From the NCBI GenBank assembly GCA_032622095.1, contig CP136061.1, positions 35,345,797 to 35,409,796 of the forward strand: 64,000 bases of DNA, read 5' to 3'. The DNA comes from Siphonodentalium dalli. Lineage: Eukaryota; Mollusca; Scaphopoda; Gadilida; Siphonodentaliidae. Positions 1 through 64,000 of this stretch are shown piece by piece (positions within the stretch are counted from its first letter, which is position 1; each line of letters begins with the position of its first letter). Under the pieces are notes generated by a model. The model had not been told where the DNA came from. It saw only the letters and a list, made by a program, of their open reading frames with translations, and did not search any database. The position numbers were made by a program, and so were the translations under genes.

Positions 1-1151
1 ATGTGAATATATATAGAAATTTACGGTATGAGGAAAGACACAAAATATCCTATCATTTATAGGAATATAAAATTGAGACTCGACTTACTGTTGTTTTAGG
101 ATAATTATGGCATCGTTAATTTAGTTGTTGCCTAATTGTTGCGGATCATGAATGCAAACGTTTTGGGCAAAGAGTGATGCAATGCACTCCTCAGTATTAA
201 GTGTCAAATATACTCAATGTGGGGATTAAATGTTTGCACCCGAAGCGTACAGCATAAAATGTTTATGTAATATCAACAGGAGTTTGCAGCTTCACACTGA
301 AGCCTCATTAAAATATTTGTAGTCAGGGATTTTATTATGCTCATTCCCGGGCTTTAAATAAACATTGCGATGTGACGTAATCTGGTAGAAGTTTGCAGCT
401 TGTAAACAGTTTACTATGTCGCAACACTGGAGACATCAAAGCGATCACACCACAGTCATTGAATGTGGGTCAATTGTGCACGTGTCCAGAATTGTTACAC
501 AGTCAGGTCAAGGACGCCAACTGTTTGTGAATTTGCTGCTGTTTGCGGTTGAATTCTCAGATACTAATGCATATAATATGATAAATAACAGTGAAGATGG
601 GGGTGTTTATTTGTGTAATAAATGGTGTAATAATGAGTCCATTTCTTTTAGAGGTGAAACCATAAGACGAGTCCATTTTGTTGTTTATTCAGAATTTGTA
701 CTTTCACTTTCACACATATCCGGTTATATCACACTTTCTATCTGGGATTTAGGGAATAAAAGTTAATAATAGTGAAGAGTAAGATAACAATATTTTAATT
801 CAATGAATATTATCCTTCTTTATGGAGAGTTTTGTGGCTCAATCTCCGCCGATATTTGCTGTGAATATCTCCTTGTCTTCCCGACACTTGTGTACTTACC
901 GGTCGTGGCTCAAACTCTCCGAAAATGAGTCAAGATTTCACCCCCATTTTGAGTTACCGTTGTATAAGGTGCACCGATATTCTGGGCTGTATATTTAGGT
1001 AAAAAAGATGCGACTTATATACACCGAAATTTACGGTAAATCACTTTAACTGAAAAAATATTAGGATTTTTTCTAAGATAAAAATAATAATATACATATA
1101 ATTGTTACAAAAGACTTATCATTATCAGAGATAATTCAGATGGAAACTCAC
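1..1151. other. Intron, no further feature recognised
   Basis: This is the intron after the coiled-coil exon. Plus-strand reading frames here (for example about 416-766) lack homology, splice support or biased codon use. I see no RNA gene and no clear transposon ends. Confidence 0.5.
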
Positions 1152-1284
1152 TTTTGTAGTTCATCTTTTTCTTTCTGTAACATCTTCTGCTTGTTTTCGA
1201 GAACAATCTTCTGGTTTCTTTCGAGGTCGTACTGACGCTTACTCTCACGAAGATGTTCCTGAAGCTTCAACATAGCACCTCCGT
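1152..1284 (-). CDS. 133-nt coiled-coil exon
   Basis: The acceptor is TTTTAACTGCAG and the donor CTACAAAA/GTGAGT. After the joined Asp it reads GGAMLKLQEHLRESKRQY and continues as an uninterrupted charged heptad-like helix rich in Glu, Lys and Gln (LENKQKMLQKEKDELQ). This is the strongest hint of an ANKRD26/CCDC144-type coiled coil. Two bases are left over for an exon beyond the window's left edge. A TTAA-ended repeat begins only 24 bp upstream of its acceptor. Confidence 0.8.
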
Positions 1285-1489
1285 CTGCAGTTAAAAGTAT
1301 GGTATAATTAACTCTTTCGCTGCCACCCGCCACCACAGACGTACCCCCCAGTGCCACGCATCCTGTACATATATCCATGTATTTCAGGTATATATGGGTA
1401 ATACATTATATCTCAAGCAGTTTCTAATATAATTAGTTGAAACTTCACATGTATATAGACATAGGTATACCCTGTCGAATGCCGCCGTG

Positions 1490-1940
1490 GACACGCCCAC
1501 CAAGGTCACGTGACATTGGCGGCCATCTTAGATTAGTGGCTATTTGCCTGTATATGTACAGTTTGTGTGGGTATGAATGGGTGTGTTGTTTGTTTTCTAA
1601 TTTTCAACCCAATTATACGATGTCCAACAGTAAGGTACACGGGAGTAACCTATATGAACCCACTTTGGACATAAAATAGGTCATGTGACCTTGGCATCCA
1701 TCTTGGATTTATGCAAGTTGCCACCTATTTGTAGCAAAATGAGATACAATGGCGCACTTTGTTGAGTTCGTGCTTTTGTTGCATGAATATTCCCTGATAG
1801 GTACAATTCCAAATATACATGTAGATATATAAAATATAACCATACCCATATGTATATATACCTGCAGGGGGACATATGACCCTGCTCCGCCCCTTATAAG
1901 TCACGTGATCTTGACGGCCATCTTGAATTTCAGGAACATT
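1490..1940. repeat. Three diverged units around a GTCA-GTGA/CCATCTTGGATT core
   Basis: Similar 40-bp cores occur near 1503, 1678 and 1901: GTCACGTGACATTGGCGGCC, GTCATGTGACCTTGGCATCC and GTCACGTGATCTTGACGGCC, each followed by ATCTTxxATT. Spacing is about 175-223 bp. This looks like a degenerate tandem repeat, with no coding. Confidence 0.6.
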
Positions 1941-2088
1941 GGGTTTTACGATGATTTATGTTAATTGTATGGGTCACGCAGGCGTACGCATGGTCAACTC
2001 ACCAGCATTATTAATTTAGTTGCCTGTTATCACCACTGGAAAACGACACAATAGACGAGGGTTGTTCAAAACCAGTAAAGGTGTATTA

Positions 2089-2440
2089 TAAATAATAGGT
2101 ATAAGTATCTTATGCGCCGCAGGCGCCCCTCGATCATTAGAGTATAGAGGTTAGTTATGCACCCACCACCCCATCCCATAGTATCTTATGCGCCGCAGGC
2201 GCCCCTATAGAGGCTACTGCCCACATAAATAATAGCTATAAGTATCTTATGCGCCACAGGCGCCCCTCGATCATTATAGTATAGAGGTTATTTACCCATC
2301 CACCACCCCATCCCGCCACCCATAGTTTCGTATGCGCCGCAGGCGCCCCTATAATAGAGGCTACTGCCCACACAAATAATAGGTATAAGTAACTTATGCG
2401 CCACAGGCGCCCCCTCGATCATTAGAGTATAGAGGTAATA
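2089..2440. repeat. Array with CTTATGCGCCGCAGGCGCCCCT hairpins
   Basis: Five copies of a CTTATGCGCC(G/A)CAGGCGCCCC hairpin core (GCGCC/GGCGC stem) lie inside three ~140-bp units that start AATAATAGGTATAAGTA near 2090, 2228 and 2376. It is AT-rich except for these cores. Confidence 0.75.
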
Positions 2441-2822
2441 ACAATAACTTCTTCAGTCCTGAGTCTTTTGCAAGCAGCCATTTTCGACTGATAACCACGT
2501 GCTAATAACAATGACGCAATATTCCGGCTCTGACTGTACCTCCATAACGTCAGAAATAGCATGACCTTGAGGACATTAATTGTCGCTAGAAATTGTTCGC
2601 GTGCAACAGTACTACAGATAAATACATTGTACACCGGAAAGAATAGAGTTATATCCCATACATTAGACTACATACCAAATTCGCAAAAATGCGCGATTGG
2701 CAGCGTCTACGAAGTTCGCATTTATGCGCGTTTGGCAGCGAAAGAGTTAACTAACATTTTATTTCTAGTTGATTTTGATAATCTTGTTATCTTGACTGGC
2801 TATAAATGTAATACCAGATTTA

Positions 2823-3027
2823 ATCCTTCCATATCTGGAGTCTTCCTAAAATTTTGCGAAAACCCTGTGCCAATGCATTCTCTCATATATGCTCCCCAAA
2901 GGGAGCCTTGCATATATAAGAGAATACATTGGCCTAACAATATTAACTTGACCTTGTAAGCAAGTGTATTCTCTTATATATGCGAGGCTCCCTATGGGAG
3001 ATTCGCATATATAAGAGTCTAGCGAAT
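2823..3027. mobile_element. Family E palindromic MITE, truncated by the hAT insertion
   Basis: It carries the E-type left part (GGAGTCTTCCTAAAATTTTG, AACCCTGTGCC) and two ~62-bp palindromes with TTATATATGC/GCATATATAA arms. The hAT at 3028 interrupts the E copy; the right terminus is not recognisable. Confidence 0.65.
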
Positions 3028-3959
3028 TAGGGTTGAAACGATTAATCGACTAGTCGTAGACAATGCTGAAATGTCAGAACGTAGACTCTGAATTTTGCCG
3101 TCGACTAGTCGGAATATAGTGTATTAGTTTCATGCATAACGTTTTCATGATCGATTCCGGCATACCTGTAAACGGTGTTAACTGCGCGTAAGTTATGGTA
3201 AGTATAACGTTTGGTGGCACCCGGAATTGACAGTGTCACTATTATAGACACACACGGACCGGTGACCCGACTATTAATTGGACGAATGAAATTGACAACA
3301 CAATGTCTCACTCGTTGTTTGAGGTCAAAGACATGATGGCAATGATTGACGCGGCTTTGTAGTTTGTCCGAGACCGCTTTGATACATACACTGTGTATAT
3401 TTCCATTGATCTCGCACTGTCGGATTATGATGAAACGCTGGGTGAAGGTCGCTTAAGGTGACGTCATTGGTGCTACCGTATATAAATGATACTGACATTA
3501 AGAACTGGCTATCGTATTCTACAACGTAGCCTATACTATAGGGCGTATTTAGTCGAAACATTAACATTTTATAGTGACACCGCTCGGCACCGGTTTATTG
3601 GTGATCACGTGACTAAACGAAATAATCTCGAACGCTGATATTAAATTTAAAACCTGTATAAATGATCGTGTATCTAATCATTATCCACCACATGTCTAAT
3701 TATATAATTACATTCAGTGTGTTGGATAAATATCAAAATGTTTACAGTATTATTTCCCAAATAAATTGGTGTGTATGCAGGGAAATGCGCAACGCAATAG
3801 AACACCATTGCATCAGTCATCAGTGTACGCCATGTACGATGAATTTTCCGTACAATGTTATGTTTGAAAGTTTTGATATCGGGTACCGACTAGTCGACTC
3901 AACGCGACTTTTGGGCCTCGACTAGTCGACTCTAAAATTCACTAATCGTTTCAACACTA
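3028..3959. mobile_element. Non-autonomous hAT transposon with perfect 8-bp TSD
   Basis: The ends are TAGGGTTGAAACGATTA and TAATCGTTTCAACACTA, near-perfect TIRs. They are flanked by identical TAGCGAAT copies at 3020-3027 and 3960-3967. The subterminal region repeats CGACTAGTCG several times. No transposase-like reading frame is present; the short frames inside are unrelated to hAT proteins. Size (932 bp) and an 8-bp duplication define a non-autonomous hAT. Confidence 0.88.
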
Positions 3960-4216
3960 TAGCGAATGCAAAAAATCATGATTGGTAGAAAGATCAAAGT
4001 TTGAGAGACATATATCAAAGAATTTTCTAACTCAAGGAGCTATGAACAAACAGAGATGAACACTCCAGAGTTGAATCACTCGTTCTTCCCAAAGTTAATT
4101 TTAAACTGGCACATACTGCATGAGCTCTTTCCAAATTATACTGTATGGAGAAACAGCAGATACCAACAAAATACATTTTAAAAACCAACTCATCCAAAAT
4201 ATTGATTATCACTCAC

Positions 4217-4401
4217 CATTACACGTAAGAAGCATCTCCCTGGTTATTGCTGTGTTGGTTCCTTGTAGATAAGAGGGATACCCTGGAGGCCCATCTAAGT
4301 TATCCTCTGTGGAGGTGTATGACAGCCCGTCGTCATCCTGAGGTAATGGACCGAGACCATATCCACTGCTATGCTGAGGTAGGGAAGACAAGACGCTGCC
4401 T
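4217..4401 (-). CDS. 185-nt exon leading into the coiled coil
   Basis: The acceptor is TTATTTTTTCCAG and the donor GTAATG/GTGAGT. The first A completes Arg with the previous exon; the last G joins AC of the next exon to make Asp. The product reads GSVLSSLPQHSSGYGLGPLP near the start and ends AITREMLLTCN. The start of amphipathic helix at its end continues without break into the next exon. Confidence 0.8.
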
Positions 4402-5164
4402 CTGGAAAAAATAATTAATCAATTAGTCATCTCTGAAAAGGAGCTGGTGGGAGAGAGACATTAAGTTTATTTAAAACTTGCACCCATATTCCTTAACATT
4501 ATTTGCTAACATAACATGTTAGAATCAAAGATTGATGAAATAATGACGTTAAGTATTTTTAAACTAAATCACTGTGGAATTTGTTTTTTAATACAACCAT
4601 TATTACCATATAGAATGTGTGGTAACTGGGTAAAGACTAAAGGGCTAAATAATAAAGTAGAAGAAAGAATAATGATAAAAAAAATCTGAATAATTTTAAT
4701 AAATGGCAGTAGTATTAACTTTACTTCTGCAGTAGGAAGATAAACTGATCTTTCTGGAAAAAATTATAACGGATGACTAAAATAGTTTTAAAAAACCAAT
4801 TAGTGAGCAAATGTCCTCTCATGTCATGCATAGGAAGAAACATGAGGTAAATTTTCTACACAATGTTATATTAGTGAGACAAATGAATAGCAATATGAAT
4901 AAAACAAACCCAGAAAATTGTTTAGACAGATCACATTACATGCAAACAATAGTATGACATTTATGACGTCATGACGTCACTGTTACACGGCAACTGCTGC
5001 AGTCACAGCAGCTATCCTGAGTGATTGAGTGTCTGATGTAACTCATAAGGAAACAGGTATTTTGGAAGGAGTAAATGACAGTCCAGAGATGCAGATATGT
5101 ATGAAGCCTTTGAAGTTGATAGTTGAGACAAAATGGACCAACTGAATGGAACCGCACCTCATCA
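4402..5164. other. Intron, nothing recognised
   Basis: AT-rich intronic sequence between the 4217-4401 exon and the next family E copy. No terminal repeats, tandem array or coding signal was seen. Confidence 0.5.
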
Positions 5165-5305
5165 TTAACCCTTTCATGTCGGGAGCTGCACTGGTGCAGC
5201 ATTAAAGATCATGTGCCAGTGCATTCTCTTATATATGCAAGTCTCCTCATAGGGAGCATCAAATATATAAGAAAATGCACTGTCTTACAAGTCAAATATA
5301 TTGTT
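5165..5305. mobile_element. Family E MITE, one end
   Basis: It starts TTAACCCTTTCATGTCGGGA and then has the typical GCTGCACTGGTGCAGCATTA block and one ~62-bp palindrome. The other end is missing. Confidence 0.65.
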
Positions 5306-5587
5306 AGAATAGTTTTTACCATAATAATTAATACAATACACATACATATGCGGTTATTAGCCTTTTGTTAAACAAAATAGAGTCAATGTTTAAATGAAAA
5401 TTTTGTTTATATATTAATCGTGCGAGAGGGATGGAAAATTTATCGAATCTTAACAATCATTTTGAATCAAATGATACCTTTTGTGTGATTTCACATCAAA
5501 TCAAATCTAGATCGGTCACATGAGCCTTCAACCACGCCCCCTTGACTGGCCGTGTTTTCAATGTTTACTGCTCTATCATACCATTTA

Positions 5588-5745
5588 TAGAGGATCTACA
5601 ACTCGTCCCCAGTTTATAGCGGAATTTACAAAATGAGCCAATAAATTAGGTCTAGACCAAGCCTTTGGCGAGGTCCAGGCCTAATTTACTGCACGAGTTT
5701 TGTAAATTCCACTATAAACTAGGGACGAGTTGTAGATTCTATTTA
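5588..5745. repeat. Fold-back repeat (same superfamily as 60371-60844)
   Basis: It has inverted arms of about 60-70 bp: ACAACTCGTCCCCAGTTTAT on the left and its complement ATAAACTAGGGACGAGTTGT on the right, around a short loop with CAAGCCTTTGGCGAGG. Downstream GATGACGT context resembles that after the copies near 60.5 kb. Confidence 0.65.
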
Positions 5746-6186
5746 TTACATGATCCAAAACCTCGACAAAACATATTTAAATCAACAAATGGAACGCAAA
5801 ACTAACAACGGCTTCTATAAGGCATGCGATGACGTTTCACATAACTATGCTTTGTTTGCCCGCATAAAGAAATAGTCCCAGATAAATAAAGACTCTTTGA
5901 CATATATATAATGGCATATATTTAAGTAACTTTTCAAACTTGTCATTCATTAGAGTTCGTTGGAAAAATGTTGGAAGCCAAAGTAATTTGAGACGTAGCG
6001 TACGGAATGTAAACAGACGACAACCCGGAAGTCAAAGGTCACCTGGCACTATTTCCTGTTATTAAACGAATGTTTAATATCACAATTTATAGAATGGTTT
6101 ATTGAATGGAATAAGGGTAGGATCATGTAATAAATACCAATATTGTATACTGTTTTTAAGTTATATTTAAAACCATGTCTACCGAC

Positions 6187-6516
6187 CTGTTTGCTGGGAA
6201 GAAAGGCTCCGATATTATAGAGTCTTCTTCATCCAACCCATCATCGTGCATCGACATCCTGATTTCCGGAGCAGGTTTCTCCTCGTGGCCTTTTACCACC
6301 TGGATGTCTGATGAGACCGATGAGGCAGCATATTTGGATGGTGTCGACTGCAAGACTGGTTCCCCAGGTGTTGAGGACTGAACACCATTGGATGCAGCAT
6401 GCATTTGATTTGCAGTTATCGGCGATATTAAATCCGTGATTCGCGGTGTTGATGAACCCTGCATTAATGCCACGTTGATGCCTTTTTCCTCAGCAACATT
6501 ATCATTGCCGTCATTC
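6187..6516 (-). CDS. 330-nt Ser/Thr/Pro-rich exon
   Basis: The acceptor is TTTCTGCATTTTCAG. The donor AACAG/GTCGGT is weak but is the only nearby choice that keeps phase: two bases plus the A of the next exon make Arg. It has 109 whole codons. It starts NDGNDNVAEEKGINVALMQG and includes several S/T-P sites and an acidic DDGLDEEDSII stretch. A GT three codons downstream (GTAGAC) would break the frame. Confidence 0.78.
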
Positions 6517-6619
6517 CTGAAAATGCAGAAACAAATTCTTAATAACTCTACTCATATTATGCATGTAGAGATTGCAGGGAATATTATAACATCAAAAAGA
6601 TTAAAGTAGGGTAATGCAT

Positions 6620-6910
6620 GTGGTAATTCCAACAAAGAGCCATAACTCTGGTGAAAATTGCCAGGCGGAACCCGAATTCAAACTTGACCTGTATTTGGGG
6701 CTAGTAAACTCACATACCAATTTCCATTCCATTGACTTCAGACTTACCAAAGTTATCATCCGGCAATGAAAACTGAGTGCAAATTACAACAAAAAGGGTC
6801 AGATCTATGGTGAAAATTGGTGGGCGGAAGCCAAATTCAAACATGACCTGTATTGTGGGCTAGTAAACTCACATTCATTCCATAACTATCTGAAGTTATT
6901 ATCCGGAAAC
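6620..6910. repeat. Two tandem ~168-bp degenerate units
   Basis: Two copies share GGTGAAAATTG, GGCGGAA, ATTCAAAC(T/A)TGACCTGTAT and GGGCTAGTAAACTCACATTC-like blocks in the same order. This is a degenerate tandem repeat of the sort frequent in bivalve introns (inference). Confidence 0.6.
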
Positions 6911-7921
6911 CAAAGCAAATGGGCAGATAAATAACATAATACGTCAATTTTTTTTAAATGGTGTATTAAAAAAGTATGTTATGCTTGTAACCTATACATG
7001 TATGATAGAATTCAAAGGTACATTACTAAAGATAAGCCCCCATCTCAGTCACAAAAACGGTAAGCGATTTCGGTCCACAAAGGTGCATCATTTACTAATT
7101 CGTATCGGGGGTGCATCATTACTAATTTCTAGCAGGGGCTCAGGAAGCAATCAAAGGAACAAGGGCGCAATTTCCAGAAAAAGACAAGATTTTTATTCAG
7201 ATAGATGTGAGGGGAGAGTGGCCCTATCTGCCACTACATCCTTGATTCCTATCATTGACGCAAGCTATTAACATGATCACTGCCATCTTTCTGGGGATTT
7301 CCAATAACCGTGTACCGAGTTTCTTGGACACATTGCCAGTTTTTATTGTTTTTTGTTTGTATTATTATGCCCGAGAGCATATCCAAAACAGCATCTGCAC
7401 ATATATACAGACCACACCCCACCCCCTGATGATAATTAATAAACTGACACATCTCCCAAAACGTGACTTGTAATCTGCAGTGTTCTAATCATGTGCACCA
7501 AGATTGAAATTGTGAGTTTTGCTCAGTTGGCAGCATGTTTTAAATGTGGCGTTTTGGGCGGCGACATATCTCGTCGCCAGCACTGAATGAGTTAAGTCAT
7601 TCTGTCAGAGGGTATTCAGGAGATATACATGTACTAGAAACATATCAGTATGCCACGTTTTCAGCTGCAAGTAACCGATGAGGCTCTTCTTGATTGCAGC
7701 CACTCTAGCAATAAATCATCAATTATTTCATTTGATCATTGTATCAATTACCAGAAAGAAACATTGTAATGCCTAATCTTCTGATCTTTTAATCCTGTAG
7801 TTGCATTTATTATGCCTGACTATTGACACAGCTCAACAACATGGATTAACAAATTCTTATTATAGACAACCTTGTTATTACAACGACCGACATATATAAA
7901 TGAAGGTAAAACAAATCATGC

Positions 7922-7945
7922 GGGGGGGGGGGGGGGGGGGGGGGG
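7922..7945 (+). repeat. (G)24 homopolymer
   Basis: Twenty-four consecutive G follow AATCATGC. Length is likely polymorphic or uncertain in assembly. Confidence 0.95.
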
Positions 7946-8044
7946 CTGGAAACTGTAATCACAATCCACCTAGAACAACAGCATCGATATTAAACATTAC
8001 TGTTGGGTTGTTGAAATTACAGGTTGCAAAATTATATTCTCGAA

Positions 8045-8446
8045 AAAACTTGGATATAGTGTGTCTGACATTTGCAGAATGAGGTCCCCAGAGGGTGAAT
8101 TTAGTGACGCTATCCCGCATGGTGAGCTCAGCATCACCAATCTCACCCTCTGGGAACCTCATTCATATTAGGCCTGAAAAGCTATAGGAGACCTAGGATC
8201 AGATTGAAGTTCCCCAGTTGAATATGTGATGTTCATCCATTAGTCACCTCCATTATGCAATTTATCTTCTCCAAATTATGGGAAATAGAAACAGAGGGGA
8301 AAAATAACTGAAAACAATATTAAATTGAGACCATAGATACTTCCCAGAAGATAAGACATAAGCAGAATGAGGTCTCCAGAGGGTGAATTTGGTGATGCAC
8401 TGGGGACCTCATTCAGCAAATGACAGACACACTATTTCAAAGCTTC
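8045..8446. mobile_element. Family F hAT MITE
   Basis: The inward-facing ends read ATAGTGTGTCTGACATTTGC and GACAGACACACTATTTCAAA. Two inverted modules AGAATGAGGTCCCCAGAGGG / CACCCTCTGGGAACCTCATT surround a GTGATGCTAGC-type centre. It is longer than the 255-bp form because of a middle segment with CCTAGGATCAGATTGAAGTT. Confidence 0.75.
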
Positions 8447-8537
8447 ACGATGTTGCCAAATTGAATATCAAATTTATGAAAATAACTATTTTATTCTGTT
8501 CCCACTCGATAATTCCAGCGGAGTGATCCACATCATG

Positions 8538-8792
8538 TTAACCCTTTGAGTGCCAGGTCGATTTTTGTATCAACCCATATACCCTGTGCCAATGCATTCT
8601 CTTATATATGCGAGTCGACCATAGGTCGCCTCGCATATATAAGAGAATGCATTGGCCTAACAATTTTTTTTTTTTTTAAATAATTTTTTTATAATTTTTT
8701 ACAATTTTAATAATTTATTCTTATATTCTTTAACAGACTTATTTTGTAGGTTTAGTGCCGATGAGATCGGCCCCTGGCACTCAAAGGGTTAA
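8538..8792. mobile_element. Family A TTAA MITE (255 bp)
   Basis: It runs from TTAACCCTTTGAGTGCCAGG to CCTGGCACTCAAAGGGTTAA, with TTAA at both edges. It contains one ~62-bp palindrome, an AT-rich segment and a GCCGATGAGATCGGC hairpin. This is a complete copy. Confidence 0.85.
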
Positions 8793-8990
8793 GGCTCCCA
8801 TCGTGCCTTTAATTCATAATATATTCTCTGTACACAATTCCCAGTATTCCATCAGGATCTAAAAGATTATGTATTATTAATTAAAATAGCTGACAAAAAG
8901 AGAAATAATGTACCTGTGACTGCTTCAAAGTCCTATAAATATCACTGAAATCTAACGGCACATTGCAACGTAATGAAAACTGTCACTATT

Positions 8991-9371
8991 TTAACCCTTT
9001 ACCCAACAGAAGGGCCCTCTGCCAATGCATTCTCTTATATATGCGAGTCGACCATAGGTCGCCTCGCATATATAAGAGAATGCATTGGCTTAACACATTA
9101 CAAATTATAAAATTGTTAAAGAATGTAAGAAAAAAAAGATTTTTTTTAGGCCAATGCATTCTCTTATATATGCGAGGCGACCTATGGTCGACTCGCATAT
9201 ATAAGAGAATGCATTGGCACAGGGCATAACAGTAACTATCACAATGTGGTCAAGGAGCCGGTTCCAATGATATCCATATTTGTATGGTTTTATTGAGACA
9301 GACCGAAGATATTTTAGGCTGTTGAAGCTTTATTTGGCCGGTTTTGGCCGGTTTGTTGGGTAAAGGGTTAA
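8991..9371. mobile_element. Family C TTAA MITE (381 bp)
   Basis: The ends are TTAACCCTTTACCCAACAGA and GTTTGTTGGGTAAAGGGTTAA. It has two copies of the ~62-bp palindrome in opposite orientation around an AT-rich spacer, then a GGCCGGTTTTGGCCGG block. This is a complete copy. Confidence 0.85.
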
Positions 9372-9919
9372 AACACTATTTGGGACCAATGCTTCACAAA
9401 AAAACACAGAATTCATCTAATCAACATCCAAGCACAAGTAAAATAAAGAATACATGGCACAAGTGTTAAATCCCTATGAGGAACAGCAATATGTATAGTC
9501 CATGATGTAAACATATGTTAACACAGCGCGAGGACACAGCCTTTTACTGTCCTGCCACTGGGACGTACAGAAAATCAATATATATATACTATACTACTCG
9601 GAAGTATAATCAGCGTATTGCCAGCCAATAATTGTCACATGTACTGCATATACTCCAATAAATCATGCAATAGAAAGGACTAACGAAGCTATTGTATGCA
9701 TTGATATAAGTGTCCAGTGCATATTGATCATGGTTCCAAAACTAAGCATGAATACTGGCACCACAGTTTATGGTACAATACTGACATCTTGACTAATTAA
9801 TACTGACATTATCAAAGGTAAAGGAAACAACCTTGAAATAGATATGAACTGAAGATCTAGATAAATTGTCTCAAATCATATTAATTCAATTTGCACAACA
9901 AGTGTTTCATGACTGGAGC

Positions 9920-10085
9920 TTCCTGAAATTTTGCGAAAACCCAATGCCAAAGGATTTTCTTATATATACGAGTCCCCCATAGGGAGCCTCGCATATATCA
10001 GAGAAAACATTGGCCTAACAATATTTACCTTGAGCGTGTAAGCCAGTGCATTCTCTTATATATGCGAGACTCCCTATGGATTCTA
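9920..10085. mobile_element. Family E MITE fragment
   Basis: It holds GGAGCTTCCTGAAATTTTGC, then one palindrome and half of a second, and stops at CTCCCTATGGATTC. Termini are lost. Confidence 0.6.
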
Positions 10086-10147
10086 GATTCCAATTATTTA
10101 TAATTTTGCATGCTCTTCATTGAAGTTATAATTTTCTTGAATAACTA

Positions 10148-10405
10148 TTAACCCTTTCAGTGCCAAGTCCGATTTTTGTATCAACCCATATTTCCTTGAT
10201 AATTTTTCAAATTTATTGATTATAATAATGTGATACATTGATGGAAAGAGCTCTTAGAGCTTTTTCCATCAATGTATCACATTATTATACAATAAATTAG
10301 AGCTCTTTCCATCAATGTATCACATTATTATAATCAATAAATTTGAAAAATGATCAAGGAAATATGGGTTGATACAATAATCGGACTTGGCACTGAAAGG
10401 GTTAA
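10148..10405. mobile_element. Family B TTAA MITE (258 bp)
   Basis: The ends are TTAACCCTTTCAGTGCCAAG and CTTGGCACTGAAAGGGTTAA, an almost complete inverted repeat. The inner arms (ACCCATATTTCCTTGAT, AATAATGTGATACATTGATG) make it nearly one long hairpin. Confidence 0.85.
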
Positions 10406-10469
10406 CTATAGATGAGGAATCTCAGAGGAGCAAATTAACTTGACCTCAAAAAATCTTTAGGCATGCAGT

Positions 10470-10914
10470 ATGAGTGCCTGGAAATAGTGTGTCTGTCATT
10501 TCCAGAATGAGGTCCCCAGAGGGTGAATTTAGTGATTCTATCACACCCAGTAGGCTAGCTTCACCACGTTCACCCTCTGGGGACCACATTCTGCTCTGGC
10601 CTCATCTTCTGGGAAGTAACTATGGTGTCAAATTAACATTGTTTCTAGTTACTTTTTCCCTTCTGTTCAGTTTCTATATTCCCTATTTTGCAAAAGATAA
10701 AATGCATAATCGAGGTGACTAATGTGTGAACATCACCAACTTCAACAGAGGAATTAAATCTGATCCTAGGTCTCCCATAGCAGTTGAGGCCTAAGCAGAA
10801 TGAGGTTCCCAGAGGGGGAGTTTGGTGATGCTAGCCCATTCTGCAGATAGCATTAATAAATTCACCCTCTGGGGACCTCATTCTTCAAATGACAGACACA
10901 CTATTTGCAGGCTT
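10470..10914. mobile_element. Family F hAT MITE, long form
   Basis: It runs from GGAAATAGTGTGTCTGTCAT to ATGACAGACACACTATTTGC. It has two GAGGTCCCC-type hairpins, one at each end, joined by the CTGGGAAGTAACTATGGTGT middle. Confidence 0.75.
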
Positions 10915-11029
10915 GCCTTTAATAATGTCTGGCCTGAACAACTAAGCATAACAAGAGTGTGCTGGCATACCCCCACAAAGTGCTAAATTAAAACATGGGT
11001 AGGAAAGAATACAAATTTAAAATAAACAA

Positions 11030-11525
11030 AGAAGAATAACTCTAGAATTGAAAATGAAAACAACATCGTTTACCACTCTTTTGAAAGCAGTCACCATGGA
11101 GAACCTATATACCAAATTTCAATAAGATCCGCGAACCCATGGCTGAGAAAACTACACGGATGGACAAAAAAATCCTATATTTCCAGATAACCAAGAAGGA
11201 TAACTCCAGGATGGAAAAGCAAATGTCATTTGCCCCTCATTCAAAAGCAGTCATGATGGCAAAACTCCATGCCAGATTTCATTAAAGTGTGATAACCAAT
11301 GATGGCCGACAGAAATGTGCCAATGGAAAAACAACCTAAGATATCCAGATAACGAAGAAGGATAACTCTAGAATGGAAAAAGCAAACCATATTATTTGTC
11401 CCTCACTTGAAAGCAGTCATAATGATGAACCTCCGTACATAATTTCATCCAGATCTGATAACCCATGGCTGAGATATATGCCCGGACAGATAGACAGATA
11501 GACAGATAGACAGACAAAGTCCTTC
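11030..11525. repeat. Degenerate ~160-bp tandem repeat, three units
   Basis: Units start near 11031, 11191 and 11353 with AAGAA(G)GATAACTC(T/C)AGAAT, and share GAAAGCAGTCA and AACCCATGGCTGAGA blocks. The end is a run of GACAGATA units at about 11486-11515. Confidence 0.7.
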
Positions 11526-11692
11526 CATTTTTCTTCAAAAAGAGGGGTTCAAAAAACCAGCAAATAATATAGCTCACATGCATGTTGCAACTTTCCCAAC
11601 AACATTACTGATATTAGTTATATAAAACAGCAGATAACAAATCTTGTTAATATCTTGGTAGAGTATCTTGGCTGAATAAAGCACCATATAAG

Positions 11693-11947
11693 CAAGCCTT
11701 GAAATAGTGTGTCTGTCATTTGCAGAATGAGGTCCCCAGAGGGTGAATTTAGTGATGCTACCCCGCATAGCGGGCTAGCATCACCAAATTCACCCTCTGG
11801 GGACCTCATTCTGCTGAGGTGTAAGCAGAATGAGGTCCCCAGAGGGTGAATTTGGTGATGTTAGCCCGCTATGCGGGGGTAGCATCAATATATTCACCCT
11901 CTGGGGACCTCATTCTGCAAATGACAGAAACACTATTTCAAGGCTTG
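11693..11947. mobile_element. Family F hAT MITE, intact 255-bp copy with 8-bp TSD
   Basis: It starts CAAGCCTTGAAATAGTGTGT and ends with the exact complement. Flanks CATATAAG at 11685-11692 and 11948-11955 are identical 8-bp duplications. The body is two GAGGTCCCC hairpins head to head with GTGATG(C/T)TA loops. Confidence 0.92.
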
Positions 11948-12243
11948 CATATAAGACACTTAAGCACTATTATAATAAGAGTATGTAAGACCAGGACTGA
12001 TAAATATAAACAGACTAAAACACTGGATGATAAACAAAGTTAGGTTGAGTACTAAGATAAGTCCAAGATCAGAGATTGATTATCTATTATTTGAGAGTGC
12101 TAATACATTTTTTACAAACAAACCACCCACAGCTTTGAGTTATCAAGAAGATCCATAAACTGAACTTGACTCTCTTTTAATACATATAAGTCAAATTATG
12201 AATAAAATTATTGTTTATAACTTTCAGGTGTTCACCCACCTGG

Positions 12244-12508
12244 TTAACTCTTTCAACACTAAATACACATTAATGAGTAGTCCCCATAGGAAATGTTCAG
12301 ATAATAACTTCAACAAACGACCATTTGTCGAACTTATTATCTGAACATTTCCAATCAAAGAATATGAATCTTTCTGCACTTGTATTAGCTTCTCATTTGT
12401 CTGTTGTCTGCTTTATTACCTGAACATCGCTCCAAATTAAGAATAGACCGTGCCAATCTATACTTTAATAACTGAACAGGAGAATCCATTTAGTATAGAA
12501 AGGATTAA
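12244..12508. mobile_element. Family D TTAA MITE, diverged
   Basis: It runs from TTAACTCTTTCAACACTAAA to GTATAGAAAGGATTAA. Inner blocks GGAAATGTTCAGATAATAAC and TTATTATCTGAACATTTCC are inverted around a CAAACGACCATTTGTCG loop. TTAA is present at both edges. Confidence 0.78.
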
Positions 12509-14415
12509 GTGGGTGCCCCAGTTTGAAAGTCAGATATAGATCAAATTATACTATTTGATTTTATTCAATTGTTGAGAAAGAAATTCTGAGGCTAAAAATC
12601 TTGAATTGAAGAGTCAGAAATTCCAGGAATTCAGGGATGTTATACACAATAGCATCAAACTGATCAATTATTGAAGCTTTCAGCAAAGTCGCATTTTCAT
12701 CACCATTTAATGGTGAAGATAGGGAGATCATAAAACCTCATCATTGCACATCTGTCACATCTCAGATTGTTTATTACTATTTTATACAACAGGTCGACCG
12801 AAGCAATGAAACATGAAAATATCATTACAAAAGGCCACAATAATAAAATAGCCTGCTTTATATACATTTGGGTTTGAAAATAGTAGTGACATAACTACCC
12901 ATGCCCCATGACATAACTACCCATGTCCCATTATATTCCCACAACCTGACTCAAGGGCATATAGCACTAACTATATATACCCGTGCTATGTATAGTAGAA
13001 CCCAAACTCGAATATCAGTGCTCAGTTCCTTACAAAAATCTGACACATCTTAATCACAGCCCAGACCTGCACACAATTAATTCGATCCCCAAATATGGTC
13101 ATAGGGAACGACCATAACGGCAGAGCCAATGCCGATGTGTATTACCAAATACCTCATCTAATATTCACACCAAATAGTATATAAGGAACAACTACACCCC
13201 GGTACGTCATGCTTTACTTTACTCATTTCATCTTGAGGTTCTTATACCTGTCCGAGCATCACCTATCATTCGGGTCCTTCATTCCGGGACTTAGTTGTAT
13301 ACAATGATTGTGTATTAACTTCTACTTCATACATTAAAGATTGCTATTCATATCTATGTGTCATTATTACATCACAATATGCATCAACACCACAACAATT
13401 GATAAATAACAGAATTGTCCATGAATTTCACAAGATTTTTGAATGCGATAAGTCTTACTCAAATTATGAAACTAAATTGAGGTATTTGTTCCCATAAAAC
13501 CTGATAAACGCTATAAATAATGGAAAAGATGGAAAAAATTATAAAAATAAATTGAGGTATTTCTTCCAATAAAACCTGATAAAACGCTATAAATAATGGA
13601 AAATAAGGTGAAAGGCAGTTATTCATTTCCAATAATTTTTTTATACTTTGCTGAGAACGCTCTTCCCAAAATTTCCCTTCTAAAAATATGATTAAAGTCA
13701 TCTTTTTGACATTTTTATTGTTATATAATTCGCATGATATGGTCTTCAGATACAATGTAGCATAGATTCCTTCAGGTGGTCCACTAGCTTAACAATTAGG
13801 TACTTTTCTGTGTAGATTTGTCTAATCTATCCTCACATAGCTCAGGCATGGAAACTCCTTAATAAATTGGAAGAAAAAAACCTAACTACATTTGTAGTTC
13901 CTATTGAGAATGGAGCCCATAACCAACCCTATCATTGCTAAAAAAAAATGGAGCCAGGCTTATGTTTACAATTAATTATAAATCAACTATGAAAATGTTG
14001 TTTCAAGAACAACTGTTCTCTGACAGCTGGAAGAATCCCAGTCATTTGTTGTTCAAATAGTACATCTAAATATTTAACATGCATACAACAAAGGCATTCC
14101 AATTAATGTGGTACCCACCGACCAGGCATTGTATGGTTTATATCAGGAGAGCCAATATACAGAATGTAAGAGTGCATGAATAGGATTAATCAGCACGACA
14201 TTCGACATATAATCAATGTATTCATGGGGGCCACTCATAACTGAATTGCAAAATTGTTCTATAACCTTAGCATCACAATGAATGAACTAAGACACATGTA
14301 AAATATTATTATATGTATTACAAGATATGATCAATGAAATATTTTAGCTAAAACAGTTTCTGGTTCGGTAATACATTTAAAATGTTAAAGGCATACTCTG
14401 CATTTATAATCCACT
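12509..14415. other. Intron; possible solo LTR around 12880-13370
   Basis: Within 12880-13370 there is a TATATAAGG at about 13179, downstream ATTAAAG, and possible TG...CA edges (TGACATAACTACCC to ATTATTACA). This could be a solo LTR but no target duplication or second copy is seen. Two ~80-bp copies of a GAGGTATTT/CCTGATAAACGCTATAAAT block lie at about 13480-13600. Nothing else is recognised. Confidence 0.3.
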
Positions 14416-14663
14416 ATAACCCTTTGAGTGCCAGGGGCCGATATTATAGGCCCTAAACCTACACAATAAGTCTGTTAAAGAATATAATAAAATATATTGA
14501 AATTGTAAAAAAACTGTAAAAAAAAAGGAAATTTTTTTTTTAAGCCAATGCATTCTCTTATATATGCGAGGCGACCTATGGTCGACTCGCATATATAAGA
14601 AAATGCATTGGCACAGGGTATATGGGTCGATACAAAAAATCGACCTGGCACTCAAAGGGTTAA
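14416..14663. mobile_element. Family A TTAA MITE
   Basis: The left edge is mutated (TATAACCCTTTGAGTGCC) and the right edge is ACTCAAAGGGTTAA. It has the GGCCGATATTATAGGCC hairpin, AT-rich spacer and one palindrome. Orientation is opposite to the copy at 8538. Confidence 0.82.
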
Positions 14664-15130
14664 AGTTGAACAAAATTCATTGTTGTATGCAGGGATGTGG
14701 GACAGGGTGGAGGGGTGCAAACCCCACCCACTCCCATCTTTGAACAAACTTTTCAACTGTTGGAAATTTCATGCCTGACAGTGCCTGACACAAGAATAGT
14801 TGGAAATTTGACAAGACTGCAAATAGTGTGTCTGACATCCTTATACAGAGAACACCAAGACAATTGGGATGGAAATGTCTTCTATCAAAGTACTTCACGA
14901 ACATAATGGGAAAATGAACAAAAGAAAATTTACATCAGAAATCTGCCGAATTTCAAGAATCATGTAATACTATATGGGTCATTAAATTATTTGAATACTC
15001 TATTGAAGTATAATAAAATACAACTCTCTGATTGATGTTCTTAAATGACAACAATTAACGGATAGTTTCAGACATCAATGTTTCCATGAGAACATGAAAT
15101 TTGCACTTGACACTCATATATCAAGTGTCT

Positions 15131-15705
15131 TTAACCCTTTCTATTGCTCATTGATGAGTGTTCCCTTAGGAAATGTTCAGATAATAAGTTCAACAAACAA
15201 CAATATAGGTCATTTGTTGAACTTATTATCTGAACATTTCTCCATCAAAGAATATGTATATATTACATATCTATCAACATAATTCGCATGATTGCACGAG
15301 TTTCCAGGCGTGTGATAATTCTCAGAATCGCACTAGTGCAATCTGTCGACGGAACTATTTCATTCAGTGTTAAAACTCAATTAAATTCACATTTTCTGTA
15401 CCGGAGATGTACGATTGTGAGTCAATTTACTATGATACGGAGATATGTAATAAAAATAGAACCGCATGAGTGTCTGGATTTTGACAAATTATCGCACTCG
15501 ATTTGTTGGCGGAACGCGATACCTCTCGCACTCGAGGTATCGCTCCGCCAACAAATCTCGTGCGATTGTATTATTCTGCACTTGTATTATCTTTTATCAT
15601 ACTGTTGTCTGATCATTTTTCCAGAACACGCCTCCAAATGAATAATAGACCATTCCAGTGTATACTTATATAACTGGTGGGAGAATCCATTGAGTATAGG
15701 TTTAA
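15131..15705. mobile_element. Family D TTAA MITE, long form
   Basis: It begins TTAACCCTTTCTATTGCTCA and ends GAATCCATTGAGTATAGGTTTAA. It has an inner inverted repeat around TTCAACAAACAACAATATAG plus a strong hairpin GATTTGTTGGCGGAACGCGA / TCGCTCCGCCAACAAATC at about 15500-15560. The same unit recurs at 16257-16831 and, truncated, at 17325-17644. Confidence 0.8.
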
Positions 15706-15950
15706 CCCTTTGAGTGCCAGGGGCCGATATTATCGGCCCTAAACCTACACAATAAGTCTGTTAAAGAATATCATAAAATATATTAAAATTGTAAAAAATT
15801 GTAAAAAAAAAAAAGAATAAAAAAAAAAGCTTAAGCCAATGCATTCTCTTATATATGCGAGGCGACCTATGGTCGACTCGCATATATAAGAGAATGCATT
15901 GGCACAGGGTATATGGGTTGATACAAAAATCGAACCTGGCACTCAAAGGG
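15702..15950. mobile_element. Family A MITE, right TTAA lost
   Basis: The left edge TTAACCCTTTGAGTGCCAGG is shared with the D element; the right edge stops at ACTCAAAGGG followed by ATATAA. One palindrome. Duplicated copies lie at 16828-17076 and 17641-17888. Confidence 0.82.
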
Positions 15951-16256
15951 ATATAAGCGTGTCTTAGTATTATGATGAAAAACACATTGAGAATCATATA
16001 CCCGGAATTGTTGCCAGACTTCCAACGTCTTGTATCTGTTGCTTTGGTCAAATGCTTTTTATTTTATTTAGTTTTATTTGCAATTTGTTTTTGAACATCA
16101 GATTTGGTACCTGTGTGGTCAAACTTAGATCACACAATATTAGAACACTTTCTAATTACATTTTAAAAATTATATAAACCCGGAGATGTACGATTGTGAG
16201 TCAATGTTTCCATGAGAACATGAAATTTGCACTTGACACTCATATATCAAGTGTCT

Positions 16257-17076
16257 TTAACCCTTTCTATTGCTTATTGATGAGTGTTCCCTTAGGAAAT
16301 GTTCAGATAATAAGTTCAACAAACAACAATATAGGTCATTTGTTAAACTTATTATCTGAACATTTCTCCATCAAAGAATATGCATATATGACATATCTAT
16401 CAACATAATTCGCATGATTGCACGAGTTTCCAGGCGTGTGATAATTCTCAGAATCGCACTAGTGCAATCTGTCGACGGAACTATTTCATTCAGTGTTAAA
16501 ACTCAATTAAATTCACATTTTCTGTACCGGAGATGTACGATTGTGAGTCAATTTACTATGATACGGAGATATGTAATAAAAATAGAACCGCATGAGTGTC
16601 TGGATTTTGACAAATTATCGCACTCGATTTGTTGGCGGAACGCGATACCTCTCGCACTTGAGGTATCGCTCCGCGAACAAATCTCGTGCGATTGTATTAT
16701 TCTGCACTTGTATTATCTTTTATCATACTGTTGTCTGATCATTTTTCCAGAACACGCCTCCAAATGAATAATAGACCATTCCAGTGTATACTTATATAAC
16801 TGGTGGGAGAATCCATTGAGTATAGGTTTAACCCTTTGAGTGCCAGGGGCCGATATTATCGGCCCTAAACCTACACAATAAGTCTGTTAAAGAATATAAT
16901 AAAATATATTAAAATTGTAAAAAATTGTAAAAAAAAAAAAGAATAAAAAAAAAAGGTTAAGCCAATGCATTCTCTTATATATGTGAGGCGACCTATGGTC
17001 GACTCGCATATATAAGAGAATGCATTGGCACAGGGTATATGGGTTGATACAAAAATCGAACCTGGCACTCAAAGGG
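16257..17076. mobile_element. D (16257-16831) and A (16828-17076) MITEs, second copy of the triplication
   Basis: Same elements as in the first unit, joined at one TTAA (16828-16831). A few substitutions (for example CTCCGCGAACAA for CTCCGCCAACAA) separate it from copy one. Confidence 0.82.
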
Positions 17077-17324
17077 ATACAAGCGTGTCTTAGTATTATG
17101 ATGAAAAACACATTGAGAATCATATACCCGGAATTGTTGCCAGACTTCCAACATCTTGTATCTGTTGCTTTGGTCAAATGCTTTTTATTTTATTTAGTTT
17201 TATTTGCAATTTGTTTTTGAACATCAGATTTGGTACCTGTGTGGTCAAACTTAGATCACACAATATTAGAACACTTTCTAATTACATTTTAAAAATTATA
17301 TAAACCCGGAGATGTACGATTGTG

Positions 17325-17888
17325 AGTCAATTTACTATGATACGGAGATATGTAATAAAAATAGAACCGCATGAGTGTCTGGATTTTGACAAATTATCGC
17401 ACTCGATTTGTTGGCGGAAGGCGATACCTCTCGCACTCGAGGTATCGCTCCGCCAACAAATCTTGTGCGATAATTACGTCAAAATCCAGACACTCATACG
17501 GTTCTATCTATGTTCTGCACTTGTATTATCTTTTATCATACTGTTGTCTGATCATTTTTCCAGAACACGCCTCCAAATGAATAATAGACCATTCCAGTGT
17601 ATACTTATATAACTGGTGGGAGAATCCATTGAGTATAGGTTTAACCCTTTGAGTGCCAGGGGCCGATATTATCGGCCCTAAACCTACACAATAAGTCTGT
17701 TAAAGAATATAATAAAATATATTAAAATTGTAAAAAATTGTAAAAAAAAAAAGAATAAAAAAAAAAGGTTAAGCCAATGCATTCTCTTATATATGCGAGG
17801 CGACCTATGGTCGACTCGCATATATAAGAGAATGCATTGGCACAGGGTATATGGGATGATACAAAAATCGGACCTGGCACTCAAAGGG
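17325..17888. mobile_element. Truncated D and complete A MITE, third copy
   Basis: D lacks its left part. Its internal hairpin is extended by an inverted stretch (GTCAAAATCCAGACACTCAT, complementary to ATGAGTGTCTGGATTTTGAC upstream) that the first two copies lack. A is at 17641-17888. Confidence 0.8.
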
Positions 17889-18118
17889 ATACAAGCGTGT
17901 CTTAGTATTATGATGAAAAACACATTGAGAATCATATACCCGGAATTGTTGCCAGACTTCCAACGTCTTGTATCTGTTGCTTTGGTCAAATGCTTTTTAT
18001 TTTATTTAGTTTTATTTGCAATTTGTTTTTGAACATCAGATTTGGTACCTGTGTGGTCAAACTTAGATCACACAATATTAGAACACTTTCTAATTACATT
18101 TTAAAAATTATATAAACC

Positions 18119-19308
18119 CAAAATTTGTGTGCTTACAAAATAATGTATACAAAATATACCAATATTCAAAATGCAGGAAGGATGCTAGTTGACTGGGAAT
18201 AGTTTATAAAGGGGTGTAATGCAGATTATTTTCTTGTCATCCAATTACAAACTGGTGAAATCAAATTTATCCAATCAACAAAACCAAAATATAATATTAC
18301 TGAACTTACACAAAAACTCTATTCTCGTCTTTCTTATACAGAAATAATACTCATCAACTATCTAAAAACTCACACAGAAGGGATTTGTAACATTACAAAA
18401 CATAACATAAAAACTTAGAAAGGTAAGGCCAAAACAAAATTTATTTGAATCTCAGACAAATTTTTTTCTGAATTACTGAGGGAGTTCGTTATTTTTTATT
18501 TTTTTGTGCACTTCGTAAACATGGATTACGATAGCTTCTCCTGTCTAGAAATAGTCAGAAAATATAGAGGGAACTTTGTTATGAATAAACACTCATTTAA
18601 TCTGCTATACAAATTACATTGTGCTAATAGTATATGACATAGGGATTACCAATAATGTTCTATTCACAATTGTTATTTTTGTCTATAAATTGGCACCTCT
18701 CCATTATAACATGTGATCCTAAATTTCCTCCAGTGCCTTTGAATTGTTCTGGAGTTACAATTAGTACACCAGACTATGATGGTGAGCTAATCATGTTCTT
18801 CAATGTAGTCATCTACTAAATGTTCTATGTCACTATGTGTATACATGATAGTCAATCTTCACATATTACACAGAGATATATTAAGAGTTCATGTATTTTG
18901 CAATTAATGCTCCATACATATGGACATATTGTTAAAAACATACCAATATAATTTTGAAAAAAAAAAAAATTGCGCCAGTGTCTGAGACTGAAATAATATT
19001 TTTTATTTGACATAATGGCTTCAATGACTACTGACTGAAAATAAGAAATTGACACATCAACTATTAAAGAATTTGAGCGAGAAATAAACTATTCAAAATC
19101 AGAGAATCATGGAAATGATTTAATCAAGATAATAGATTCATGTATTTGCTAGATATTTACAGTAAGATATAAAGCACATTCAGGGTTCTACTCTAGTCTT
19201 GGTGAACCTATTTTGCTTTGATTCTGTTATTCAAAATAACATGTTACAGTAAAACAAAGTGCCATATCAAGAGACAATCTTCTTAAATATGGAATTCCGT
19301 TAAAATTA
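18119..19308. other. Intron, nothing recognised
   Basis: AT-rich intronic sequence. I saw no terminal repeats, arrays or coding bias. Confidence 0.5.
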
Positions 19309-20809
19309 TCTATTATATATTTTGGAAGATCTGTCTGTGTGTGTGTGGTGTGTGTGTGTGTGTGTGTGTTCGCGATGAACTCGAAAACGGCCGACCCGAT
19401 TTCGATGAAACTTCGTATGTGAGGCTACTATCGGTCGGGAAGTGGCATAGGCATATTAATTTTCAGATCCGAGGTCAACTTTTCACGTGCCGAGGTCAAA
19501 TGTGTTTTTACGCTGTGTTGCGGGACTTTCATTTGAGTTCGGTGCTTACAAATCGATTCGAAACAGCGCGAATAATAAAATGCCAGTCATAATAATGACA
19601 CTGTGAGAATCTTTCGTGTTTCCTCTTTCCAACGATATATAATGTCATTAATGTGTATGTATCCGTTTTAGTTATCTGCCTCAATTATCAAGAAGAAGTG
19701 GTACTATCTTCCATCAAGATAAAAACAATGCGTAACTTCTATGACGTCGTTAGAGGTCATAACATTAGATCACGTTAACACTTAACCGGCCGATGCATTT
19801 GACTGTTTCAGTCGTCTTGGCGATATCTCGGGCACCGATGGTAATTTATCTTTACGTTGAAACTTGATAATTAAGATGCATTTGACTGTTTCAGACGTCT
19901 TGGCGATATCTCGGGCACCGATGGTAATTTATCTTTACGTTGAAACTTGATAATTAATGAGCGTGTGTATATGAGGCGCGTTTATATACTTGAGTGCAAA
20001 TCAAATCGGGTTAAACTGGCGGATTTTTACGGACGAAATTTGATGCATAGGTATCTCGGTATCCGCTGGGCCGATTTCCCGGTATCCGCTGGGCCGATTT
20101 CCACCATTTTTGGGGTGTTGGTGTTTGACCCCACCTGACCTTGACCTTCAAAATGGTCAATTCAAGGTCAAAGCCCGGACGAAGTCGGGTCACCTTCTAG
20201 TCTATTATATATTTTGGAAGATCTGTCTGTCTGTGTGTCTGTCTGTGTGTTCGCGATGAACTCGAAAACGGCCGACCCGATTTCGATGAAACTTGGTATG
20301 TGGGGGTATTTTCGGCCGGGAACGGGCATAGGCCTATTAATTTGCCCGTGCGACGTGACATTGACCTTGAAATCGGGTAATTTCAAGGTCAAACGCCCAA
20401 ATATCACGGGATTTCGATGAAACTTGGTATGTGGGGGTACATTCGTACGGGGAGTCTCATAAGCATATTCATTTGCCCATGCGACGTGACCTTGACCTTG
20501 AAATTGGGTCAATTCAAGGTCAAATCGCCAATTTTGATGGGATTTCGACGAAATTTGATAGATGGGGTTACTTTTGTCCACTTAGTGTTTTGGACGGATC
20601 ATATCGTGACCCCGACCTCACCTTGACCTTCAAAATGATCAATTCGAGGTCAAATCGGGTAAAACCGGATGGATTTCGACGGGCACGTTTGTCGGGTACT
20701 TTTGTCCGGGCAGTGTTTTGGACTGGTCAAATCGTTACCCCACTTGACCTTGACCTTCAAAATGGACAATTCAAGGTCAAAGCCCGGACGAAGTCGGGTC
20801 ACCTTCTAG
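19309..20809 (+). mobile_element. Two head-to-tail non-autonomous Helitron units
   Basis: Units are 19309-20200 and 20201-20809. Each begins TCTATTATATATTTTGGAAG and ends CGGGTCACCTTCTAG. A hairpin (GCCCGGACGAAGTCGGGT, bulged stem) lies ~8-12 nt before the CTAG end. The host base before is A and after is T, the Helitron A/T target, with no duplication. Inside are GT-rich microsatellite, GATTTCGATGAAACTTGG blocks and many ACCTTGACCTT/AAGGTCA inverted motifs. No Rep/helicase frame is present. Confidence 0.85.
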
Positions 20810-20842
20810 TTTTATATATTTTCAATGATTTTAGAGGATCAC

Positions 20843-21717
20843 CAAGCCTTGAAATGGTGTGTCTGTCATTTGCAGAATGAGGTCCCCAGAGGGTGAATTT
20901 AGTGATGCTAACCCCGCACAGCGAGCTAGCATCACCAAAGTCAACCTCTGGGGACCTCATTCAGCTTAGGCCTCATCTTCAGCAGACTTTCATTTTTAGA
21001 AAATGTAGGCGCGCAGAGTCCCGCTCGCTGGGTTTTGGTCAGGCGCGCGGTTTCTATCAAGATAAAATAAACAGCGGAAATACATTCATAAATGCCGCGT
21101 AAATTGAATTTGTTTACTCACGATCGATGTCCAGTGAATCTCTTTGATGGTTTAATACTGCTTAATCCACTATCCATAAGCACAAGTGAATGTTACACAC
21201 TATGTTTTATATTCTACATGCTCCTATATTAAATGTAATTCATAATTATTAATAAGGAATCAATTTAATACTCAGATTCCAAGCTGACAGCATAAATATC
21301 AACATCTCCCGGCCACGTGGTCTCGCTTTGATTTTCGATGAATTTATGTAACGTCTTAAGCCATACCGGTACATAGAAATGTATTTTTAGCTTCGAATCA
21401 TTCAGTCTCAAACAGATAGTGCATTTGACACGTCACACCGTGTGACCTCGTCTGGGTAGACACTGATAATAGCGTTATCAGGTTCGCTCTCTGTATTTGG
21501 CCTAGGTGTGCAATCGATCGCTCGCTGGTTTTCAGTTTTAGCCGTGCGATGGTGCGCAAGAGCGATCGCGCGCCTCAAAAATGAAAGTCTGCTTCAGGGA
21601 AGTATATAGTCTCAAATTAACATTGTTTTAGTTACTTTTCCACTTCTGTTCAGCGCATAAATTCACACTCTGGGGAACTCATTCTGCAAATGACAGTCAC
21701 ACAATTTTGCAGCCTTG
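20843..21717. mobile_element. Family F hAT MITE interrupted by another MITE
   Basis: The left end is CAAGCCTTGAAATGGTGTGT; the right end is ATGACAGTCACACAATTTTG. The F middle (CCTCATCTTC...GGGAAGTATATAGTCTC) is split by the element at 20975-21592. Confidence 0.75.
20975..21592. mobile_element. GCAGAC-ended MITE nested in family F (TTCA duplication)
   Basis: Near-perfect TIRs GCAGACTTTCATTTTT / AAAAATGAAAGTCTGC are followed by GC-rich subterminal GGCGCGC. The flanking host sequence reads CATCTTCA on the left and TTCAGGGAAG on the right. Removing the element plus one TTCA restores the family F consensus CATCTTCxGGGAAG. Coordinates are good to a few bases; superfamily not assigned. Confidence 0.75.
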
Positions 21718-22289
21718 AACATACGGAAAAAACATTTCTTGATGGAAGAGAAAAAAAAACCCAGGCAGTTTTTGTTTTAAACGAATAAAAATAAATAAAA
21801 GAAACACATTAATATCTCAATAATGTTTCATTATTACTGATAGAACGGTCTAGTGAGTCTTACACCAACAGAAAACATGGGCAAAACAAAAATATATTTA
21901 TTTTTTTTTAAATTTCGGTAACTAATTAAAATAATGATACCTAAGAATACAATGCTTGGTATCTAAAAGCCCACTTATTGTAAGAGTTTGAATCCAATAT
22001 CCATGCAAAATAATAGAGTTTCTATAAACAAAAGAATTATGCTGCAACTGGAGATCTTGAACCCTGAGTACATCTTCAAGCAAAAACACATCAGAAGGGA
22101 CATAATTTGAGCTATTTATAGGGTACCTAAACCCCTCTATTATCTCACAAACACACTCAAACTCACCACAATGTATTTAGGTGTTTCGAGGATGCTTCTT
22201 TGTGAGGTCTGGACAAATAACATTAATATATAAGATATTGGCTATTATAAGATATACAACACAGCAACAAAGCAAAGAGTTAAGTTCAT
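21718..22289. other. Intron, nothing recognised
   Basis: AT-rich sequence between the F element and the next C element, with several A or T runs. No feature seen. Confidence 0.5.
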
Positions 22290-22689
22290 TTAACCCTTTA
22301 CCCAACAAACCGGCCAAAACCGGCCAAATAAAGCTTCAACAGCCTAAAATATCTTCGGTCTGTCTCAATAGAACCATACACATATGGATATCATTGGAAT
22401 CGGCTCCTTGATCACATTGTGATAGTTACAGTTATGCCCTGTGCCAATGCATTCTCTTATATATGCGAGTCGACCATAGGTCGCCTCGCATATATAAGAG
22501 AATGCATTGGCCTAAAAAAAAAAAAATAATAACACTTTTTACCATTTTATCTTACATTCTTTAACAATTTTATAATTTTTAATGTGTTAAGCCAATGCAT
22601 TCTCTTATATATGCGAGGCGACCTATGGTCGACTCGCATATATAAGAGAATGCATTGGCACAGGGCCCTTCTGTTGGGTAAAGAGTTAA
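22290..22689. mobile_element. Family C TTAA MITE (400 bp)
   Basis: It runs from TTAACCCTTTACCCAACAAA to TGTTGGGTAAAGAGTTAA, with the CCGGCCAAAACCGGCC block then two opposed ~62-bp palindromes. Opposite orientation to the copy at 8991. Confidence 0.85.
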
Positions 22690-22799
22690 AGTGATACATA
22701 GCACAATGAGGGTTTTTCAATATAGAAACAAGGGTTGTACAATTATGATGGCGCTCGTCGAGATTTTTTGTCCATAAGAGTGAATCTGACAAAGAATCA

Positions 22800-23290
22800 C
22801 TAAAAATGGGCAAATTAAGGAACCATAACTCTGGTACAAAAACAATTGGGACATATCTGGTTTTCAAGATCTATCAAGATATTGTTGTGAAAGATACATA
22901 TACGAAACATGAATGGAATCAGTTGATGTTTGTTCAAGTTATCATGCCAACGGTCATAAATTTGCTAAAAATAGACAAACTAAGGGCAAAAAGTCAGGTA
23001 AAACATCAGACAAACCAGGTTTTCGAAATCAATCAAGATATTGTTGTTAAAGATCCATACACCAAATAGTAATTAATTGGTTGATGTTTGTTCACATTAT
23101 TGCAATAACGGACATAAAATTGGAAAAAAATCGACAAAACAAAGGGCTGTAAATCGGGAGTAAAAAATCGGTCAAACCTGGTTTCCAGACTCGATCAAGA
23201 TATTGTTGTGAAAGATCCACGTACCAAATATGAATGAAATTGGTTGATGTTTGTTCAAGTTAACAGTCAAAAAATTTCTATAAATAGAAT
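22800..23290. repeat. Degenerate ~160-bp tandem repeat, three units
   Basis: Each unit holds a GGTTTTC/GGTTTCC core followed by ATCAAGATATTGTTGTGAAA and GTTGATGTTTGTTCA, near 22857, 23019 and 23178. Drifted copies, non-coding. Confidence 0.7.
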
Positions 23291-23624
23291 CAAGTGCCAT
23301 AACTCTGGTTAGAAAGTTAGGGCTGCCCCGATTTTCTGTGTGCACCATGCAGCTGTCGTACGTGAGAATGAACACATATATACCAAAAATAGCAGAATCC
23401 ATAAATCAACGGCTATGTTATACAGGTTTAGGGCTGCCTGATTGCCCATCCGTCGGCCAAACGTGCCCCATCAAACCATAAATCAAGTTTTTTTATTTTG
23501 GGGATTTAGGAAAATGATAACACAAAAAAAGGTCGCTGACCACACATCTCCTGAAATAAGTTGGTTTTCTTTGGAGGTTGGCTTTTTCAGAACAAAACAA
23601 ATCAAATCAGTCAAAACAGTTTTC

Positions 23625-23960
23625 TGAATCAAGAAAGGGGAATAACTCTGTGAAATTTGTTTTGTTGCACATTAGTAATATATGGGTAGCAATATCCTAA
23701 AGTTTCAATTATCTACATTCAAAATTGTGGGAGGAGTTGATTACACAACGAAGGTACCAAATCTCAAAATGGTCCTAATTTTATGTCAAGAAAGGGGAAT
23801 ACCGCAATGAAAAAAAGATTTTTTCCATCATCCATATAAATGTCAACACCAGCAGTATATTGTTAACAATATCCTAAAGTTCCATTTCCTTATATTGAAA
23901 CTGTGGGAGGAGTTGACTAAGCAATGAAAGTGTGATGGACACATGAATGGTACAACGGAC
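23625..23960. repeat. Two degenerate units with GTGGGAGGAGTTGA
   Basis: Two units share TCAAGAAAGGGGAATA, AATATCCTAAAGTT and TGTGGGAGGAGTTGA blocks at a spacing of about 150-200 bp. They belong to the same type of degenerate intronic tandem repeat. Confidence 0.65.
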
Positions 23961-24509
23961 ACCAATATGGACAGACAGAAGTAATTTCTATAGTCTCCTG
24001 AAAATAAATTCTTGGGGGGATATTCCGGAACTGTCAAATACATAAAAAATGTCCAGTAGGTTGTTCATCTCTCATCCTCTTCTTGCATGGGACACAGATT
24101 TAAGGTTGGTCATATCTCCTTTAAATTTCAATAACAGTGAGACTAGTAAAACATTGATTGTTCTGAAAGATTAAACTCGTTGAGTGTTTATTTAACATTA
24201 AATTTTCATTTTCCGTGTCTAGTATCTTCAACAAAAACTGGAAAAACAACAAGTGTACTTGGTAACATTTCCCTGAAAAGTTCCAAATGTCCAGATATCT
24301 AAGCAACTGTAAACAGGTTATTTATAATATACAAGCCTCAGATATCAGGCAGCATCTGTAAATTGATTAGTAGGTACTACAAGCTATAACAGCTTAAAAG
24401 ATCTGGGAACCTCAATTTGTTTGGAGGAATTCAGTAAATGATTACTCCATGTATTTTGTACCATGCGTCTATTGAATGAAGTTATTCACGTATGTTAATC
24501 ATTTGTCCA

Positions 24510-24762
24510 CAAGCCTTGAAATAGTGTGTCTGTCATTTGCAGAATGAGGTCCCCAGAAGATGAATTTAGTGATGCTACCACAAACAGGAACTTGGAAACT
24601 TCAATCTGATGCTAGGTCTCCCATAACAGTTGAGGCCTAAACAGAATGAGGTCCCCAGAGGGTGCATTTGGTGATGCTAGCCTGCCATGCGTGGTAGCAT
24701 CAATAAATTCACCCTCTGGGGACCTCATTCTGCAAAAGTCAGACACACTATATGAAGACTTG
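24510..24762. mobile_element. Family F hAT MITE with 8-bp TSD (one mismatch)
   Basis: It starts CAAGCCTTGAAATAGTGTGT and ends ACACACTATATGAAGACTTG. Flanks are TTTGTCCA at 24502-24509 and TTTGTTCA at 24763-24770, an 8-bp duplication with one change. Confidence 0.85.
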
Positions 24763-24863
24763 TTTGTTCAATAAATAATCCTAAAAATTCTCAGGAATAC
24801 AATAGCCATTTGCTTCAAGCAAGTTCCATTATTTCATAAAATGATTTGAGGTCCCCTGATCCT

Positions 24864-25155
24864 TAACCCTGGTGCAGCATTAAAGATCCTGTGCCAGTGC
24901 ATTCTATTACCGTCCCCCATAGGGAGCCTTGCATATATAAGACAATACACTGGCTTACAAGGTCAACATAAATATTGTTAGGGCAATATATGCTCTTATA
25001 TATGCGACTCTCACATTGGAAGACTCAAATTCAGAAGAGAATTTATATGCGAACACAATTATTGTTAGGTCAATAGACTTGAATATATAAGAGAATGCAT
25101 TCGCACAGGGTTTTCGAAACATTTCAGGAAGCTCCAGTCATGGAAGTGTTAAAGA
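24864..25155. mobile_element. Family E MITE
   Basis: It runs from TTAACCCTGGTGCAGCATTA to TTTCAGGAAGCTCCAGTCAT with damaged palindromes between. Confidence 0.65.
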
Positions 25156-25578
25156 TGGTCTATCTCTTCCCAGCAAATTTTATATAGATTCCAAGGTATA
25201 TACTAATAGATATGAATCGAGGACAACTGTCTGTAAAAGCTCCTATCAATTAATATCAATTTCATTTTAAATTGTTTATGACATTCGTGGGACAATTTTA
25301 TGGGCTGTATTTAGAACCGAAATCTGCACGATAACATTTGGAGCATACCAAGAGACAGCACTCTATCTTATAAGCAACCTCAATCAAGAATAATTGCAGA
25401 TGAGAGATATACTGCACATTATGATCAAAATAAACCACTTTTTATGCCTTTACAAATACACCCCATCTTCAGTTTTATCTGTATTTTATTCATAAAATAG
25501 CTATTTGTAATCTTAAAATCGGGATTTATAAAACTAATGTTGTTGTTGTAATTGTGGCCCAGAAGAGATAGACCATCT

Positions 25579-25841
25579 TTAACCCTTCCTGGACTGGAGC
25601 TTCCTGAAATTTTGCGAAAAACCCTGTGCCAATGAATTATCCTATATATGTGAGTCTCCCATAGGGAGCCTCGCATCTGTAGGAAAATGCATTGGCTTAA
25701 CAATATTTATCTTGACATTGTAAGCCAGTGCATTCTCTTATATATGTGAAGCCCCCTATGGGAGACTTGCATATATAAGAGAATGCATTGGAACAGGATC
25801 TTTAATGATGCACCAGTGCAGCTCCCATCATGATAGGGTTA
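25579..25841. mobile_element. Family E TTAA MITE, nearly complete
   Basis: It runs from TTAACCCTTCCTGGACTGGA to CATCATGATAGGGTTA. It has two ~62-bp palindromes separated by GCTTAACAATATTTATCTTG. It ends about 100 bp downstream, in transcript direction, of the 25939-26123 exon. Confidence 0.8.
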
Positions 25842-25938
25842 TATTTGTTAGGAATAGGCTCACTACTTTAAAAATGCTCCCATGATCAAAGGGTTAAAGA
25901 TTGTGGCAACCAACATTAAAATGTAACATTGAACTAAC

Positions 25939-26123
25939 CTCGGGGATCTGGGTGTCGGCTCTGCTGACTCCTGGGTAAGAAACACTGACGGTGGTTTACT
26001 CTTTGGTGGCTTCATCATCTCTTCAAAGTCCTGATCAAACTCGTTGTCAGAAGCATTGTCATCATCTTCTGGTTCCATCTGTAACTTATCAGTAATCTTG
26101 GTTGTAGGTACTGTGTCATGCTT
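25939..26123 (-). CDS. 185-nt acidic/proline exon
   Basis: The acceptor is TTTATTCACAG and the donor CCCCGAG/GTTAGT. It enters in phase 0 and leaves two bases that join the next exon to make Arg. It begins KHDTVPTTKITDKLQMEPED, continues with an acidic DNEFDQDFEEMMK segment and ends ESAEPTPRSPR. No folded domain is recognisable. Confidence 0.8.
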
Positions 26124-26187
26124 CTGTGAATAAACAGGAAAATGATGCGCTATAGTTGGTATTATTACACACCTATACATGCATTGA

Positions 26188-26606
26188 AATGTGTCTAAAA
26201 TTTGCTAAATGAGGACCCCAGAACGGTGAATTTAGTGACAATCCCGCATGGTGGGCTAGCATCACCAAATTCACCCTCTGGGAACCTCATGCTCAGGCCT
26301 CAACTATTATGGGAGAACTAGGATAAGATTGAAGTTCCCCAGTTGAAGTTGGTGATGTTCACCCATTAGTCACCTTGATTATGCATTTTATCTTCTGCAA
26401 ATTAGGGGATATAGAAACTGAACAGCAGGGAAAAAGTAACTAAAACCAATGTTAATTTCAGACTATAGATACTTCCCAGAAGATAAGGCTTAAGCAGAAT
26501 TAGGTCCACAGAGGGTGATTTTTGTGATGCTAGCGCACTGCGTGGGGTAGCATTCCTAAATTCACCCTCTGGGACCTCGTTCTGCAAATGGCAGACACAT
26601 AATTTC
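26188..26606. mobile_element. Family F hAT MITE, long diverged form
   Basis: The left side has TGAAATGTGTCTAAAATTTG and the right GCAAATGGCAGACACATAAT. Two GAGG(T/A)CCCC hairpins. It begins only ~65 bp upstream of the 25939-26123 exon acceptor. Confidence 0.65.
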
Positions 26607-27054
26607 TAGCTTACACCTATTTTACACACACCGGTGGCAGCATGCACATTTTCACAGCCCTTAACTCCGCACAATGTTGGAACTATTTTTGTTGACATTC
26701 TCGAACACGAAGTGGTCGATTTAAACTGTAATAGACCTGCGAATGTCAAAATGACTGACAGCACAGATATGGACAAGTCTATGATGCATTAAATACCTTG
26801 CAAATCATAATTATATCATCTTCCGTTTATATCCAAATAGACTGCTTTCAACTATAAATTTTGGGCTCAGCAACGGATTGATTATGGACTATTTTGTCAC
26901 ATATCTATCATATTAATTAATTTTAATGGTAGAAGTGTGTAAGAAACAGAATAATCAATTGGTTTCAATTATAACGTGACATAATTCACTTGGACAGACG
27001 GACCTATTGGTAAACCAATCCCAACTCCCTTTGAGAATTACATCATGTAATCAT

Positions 27055-27460
27055 AACAATAATAATAATAATAAAACGCTAGATACCCGCACTTGTTACC
27101 CGCAATTTTGGGAATGCATAAACCACCATCACCACGTTGACTACCCGCATTTAAAATGATCCACACCACACAGGCTAAACACCAATACGAACCCCTTACC
27201 CGCATTTGTTACCCGCATTTCCGAGCATCCTTTTCACAACCCCTTGACCCTTCTACACTGACCAATCAAATTGGAGACTCATAACAAACAGTATATAAGG
27301 CGAGCAAAATCCACAAAAAATCACACGCCAAACTCGGTCCTGATGAAGTTAAACATTAACGAAAGCGCGAGACCTATACTGCAGGTTATCTGAGTGTTGA
27401 AGGTCTTCTCTGGAGTTTTTTCTCGATTTTTTTGCCTACATCATGTAATCATCGAAACCT
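27055..27460. mobile_element. Possible Penelope-like or other retroelement end with ribozyme-like core
   Basis: After an (AAT)n run there is a non-AT-rich block with four ACCCGCA(C/T)TTG-like motifs, a TATATAAGG at about 27293, then CTGATGA (27340-27346), a possible 5-bp stem GTTAA/TTAAC and GAAA (27361). The end is a TTTTTTCTCGATTTTTTT run. The order resembles retroelement ends that carry hammerhead motifs. There is an extra A before the stem and I could not place stem III. Confidence 0.3.
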
Positions 27461-27737
27461 ATTGATTTTGAAGAAAAGCAGCATCTTTTTGTGTCGACTT
27501 CTGGTTAAAATCATGCCTAAACTAGGGATAGTTGATCAGGATGAACTACTCAAAACAGGAACATTCAAGAATGTTTAGTTTTTAGTTGCCACTTTCAAGA
27601 ATTAAACTATTGCGATTAAATTTTTGTTATACATGTGAAATTTCTCAAAACATAAACTGACATCCTTAGTAGGGGCCTATACAAGTGGTTTAGCGGTGTT
27701 GGAATTTGATTATGAAGTGTATATGGTCCTTGTATTA

Positions 27738-27899
27738 TTAACCCTTTCAGTGCCAAGTCCGATATTTGTATCAACCCATATTTCCTTGATCATTTTTCAA
27801 ATTTATTGATTATAATAATGTGATACATTGATGGAAAGAGCTAATGATCAAGGAAATATGGGTTGATACAATAATCGGACTTGGCACTGAAAGGGTTAA
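27738..27899. mobile_element. Family B TTAA MITE, short (162 bp)
   Basis: The ends are TTAACCCTTTCAGTGCCAAG and CTTGGCACTGAAAGGGTTAA. It is internally deleted relative to the 10148 copy, keeping one GATACATTGATGGAAAGAGC arm. Confidence 0.85.
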
Positions 27900-28019
27900 C
27901 AAAAGGATTATCTGTATTTATTAACCAGTTATGATAAGAATTTTGAACAGTTGTCATCCATTTGCAGAGTTTACCAGCAGTCCTTAATTACGCCTAGGGT
28001 ATGGTCATATTGTATTTAC

Positions 28020-28097
28020 CTCAAATTTTTCTGAGATCATTTTGCCGATATCTAGTTTATTGATTTTGACTTCCTTCAATCCAGCCTTCTGTTGTTC
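28020..28097 (-). CDS. 78-nt lysine-rich exon
   Basis: The acceptor is GTTTATTTACACAG and the donor TTTGAG/GTAAAT. It has 26 codons, phase 0-0. It begins EQQKAGLKEVKINKLDIGKM and is predicted helical. The 41-bp minisatellite starts about 310 bp upstream of it, in transcript direction. Confidence 0.75.
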
Positions 28098-28408
28098 CTG
28101 TGTAAATAAACAAATAAATATCAAGTTCTCAGTTAAATGACCATCTCATTTTCAAGATCCACATTATGCAACTCATGTCTCATGAAATTAAACTATTGAT
28201 ATAATTCACTGACAGAAGATAAGGCAATACAGGAAAATTCCCCATCTAATTCAGTTCTTATCCTCGTAATTTATATTTCTCATAATAAGTGAGGAAAGAC
28301 TATATGATACTCTGACATAGGCTAATGACAGGCAGAGCACACTGCTATAAAGGCAGTTAGAGAAACAGTCAGAAAGTTGAAATAAAAAATAAGCAAGAAA
28401 GTATCATG

Positions 28409-30017
28409 TCCTTCTGTTTATTGAGTATCACATGTATTAAAGCCCCACATCCTTCTGTTTATTGAGTAATGCGTTTATTAAAGCCCCACATCCTTATGTT
28501 TATTGAGTAACGCGTTTATTAAAGCCCCACATCCTTATGTTTATTGAGTATCGTGTTTATTAAAGCCCCACATCCTTATGTTTATTGAGTATCGTGTTTA
28601 TTAAAGCCCCACATCCTTATGTTTATTGAGTATCGTGTTTATTAAAGCCCCACATCCTTATGTTTATTGAGTATCGTGTTTATTAAAGCCCCACATCCTT
28701 ATGTTTATTGAGTATCGTGTTTATTAAAGCCCCACATCCTTATGTTTATTGAGTATCGTGTTTATTAAAGCCCCACATCCTTATGTTTATTGAGTATCGT
28801 GTTTATTAAAGCCCCACATCCTTCCGTTTATTGAGTATCGCATTTATTAAAGCCCCACATCCTTATGTTTATTGAGTATCGTGTTTATTAAAGCCCCACA
28901 TCCTTATGTTTATTGAGTATCGTGTTTATTAAAGCCCCACATCCTTATGTTTATTGAGTAACGCGTTTATTAAAGCCCCACATCCTTCCGTTTATTGAGT
29001 ATCGCATTTATTAAAGCCCCACATCCTTATGTTTATTGAGTAACGCGTTTATTAAAGCCCCACATCCTTATGTTTATTGAGTATCGTGTTTATTAAAGTC
29101 CCACATCCTTATGTTTATTGAGTATCGTGTTTATTAAAGCCCCACATCCTTATGTTTATTGAGTATCGTGTTTATTAAAGTCCCACATCCTTATGTTTAT
29201 TGAGTATCGTGTTTATTAAAGTCCCACATCCTTATGTTTATTGAGTATCGTGTTTATTAAAGCCCCACATCCTTATGTTTATTGAGTATCGTGTTTATTA
29301 AAGCCCCACATCCTTATGTTTATTGAGTATCGTGTTTATTAAAGCCCCACATCCTTATGTTTATTGAGTATCGTGTTTATTAAAGCCCCACATCCTTATG
29401 TTTATTGAGTAACGCGTTTATTAAAGCCCCATGTTCTTCCGTTTATTGAGTATCGTGTTTATTAAAGCCCCACGTCCTTATGTTTATTGAGTATCGTGTT
29501 TATTAAAGCCCCACATCCTTATGTTTATTGAGTATCGTGTTTATTAAAGCCCCACATCCTTATGTTTATTGAGTATCGTGTTTATTAAAGCCCCACATCC
29601 TTATGTTTATTGAGTATCATGTTTATTAAAGCCCCACATCCTTATGTTTATTGAGTATCGTGTTTATTAAAGCCCCACATCCTTATGTTTATTGAGTATC
29701 GTGTTTATTAAAGCCCCACGTCCTTATGTTTATTGAGTATCGTGTTTATTAAAGCCCCACATCCTTATGTTTATTGAGTATCGCGTTTATTAAAGCCCCA
29801 CATCCTTATGTTTATTGAGTATCGTGTTTATTAAAGCCCCACATCCTTATGTTTATTGAGTATCGTGTTTATTAAAGCCCCACATCCTTATGTTTATTGA
29901 GTATCGCGTTTATTAAAGCCCCACATCCTTATGTTTATTGAGTATCGTGTTTATTAAAGCCCCACGTCCTTCTGTTTATTGAGTATCGCGTTTAATCAAG
30001 CCCCACGTCCTGCCGTT
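28409..30017. repeat. 41-bp minisatellite, ~39 copies
   Basis: The unit contains CCTTATGTTTATTGAGTATC, GTGTTTATTAAAGCCCCACA and is 41 bp by successive spacing (28520, 28561, 28602). Copies are very similar; variants are GTAACGCG, GTATCGCA and CTTCCG/CTTCTG. First and last units are the most diverged. It lies in the intron just upstream of the 28020-28097 exon. 41 is not a multiple of three and no frame is kept. Confidence 0.95.
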
Positions 30018-30019
30018 TT

Positions 30020-30930
30020 ATTTCCACCTTAATTGAAGGTTCATATCATTTACATAATTGATAATTATTTCAAATTGTATTGGTCGGACCACCAGAGAGT
30101 TAGGATCGCCACCTCTCAGGATGACTACGCCACCAATAATCCCGAATGCTATTACAACAATGTTGGATTCCATGCATGTTGCGCTTTGTGTGAGGTGGTC
30201 ACTCCATGCACACCAAGGCAGATACCAGTTGATTTCAGACTTCCAGTCCGGCCCGGCACAGCCCTTATCATGGCTCCCTACCGGGAGAGGACTGGAGACA
30301 ACCAAATCAGCCAGGAAGAAGCGTCGAAAGAAATAGACTCATCCAGAAAAAGAGAGACACAGAGAGATTGGCTGCGTGAAAAAAGAGGAAGTCGACTGAT
30401 GTTACACCAGGTGAAACCTCCCGCGTAGCGGAGATCGATGCACCACTCGACGTGGTATTGGACTCTCCATCGCCACGGATAGATGCGGACACCTCCCACT
30501 TCACCCTGAAGACGCCGGAGTACATCGAATCAGAGTCTTCACCTGCCTCTCCTACAGCAACCAAAGCACCAATATCCGTCTCCGAAGACACATCTGACTC
30601 CGATTCCGACAACACATCCAATTCCGAAAAAGAAGAAGAGAAACTAGCGCAAAGGATGGAACTAATAGCAAAATTACAAGAAACATTAAGACAATCCGAA
30701 TTACAACAAGCCGAAATCAACAAAGAGAAAAAATGTCAAAACTCATTGATCGTCCGATTCCAAATTTGCCGAAATCACCATCCGAATCACCGCCAAAAAA
30801 GATAATATATAGAAAGAAACAAAACAACAGCCGCTAACAACCCACATCGCCTTGCCTCCAGTCAGCACCGACAACATAATCGATCATCATCAAAAATGCA
30901 AAGAAAGGGTGAGGGGACTTGCACAATGCA
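30020..30930 (+). pseudogene. Coding-like block, unrecognised; probably a decayed mobile-element gene
   Basis: GC content and codon-like composition rise abruptly after the minisatellite. Frames at about 30033-30428 (Cys-containing; FHACCALCEVVTPC, then a basic KRETQRDWLREKRG) and 30452-30805 (acidic Ser/Asp/Glu-rich, then helical EKLAQRMELIAKLQETLRQS) look like one protein broken by frameshifts, and coding-like sequence continues to about 30930. I recognise no domain. It may be a gag-like or other transposon protein. It is not on the host gene's strand and shows no splice sites. Confidence 0.35.
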
Positions 30931-31004
30931 GTCCGAGCATCCTACACAGCTCTTTGGCCGGAAACGACTTAGCAACAATTGTATTGGTGTTGTACCATTC
31001 ATAG

Positions 31005-31100
31005 ACATGATGGGAGCTGCACTGGTGCAGCATTAAAGAACTTATGCCAGTGGATTCTCTTATATATGTGAATCTCCCATAGGGAGTCATGAGAGGGTTG
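31005..31100. mobile_element. Family E MITE fragment
   Basis: ATGATGGGAGCTGCACTGGT, GCAGCATTAAAGAAC and one broken palindrome to GGGAGTCATGAGAGGGTTGA. Confidence 0.6.
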
Positions 31101-31346
31101 AAATAAAAAAATAAATAATAAATGCTCTTTATATAAAAAGAGTTATGGGTCCATTTGTGTTATTCTAATGGGAGTTTTTTTTATAAAATATAGGCACTAT
31201 CGCAGAAAGGTTTTGTTGTTATTGTCATGATGGGGAATACATGGTTTCAAGTTGATGAGTACCACGTATTCAAAATGGCCGAGGCAATCTTAAACACAAC
31301 CAGAAATGAGGAAAAGGGTACTAAACTAAGATAATGATATATGACA

Positions 31347-31900
31347 TACCTTACTCGTATTTAAATTCGCGCAGTACTATTTTTCACGCACCCATCGGTG
31401 AGCGAATTTAAAACTGAGCGAAAAATAATACGACTCCCAAGTTTAATGTACACCACAGTCCATAGGAAATACAAGAGGGCTATGTTGCTGAGTTTACATA
31501 TATTATGAACTGTTAAATAGACAATTACGCCAATACATGTATGCATATATATACATTCGACCAACCGCTATCAAGACCATTGCTCACAATGCCAAGCGAC
31601 AAATCATGGCAACATAGACATTGTTGAAATGCTTGTATAGGAATTACTAATATTCCAGGTCGCCACAAAATTATGATGTATGTAGTTATGTACTAGTTTA
31701 TATATACATATACTATATCCAGCAATGACTAAGAACCGAAACTGTTTTCAGCTCCCAAGATATACGAAAATATCACAGACATATTACGAAAATATTTATG
31801 TCAGTTTTGAATTCGCGCAGCTAGGTGCGCGAATTTAAAGTGCGCAAATTGAAAACTGAGCGAATAATAGTACTGCGCGAATTTAAATACGAGTAAGGTA
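31347..31900. mobile_element. MITE with 35-bp perfect TIRs and TA edges
   Basis: The left end TACCTTACTCGTATTTAAAT continues through TCGCGCAGTACTATT. The right end is its exact complement, ending at GAGTAAGGTA. TA at both edges fits a Tc1/mariner-like target. A GAGCGAATTTAAAACTGAGC block is also repeated inside each end. No transposase frame in 554 bp. Confidence 0.78.
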
Positions 31901-32349
31901 GTATTTTGGCAGATACGAGCATATGCTATAATATTTTTCAAACAAGCTGATACCTCATTTGTGTCCAAACTCAGTTGTTTGTTCTAACATTCTGACAAAA
32001 GTTGTCAGTCGAAGGATTCTCCTAGATGTATGGACTTGTGTATTCCATGAACCTCCGACTGGCAACTGGTCAGAATGTTATAGAAAACCACTGAGTATTT
32101 CCGAACAAATAAGGCATAAACTTGTTTTAAAAATAAACAAGCATATGCTCATAACAGTCAAACTGCTATGTTTTGTCAGTTCCTCTTATATTATGTTTTT
32201 GTACATTTTGAATGCGTGGTACTCACCAACCTCGACATCGCGTGATTCCACACAGTGATTGTGGATAACATAAAACCTAAATCTAAAATGGTAATCTATG
32301 TTTGTTCGCTTACTACAGTTACAACACGGAGGAATTAATTCAAACTCAC

Positions 32350-32541
32350 TTTGATTTGCTGCCTCTCAATCTCCCACTCACTCACTGATTCTTCAGTGAA
32401 GGATTCTGAATGAGCGGACCTCGGAGATGCATCAACGTTTTTTAACCTTGGTGATAGCTTGCCATCTTTTTGAAACCTTGGTGATAGCTTTCCATCTTCA
32501 TTCTTTTTCTCTATAGCAAGCTTCTGTGATATGATGTCTGA
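32350..32541 (-). CDS. 192-nt exon with internal DGKLSPR duplication
   Basis: The acceptor is CTTTCTAACAG and the donor ATCAAA/GTGAGT. It has 64 codons, phase 0-0. It contains DGKLSPRFQK followed directly by DGKLSPRLKN, a recent 30-bp in-frame duplication visible in the DNA. It ends ESVSEWEIERQQIK, with a Trp in a related acidic context. SPR sites suggest phosphorylation by proline-directed kinases (inference). Confidence 0.82.
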
Positions 32542-33599
32542 CTGTTAGAAAGTTTAAAAAAAGAATAAATGCTAAAATCACACTTCACCAAATCACCAAG
32601 TTGAATGTACGCCATACCTCTTTTTTTCAAATACCTAAATTTCAACAACAAAATATTTCTACACTATGTCCCCCTATTGAATGTACACCCTGTGACATCA
32701 GCAAAAAGAAATATTTTCTATGTAAAAAATTAAATTTCTACATTATATACCCACTTACAACACTCACCATTTATAATGCTAAAAGAAGGGTACCATTCAC
32801 AATGTTGTAAGATAAAAACAAATGTTAGTGAAACAGAATTTAACTAAAGGTGGGACTGTTCCAACATGATTTAATTGTGGCATTGAGTTAAATAAACAAT
32901 CAATCAATCAAGTAAAAATTCTCTCGCAGCGCAACTGGGCTACATTAAACATTATATTTGTTTCTCGAAAAAAATAATCATAAGTATTACAAGCTTGGAC
33001 AAAATTATGCATGCTGAGAACAAATTTCTTAGTCGAAAAGCAGGATAAATCCACTAAAAAAGTCAGATCGAACACATAATTGCAGGTGCACTGAAAAACG
33101 TAGGTATACAAGCTTGGACAATGTTGTATCCACGGACGGACTGAAGGTCAGACAGACGGACGGACAAGCAGATTCCTATATACCCACCAACATAGCTTTG
33201 TTAGCTTAATACTACATAATACTACAAGAATGAATCTATTTCAATTTGAAAAATAATAAAAGTTTGCCTCTCATGGTTAAGGGCACGAGAGGTAGCAGGT
33301 TAAGGGCATGAGAGGTAGCTGCCATTTGCTTCGACATTCCTGCAATAGTCACACTAACCTAACATCCACAATAAAGTTAAGCCTCCCCAACCTCTCGATA
33401 ACATTACAAAGAGAGATTGTCTTTAAATCTCTTTATAAATGTGATACTTGTCCTAATACATAGCATAGTTTTTGGAACATGAGAGGAATTTTGGCAAACC
33501 GAATAAGCAACAGATAAATTTTGGCAGTCAAAATTTTTAACTTTTTTAAATTTATAAAGAAACGTTTTCATGATTCAAAAACACTTCAAATTACAAATG

Positions 33600-33870
33600 T
33601 GAGGCATTATGTCACCTCGTGAGTACTTGTCAGGCATTATGTCACCTCGTGAGTACTTGTCGGGCATTATGTCACCTCGTGAGTACTTGTCAGACATTAT
33701 GTCACCTCGTGAGTACTTGTCGGGCATTATGTCACCTCATGAGTACTTGTCAGGCATTATGTCACCTCATGAGTACTTGTCAGGCATTGTCACCTCGTGA
33801 GTACTTGTCAGGCATTATGTCACCTCGTGAGTACTTGTCAGGCATTATGTCACCTCGTGAGTACTTGCGC
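33600..33870 (+). repeat. 30-bp tandem repeat, nine copies
   Basis: The unit is ATGTCACCTCGTGAGTACTT plus GTC(A/G)GGCATT. One copy lacks AT. Because 30 is divisible by three, the frame stays open and yields a repeated MSPREYLSGI; this is a by-product, not a gene. Confidence 0.93.
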
Positions 33871-34371
33871 TGAAAATTATTGGACAATTTAGAAAAGAGA
33901 TTTGGACTTATTAACATTTTATACTTTAGGAAACTTTTTTATGCATCAAGCTACAGCTATCCTTAAGTAATAACCACCTATAACACGGTGTCACCCCGAT
34001 AATAACACGGTCACATACCACAATAACCACCAACACCGCGTTAAGGTTACCACTTCAAAACTGTGATGCATCCAGGATATAAAGCAATTAAAGCCAAATT
34101 TCAAACAAAAATTACAACATTAAACATGTTACTAAATAATCGCGTGCATTTTTTTTTAATGCGACATGATTGGTCTTCATTGTAATCTTCCAGCTGAGTG
34201 CCCCACAATGCATCATGCTGTGAACTTTACACGACTTTATAGTTGCCGACATTGTTTCAGTTGTCAAATTATAAACCCCCCCCCTATCACCTGGTGTTAG
34301 GCCGCATTTATTGGCATTACACATGCCGCCATGAACATCAAGTTCAGTGGTTCTCTTAACATCTGTGTAAC

Positions 34372-34719
34372 TTAACCCTTTACCCAACAAACCGGCCAAA
34401 ACCGGCCAAATAAAGCTGCAACAGCCTAAATTATCTTGGGTCTGTCTCAATAAAACCATACAAATATGGATACATTGGAACCGGCTCCTTGACCACATTG
34501 TGATAGTCACAGTTATGCCATGTGCCAATGCATTCTCTTATATATGCGAGTCGACCATAGGTCTCCTCGCATATATAAGAGAATGCATTGGCCTAAATTT
34601 TATAATTTTTAATGTGTTAAGCCAATGCATTCTCTTATATATGCGAGGCGACCTATGGTCGACTCGCATATATAAGAGAATGCATTGGCACAGGGCCGTT
34701 CTGTTGTGTAAAGGGTTAA
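34372..34719. mobile_element. Family C TTAA MITE
   Basis: It runs from TTAACCCTTTACCCAACAAA to TTGTGTAAAGGGTTAA with two opposed palindromes; the AT-rich spacer is shortened. Confidence 0.85.
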
Positions 34720-34752
34720 CGAGATCCTGATGGATGTATTCTTTTTTTCAAC

Positions 34753-35300
34753 TTAACCCTTTCAGTGCCAAGTCCGATTTTTGTATCAACCCATATTTCC
34801 TTGATCATTTTTCAAATTTATTGATTATAATAATGTGATACATTGATGGAAAGAGCTCTAAGAATGTTTGCTACTACCAACAAGATCTGCACCCAAGAGC
34901 TCTAAGAGTACCACCGCCAAGATCTGCACCCAAGAGCTCTAAGAGCTACTACCACCAAGATCTGCACCCAAGAGCTCTAAGAGTACTACCACCAAGATCT
35001 GCACCCAACAGCTCTAAGAGTACTACCACCAAGATCTGCACCCAAGAGCTCTAAGAGCTACTACCACCAAGATCTGCACCCAAGAGCTCTAAGAGTACTA
35101 CCACCAAGATCTGCACCCAAGAGCTCTAAGAGCTACTACCACCAAGATCTGCACCCAAGAGCTCTAAGAGTACTACCAACAAGATCTGCACCCAACAGCT
35201 CTAAGAGCTCTTTCCATCAATGTATCACATTATTATAATCAATAAATTTGAAAAATGATCAAGGAAATATGGATTGATACAAAAATCGGACTTGGCACTG
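34753..35300. mobile_element. Family B TTAA MITE expanded by an internal minisatellite
   Basis: It runs from TTAACCCTTTCAGTGCCAAG to CTTGGCACTGAAAGGGTTAA. The centre, at AAGAGCTCTAAGAG, is occupied by nine ~36-bp units (AGATCTGCACCCAAGAGCTC, TAAGAGTACTACCACCA) at about 34870-35200, absent from the B copies at 10148 and 27738. Confidence 0.9.
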
Positions 35301-35799
35301 AAAGGGTTAAGGTGTGACGACCCGCTAATAGACTGCAGTATTTTAACCGCATGGTACCTTGGCTCCACCGCCGTGACCATCTCGTTACCGTTGTGGATAC
35401 TGTATACTACCCGTAATACTGTGGTCATTATTGGGGTATCACCCAGTTTTTCAAGTCAATTACTTTGAGGATAGCTGTAATCATTCTACACCTATAAGTA
35501 TATCTATCTATATAAATAGTCATTTAGTGAGACTTCCGTCGAAACAATGACGGATAGTAACATTCAAGAGCAAGAGATTAATAGCATAAAGCAACAATTT
35601 TTCATACAAGTGTAAACAAATAATAATACAATATCACAAAGCAGTGCGTTATACATGCAGTGAGGACATGCAATGTTATCTGAAAACAAGCAGTCGCAGA
35701 CAGCGGTATCCCCCGCCGAATTGTGCAGTTGGGGAAGTGCATTCTCAATGTTTGCGTTCTCAGTATGTGCTAAACAAGAGGTGGGATTTTGTCAAAATG

Positions 35800-36255
35800 C
35801 CTGGCTTGCGAACTCATTTTAGGTACTGACATTTGTGGAAATTAGCCATGTGACGTCGTCCATTTGCACACAAAAAATAAACAAAGTCCGCTTAAAATAT
35901 CCGGCCGGACCTGGTTTGCGAACTCGTTCTAGATACTGGTCAAGTGAACTCATATATCATATATCTTTGAAATCCGTTGAGATTTGTGGAAATGAGCCCT
36001 GTGACGTCGTCTATTTGCTATTTGGTAAATTTGACAAAAATAATAAACAAAGTCCAATAACTCCGGTAAAAATATCCGGTCGGACCTGGCTTGCGAACTC
36101 ATTCTAGGTAATGGTCAGGTGAACTCATATACCAAAAATCTTTAAAATCCGTTGACATTTGCTATGACTCTTACAAATTTGGGATGGACGGATGGACGGC
36201 TCGAAAGACGGACGGACGGAACCCATTCCTATATCCCCCGCAATTTTCAATTTGG
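35800..36255. repeat. Degenerate tandem repeat, three units, with GACGGACGGACGG tail
   Basis: TTGCGAACTC(A/G)TT(T/C)TAG(G/A)TA starts units at about 35804, 35913 and 36090. They share GTGACGTCGTC(C/T)ATTTGC and ATCTTT(G/A)AAATCCGTTGA. The end is a GGACGG run and CCCCCGC...GCGGGGG hairpin at about 36235-36260. Confidence 0.7.
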
Positions 36256-36423
36256 CGGGGGATAAATAGAATAAGTCTGATTTGAAATATTTTAGAGTTC
36301 CGCTCCTCTGATTTTGAACCAAGGAAAGTTATCTCACAACACTAATTGCCCAAATTACATGTATACCAATCTAAAGACCTGGTGAATCTTGGTAGATCTA
36401 ATCTACAGGGAGATTTTACTAAC

Positions 36424-36597
36424 ACTGGTGTCCCATCCCGATGTCTCTTCCTCTTCATCGTCAGCGGTTTTCTTCTCAAGTTTCGCCACCTCGGAAATCT
36501 TCTCTGATATTTTATCAATATCTTCATCAGCCTTCACATTGACATTCGCCTTGTAAACATCCTCAATGTCACTATCTTCATCATCGTTAACCTCAAT
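36424..36597 (-). CDS. 174-nt acidic exon ending SGWDTS
   Basis: The acceptor is ATATATAATCTTAG and the donor ACCAGT/GTTAGT. It has 58 codons, phase 0-0. It begins IEVNDDEDSDIEDVYKANVN, has a charged helical centre (KISEKISEVAKLEKK) and ends EETSGWDTS. Joined to the next exon it reads SGWDTSSDIIS, parallel to SDWDSTVMSDI in the large exon. Confidence 0.8.
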
Positions 36598-36966
36598 CTA
36601 AGATTATATATATTATCAATTCTTACCAGCATTTAGCTTTTATTTAGTGAAACAAATTTTCATCTATCAATCAGTGTCTCTTTCTGAAGATTGGCTGAAA
36701 ATATCACACCATCTTTTCAAATTTTTCTGATCAGAGCGAAAACTTACAACTGAAATTTTCTGAACAATATGCCTGTATTATAAAGACAGAAGAGGAATAC
36801 CAACCATTCCAAGCAAGTACTATCTATCCAGCCACATCCCTAAAATATAGCCCAGTAAAAACTGCCCAGTACAGCAAAGAACTTCTTTGCTAAAACTTCC
36901 AACTTCCACCACTTTTATAAAAATTCAGGAACAAGTCATAATCTCAAGTGTTGCAGTTAAAGGCAG

Positions 36967-37224
36967 TTAACACTTACCATACTACTACTGAAGAGTAGTT
37001 ACCCTTTACGAAATGTTCAGCTAATAAGTTCAACAAACGACCATCGTAAATTATTATCTGAACATTTCTCACCAGCGAATATGAATCTTCTGCAATTGTA
37101 TTGTTTTTTCATATGTATGTTGTCTGCTCATTTTTTCTGGACACCCCTCCAAATGAATGGTAGACTATTCTATTGTATACTTTTATAACTGAATGGGAGA
37201 ATCCATATAGAAAGAATGGGTTAA
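36967..37224. mobile_element. Family D TTAA MITE
   Basis: TTAACACTTACCATACTACT at the left, ATCCATATAGAAAGAATGGGTTAA at the right, with the AAATGTTCAGCTAATAAG / TTATTATCTGAACATTT inner arms. Confidence 0.75.
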
Positions 37225-37318
37225 TAGAGTTAGAGCACAGAACACACAGCGAAACAAATTGTCGAAATTGATCAAGCTGTTATACTTCCACACACCTTTC
37301 TCAGGTGCGGCGTCTCTT

Positions 37319-37760
37319 CATTTAACATTTTCATGATGGGAGCGAACTGGTGCAGCATTAAAGATCCTGTGCCAGTGCATTCTCTTATACATGCGAGTCT
37401 ACCATTGGGAGCCTCACATATATAAGAGAATGTACTGCCATACAAAGTCAAGGTAAATATTGTTAGGCCAATATATTCTCTTATATATGCGAGGCTCCCA
37501 TAGGGACCCTATCATATATAAGCGAATAAACTGGCTTGCAAGGTCAAGTTAAAATATTGTTAGGCAAATGCATTCTCTTATATATGCGAGACTCCCATAG
37601 TAAGTCTCGCATATATAACAGAATGCACTGTCTTACAAGGTTAAGGTAAATATTGTTCGGCCAATGCATTCTCTTATATACGTAAGGCTCCATATGGCAG
37701 ACTCGCAATATACAAGAGAATACATTGGCACAGGGTTTTCACAAAATTTCAGGAAGGGTT
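37319..37760. mobile_element. Family E TTAA MITE with four palindromes
   Basis: It starts TTAACATTTTCATGATGGGA and GGTGCAGCATTAAAGATCCT, and ends CAAAATTTCAGGAAGGGTTAA. Four ~62-bp palindromes separated by TACAAGGTCAAG / AATATTGTTAGGC spacers show multiplication of the module within one element. Confidence 0.78.
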
Positions 37761-38814
37761 AAATATTATGTCAATGAAACAGGCAAATCAGTCATGTATA
37801 TGAAACATGCTATGAGATACATACACTTCCATACATCCCTGCTGGGTGTGCACCCGGTTTCTGTGGAGTGGCTTGATCAGTGCTATCCCATTCACTCTCC
37901 TGCGAATTTTAATCAAATGAAAACATTTTCTTTAAATCCAATTCTAGCCATGTTTTAGAACTGACAAACTCACACTTTAACCCTTTCAGTGCCAGGGGCC
38001 GATCTTATCGGCCCTAATTTACGTTGATTTTTTTTTTGGGGTTGAAATTTTTTTGGGTATGCTTAAGCATGCTATAGCGAATTTAAAAACAAACTGGATA
38101 TAACCTTAGGGGCATGTTATAACTCAAAACTATCACCAAGTATTCATAGTAATAATTTTGATGCCCATGAAAAACGTAAGATTCCCTGGCATTACGTTAG
38201 ATTAAGCATACATCTTATAACTAAGGCTTGTTTGATCCCATTAATGTAATGTTTGTATTTTGTTTGGTTGTATATGAGATGCAGTGCGTTGGAGATGCGA
38301 ACGAAGATACAAAAGTGAAATGCACGCACGCAGAAAACTCATTACACACTATTCACGTTAAAATGATAATTTAGCACACACCATGGGCGACAAAATTTAC
38401 GAATCGGTGGGTTTATATTCAAATCCAAGTTATTTGGTTTATAACAGCTCCGATATGGACTCATACCAACATACGAATCTGGAAATGGTTGTTGGAATTC
38501 GATGAGCGTGAAAGAGCATTTTCGGTCCAAACAAAGGAATCGACTGTCATCTTGTTATTTGAACATATTAATGAAAATATCTTAGATGGACAATCTAGGG
38601 AAGAGTTTGATTTCAAATGTGCGTTTAAGAAATGGTCAGATGTAAAGACCCGTAGAATATTTAAGATTATTTATGTATGTTATTGTTATTTACAACTACT
38701 TTTGTTGCTCATGTTACATTGGTATTGTTTTATTTTGAAAATACAATTTATCTCAAAATATGTTCTAAAATAAGTGGCTAAAGGAATTTTTGGGCCAGCG
38801 TGAACACTGTTTCT

Positions 38815-39187
38815 AGCATCACCAAATAGTATGTCGGTCATATGTAATATAGTGACGCTACCCGCACAGTGGGCTAGCATCACCAAATAGTATGTCGGTC
38901 ATACATGTATGTAATATAGTGACGCTACCCGCACAGTGGGCTAGCATCACCAAATAGTATGTCAGTCATATGTAATATAGTGACGCTACCCGCACAGTGG
39001 GCTAGCATCACCAAATAGTATGTCAGTCATATGTAATATAGTGACGCTACCCGCACAGTGGGCTAGCATCACCAAATAGTATGTCGGTCATATGTAATAT
39101 AGTGACGCTACCCCCGCACAGTGGGCTAGCATCACCAAATAGTATGTCGGATATATGTAATATAGTGACGCTACCCTGCACAGTGGG
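38815..39187. repeat. 61-bp tandem array, about six copies, from the family F centre
   Basis: The unit contains AGCATCACCAAATAGTATGT, CGGTCATATG and GTGACGCTACCCGCACAGTG. The GTGACGCTA...TAGCATCAC hairpin with CCCGCACAGTGGG loop is the same as the centre of F elements, so the array appears seeded by an F fragment. Confidence 0.88.
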
Positions 39188-39250
39188 CTTAGAGATCATG
39201 GGATGAATCTCATGGAAGCTAAGACACAGATTATAGTGGCATAGGTTTTA
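39188..39250. repeat. 63-bp dispersed repeat, second copy at 45826-45888
   Basis: TTAGAGATCATGGGATGAAT through GATTATAGTGGCATAGGTTT is identical at both places, 6.6 kb apart and on either side of the fold-back transposon. A further 45-bp repeat (ATACATGGCAGGGAAAAAAC) occurs at about 39668 and 40312. Confidence 0.85.
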
Positions 39251-41916
39251 TCTATAAACTGGAACTACCTATATTTGAAGGATCGCGGGACCCCAATTTT
39301 TTCGTTGGGATCAACACCAACAATAGTCGTCACGTTTTGTAACTATTGAATAGAGTTATTGTTAAAAATTTACCAATAAATTGGAACTAGCTATATTGAT
39401 CAAGTTTATAACATCTTTTCATTTTTAAGGGGGTGCTATAGCATATATTAATGCATTCAACATTAAAATGTGAAATGCACGCACGCAGTCTTCTGCGTGC
39501 GTGCATTTCACATTACAGAACGTAATGCGTGTAATCACATTACAGTCTTCTGCGTGCGTGCATTTCACATTACAGAACGTAATGCCAGGGAATCTTACGT
39601 TTTTCATGGGCATCAAAATTATTACTATGAATACTTGGTGATAGTTTTGAGTTATATATGGTGTTGATCTTCTATATACATGGCAGGGAAAAAACCACCC
39701 CTCGGTGACATAGTCTATGTCACCCCTCGGTGACATAGACTATTGTTGGTGTTAATCCCAACGAAAAAATTGGGGTCCCGCGATCCTTCAAATATAGGTA
39801 GTTCCAGTTTATAGATAAAACTAAACCTACAAAATAAGTCTGTTAAAGAATATTTGAAAAAATTATTAAAATTGTAAAAAATAATAAAATTGTTAGGCTA
39901 TATGGGTTGATACAAAAATCGGACCTGGCACTGAAAGGGTTAAGCATCGACAGACAATGTTGTTCCCACATTAGGTTGAAGCATGTCATTTTAATGTTGA
40001 ATGCAATGGTAATTTTAATGTCGTCGATATCCAGGACAGAGGGTTCTAAGTGCGCATATACGAAGCACTTTGAACATGTAATATCAATTTCAAGGTGTAT
40101 ATCAATTTCATTTCCACTGGGCATCTTAGTGTTTGACATCACATGACATCCACTACTTTAATTTGCTATTGAAAATGGCTTAATGATAACTGACGCGAAA
40201 CGTCAAACTGAGATTGCAGGCTTATCATTGTGGGCTCCGCCTCAGGATTCAAATTTGACATCCACATTTAATCTACCTCTACCCCCAATGTTGTCCGAAA
40301 TAATTTGAAATCTTCTATATACATGGCAGGGAAAAAACCACCCCTTGGTGACACAGCTATTAGTGTAGTGACTTAGCGACAAAATTTTGTCATATTGGAA
40401 CGGACTGGCCAAAAGTGCCATTTTTTTATATTATGTCAAGTTAGGTGTGCTCTTTCAGAAAGTGAACTAGAAACAGGTTTCTGATCAATATTAACCCTTG
40501 TTTCCAGTATAAATCCAAGATGGCGGCCAAATTCAATCATTATTTCAACATGACGTTCCAACTGGTATACAATTTAAGGCACATGCATAATAAAGGCGTC
40601 ATTCCATCCGGCATTGTCATATTTTGAAGATATTAGCAATCCAGGCTGACCAAATTTGAAAATTATCACTTTTTGGACCAAAAGCATGAAATTTTGTCAT
40701 AAAATCATTCTCGTTTCAATTATTTCTGAATAATAAACAGACAATTTCTCAAAACTGTTTCAGTGCAGATGAAAGGTTAAGATCTTAAAAATTTCAGAAT
40801 AGTATACTGCAAACAAAATATACAATATCTAGGACAAATTCGTAACCATATTTTGGACATTTTGGATTATGTTAACCCTCACCCCAAAAATCATGAAATT
40901 TTGTTTTTGTGATAAACATCCGATAGAACATGGATGAGAATCTATAAAGGGCACTATTCGATCACATTTCTAAATACTGTAATTGCGATTACACACACAA
41001 TGACCAAAGTTGAAATTTACAACTTTTTCGACTAAAATATGCAATTTGGTAAGAAAATCCTCGTCATTTCAAATATTTTGGTCCAATAATTGGTCATTTA
41101 CACATAGGATATTTACGATAGTTCAAAATGTTTGGTCTTAAATGTTTTGGACATATATACTGAAAACAATGAATACATTTTCTGTGGTTAATATGTAACA
41201 ACGTTTCAGAAAATTTGGTTTATGTTACCCCTCACCCCAAAAATCACGAAAATGTGACTTGGTTGTAAAGATTCAATAAATCTTTGGTTAAATCTTATAA
41301 AGTGAGTTTGTCGATGACAATTAGTCATATATTGTTATGTAACAATCTCATTGACAGTATACTGTTTAAATTTACAATTGTATGCCTAATAACAGCTATA
41401 TTTTATGGTAAAATAACCATCATTTCAAATATTTTCAACCAATATATGGGCAATTTCTCAAACATTTCCCAAGATCGTATACCACATGCGGCCTTGAAAG
41501 TTTCGAAAATGACTGTCGAATACAACACATTTAAAGGTGTATACATGTCATGTCTTGGTGAAATAGAATAAAATTCTAAAAATCTATTATACCATAAATA
41601 ATTTGAAGGTTTTGACTTATATAATCTACAAATGTAGCATACAAGAGGGGGTATATATAGACATGTAGTTCAGATCACAACTGTAATTTGTCTATCAATA
41701 ATAAACATAACATAAAGATGGTCTATCTTTGTTTATACTCTGTTCTTAAATCCATGTTTGTTATGTTGTACTTGTATAACTATAATGTGCACAGTCTGAT
41801 CATACCAGCAGATATATAGCAACTCATAGATTGTCATGTTATAATCACCGGTGACCATGTTGATACATTGAACAAATATTTTAGGCATTCTTAATATCAC
41901 AATTACAACTGCATAA

Positions 41917-42996
41917 TTATGAGCATGGTAAATCAGCTATTGCACATTTGCACCTGTTACAAGTTTGGGATTTGCAACAACACTTGATGAGTTCTGAACA
42001 CGCAGCTGCAGCTTCTGGTAATGTAGTCCACCATGGTTTACATCCATGATCTTCAACTGTCCATTCCCAGTCATGCGGGCCATGTATTGGAATTGTTATG
42101 TCATGACAAGTGTACCACAATCCTGTCTGGTTTATGGCCCATTTCATATGCTGTATTAGGGCCCCTTTTGAGCGACAAGTTTTGGAGAATTCTCTTCATA
42201 TGCCTCGTTATCAGCAACTTTTGACAACCTTTGTTATAATTAATGGTAATGAAACGTTCGAGTTCTTTGAAAATATATGAGGACGAATCTAGTTGAATAA
42301 AAGGTTGATTCGCCTATAGAAGAAATGTACATGTATCTGTGATAACGGGATAATATTTCCATGCTATCCAGAAACGTTTTCTGCCCTTTATATGGAAGAA
42401 CAAAGTGGTATCAAAACCAGATATCGAATGAAAATTGGGTACTGATAACAATTGTCATCGCCCAGAGCGGAAAATGTGCTGTTGTCATGGTACAATGTTT
42501 TAGTTTTGCCTGTTCCTAGAAAAACACATGTATCACCACCACTGTTAGCATCCGTAAACTTTGAAAACAGACCGATGACCATTACCAGGACATCTGTGTC
42601 AACAATCCGAGCACGGATGGTCGTCAGCCCACAAGAAAGCGCATGGATAATGTGCGGCACAATTCTAATATCAGCTTCCTCCAGACAACAGTTTCTCAAG
42701 ATTTACTAGGAAGAATTTGCTATTTTGAGAGTTGACGAACATTCTGTCATGTTTAACACTTTATCATCATGTTCTGACGCATTACTTGTCAGGAATACAA
42801 AAAGTTCAAGCTTATTGTCAGAATGACGGAGGAAGTCGTTCCATTTTTTTGGAATCTTAGTTTGGCCACCAACTTTTCGTCCAAGACCTATACCACGATT
42901 CTCACTAGTGCTGCCTTTTGTGCTGCCTTCAAAATACCTATCCCACACAACACACATGACATTAACACTTCTTAGTTTGTAGAGTAGAAACTTCAT
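41917..42996 (-). pseudogene. Decayed transposon protein, C-terminal half (left arm)
   Basis: Three minus-strand frames in order: 42706-42996 with VMCVVWDRYFEGSTKGSTSE, then IPKKWNDFLRHSDNKLELF; 42388-42699 with LEEADIRIVPHIIHALSCG, VDTDVLVMVIGL and an FLGTGKTK segment; 41917-42147 ending in a Cys-rich ACSELIKCCCKSQTCNRCKC. From memory of the family, this order (W-x-x-Y, N-x-LELF, EEAD-R, VDTDVLV, Cys-rich tail) matches an abundant class of invertebrate transposon-encoded proteins with a PIN/FEN-like nuclease core. Stops and a frame break show it is dead. Confidence 0.6.
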
Positions 42997-43051
42997 TGGT
43001 GACTGTGTAATAATTAAAAGTACATGTAGATCTTATCGCAGGCACAATTAT

Positions 43052-43760
43052 ATGCACAAGAACGCCTCCATCAAATATCTTGCACGTACTTCCAATATTT
43101 TATTTCTTGTAATAGTGTGTTCGAACAACATTTGGGCAGTTCAAAAAACCCGAAATCACTTCTCCGCTATTCCAAACGATCAAGTGCAGGAACAGGAGAA
43201 CATCAAATTGAAAGGAAATGGAGCGTTGATAGGTTTAACAGAGAGCTCATCAACAATAACGAGATGGCTACAACTCCCCGAACCAGATGTGTTTTTCTCT
43301 CATGAGAGTCGGCTATTTCCCCCGCCTTATCAACGGGAGGTAAATTCAAGGGGACACAATCTGATTTGCTGGGATGTATCCGGGAAGCAATTGGAGATAT
43401 ATCGGACCCACCTAAAAATGTTCAGTGCAAGATATTTGATGGAGGCTTTCTTGTGGATATGATTGTACCTGCGATATAGTATCTACTTTTAATGATTACG
43501 CCCAGTCACTAATAAAGTTTCTACTCTACAGACTAAGAAGTGTTACTGTCATATATATGTGGTGTGGGACATATGAAACGAGCTGCCTACCAGGTAGGAT
43601 TGTGGTACACTTATGTCATGCCAAGCTGCAGTTGTGTGCTCAGAACTCATTAAGTGTTGTTGCAAATCACAAACTTGTAACAGATGCAAATGTGAAAACG
43701 CTGATTTACCATACACAGAGTTATGTAGATGTAATTGTGTGCTTAAAATATTTGTTCAAC
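43052..43760 (+). pseudogene. Same transposon protein, N-terminal part in spacer plus deleted C-terminal copy (right arm)
   Basis: The plus frame at about 43052-43462 contains GALIGLTESSSTITRWLQLP, plausibly the segment that precedes the nuclease core in these proteins. Further on, the right arm encodes YRLRSVT-like sequence, jumps directly to GLWYT-like sequence (the ~750 bp with the EEAD motif are missing), and ends with VCSELIKCCCKSQTCNRCKC at 43640-43700. So the original gene probably ran on this strand, and the left arm is an inverted copy of its C-terminal half. Confidence 0.5.
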
Positions 43761-45270
43761 GTATAAACACAGGCAGCGGTGATTATAACATGACAATCTA
43801 TGAGTTGCTATCTATCGGCTGGTATTATCAGTCTGTGAACATTATAGTTATATAACATAACAAACATGAATTTAAGAACACACTATAAACAAAGATAGGC
43901 CATCTTTATGTGTATTATTGATTGACAATTTAAAGTTGTGACCTGAAATGCATATCTATATATACACCCCTCTTGAATGCTAGATTACATAAGTCAATGA
44001 TATTGGGTCAAATATATCAATTAATGGTATTATAGATTCTTTTATTTTTATTTTATTTCACCAAAACATTACATGTATATACCCTTATATGTGTTGTATA
44101 TATATTGGATGTTCATTTTCGAAACTTTTAAGACCGCATATTGTATATTATTGCATATTGCCATTCTATTGGTTGAACATATTTGAAATGATCAAATAAA
44201 TTGTTATTAGGCATACAATTGTTAATTTCAATAGTATACTGACAATGAGATTGTTACATTATAATATATGACGAATTGCGATCGACAAACTCATTTTATA
44301 AGATTTAACCAAAGATTTATTGAATCCTTACAACAAGTCACATTTTCGTGATTTTTGGGGTGAGGGGTAACATAAACCAAGTTTTCTGAAACGTTGTTAC
44401 ATATTAAACACATACAATGTATTCATCGTTTTCAGTATATATGTCCAAAACATATAAGACTGAACATTGTGAACTATCGCAAATATCCTATGAGTAAATG
44501 ACCATTTATTGGACCAAAATATTTGAAATGACGAGGATTTTCTTACAAAATTGCATATGTTTTGTCGAAAAAGATGTTATATTTCAACTTTGGTCATTGT
44601 GTATGTAATTGCCATTGCAGTATTTAGAAATGTGATAAAATAGTGTCCTTTATAGATTCTCATCCATGTTCTATCGGATGCTTATCACAAAAACAATATT
44701 TCATGATTTTTGGGGCGAGGGGTAACATAATCCAAAATTTCTAAAATACGGTTAAGAATGTGTCCTAGATATTGTATGTTTTAATTAGAGTATACATGTC
44801 CAAAAATGATAAGACCTTAACCTTTGATCTACACTGAAATATTTTTGAGAAATTGTCTGTTTATTATTCCGAAATAATTGCAACGAGAATGATTATATAA
44901 CAAAATTGCATGTTTTTGGTACAAAAAGTGATAAATTTCCAATTTGGTCAGCCTGGGTTGCTACTATCTTCAAAATATGACATTGTCGGGTTGAATGACG
45001 CCTTTATTATGCATGCTCCTCAAATTTTTATACCGGTTGGAACGTCAGTGTGAAATGATGATTGAATTTGACCGCCATCTTGGATTTATACTGGAAACAA
45101 GGGTTAATATTGACCAGAAACCTGTTTCTAGTTCACTTTCTGAAAGAGCACACATAACTTGACAAAATATAAAAAAATGGCACTTTTGGCCAGTCCGTTC
45201 CAAAAAAAATGCTAAGTCACTACACTATATATACTTTTTCTATACGAGTCTAATGCAACAGTTAGCACAC

Positions 45271-45778
45271 AAGCCTGAATTTAGTGTGTCTGACATTTGC
45301 AGAATGAAGTCCCTAGAGGGTGAAATTAGTGACGCTATCTCTCACAGTGGGCTAGCTTCACCAAACTCACCCTCTGGGGTCTTCATTCTGCTTAGGCCTC
45401 ATTTTCTGGAAAGTATCTATAGTCTCAAATTTACATTGTTTTTAGTAACTTTTTCCCAATCTGTTCAGTTTCTATATCCCCTAATTTACAGAAGATAAAA
45501 TGCATAATCAAGGTGAATAATGAGTGAACACCACCAACTTCAACTGGGGAACTTCAATCTGATCCCAGGTCTCCCATAGCAGTTGAGACCTGAGCAACCA
45601 ACTTCAACTGGGGAACTTCAATCTGATCCTAGGTCTCCCATAGCAGTTGAGGCCTGAGCAGAATGAGGTTACCAGAGGGTGAATTTGGCGATGCTAGCCC
45701 ACCATGTGGGATAGCGTCACTATATTCACCCTCTGAGGACCTCATTCTGCAGATGTCAGACACACTATTTTCAGGCTG
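45271..45778. mobile_element. Family F hAT MITE, long form
   Basis: It runs from CAAGCCTGAATTTAGTGTGT to CAGACACACTATTTTCAGGC. Two hairpin modules; the block CAACTTCAACTGGGGAACTT, CAATCTGATCC is duplicated in tandem in the middle. Confidence 0.78.
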
Positions 45779-46299
45779 TTCAGCTTGACGTGAGAAGTGC
45801 GACATAGGCGGATCTAAAACTGTCTCTTAGAGATCATGGGATGAATCTCATGGAAGCTAAGACACAGATTATAGTGGCATAGGTTTCTACAAGCATCAAG
45901 AAGGACAATATCAATATACAAAAATCCTAAATTTCTTTCAGAACAAATTTTCTTAGTGAATAGAGTAGACCTACTTATAGATAAAACATATTGAAATTGA
46001 CCAGCAATAGCAAGACAGGATTTAAACATATCTGTGTAGTTTGAAAAATGAAAGTTCATGACCAAACTTTGTGGAAAGATGATCTATCAAACCATCCTAC
46101 CAAATGACAATAACATCCATTTGAGCCTAAAGTCATTATACACAGAAAAGACATTCTGAATAAATGCATTTTGAGAAGATGTGGGAATAAGACAAAGACG
46201 ATATTAATTAATATGATTGTCACACTCACAATCAAAGTTACAAGCACATATATATTTATCACAAGAGCGTGGTAATCAGACTAGAAACAAGACCAACTT

Positions 46300-46380
46300 T
46301 TAACACGTTCACTGCTGATGCCAAATTTAATTACATGCAAAAAGCACAAGAAAACTTGTAGTCAGCAGTGAACGTGTTAT
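46300..46380. mobile_element. Short TTAA-type MITE (81 bp)
   Basis: TTAACACGTTCACTGCTGA at the left and TCAGCAGTGAACGTGTTAT at the right: 18-bp perfect TIRs around 45 bp. Confidence 0.65.
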
Positions 46381-46887
46381 GTACAGCACAAATGTTGCAA
46401 ATTTGTAATGTGATTTTTGTCAGACACTATTTACATTTAAAATCGTAATGTGTACGATAGCAAATAATATGACACTTAGGCCTCCAAATTAACATATCTA
46501 TGTTCTCAAGCAATTAGATTTTGAAATGATGGATGGAGGCTATTTATCTAAATTTTTATCTCAAAATCTGCAAAACATACTCCAGAAATAATTTAATTTT
46601 CTTTGTTAAAATCCAATATTTCTAACAGAAAATACGAAAACAAAACGTTTGACAAGGAATTTTAAAAGGACATTTCAGTGACGAGAGAACTGCCTGAGAA
46701 TTTTAGATCTGATAAAACTATGATCACATCATGTGCGATAGTAGAAATCGCTTCATCGTTACAACCTGAGACAATGTGCGCAACACTCATCTAATATCAT
46801 CTAGTACAAAAATCACCCAAATATCACAGCATCTGCATCCCGCTTCAGACAATAAGCAGGTACTACCAGCAGACTACAGTAACCTAC

Positions 46888-46971
46888 CTGGAAGGAGAGA
46901 TTGGATTGTTTCTGTAATGGCGACTTCTGCTTTAAATGGTCGCTCGGTGCCGGTGACTCCCAGTCACTTAT
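46888..46971 (-). CDS. 84-nt exon with SDWESP motif
   Basis: The acceptor is CTGACCTTTCCAG and the donor TTCCAG/GTAGGT. It has 28 codons, phase 0-0. It starts ISDWESPAPSDHLKQKSPLQ, another copy of the Trp-acidic motif. It lies about 270 bp downstream, in transcript direction, of the G-rich array, whose complement resembles repeated splice acceptors. Confidence 0.75.
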
Positions 46972-47242
46972 CTGGAAAGGTCAGAGTTCATCATTGTGAG
47001 AAACAAGAAAAAGTATACCACAAGAATTTAGTTTATCCAATTGTTTAACCACTGCAAAAAATTACAATAACCTCAGATGCAATAGAAATTGAACACCAAT
47101 TTATTGAAAAATATGTACATGTACTAATAACCCCGCACTAATCACTTTCAAATACAAAATTTTAAGCAATTTTTTCTTTGTGATTTTCATACAGAATTTA
47201 AATCAAAGTAAATTGAGAAAATTCATAATAGAAACTAGGAAA

Positions 47243-49637
47243 ATGGTGGGGGAGGTAACTAAATGGTGGGGGAGGTAACTAAATGGTAGGGGGAGGTAAC
47301 TAAATGGTGGGGGGAGGTAACTAATGGTGGGGGGAGGTAACTAAATGGTGGGGGAGGTAACTAAATGGTAGGGGGAGGTAACTAAATGGTGGGGGAGGTA
47401 ACTAATGGTGGGGGGAGGTAACTAATGGTGGGGGGAGGTAACTAATGGTGGGGGGAGGTAACTAAATGGTGGGGGGAGGTAACTAATGGTGGGGGGAGGT
47501 AACTAAATGGTGGGGGGAGGTAACTAATAGTGGGGGGAGGTAACTAAATGTGGGGGAGGTAACTAAATGGTGGGGGGAGGTAACTAAATGGTGGGGGGAG
47601 GTAACTAATGGTGGGGGAGGTAACTAATTATTAAATGGTGGGGGGAGGTAACTAATTATTAAATGGTGGGGGGAGGTAACTAAATGGTGGGGGGAGGTAA
47701 CTAAATGGTGGGGGAGGTAACTAAATGGTGGAGGGAGGTAACTAATGGTGGAGGGAGGTAACTAATGGTGGGGGGAGGTAACTAATGGTGGGGGGAGGTA
47801 ACTAATGGTGGGGGGAGGTAACTAATGGTGGGGGGAGGTAACTAATTATTAAATGGTGGGGGGAGGTAACTAATTATTAAATGGTGGGGGGAGGTAACTA
47901 ATTATTAAATGGTGGGGGGAGGTAACTAAATGGTGGGGGAGGTAACTAAATGGTGGGGGAGGTAACTAATGGTGGGGGGAGGTAACTAAATGGTGGGGGG
48001 AGGTAACTAAATGGTGGGGGAGGTAACTAAATGGTGGGGGGAGGTAACTAATGGTGGGGGGAGGTAACTAATGGTGGGGGGAGGTAACTAAATGGTGGGG
48101 GAGGTAACTAATGGTGGGGGGAGGTAACTAAATGGTGGGGGGAGGTAACTAAATGGTGGGGGGAGGTAACTAAATGGTGGGGGAGGTAACTAATGGTGGG
48201 GGAGGTAACTAATGGTGGGGGGAGGTAACTAAATGGTGGGGGAGGTAACTAAATGGTGGGGGGAGGTAACTAAATGGTGGGGAGAGGTAACTAAATGGTG
48301 GGGGAGGTAACTAAATGGTGGGGGGAGGTAACTAAATGGTGGGGGAGGTAACTAAATGGTGGGGGAGGTAACTAAATGGTGGGGGAGGTAACTAAATGAT
48401 GGGGGGAGGTAACTAAATGATGGGGGGGGGGTAACTAAATGGTGGGGGGAGGTAACTAAATGGTGGGGGGAGGTAACTAAATGGTGGGGGGAGGTAACTA
48501 ATGGTGGGGGGAGGTAACTAAATGGTGGGTGGAGGTAACTAAATGGTGGGGGAGGTAACTAAATGGTGGGGGAGGTAACAAAATAGTGGGGGAGGTAACT
48601 AATGGTGGGGGGAGGTAACTAAATGGTGGGGGGAGGTAACTAATGGTGGGGGGGGGGGGGTAACTAAATGGTGGGGGGAGGTAACTAAATGGTGGGGGGA
48701 GGTAACTAAATGGTGGGGGGAGGTAACAAAATGGTGGGGGGAGGTAACAAAATGGTGGGGGAGGTAACTAATGGTGGGGGGAGGTAACTAAATGGTGGGG
48801 GGAGGTAACAAAATGGTGGGGGGGAGGTAACTAAATGGTGGGGAGAGGTAACTAATGGTGGGGGAGGTAACTAATGGTGGGGGGAGGTAACCAAATCGTG
48901 GGGGGGGTAACTAATGGTGGGGGAGGTAACTAATGGTGGGGGGAGGTAACTAAATGGTGGGGGGAGGTAACTAAATGGTGGGGGGAGGTAACTAAATGGT
49001 GGGGGGTAACTAAATGGTGGGGGAGGTAACAAAATGGTGGGGGGAGGTCACTAAATGATGGGGGGAGGTAACTAATGGTGGGGGATGTAACTAAATGGTG
49101 GGGGAGGTAACTAAATGGTGGGGGGGGGTAACTAATGGTGGGGGGAGGTAACTAATGGTGGGGGGAGGTAACTAAATGGTGGGGGAGGTAACTAAATGTT
49201 GGGGGGAGGTAACTAATGGTGGGGGAGGTAACTAATGGTGGGGGGAGGTAACTAAATGGTGGGGGGAGGTAACTAAATGGTGGGGGAGGTAACTAATGGT
49301 GGGGGGAGGTAACTAATGGTGGGGGAGGTAACTAAATGGTGGGGGGAGGTAACTAAATGGTGGGGGGAGGTAACTAAATGGTGGGGGGAGGTAACTAATG
49401 GTGGGGGAGGTAACTAAATGGTGGGGGAGGTAACTAAATGGTGGGGGGAGGTAACTAATGGTGGGGGAGGTAACTAATGGTGGGGGAGGTAACTAAATGA
49501 TGGGGGAGGTAACTAAATGGTGGGGGGAGGTAACTAATGGTGGGGGGAGTTAACTAATGGTGGGGGGAGGTAACTAATGGTGGGGGGAGGTAACTAAATG
49601 GTGGGGGGAGGTAACTAAATGGTGGGGGGAGGTAACT
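47243..49637. repeat. G-rich 18-21-bp minisatellite, roughly 120 copies
   Basis: The unit is (AA)ATGGTGGGGGGAGGTAACT with 4-7 G (up to 13 in one unit) and a present or absent AA; a TAATTATT insertion recurs in about five units. The plus strand has many G-runs able to form G-quadruplexes. The minus strand, which is the transcript strand of the host gene, reads as a C/T tract followed by CACCATTTAG or CACCATTAG in every unit. It lies in the intron between the 51956-52114 and 46888-46971 exons. Confidence 0.95.
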
Positions 49638-49899
49638 AATTTTATTATATGCTTGCCTATAAAATAGCGGAAAATTAGCGAAACGTATATCGTCGAATGT
49701 ATCTCCTATAGAAGCCACAGTGAAATACGACATTGTTATTTCACTGAAGATTTTGTTATTTTACTGTAGCTTTTTTAGAATTTGGGTCTACAAGTTGTAT
49801 CTTTCCAAGTATTGTTAAATTTGTTGTACTATCTATTAAAAGTGAAAATACTGGATAATTTAGGAACTTTAAGCATCAATAAGACACATATAATAAAAT

Positions 49900-50056
49900 A
49901 ATACCTACAGTGTTTTGTTTGAATACTGAAACATCTCATTCATGTCTAGAAAGAAATAAAAAAAATTCACTCGCGGCTTGCAGCCACTCGTGAATATTTG
50001 ATATTTCTTTCCAGACACAAATGAGATGTTTCAGGTATTCAAACAAAAACTGTAGA
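49900..50056. repeat. Imperfect fold-back repeat
   Basis: The arms are CTACAGTGTTTTGTTTGAAT/ACTGAAACATCTCATTCATG and TGAGATGTTTCAGGTATTCA/AACAAAAACTGTAG, around CACTCGCGGCTTGCAGCCAC. About 150 bp; possible MITE, no duplication found. Confidence 0.6.
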
Positions 50057-50550
50057 TATTCTCTCTTTCTTTTGGAAACTATACATGCAATCTTGTCACT
50101 TGACATGATTATAGGGGATTGATTTCCTGAAAAGTGAAAAAAAAAATCTGACATTTCTCAACCTCAAAAAGCAATCTTGTTTAAAAGTTCTTAGTGATCA
50201 TAATAGAAATGTCATATGCTGCCGCTACTGAGTCAGAAACATTATGGTTTACAAGCAGATATTCATAATCTCAACTTTCAGAAAATCTCTTGAGAAAGAA
50301 AGCTTAATGTTCATACAAAAGCTCCTTATCCATATGTTAGTAATAATTTACAACACTAAAACTATGTATCTGAAATATGCTTGATATATAATAAAATCAA
50401 ATTGCAAAGACATTCAAAATTGTTTTAAAAAAATGAGCATAACAGGTTAAAGTGGCACAATCTCAAGCCTAAAATTAAAAATAATAATTGCCTGCTTTTA
50501 TCAGTGTTGTGGGGCACGATAGGTCAATAAATACATGATATACATTTCCT

Positions 50551-50760
50551 TTAACCCTTTCTATAGTAACACATCATTGATGAGTAGTTGCTCAACGTAT
50601 TATCCAAACATTTCCCTCAATAAACAGGGCCCCTTCTGCACTTTTAATTAACTGTCGTCTGCATTATCACCAAAACATCCCTCCCAATGACTAATAGATC
50701 ATTCCAATATATACATTTATAACTAAATGGGAGAATCCATTCAGTATAGGACAGGGTTAA
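50551..50760. mobile_element. Family D TTAA MITE, deleted form
   Basis: TTAACCCTTTCTATAGTAAC to GTATAGGACAGGGTTAA. Confidence 0.72.
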
Positions 50761-50787
50761 TGCAGACTTTATGTGCACAAGAAAGAC

Positions 50788-51035
50788 TTAACCCTTTCTA
50801 TATTAAATACTCATTGACGAGTAGTTCACTTAGGAAATGTTCAGATAATAATTTCCACAAACGTTTGTTGAACTTATTATCTAAATATTTTTCTCCAATA
50901 CATAGAACTCCTTCTGCACTTATTATCTGTCATCCGCTTAATTTTCCTGAAAACCTCTGCAGATGAATAATAGACCATTCCAGTGTGTACTGTTATAACT
51001 GAGTGGGAGAATCCATTTACTATAGAAAGTGTTAA
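50788..51035. mobile_element. Family D TTAA MITE
   Basis: TTAACCCTTTCTATATTAAA to TACTATAGAAAGTGTTAA, with the AAATGTTCAGATAATAAT inner arms. Only ~28 bp from the preceding D copy and in the same orientation. Confidence 0.8.
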
Positions 51036-51955
51036 TGAAGGGATCGAAATTATTGCCTCAAAACTCATCTCATTTTCTTTGTAGGTTGTAACAATATGAC
51101 TGTTCCTTTAGTTTTTTTTTCCTGATACACTAGAATTAAAAAGCATTGCTTGGAGGTGTGAAAACAGATGATATATTTTGATATCTTTGATCATATTGAT
51201 CCCCAGAAAGTGAAAAAAAACGCGAGATTACTTGGTTTAATATCACACTCACAATCTCACTACATGGGTTAATTTCAAACGTATATACAAATGTTTCAAA
51301 TTCTTATGAGTTAGTTCAAAAGCAAATTTGTGTGCATAAAATAAAACATAAAAACATTGAGTGTCTCAATATCAAAAAGCTGCTCATCAAAGTGGATAAA
51401 AATGAGTTAAAATGCACCCATGATACAAAAGAGTTTAAATGCACCCATGGTATTCATGTGTCTGACTTTGTGAGTACATTATATTCTATATTACACAATT
51501 AAGATACCCAAACTAAAACGGTCTAAATTTCTCTAAGTCAAGAAATATTTCAGTGAAAACTTATTTTTTTCTGTCGTTCATATACATGTTGCACATCAGC
51601 ATATTGATTACACAATGAAGGTACCCATAATGTGTGACAGACACATGAACAGACAGAAGGATGGATGGATGTAGGTAATTTCTATCATCCCCTGTGACAT
51701 ATTCATGAATGCCTGCTAAGAGTAATGAAAATTACATAGAGCGGAAACAGTAATTTTTGACATCTCAAAAAAGGTACTATATTATTTTGACCATTCAGAT
51801 TATGGTGTTATCAAAGCAAATTCCAAATGCAGAAAATTAAATCCACAACAGTTTCTGTCAGGGCTTATTGAAGCTTTGCACCACCCTAAAAATGTTAATA
51901 ATTATACAAAAAAGAAAACAAACAACATCACATCTACAGAGAAAGTTATTTGTAC
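51036..51955. other. Intron, nothing recognised except a short GGATGGATG run
   Basis: AT-rich intron downstream of the 51956-52114 exon in transcript direction. A degenerate TACACAATGAAGGTACCC block at 51610 resembles the unit at 23750. Confidence 0.5.
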
Positions 51956-52114
51956 AGAGGACTGATCCTCGGCGGCTTGTCTCAGCTCAGCTTGTATCGA
52001 GATGACGCTCCTGTCATCATCGAGTTCTATCTCGCTCATTTCATCCGCCTCATCCTGCCACCCCATATCTTGAATAATGGAATAATCTGCATGTCCGTCT
52101 AGAGACTCATCTGT
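51956..52114 (-). CDS. 159-nt acidic exon with MGWQDEADE motif
   Basis: The acceptor is TTACTTATTGAAG (unusual AAG ending but a good tract) and the donor TCCTCT/GTACAA (weak at +3 to +6). It has 53 codons, phase 0-0. It contains the Trp motif MGWQDEADEMSEIELDDD and then a helical, Ala/Gln/Glu-rich stretch ISIQAELRQAAEDQSS. It joins the next exon to make QSSISDWESP. Confidence 0.75.
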
Positions 52115-52407
52115 CTTCAATAAGTAACGGCACAGGAGTTAAAGCGAATCTCACATATAAAATACCTCCACAAAATCAGTTCTAATTAAAAATTGATCAT
52201 GTATGACATAAGTTATCTCCAACTACTTTGCAGGTACATGGAAATGTGATACACGGAAGTCAATTTTGAACCCCGAGTGCCGAGGCGGAAGAGATTGGTT
52301 CAAAATGAGATATCCAGGCATCAAATTTCCATGTAACCATTTTGTCGGAGATTTATCACCACAATGATAAGATCAGAAATTTGAATTCAAGTGTGTGATG
52401 TCGTTTC

Positions 52408-54543
52408 CTTTCATGATGGTGGGCTGCACTGGTGCAGCATTAACGATCGGGTGCCAGTGCATTATCTATTATATATTTTGGAAGATATGTCTGTGTATGT
52501 GTGTGTGTGTCTGTGTGTTCGCGATGAACTTGAAAACGGCCGACCCGATTTCGATGAAACTTCGTATGTGAGGGTACTATTGGTCGGGTAGTGGCATAGG
52601 CATATTAATTTTCAGATCCGAGGTCAACTTTTCACGTGCCGAGGTCAAATCTGTTTTTACGCTGTGTTAAGGGACTTTCATTTGAGTTCGGTGCTTACAA
52701 ATCGATTCGAAACAGCGCGAATAATAAAATGCCAGTCATAATAACGACACTGTGAGAATCTGTCGTGTTTCCTCTTTCCAACGATATATAATGCGTATGT
52801 ATCCGTTTTAGTTATCTGCCTCAATTATCAAGAAGAAGTGGTACTATCTTCCATCAGGATAAAAACAATGCGTAACCTCTATGACGTCGTTAGAGGTCAT
52901 AACGTTAGATCACGTTAACACTTAACCGGCCGATGCATTTGACTGCTTCAGACGTCTTGGCGATATCTCGGGCACCGATGGTAATTTATCTTTACGTTGA
53001 AACTTGATAATTAATGAACGTGTGTATATGAGGCGCGTTTATATACTTGAGTGGAAATCAAATCGGGTTAAACTGGCGGATTTTTACGGACGAAATTTGA
53101 TGCATAGGGTATCTCGGTATCCGCTGGGCCGATTTCCCGGTATCCGCTGGGCCGATTTCCACTATTTTTGGGGTGTTGGTGTTTGACCCCACCTGACCTT
53201 GACCTTCAAAATGGTCAATTCAAGGTCAAAGCCCAGACGAAGTCGGGTCACCTTCTAGTCTATTATATATTTTGGAAGATCTGTCTGTGTGTCTGTCTGT
53301 GTGTTCGCGATGAACTCGAAAACGGCAGAGCCGATTTCGATGAAACTTGGTATGTGGGGGTATTTTCGGCTGGGGGGTGGCATGGGCCTATTTATTTGTC
53401 CGTGCGACGTGACCTTGACCTTGAAATAGGGTCATTTCAAGGTCAAACGCCCGAATATCACGGGATTTCGATGAAACTTGGTATGTGGGGATACTTTCGT
53501 CCACTGAGTGTTTTGGACAGGTCAAATCGTGACCGCGGCTTGACCTTCAAAATGATCAATTCAAGGTCAAATCGGGTAAAACCGGATGGATTTCGACGGG
53601 CACGTTTGTCAGGTACTTTTGTCCGGGCAGTGTTTTGGACTGGTCAAATCGTGACCCCTCTTGACCTTGACCTTCAAAATGGACAATTCAAGGTCAAAGC
53701 CCGGACGAAGTCGGGTCACCTTCTAGTCTATTATATATTTTGGAAGATCTGTCTGTGTGTGTGTGTGTTCGCGATGAACTCGAAAACGGCCGAGCCGATT
53801 TCGATGAAACTTGGTATGTGGGGGTATTTTCGGCCGAGGGGTGGCATGGGCCTATTAATTTGTCCGTGCGACATGACCTTGACATCGGGTAATTTCAGGG
53901 TCAAACGCCCGAATATCACGGGATTTCGATGAAACTTGGTTTGTGGTGGTACTTTCGGTCGGGGAGTCTCATAAGCATATTTATTTGCCCGTGCGACGTG
54001 ACCTTGACCTTGAAATCTGGTCAATTCAAGGTCAAATCGCCAATTTTGATGAGATTTCGACGAAATTTTATACATATGGTTACTTTTGTCCACTGAGTGT
54101 TTTGGACGGGTCAAATCGTGACCCCGAACTGACCTTGACCTTCAAAATGATCAATTCAAGGTCAAATCGGGTAAAAAACGGATGGATTTCGACGGGTACT
54201 TTTGTCCGGGCAGTGTTTTGGACGGGCCAAATCGTGACCCCACCTGACCTTCACCTTCAAAATGGACAATTCAAGGTCAAAGCCCGGACGAAGTCGGGTC
54301 ACCTTCTAGTCTTATATATAAAGAGTCTGCCATAGGGAGCCTCGCATATATAAGAGAATGCTCTGGCTTACAAATCAAGGTAAATATTGTTATGTCAATG
54401 TATTCTCTTATATATGTAAGGCTCCCTATGGGAGATTTGCATAATTAAGAGAATGCATTGGCACATGGTCTTCACAAAATTTCAGGCACTGCCACAAGAT
54501 CTTTAATGCTGCACCAGAGCAGCTCCCGATATGAAAAGGTTAA
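52408..54543. mobile_element. Family E MITE carrying a Helitron insertion
   Basis: The left part is CTTTCATGATGGTGGGCTGC, ACTGGTGCAGCATTA up to GTGCCAGTGCATTA; the right part resumes TCTTATATATAAAGAGTCTG and continues with two palindromes to TTTAATGCTGCACCAGAGCA. Without the insert the E sequence is continuous. Confidence 0.8.
52465..54309 (+). mobile_element. Three head-to-tail non-autonomous Helitron units
   Basis: Units are 52465-53258, 53259-53726 and 53727-54309. Each starts TCTATTATATATTTTGGAAG and ends CCTTCTAG with the CCCGGACGAAGTCGGG-type hairpin just before. Flanking bases are A and T. Unit 1 matches the long first unit at 19309; units 2 and 3 are shorter internal-deletion forms. 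The interior is full of short AAGGTCA/TGACCTT inverted motifs. No Rep/helicase gene. Confidence 0.88.
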
Positions 54544-54744
54544 TACTGGACATCTAGAACCCTGAATACATGATTAAATTAATTCCAGTTAAGTATAATC
54601 AGAATAAAATTGAACAAAGCAAATTACTATTACTAAGATATAGTGAAACAGAAGACTAAAACAAATACATTTAATTACATGCAGTTAAGGAAGAATAACA
54701 AATAGATAGACAAGAATAACTAATAGGATATTAACACCAAACTG

Positions 54745-55834
54745 TTACCCCTTTCATGACAGCAGCTTTCTGAAATTTGTCAAAAACCCTGTGCCAATGC
54801 ATTCTATGATATATGCGAGTCTCCCATAGGGGGTCTCGCATATATACAAATGTGCGGTCACAGTATTCAAATCGCTAAATCATACGGTTCCTGTGTACAT
54901 TTCTGACATGTTTGTTCTGAAAAGCGGGGGTGAGACTCGATCATGTACCAGTGGCAAAGATATCCGCAGAGCGACCAGGAAGCCTAACATCAACTACGGA
55001 ATTAGGTGCTTCCAAGAGACTTCCATCAACAACTGGAATAGACTTCCAATGGACATCCGGAATTGTGCTACTTTCCCCAAATTCAAGTCAAAACTTAAGA
55101 CTCACTTGTTCGAGATATGCTTCAATCTGCCAAAAAAAAGGTGTTCTTCGATAGCTGTTTACCAGAGTCTGTTATGTGCGTGCGAGTCTAGACCGTTTAA
55201 CCCATATATTAACTTTTACTTTCACCATATAATTTTAGTTGTGATTCAATCGTATATCTTCGTGTATTTTAAATGGTCTAGCTGTTATTATTGCCTTACT
55301 GCGGTTGATTATTAGGTTAAGTTGGTATTATCTAGTTAGGTTGTTTATATATAATTTTATCCATTCGAGCATTATTATTTTAGGATGTGTGCCATGTTTG
55401 TATTGTAAGCGCATTGAAACTAATTTATTGTATAATGCGTTCTAAATGTATCTATAATAATAATAATAATAATAATAATATAAGAGAATGCATTTGCCTA
55501 ACAATATGTAACTTGACATTGTAAGCCAGGCATTCTCTTATATATGCCAGGCTCCCTATGGGAGACTCACATATATAAGAGAATGCACTGGCTTACAATG
55601 TCAAGTTAAATATTGTTAGGCAAATGCATTCTCTTATATATGCGAGTCTCCCATAGGGTGTCTCGCATATATAAGAGAATGCATTTGCCTAACAATATTT
55701 ACCTTGACCTTGTAATACAGTGCATTCTCTTATATATGTCAGGCTCCCTATGGGAGAATCGCATATATAAGAGAATGCACTTGCACAAGATCTTTAATGC
55801 TGCACCAGCAGAGCTCCCATCATGAAAGGGTTAA
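54745..55834. mobile_element. Family E TTAA MITE carrying a LINE insertion
   Basis: It runs from TTACCCCTTTCATGACAGCA to CATCATGAAAGGGTTAA. Left and right halves of one palindrome (TCTCGCATATATA / ATATAAGAGAATGC) are separated by the LINE fragment. Two more palindromes follow. Confidence 0.8.
54850..55478 (+). mobile_element. 5'-truncated non-LTR retrotransposon (CR1/L2-like), 3' end with (AAT)n tail
   Basis: The frame at 54893-55315 encodes the typical LINE reverse-transcriptase C-terminus: NYGIRCFQETSINNWNRLPM, DIRNCATFPKFKSKLKTHLF. It then has a 3'UTR and an AATAATAATAAT tail. The probable 5-bp duplication is ATATA (left CATATATA/C, right AATATA/AG). The frame closes at TAG before the UTR. 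Typical of abortive target-primed insertion. The RT catalytic domain is absent. Confidence 0.82.
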
Positions 55835-56398
55835 AACTGGAGATGAGGAACCCTGAATATATTATTAAATTAATTCCAGTTCAGTATCAACAGAATAAAA
55901 ATTGCACATAGCATATTACTAATACTAAGAAATGGTGAAAGATTAAAACAAACACATATAATTACAAGCAGTGAAGGAAAAATAGGAGCAATCAGATAGG
56001 CAAGAATAACTGAAATCGTTAATAAGGACTGTGTTATACATCACATCTTCTAAGATAAATAAACCTCCTACCATTAAATTAAACTAAGCTATGGTTATGT
56101 ACCACTAAAGGTTTGCATATATCACTTGTTCTATGAAATACAAAGATTCTATCAAATAAAAAGCCACAAAGATGTACCATAGCAGGGACCAGCCTAGAGG
56201 TTTCAAATGAGAAGAAATCACTCCTCCCTAGACCAGTACACAGGGACCAGCCTAGAGGGTTCACAATAAAAAGAAATCACTCCTGGAAGAACAGAAGTTT
56301 AATTTCTCCCTTGACCAAAAGTTGCGGAAGTGAAGCATTTTCGGGAGATGATATCTCCCATGTTTACCTCTAGGCTGGTCCCTCACCATAAAACTTAC

Positions 56399-56467
56399 CA
56401 GTTTTCCTTCTTGAGACTGATCAGGAATAACTGGATCCTCTAAATCACTGTCCCACGACTCAGACTC
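56399..56467 (-). CDS. 69-nt exon with ESWDSD motif
   Basis: The acceptor is AATTTGATACAG and the donor AAACTG/GTAAGT. It has 23 codons, phase 0-0. The start is ESESWDSDLEDPVIPDQSQE, with one tryptophan in the same Ser-Trp-Asp-Ser context as the large exon. Confidence 0.78.
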
Positions 56468-56798
56468 CTGTATCAAATTCTAATTATGTAAACTTCATTT
56501 TGACTATGTCCGGCAAATTTTTAATTCTTTTGAGTTAACACCATGACAAAACATAATCAGTGCCAATGTGTACATATGGTTATAAGATGTGCATGCTAAT
56601 AGTAAAAACAATATCAAATATTCATGCATAAAACCTCATTTAAAAGTTGCAAAAACCAAACAAATGAAAAAATTTAACAGGAAAAAAACTTGGATAAAGT
56701 TATATTCCACAAATAACAATGTCAGACCATTTGCATCCATAGTCAGAGTATGGACGACATTAAAATAAATATCCAATTTTAAATCTATTAAATTGTCA

Positions 56799-57198
56799 TT
56801 AACCCTTTACCCAACAAACCGGCCAAAACCAGCCAAATAAAGCTTCAACAGCCTAAAATATCTTCGGTCTGTCTCAATAGAACCATACACATATGGATAT
56901 CATTGGAACCGGCTCCTTGACCACATTGTGATAGTTACAGTTATGCCATGTGCCAATGCATTCTCTTATATATGCGAGTCGACCATAGGTCGCCTCGCAT
57001 ATATAAGAGAATGCATTGGCCTAAAAAAAATCTTTTTTTAACACTTTTTACCATTTTTTCTTACATTCTTTAACAATTTTATAATTTTTAATGTGTTAAG
57101 CCAATGCATTCTCTTATATATGCGAGGCGACCTATGGTCGACTCGCATATATAAGAGAATGCATTGGCACAGGGCCCTTCTGTTGGGTAAAGGGTTAA
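56799..57198. mobile_element. Family C TTAA MITE (400 bp)
   Basis: It runs from TTAACCCTTTACCCAACAAA to TGTTGGGTAAAGGGTTAA with two opposed palindromes. Very similar to the 22290 copy, which suggests recent activity of C. Confidence 0.87.
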
Positions 57199-57461
57199 AT
57201 TGACAAAATGAGAGAGAGCTCAAAATGTTATCTGTATTCTGTCCATTTCAATCATGTGTTGCTAGTTTCCTCCATACAATATGTATACAAGTTGGTGTTG
57301 GTTATGTGACGTTAGTCACTTCACATAACCAACAAGTCTCCACAATTTGAGTTCCATAGCATGGATGAATTTTTTAATATAAATATAGTCATTGAAGGTT
57401 GAAACAATATCTTTCTCATTTTATGAATAATGATGACAAGCAATATATCCATGGTACTCAC

Positions 57462-57509
57462 CTCATCAGAATCGGGTGCTTTCTTGGTGGGTTCCTGTGT
57501 CTGAGGAGG
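57462..57509 (-). CDS. 48-nt exon, PPQTQEPTKKAPDSDE
   Basis: The acceptor is TTTTCATTTTTAG and the donor GATGAG/GTGAGT. It has sixteen codons in phase 0-0 and a Pro/acidic composition like its neighbours. Like several exons here it is a symmetrical, frame-neutral unit. Confidence 0.68.
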
Positions 57510-57654
57510 CTAAAAATGAAAAGCAAATATTAATGACGAGTAGGTACATGTTTTGGGGTGATATGACATATAACAGACAACTAGAAGCAAAACAATATAA
57601 ATTCTATAATATTCCATTTCCATGTTGTATGGTGCAAGAATTTTCAAACTACAG

Positions 57655-58115
57655 ATCTGACAGTCCCAATGGGACCTAGGATACCACCCATAGTGCATAT
57701 GATATAAACTAGAGGTGTGACTTTCCCAATGGACCCAACGATACCACCCTTAGTGCACATGATATAAACTGGAGGTGTGACAGCCCCAATGGGACCTAGG
57801 ATGCCACCCTTAGTGCACATGATATAACTTGAGGTGTGACCGTCCCAATGGGACCTAGGATACCACCCTTAGTGCACATGATATAACTTGAGGTGTGACC
57901 GTCCCAATGGTACTAAGGATACCACCCTTAGTGCACATGATATAACTTGAGGTGTGACCGTCCCAATGGTACTAAGGATACCACCCGTAGTGCACATGAT
58001 ATAACTAGAGGTGTGACCGTCAAATTAGGACTAAGGACACCCACCCAGTGCACAACATATAACTTGAGGTGTGACTGTCCGAACGGGACTGAGGATACCA
58101 CACGTAGTGCCAGAG
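57655..58115. repeat. ~60-bp tandem array, seven to eight copies
   Basis: The unit contains AGGTGTGACCGTCCCAATGG, GACCTAGGATACCACCCTTA and GTGCACATGATATAACTTG. The outer copies are more diverged. It starts ~145 bp upstream, in transcript direction, of the 57462-57509 exon. Confidence 0.9.
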
Positions 58116-58202
58116 ATCAATGTGCAGTGATGTGTCTGTAAATGTTAAGGACGTGTAATGAACACGGAATTTAGTTCTCATTGTATTAGACTACAGTAAG
58201 TG

Positions 58203-58468
58203 TTAACTATTCCATGACTGGAGCTTCCTGAAATTTTGCGAAAACCCTGTGCCAATGCATTCTCTTATATATGCGAGTTTCCCATAATAGGGAACCTCAC
58301 ATATATAAGAGAATGCATTAGCATAACAATATTTACCTTGAACTTGTAAGCCAGTGCATTCCCTTATATATGCGAGGCTCCCTATGGGAGACTCACATAT
58401 ATTTGAGAATGCATTGGCACAGGGTTTTTAGTGCTGCACCAGCACAACTCCAGTCATGAACGGGTTAA
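58203..58468. mobile_element. Family E TTAA MITE (266 bp), complete
   Basis: It runs from TTAACTATTCCATGACTGGA to CCAGTCATGAACGGGTTAA with two palindromes. The closest copy to a full E unit, with TTAA at both edges. Its right end is only 46 bp from the donor side of the 58514-58546 exon. Confidence 0.85.
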
Positions 58469-58513
58469 AATGCAGAAGTTATTTTATTAGGAGAATGAAG
58501 AGAAATGTCTTAC

Positions 58514-58546
58514 CTGGTCAATATTGATGTCTGCTTCTTGACTCGG
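58514..58546 (-). CDS. 33-nt exon, PSQEADINIDQ
   Basis: The acceptor is TTGTTTTTTAAG and the donor GACCAG/GTAAGA. It has eleven codons, phase 0 on both sides, and encodes PSQEADINIDQ. A strong donor, a clear pyrimidine tract and matching phase support it despite its length. It can be skipped without a frame change, so it may be a cassette exon. Confidence 0.65.
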
Positions 58547-59695
58547 CTTAAAAAACAAGTAGAAAGAAGCAAGTAGTCATATGTTAAAACACAATGCATT
58601 GCAGCATTCAACAGGGATGAAAGAAGCAAGTATTCATATGCTAAAACATAACAGCATTCAACAGGGATCACTCTGCTAACACAGAGAGCTTAGAGAAAAT
58701 TTTATATCTTGCTGAGATTTTAATGATCAAGAATGAAAAATTTGCAACCAATTCTTGTCCAATTTACTTTACCATACTTCGCAAATATAAGCCATAATTT
58801 TGTTCTGTTTTAGTTCCATATCAAACTTGGTGCCTTAAGTTAGTATTAGATAGACAGAGAAGAGGACCTATAAATTTAATCATATAAACATATCTGGATC
58901 TGGTAATGGTTGGGAATGATGATAAATAATTTATGTCTACCCGGGTTTATTTTTTTGAGGAAATTTTAGATATTTAATATTTTAGGTAAAACATGTACAT
59001 AATCCAAAGCAATTGGATAAAAACAACTAAAGTTATCATCTGGACACCAAAATAAGTCAAACAATAATTAAATGAAAGTGTCAATGATACGTAGCTAAAC
59101 TTGGGTAGGTGTTAATTTTAGGCTGAGCAGTCAATAGAATGATAAAAGAGGAAGGCAATTCAAGATGTTTAAGTAAAGGGATTCTATGGTGTAGATGAAA
59201 TTATTTTCATTTCAAACTTTTATACAATAACTGAATGATATGGCCGAAATCATGTCTAGTAGGGGTGCCGAAGGATTTAGTCATACAAAGAGTAAAATAC
59301 AAGATGTTGATACATGTTTTCCAATGAAATTTTCGAATATTTTTATGGCTGCAATCTAGTGGTCACTCCAAAGATCCATATGATGTTTGGTGGTGATTAG
59401 ATGATGGATGTAGTCTGTAGGGTGTGCCAAAGGATTTAGTCATGAAAAGAGTTAATTCTAAGATAACTAATCTTAAAAAATTTGAATCAAAAAGGAACAA
59501 AACTGCATCAGAAATATTTCAAACAGATCTAAATTCGAATCTCACTATTTTAAAATGTAGATCAAGTACCAAATTCCATAAATAATTATTCAAGTTTATA
59601 TCATCTGAATAATAGATGTTTCGGAGGAACAACTTAAATGACACTCATAAATAAACCGTAACTGTGTTTTCGCAACATTTATGATGATTGCTAAC
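58547..59695. other. Intron, nothing recognised
   Basis: Intron between the 641-nt and the 33-nt exons. A weak repeated phrase (GGTGCCGAAGGATTTAGTCA / GTGCCAAAGGATTTAGTCAT, about 59268 and 59425) indicates a drifted ~160-bp tandem repeat. No element ends seen. Confidence 0.5.
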
Positions 59696-60336
59696 CTTTT
59701 TAAGGATTCCTGGCCTGGGTGTGATGGCATCTGAGACGGCCACTGTCGTATCGTGACTATCGTCCCAATCACTCTCTACCTGACCTCTCGGTGTCTTCCC
59801 GTCTCCATCATCATCCGTCGCCTTAGTAATAGCCTTCTCATAATCCGGCCCTATAACAACATGATTCTGACCACCAGGTGGCTCGTCAATCACCGTTGAA
59901 TCCCAGTCGCTGTCATCCCTCATTAGCGGGGATTTAGCCTCGGGCTCATCTCTGGTCCGTCCCATCTGTGACAAAGCATTAAAGTCATAGCCACCCTCCT
60001 CATTTCTGCGTGGTGATCTCGGTGGTGGCTGTGGTGGTGGTGGCTTTATGTCTGACATAACGGTTGAGTCCCAGTCAGATTCCTCCTTGATACTTGGTGA
60101 TCTCGGTGGTGGTGGCGGTGGTGGTCGCTTTATGTCAGACATACTCGGTTGATGTTTTGCTGTTTCTTGATCCTTTTCCTGTGGCAGAGGTTTTATATCT
60201 GACATGACAGTCGAATCCCAGTCACTTGCTGCAAAACTGTCAATGAGGTTGTCACTTGGTTTTGGTTTAATGACAACTTCAGATGACTCACTGTCGCTGA
60301 GTTCATCATCACTGAGACCGAGGTCGGCCATGATTG
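59696..60336 (-). CDS. Large acidic exon with four SDWD motifs and poly-Pro
   Basis: This is the largest and clearest coding exon (641 nt, 213 whole codons). The acceptor is CACATTTTCAG and the donor AAAAAG/GTTAGC. It begins IMADLGLSDDELSDSESSEV. Three copies of SDWDST (two followed by VMSDIK, one by VIDE) and a fourth diverged SDWDDSHD are spaced by proline-rich linkers. Two of these linkers carry PPPPPPPRSPS- and PPPQPPPRSPRR-like runs, candidate SH3/profilin ligands and proline-directed kinase sites. Strong acidity and low complexity indicate disorder. Phase-1 entry with CA after the acceptor means the Met is probably internal. A translation start here with a 5'UTR exon upstream cannot be excluded. 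Confidence 0.88.
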
Positions 60337-60370
60337 CTGAAAATGTGAAAGAATTCACAATATACAAGAA

Positions 60371-60990
60371 ATAGAGGATCTCAAACGAGTTACTATTTTA
60401 TACGGAATTTATCAACCGAGTTCACTAAATTCTATTTGAGCCGAGGTTTACCGAGGCTCAAATAGAATTTAGTGGACGAGGTTGATAAATTACGTATAAA
60501 ATAGAACAAGTTTGAGAAACTTTTTATCACATGATCATATAATCGCTAAAATTTTATAGAAAACAACAATTAACTGCAGCTAGCGATCATTGTCCCAAAG
60601 AGCAGTGTGACGTCATTGCACGCGACGATATTACACGTGTCTATTACGCTCGAATATTACATCGGAAAATAGTGCTAATCATGTGATAAATAGAGGATCT
60701 CACATGAGTTTCTATTTTATACGGAATTTATCAACCGAGATCACTAAATTCGAGGTTTACCGAGGCTCAAATAGAATTTAGAGGACGAGGTTGATAAATT
60801 ACGTATAAAATAGGACGAGTGTGAGATACCTTTTATCACATGATCAAATAAACCCGAAGCAACGCGAAATATTCATCGAAAACAACAATCATAAACTACA
60901 GCGATCGCAAGTTATTTGAAGAACGCTGTGACGTCATCGCACGCGCTGATATTAAACGTGTCTATTACCGATTATTATGAAACTGCTTTT
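60371..60990. repeat. Two tandem copies of a ~320-bp fold-back unit
   Basis: Each unit starts with a ~160-bp hairpin: ATAGAGGATCTCA(A/C)A(C/T)GAGTT, ACGGAATTTATCAACCGAG, centre GAGGTTTACCGAGGCTCAAA, then the complementary arm to TTTTATCACATGATCA. A tail follows with TGTGACGTCAT(T/C)GCACGCG and ACGTGTCTATTA. The first hairpin starts 35 nt from the 59696-60336 exon acceptor. The 5588-5745 repeat is a relative. Confidence 0.8.
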
Positions 60991-61133
60991 ATGGCCAAAT
61001 TATGTGATAAACAAGTATATAACCAATATCAGCCATGATGACTGTAATTGTAAAAATAATTCACAAAGTAATATGTGTAAAACCAAGATCAGCAATAGTT
61101 GATGGCTGCGAAAGTAAATACCCATAGTATATA

Positions 61134-61579
61134 CAAGCCTTGAAATAGTGTGTCTGTCACTTGCAGATTGAGGTCCCCAGATGGAGAATTTAGTGACGTT
61201 ATTCCGCACAGCGGGCTAGCACCACTAAATTCACTCTCTGTGAACCTCATTCTGCCTAGGTCTCATCTTCTGGGAAGTATCTATAATCTGAAACTAATAT
61301 ATTTTTAGTTACTTTTTCAACTTCTGTTCAGTTTCTATATCCCCTAATTTGCAGAAGATAAAACACATAATCGAGGTGACAAATGGGTGAACATCACCAA
61401 CTTCAACTGGGGATCTTCAATCTTATCCTAGGACTCCCATAGCAGTCGCAGCAGAATGAGGTTAACAGAGGGTGAATTTGGTGATGCTAGGCTGCCAAGT
61501 GGGATAGCGTCACTGTAATCACACTCTGGTGACCTCATTCTACAAATTACAGACACACTAATGCTATTTCAAGGCTTGG
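61134..61579. mobile_element. Family F hAT MITE, long form
   Basis: It runs from CAAGCCTTGAAATAGTGTGT to CTATTTCAAGGCTTG with two hairpin modules and the CCTAGG...CTCCCATAGCAGT middle. No clear target duplication. Confidence 0.8.
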
Positions 61580-61617
61580 GTAATGCAAGGAATATCAGAA
61601 TGTTTCAGACTATCGAA

Positions 61618-62160
61618 TGAGCCTGAGTTTAGTGTGCCTGTCATTTGCAGAATGAGGTTCCCAGAGGGTGAATTTGGTGACGCTATCCCACGCAGTGGGC
61701 TAGCATCACCAAATTCACCCTCTGGTGACCTCATTCTGCATGGCCTCATATGCTGTGGGAGACATAGACTCAGATTGAATTTCCCAAATGGTGAATATTG
61801 TGATGTGCACCCATTGGGAACCTCGATAATGCAATGTGTCGTCTGCCAATTTGAAGATATAAGAGAAACTAAACTAAAAAATAAATAGAATCTATGTGAA
61901 TACTATAGTAAATATAGTAATTTGATAGTAAAAGAAACTTTCCAGCGAAGATGAGGCCTAAGCAGAATGAGGTCCCCAGAGAGTGAATTTAGTGATTCTA
62001 GCCCTCTATGCGGATAGCATCACTAAATTCATCCTCTGGGAACCTCATACTGCATTTTGGTGAATTTGGTGATGCTAGCCATCTATGTGTGATAGCGTCA
62101 CTAAATTCACCCTCTGGGGACCTCATTCTGCAAATGACAGGCACACTAAACTCAGGCTTG
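61618..62160. mobile_element. Family F hAT MITE with 8-bp TSD (one mismatch)
   Basis: The ends are TGAGCCTGAGTTTAGTGTGC and its complement CTAAACTCAGGCTTG. Flanks are CTATCGAA (61610-61617) and CTATCCAA (62161-62168). Three GAGGT(T/C)CCC hairpin modules; the third is inserted at the right. Confidence 0.85.
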
Positions 62161-62168
62161 CTATCCAA

Positions 62169-63763
62169 TGAGTAGCTGTTCAATAGATTGGGTTCAGTCA
62201 GAGTCAGAATGATTCTGCCAATGCAGTCACATGTAAAATACACAAACTTTACACATTTTGTCATGTTTAATGTACAATGTTATTTTTTTATGTGTACATG
62301 TATATCTCATGGAAATATGGGCCTGTAAAAAGTATGAGCTTCATACAATTCACTGCTATTAATTTACTGAAGTCTACAGTTCAGTCCTCAATTGGTTGTC
62401 TAATTTATTGATAATTTCTGAAAAATATGTTGGTATCTTAAATTAATGATAACATATTACTTGCTTGATAATCATACATCCAGATAATATTCATATTCTT
62501 CCAAAATAATAAAAAAATTGAAAGATGCATTCATGGTTCCAGATCTCCAGTTACATTAACAACAAAACAATTATTTTAACACCATTTTCCGCTTTGGTCT
62601 GTTTAAAAAAAAATTTGAAACCAAATATGAGATATAAATTAGACCTATGGATTCGAAAGTTTTCATTTTGTTGTTTAAAAATTAACAAAATAATTTTTAG
62701 TGTTCCTCTACAACATTGAAATGATATGAAATAAATGCATAGAAAATTCTGTATAATACAAAACTACATCTTCATTATGATGTCATATCCGTCATGTTTC
62801 TCTAAATAAAAAGTAAAATAGGTTTCATAGAAATTATCCTGGAACTCAGAATGCTTTATTAACTTGTTTTATACATTATGTACCTCAGAAAATAAAATTT
62901 AGATTTGAGATCTGTGAAATTCCACCGAAGAAGTATGTAATCCATTTGGAAGAATGTGTTATTAATCATAATGATAAGATACACAGTCACACAAAAAGAA
63001 CGCCGATGATTCTAGCATTACACCTAGTGACATCTGGACTACTATCTAATCATTTGTTATTGTCCAGTGGTCAGATGGCAGCATATATGTGGACATATCT
63101 AGCCTATAGTATGGATTTTTGGTTAGTAATCCTATTTACTGAGTGAAAGGCCACACAATGATGTAAGCTGGTTATTACCAGATGATGTAACAAATCAATT
63201 TGTATTGGGCAAGCTCAACAGATTAATCCAACAATGTTCTGTATTTACATTACTATATACAGACTTCAGATGATGTAACTATGAAATGAGAGTGTATTGG
63301 TCAAAGGTGAACTGATTAATCCAACAATGTTCTGTACTTAGGTAAACATCACACTTAACTCAGGTTAGATTAAACATGATTGATCGTTTAAGGATAACAA
63401 TAGCTTCAAAATGCCCCGGATAATATTTGAAATGACCCAACATCAGAGACCAGTTTAGATAATTCAAATTGGGTTAAGTCACTTCTCCCTATTAGATTAT
63501 TAGAGAGAAATGTACTGTTATCAAGGAGAAGTTATAAAGGCTAAAATATGATTTTCCCGGGTCCCCGTTGGGAGGGGGGTATAATATAATGGGGGTAATA
63601 CTATGACCAGATTCACTAGATATTTACATCAGTTTGTTTATTATAGTAAATATGAATCAACTAAAGTTAGTAATATTTCCTACAGAGAAAAGATAAAGGT
63701 AGTAAATTGGGGAAATGATAGAAAGGCTGAGATATATCTTAACAGGTAACGTGTGTTTCTTAC
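62169..63763. other. Intron, nothing recognised
   Basis: AT-rich intron between the microexon and the 641-nt exon. Two copies of a ~100-bp phrase (GATTAATCCAACAATGTTCT, GTA(T/C)TTA) lie at about 63220-63340. No other feature found. 63794-64000 is likewise intron. Confidence 0.45.
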
Positions 63764-63793
63764 CACCAAGAAGACCATTATTTTCTTTGCTTT
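63764..63793 (-). CDS. Exon 1 of those seen (30-nt microexon)
   Basis: The acceptor is a TTTTATTTAACAG-type site and the donor reads GGTG/GTAAGA. The 30 nt leave two bases at the front and one at the back, and translate as SKENNGLLG. The final G joins the first two bases of the next exon to make Ala, giving LLGAIMADLGLSDDE. The phase match and both consensus sites support it. It is very short and could be chance, in which case the Met in the next exon could be a real start. Confidence 0.5.
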
Positions 63794-64000
63794 CTGTTAA
63801 ATAAAAGGCAGCTTATCAAGATATAATTCACCAAGACACATTTGTGTTTTTATTGCTGGCTGCTAGTTTTGGCATGAGACAATTGCCAGGCAGAAGGATA
63901 GCACAAGAGGCGTTAAGTATTATTCTTCCGCAATCTAATGAGATTTATAAATTATCTTTTAATGGCTAACCATTTTGACTCTTGCATTATTGTTACAAAC

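Follow-up and report, generated by a model that had tools for sequence, protein, structure and literature searches.

The minus strand of this window (the whole 64,000-nucleotide stretch that was analysed) raises the question of what an acidic protein would do with a series of tryptophans set in short, mostly acidic motifs. A tryptophan-acidic motif that binds kinesin light chain is already known; what is new here is a predicted ten-copy array, mostly with Ser at position -2 from the tryptophan.

Gene model on the minus strand

The motifs belong to a 13-exon model of 782 codons, in which the phases fit and there is no stop codon. The model derives from genomic sequence only, with exons partly picked by their acidic composition, and all statements about its tryptophans refer to those readable within this window. 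The exons are as follows.

59696..60331, minus strand: exon 1, from the ATG, 212 codons; three SDWDST (Trp 38, 87 and 143) and SDWDDS (Trp 189)
57462..57509, minus strand: exon 2, 16 codons, no Trp; the exon-chain search favoured a start 3 codons later
56399..56467, minus strand: exon 3, 23 codons; ESWDSD (Trp 233)
51956..52114, minus strand: exon 4, 53 codons; MGWQDE (MGWQDEAD; Trp 270), a deviant motif; donor weak, and the exon end may be at 51932
46888..46971, minus strand: exon 5, 28 codons; SDWESP (Trp 308)
37825..37899, minus strand: exon 6, 75 bases, phase 0, 25 codons; ESEWDST (Trp 336); donor weak
36424..36597, minus strand: exon 7, 58 codons; SGWDTS (Trp 412) at the exon end; donor weak
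32350..32541, minus strand: exon 8, 64 codons; starts with SDII; SEWEIE (Trp 471)
28020..28097, minus strand: exon 9, 26 codons, no Trp
25939..26123, minus strand: exon 10, acidic, no Trp, phase 2 at its end
6187..6516, minus strand: exon 11, no Trp, phase 2 to 2
4217..4401, minus strand: exon 12, no Trp, phase 2 to 1; added by hand
1152..1284, minus strand: exon 13, no Trp, coiled-coil-like by eye, phase 2 at its end; added by hand

An acceptor-like CAG sits 5 bases 5' of the exon 1 ATG, so exon 1 may be an internal exon; the three minus-strand frames of the 3.7 kb 5' of it were read by eye. Exons 10 and 11 are separated by 19.4 kb, in which further exons could hide, and the coding sequence continues past the low end of the window, beyond exon 13. 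Exons 1 to 10 were read by hand and then supplied the codon usage for an exon-chain search, which is therefore partly circular. Exons 4, 6, 7, and 8 enter its result only at loosened thresholds, exon 12 is absent from it, and exon 13 is a listed candidate outside the chosen chain. The search shortened exon 2 by the 3 codons given above and lengthened exon 4 by 8, and we retained our own boundaries. It also proposed an 11-codon exon at 58546-58514 (PSQEADINIDQ) and, at a lower penalty, one at 21501-21439; both lack tryptophan and were excluded from the model. No tRNA, and no Rfam family at gathering score, was found.

Ten tryptophans in an acidic setting

All nine motifs quoted in an earlier note on this DNA lie in open frames of the minus strand. 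That note counted nine tryptophans and no other, in six different, frame-neutral exons. However, there is a tenth, in the ESEWDST of exon 6 (37899-37825), and the ten are spread over seven exons, all within exons 1 to 8. Frame neutrality stands for the model, in which exons 1 (from its ATG) to 9 have lengths divisible by 3 with the splice sites as chosen. Motif peptides of the array include SDWDSTVMSDIK, SDWDDSHDTTV, SEWDST, and SDWESP.

Asp or Glu follows the tryptophan directly in nine of the ten motifs, precedes it in seven, and flanks it on both sides in seven. Ser lies at -2 in 8/10 and Ser or Thr at +2 or +3 in 8/10, with no Lys or Arg within three residues of any tryptophan. A S-[DE]-[IALHV] element 4-14 residues downstream accompanies six of the ten. 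Since these features were chosen after the motifs had been seen, their P values are descriptive only: when ten positions other than Trp were drawn 100,000 times from the same protein, no draw reached seven with acid on both flanks, none reached nine with Asp or Glu at +1, and Ser at -2 in eight had P = 1e-5; with SDWDST counted once (8 Trp) and draws from exons 1 to 8, the corresponding values were 8e-5, 2e-4, and 4e-5, and the downstream element had P = 0.007 (0.02 with one copy dropped). The suggestion that Ser next to the tryptophan may be a CK2 site agrees with a candidate CK2-type sequence, S-x-x-D/E, at the Ser of eight motifs. In a six-frame scan of the window, the pattern S[DEG]W[DE] gave 8 matches, all of them in model exons, against a Markov null mean of 1.1. 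A further DWDSS at 14043 was taken as chance, since, by eye, its frame lacks an AG from the previous stop up to the tryptophan.

Constraint and copying history

Two copies of SDWDSTVMSDIKP in exon 1 (a and b) differ in 8 of 13 codons and in no residue, and 11 of the 12 residues upstream of them differ. Changed codons, unchanged residues, and divergent upstream residues together argue that the motif is constrained. In comparisons among the exon 1 copies, which cover 13 codons for a-b and 7 each for a-c and b-c, pS is 0.91-1.0 versus a pN of 0-0.12; in the adjoining stretches pN is 0.44-0.73. Neutral simulations of copies a and b reached this pattern in 0 of 100,000 runs. The description of the array as a repeated short linear motif is thus upheld by protein-level constraint among the exon 1 copies, in a stretch of disorder-type composition.

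The proposed exon-by-exon multiplication did not find the same backing. Demonstrable copies all lie inside exon 1, where proline runs separate the motifs. We compared the seven Trp exons with 250-base flanks in 21 pairs, scoring the best local match against 100 mononucleotide shuffles, and no pair beat all of its shuffles. Three were equalled by at most 3 of the 100 (exons 4 and 1 by one, exons 3 and 6 by three, exons 6 and 1 by three), and none of these matches is on the motifs. The best match of exons 5 and 1 does fall on motif codons and was equalled by 8 of 100 shuffles. An old exon duplication would now be invisible because synonymous sites are saturated.

Composition and database searches

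The predicted product of this animal gene is acidic and probably floppy. The composition of exons 1 to 8 falls on the disordered side of the charge-hydropathy line, a weak sign of disorder since the coiled-coil-like exon 13 is called disordered by the same measure. Pfam searches (exons 1 to 11 joined, exons 12 and 13 singly, and exons 9 to 13 joined) returned only sub-cut-off matches to RSD-2, NolB, and CC_CDK5RAP2. A PDB sequence search gave nothing for a 21-residue peptide and, for the whole protein, a chance proline-rich match to synapsin (E 5.3). An IMG/VR scan with exon 1 gave no relative, and a full-text literature search with the literal motif strings matched only an unrelated T-cell receptor paper.

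Candidate receptors

The earlier note knew of no described name for the motif, but a tryptophan-acidic (WD/WE) motif that docks into the TPR groove of kinesin light chain (KLC) has been published (PMC5450233, PMC6214655, PMC2829069) and is a class of ELM (PMC5753338, PMC8728146), LIG_KLC1_WD_1. It is described as a central tryptophan, typically with Asp or Glu flanks and often with Leu or Met at -2 (PMC5450233), and as the run L-E/D-W-D/E-D/E-S/N (PMC2829069). In the solved complex the hydrophobic Leu of -2 sits in a pocket, and the SKIP peptide TNLEWDDSAI has Ile at +5 (PMC6214655). Here, none of the seven doubly flanked motifs has Leu or Met at -2; Met occurs there only in exon 4, which has neither acidic flank. 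With the tryptophan excluded, SDWDDS matches four of the five positions of the published run, eight motifs match two, and that of exon 3 matches one. A hydrophobic residue lies at +5 in 3/10 motifs, the three SDWDST copies (Met or Ile). Because of the lack of Leu or Met at -2, we do not file the array as a member of the KLC class and suggest only that it may work like one.

Our leading reading, held tentatively, is that the motifs would form a multivalent docking array with the KLC TPR groove as receptor. The N-terminal 479 readable residues would be a disordered-type acidic tether carrying the ten motifs, with the coiled-coil-like part further on. Each tryptophan, together with its acidic neighbors, may bind weakly in a basic groove that accepts Trp, and avidity could arise from the number of copies. 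Since the best-fitting described receptor is the KLC groove, the protein's role would be to recruit kinesin-1 and open it. Phosphorylation of Ser -2, at the CK2-type sites, could tune docking, or might equally be an off-switch, as Leu occupies this position in the solved complex. In calsyntenin, loss of one motif is reported to reduce binding to 30% and loss of both to 3%. In LMTK2, one of two candidate WD/WE sites is reported not to matter for binding, and for DIC1 and SKIP the second peptide reportedly did not bind by itself. Phosphorylation of Alcadein is treated in a review (PMC9203973).

A different receptor can be compatible with a constrained motif, and an almost equally likely reading is that an array of the same type serves another acceptor, perhaps one that has yet to be described; for an ANKRD26-like protein, a partner at the base of the cilium or at the centriole would be an example. 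Both Ser -2 and the downstream S-[DE]-[IALHV] element lie outside the KLC consensus, the constraint spans the whole SDWDSTVMSDIKP for copies a and b, and ANKRD26 is described as a distal-appendage protein (PMC11984956). However, no receptor can be named, the ANKRD26 identity is only putative, and the C-terminus of ANKRD26-family proteins alone is reported to be enough for localization (PMC7198521). Further, the best conserved part is the Trp-acid core, which already has a described reader. It seems rather unlikely, though worth stating, that the ten copies act as a motor- or centriole-docking "velcro" with Ser for Leu at -2 and a coupled downstream S-D-I, possibly as a phospho-switched class distinct from the KLC motif.

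It is improbable that acidic low-complexity sequence, together with tandem slippage, produced the pattern as a by-product without motif function. Exon 1 does contain repeated proline-rich pieces and exon 8 a small tandem duplication, and the looser [DE]W[DE] shows no clear excess across the window (14 matches vs a null mean of 8.6 and a null maximum of 15). However, positions drawn at random from the protein itself fail to give this pattern, and the SDWDST copies are near-saturated synonymously with their residues unchanged, which the neutral simulations of copies a and b did not yield.

Argonaute-hook or CCR4-NOT-type pockets, which would take single tryptophans spaced along a disordered chain, are very improbable readers: the spacing and disorder-type composition would suit them and Gly precedes the tryptophan in two motifs, but the Argonaute hook is defined by GW/WG dipeptides, and here WG is absent (Gly at +1 in 0/10), Gly at -1 is confined to those two, and the flanks are strongly acidic. 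LC3/GABARAP-interacting (LIR) or delta-COP motifs, suggested by the acidic and Ser residues upstream of the tryptophan, can be practically dismissed, since LIR requires Leu, Ile, or Val at +3 from the aromatic and delta-COP motifs a second aromatic within about six residues downstream, each found in 0/10.

A natural chain of ten such motifs would allow direct tests of motor recruitment by avidity and of how phosphorylation tunes it, and it would provide a large internal variant set for learning which residues the KLC groove tolerates at -2. Should the acceptor be a different one, the array would define a docking class that is new.

Comparison with known systems

ANKRD26/CCDC144 proteins have a long disordered part followed by a coiled coil, and a human protein of this family has tryptophan in an acidic context, which is a lead only. 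The model resembles this architecture in having a long disordered-type part ahead of a coiled-coil-like part. It differs in that Pfam gave no ankyrin-repeat match in exons 1 to 13, although the N-terminal part may lie outside the window, and no match to the CCDC144C coiled coil in exon 13, from which the coding sequence runs on beyond position 1. Among the literature matches listed (titles and abstract openings), there was neither a link between ANKRD26 and kinesin nor a tryptophan motif in ANKRD26. If the protein is ANKRD26-like, the array would point to a connection between a motor and a protein of the cilium base.

The closer likeness is to SKIP, calsyntenin-1, nesprin-2, dynein intermediate chain 1, and LMTK2, which share tryptophans with Asp or Glu flanks in acidic segments. 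SDWDDS differs from the L/M-E/D-W-D-D-S of KLC adaptors at -2 only. Unlike the KLC motif, most motifs here have Ser at -2 rather than Leu or Met and Ser or Thr at +2 or +3, and some are followed by the S-D-I element. The kinesin-1 adaptors described in the literature consulted have one or two W-acidic motifs each, with micromolar affinity (PMC6214655, PMC2829069), whereas the predicted protein has ten.

Gene model and distribution of tryptophans

All nine tryptophan motifs quoted in the earlier note are present in open reading frames of the minus strand. A gene model built from splice-context reading and an exon-chain search comprises 13 exons, running from 60331 to 1152 on that strand, and has 782 codons without a stop; start and end phases agree at each junction. 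Since phase partly guided the choice of splice sites, and hand-read exons served as the training set for the search, this agreement is supporting, not independent, evidence. The donors of exons 4, 6, and 7 are weak. Additional exons 5' of exon 1 are possible, given an acceptor-like CAG immediately 5' of its ATG.

A composition scan that weighted acids and Ser and gave Trp zero weight revealed a short exon 6 (37899-37825, minus strand), which reads ESEWDSTDQATPQKP. It begins exactly at an AG, in phase 0, between exons 5 and 7, and has the same Trp motif inside. The earlier count of nine tryptophans in six exons therefore becomes ten in seven, with four in exon 1, one each in exons 3, 4, 5, 6, 7, and 8, and none in modelled exons 2 and 9 to 13. 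MGWQDE (exon 4) is the deviant among the ten motifs.

No ankyrin, CCDC144, or other Pfam domain scored above cut-off in the modelled part, and the previously proposed ANKRD26 assignment is a lead. The introns contain the following features.

28409-30011, 41-base satellite, ~39 copies with 96% match, between exons 8 and 9
47241-49639, 20/41-base minisatellite, ~116 (20-base) copies, G-rich on the plus strand, between exons 4 and 5
30380-30802, plus strand, open frame of 141 codons, between exons 8 and 9

Among ten of the window's open segments scanned, the frame at 30380-30802 had no Pfam match at E 0.01. Both strands carry near-identical open segments that recur two or three times at 15049-18112, in the intron between exons 10 and 11, and are perhaps a mobile element.

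Constraint and enrichment of the motif

The repeated motif is real and constrained. Exon 1 contains three copies of SDWDST (a, b, and c). Between copies a and b of SDWDSTVMSDIKP, 8 of 13 codons differ, including a synonymous Ser change from AGT to TCT, and no residue does (pS 0.91 vs pN 0.06); neutral simulation of the same nine changes retained all residues in 0 of 100,000 runs. Every residue of SDWDSTV is also kept between a and c and between b and c (P about 1e-3 and 2e-5), comparisons in which the next position is not kept (Met vs Ile). In the flanks, compared ungapped from motif borders set by sight, 11 (a-b) and 9 (b-c) residues differ across 12 upstream codons (pN 0.73 and 0.44); on the downstream side, a and b differ in 9 residues over 10 codons. 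Within these three copies, which are few, non-independent, and confined to one exon, the motif is retained and the linker drifts, the pattern that the earlier note would look for among orthologues.

The motif was also compared with random sets of ten non-Trp positions, drawn 100,000 times from the same protein. Asp or Glu on both sides of Trp (7/10; mean in draws 0.58) and at +1 (9/10; mean 2.06) was equalled in 0 of 100,000 draws, and Ser at -2 (8/10) had P = 1e-5. Counting the SDWDST triplet once and drawing within exons 1 to 8 gave 8e-5, 2e-4, and 4e-5, respectively. Lys and Arg are absent within three residues of Trp in all ten motifs, against a mean of 6.55 in draws. In six-frame translations of the whole window, all 8 matches to S[DEG]W[DE] lie in modelled exons (60 first-order Markov sequences: mean 1.1, maximum 4), as do all 8 to [SE][DESG]W[DE][DST] (null mean 0.6, maximum 2). 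[DE]W[DE] alone was not significant (14, 7 of them exonic; null mean 8.6, maximum 15). Each of these patterns was defined once the motifs had been seen.

S-[DE]-[IALHV] follows Trp by 4-14 residues in six of the ten motifs (random-position mean 2.07, P 0.007; P 0.02 after dropping one copy). As a second element coupled to the Trp motif it is suggestive only, because the pattern was spotted in the data before testing. The weak-donor junction of exons 7 and 8 itself creates SGWDTS-SDII.

Multiplication of the motif

Repetition is visible within exon 1, where an MSDIK-proline-run-RSP element occurs twice (60011-60152; its MSDIK-proline part is 88% identical at the DNA level across 58 bases), once with no Trp motif directly before it. 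The flanks of copies a to c are too divergent to prove, of themselves, common descent. The exon-by-exon multiplication proposed earlier found no support: none of 21 exon pairs exceeded all 100 of its own shuffles, and the best match between exons 5 and 1, on the motif codons, was equalled by 8 of 100. Because synonymous sites are near saturation, an exon duplication may be masked; that the short motifs arose separately is equally likely. In exon 8, about ten codons are duplicated in tandem (32438-32498; DGKLSPRF/DGKLSPRL, 91% DNA identity over 32 bases).

Probable docking and likeness to known motifs

The array, which is unusual in copy number and in Ser at -2, is probably a multivalent docking array, for which kinesin light chain (KLC) is tentatively predicted as the likeliest single named receptor. 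We put KLC below an even chance because of the mismatch at -2 and because some published tryptophan-acidic (WD/WE) sites do not bind. One of two such sites in LMTK2 made no difference, DIC1 and SKIP each have a second peptide that did not bind by itself, and the only Ser -2 example encountered was graded as partly conforming by authors who found the motifs of that protein to be dispensable. Docking to an unnamed receptor carries almost the same weight as docking to KLC. The LIR, delta-COP, and Argonaute-hook patterns, in their usual definitions, do not match these motifs.

Judged by sequence, the tryptophan-acidic motif is the described near relative of the repeated motif. It typically has Asp/Glu flanking Trp and frequently Leu/Met at -2 (PMC5450233), its published consensus is L-E/D-W-D/E-D/E-S/N (PMC2829069), and the peptide TNLEWDDSAI has been solved with KLC2 (PMC6214655). 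Since Leu -2 sits about where Tyr does in the related Y-acidic motif, Ser at -2, and phospho-Ser even more, might weaken the fit to KLC. Calsyntenin binding is reportedly enhanced by CK1/CK2-type phosphorylation (PMC9203973, a review), and the work cited there concerns, by its title, an acidic region, not -2. SDWDDS of exon 1 differs from the tryptophan-acidic consensus solely at -2, whereas the remaining motifs share its Trp-acid core and little beyond.
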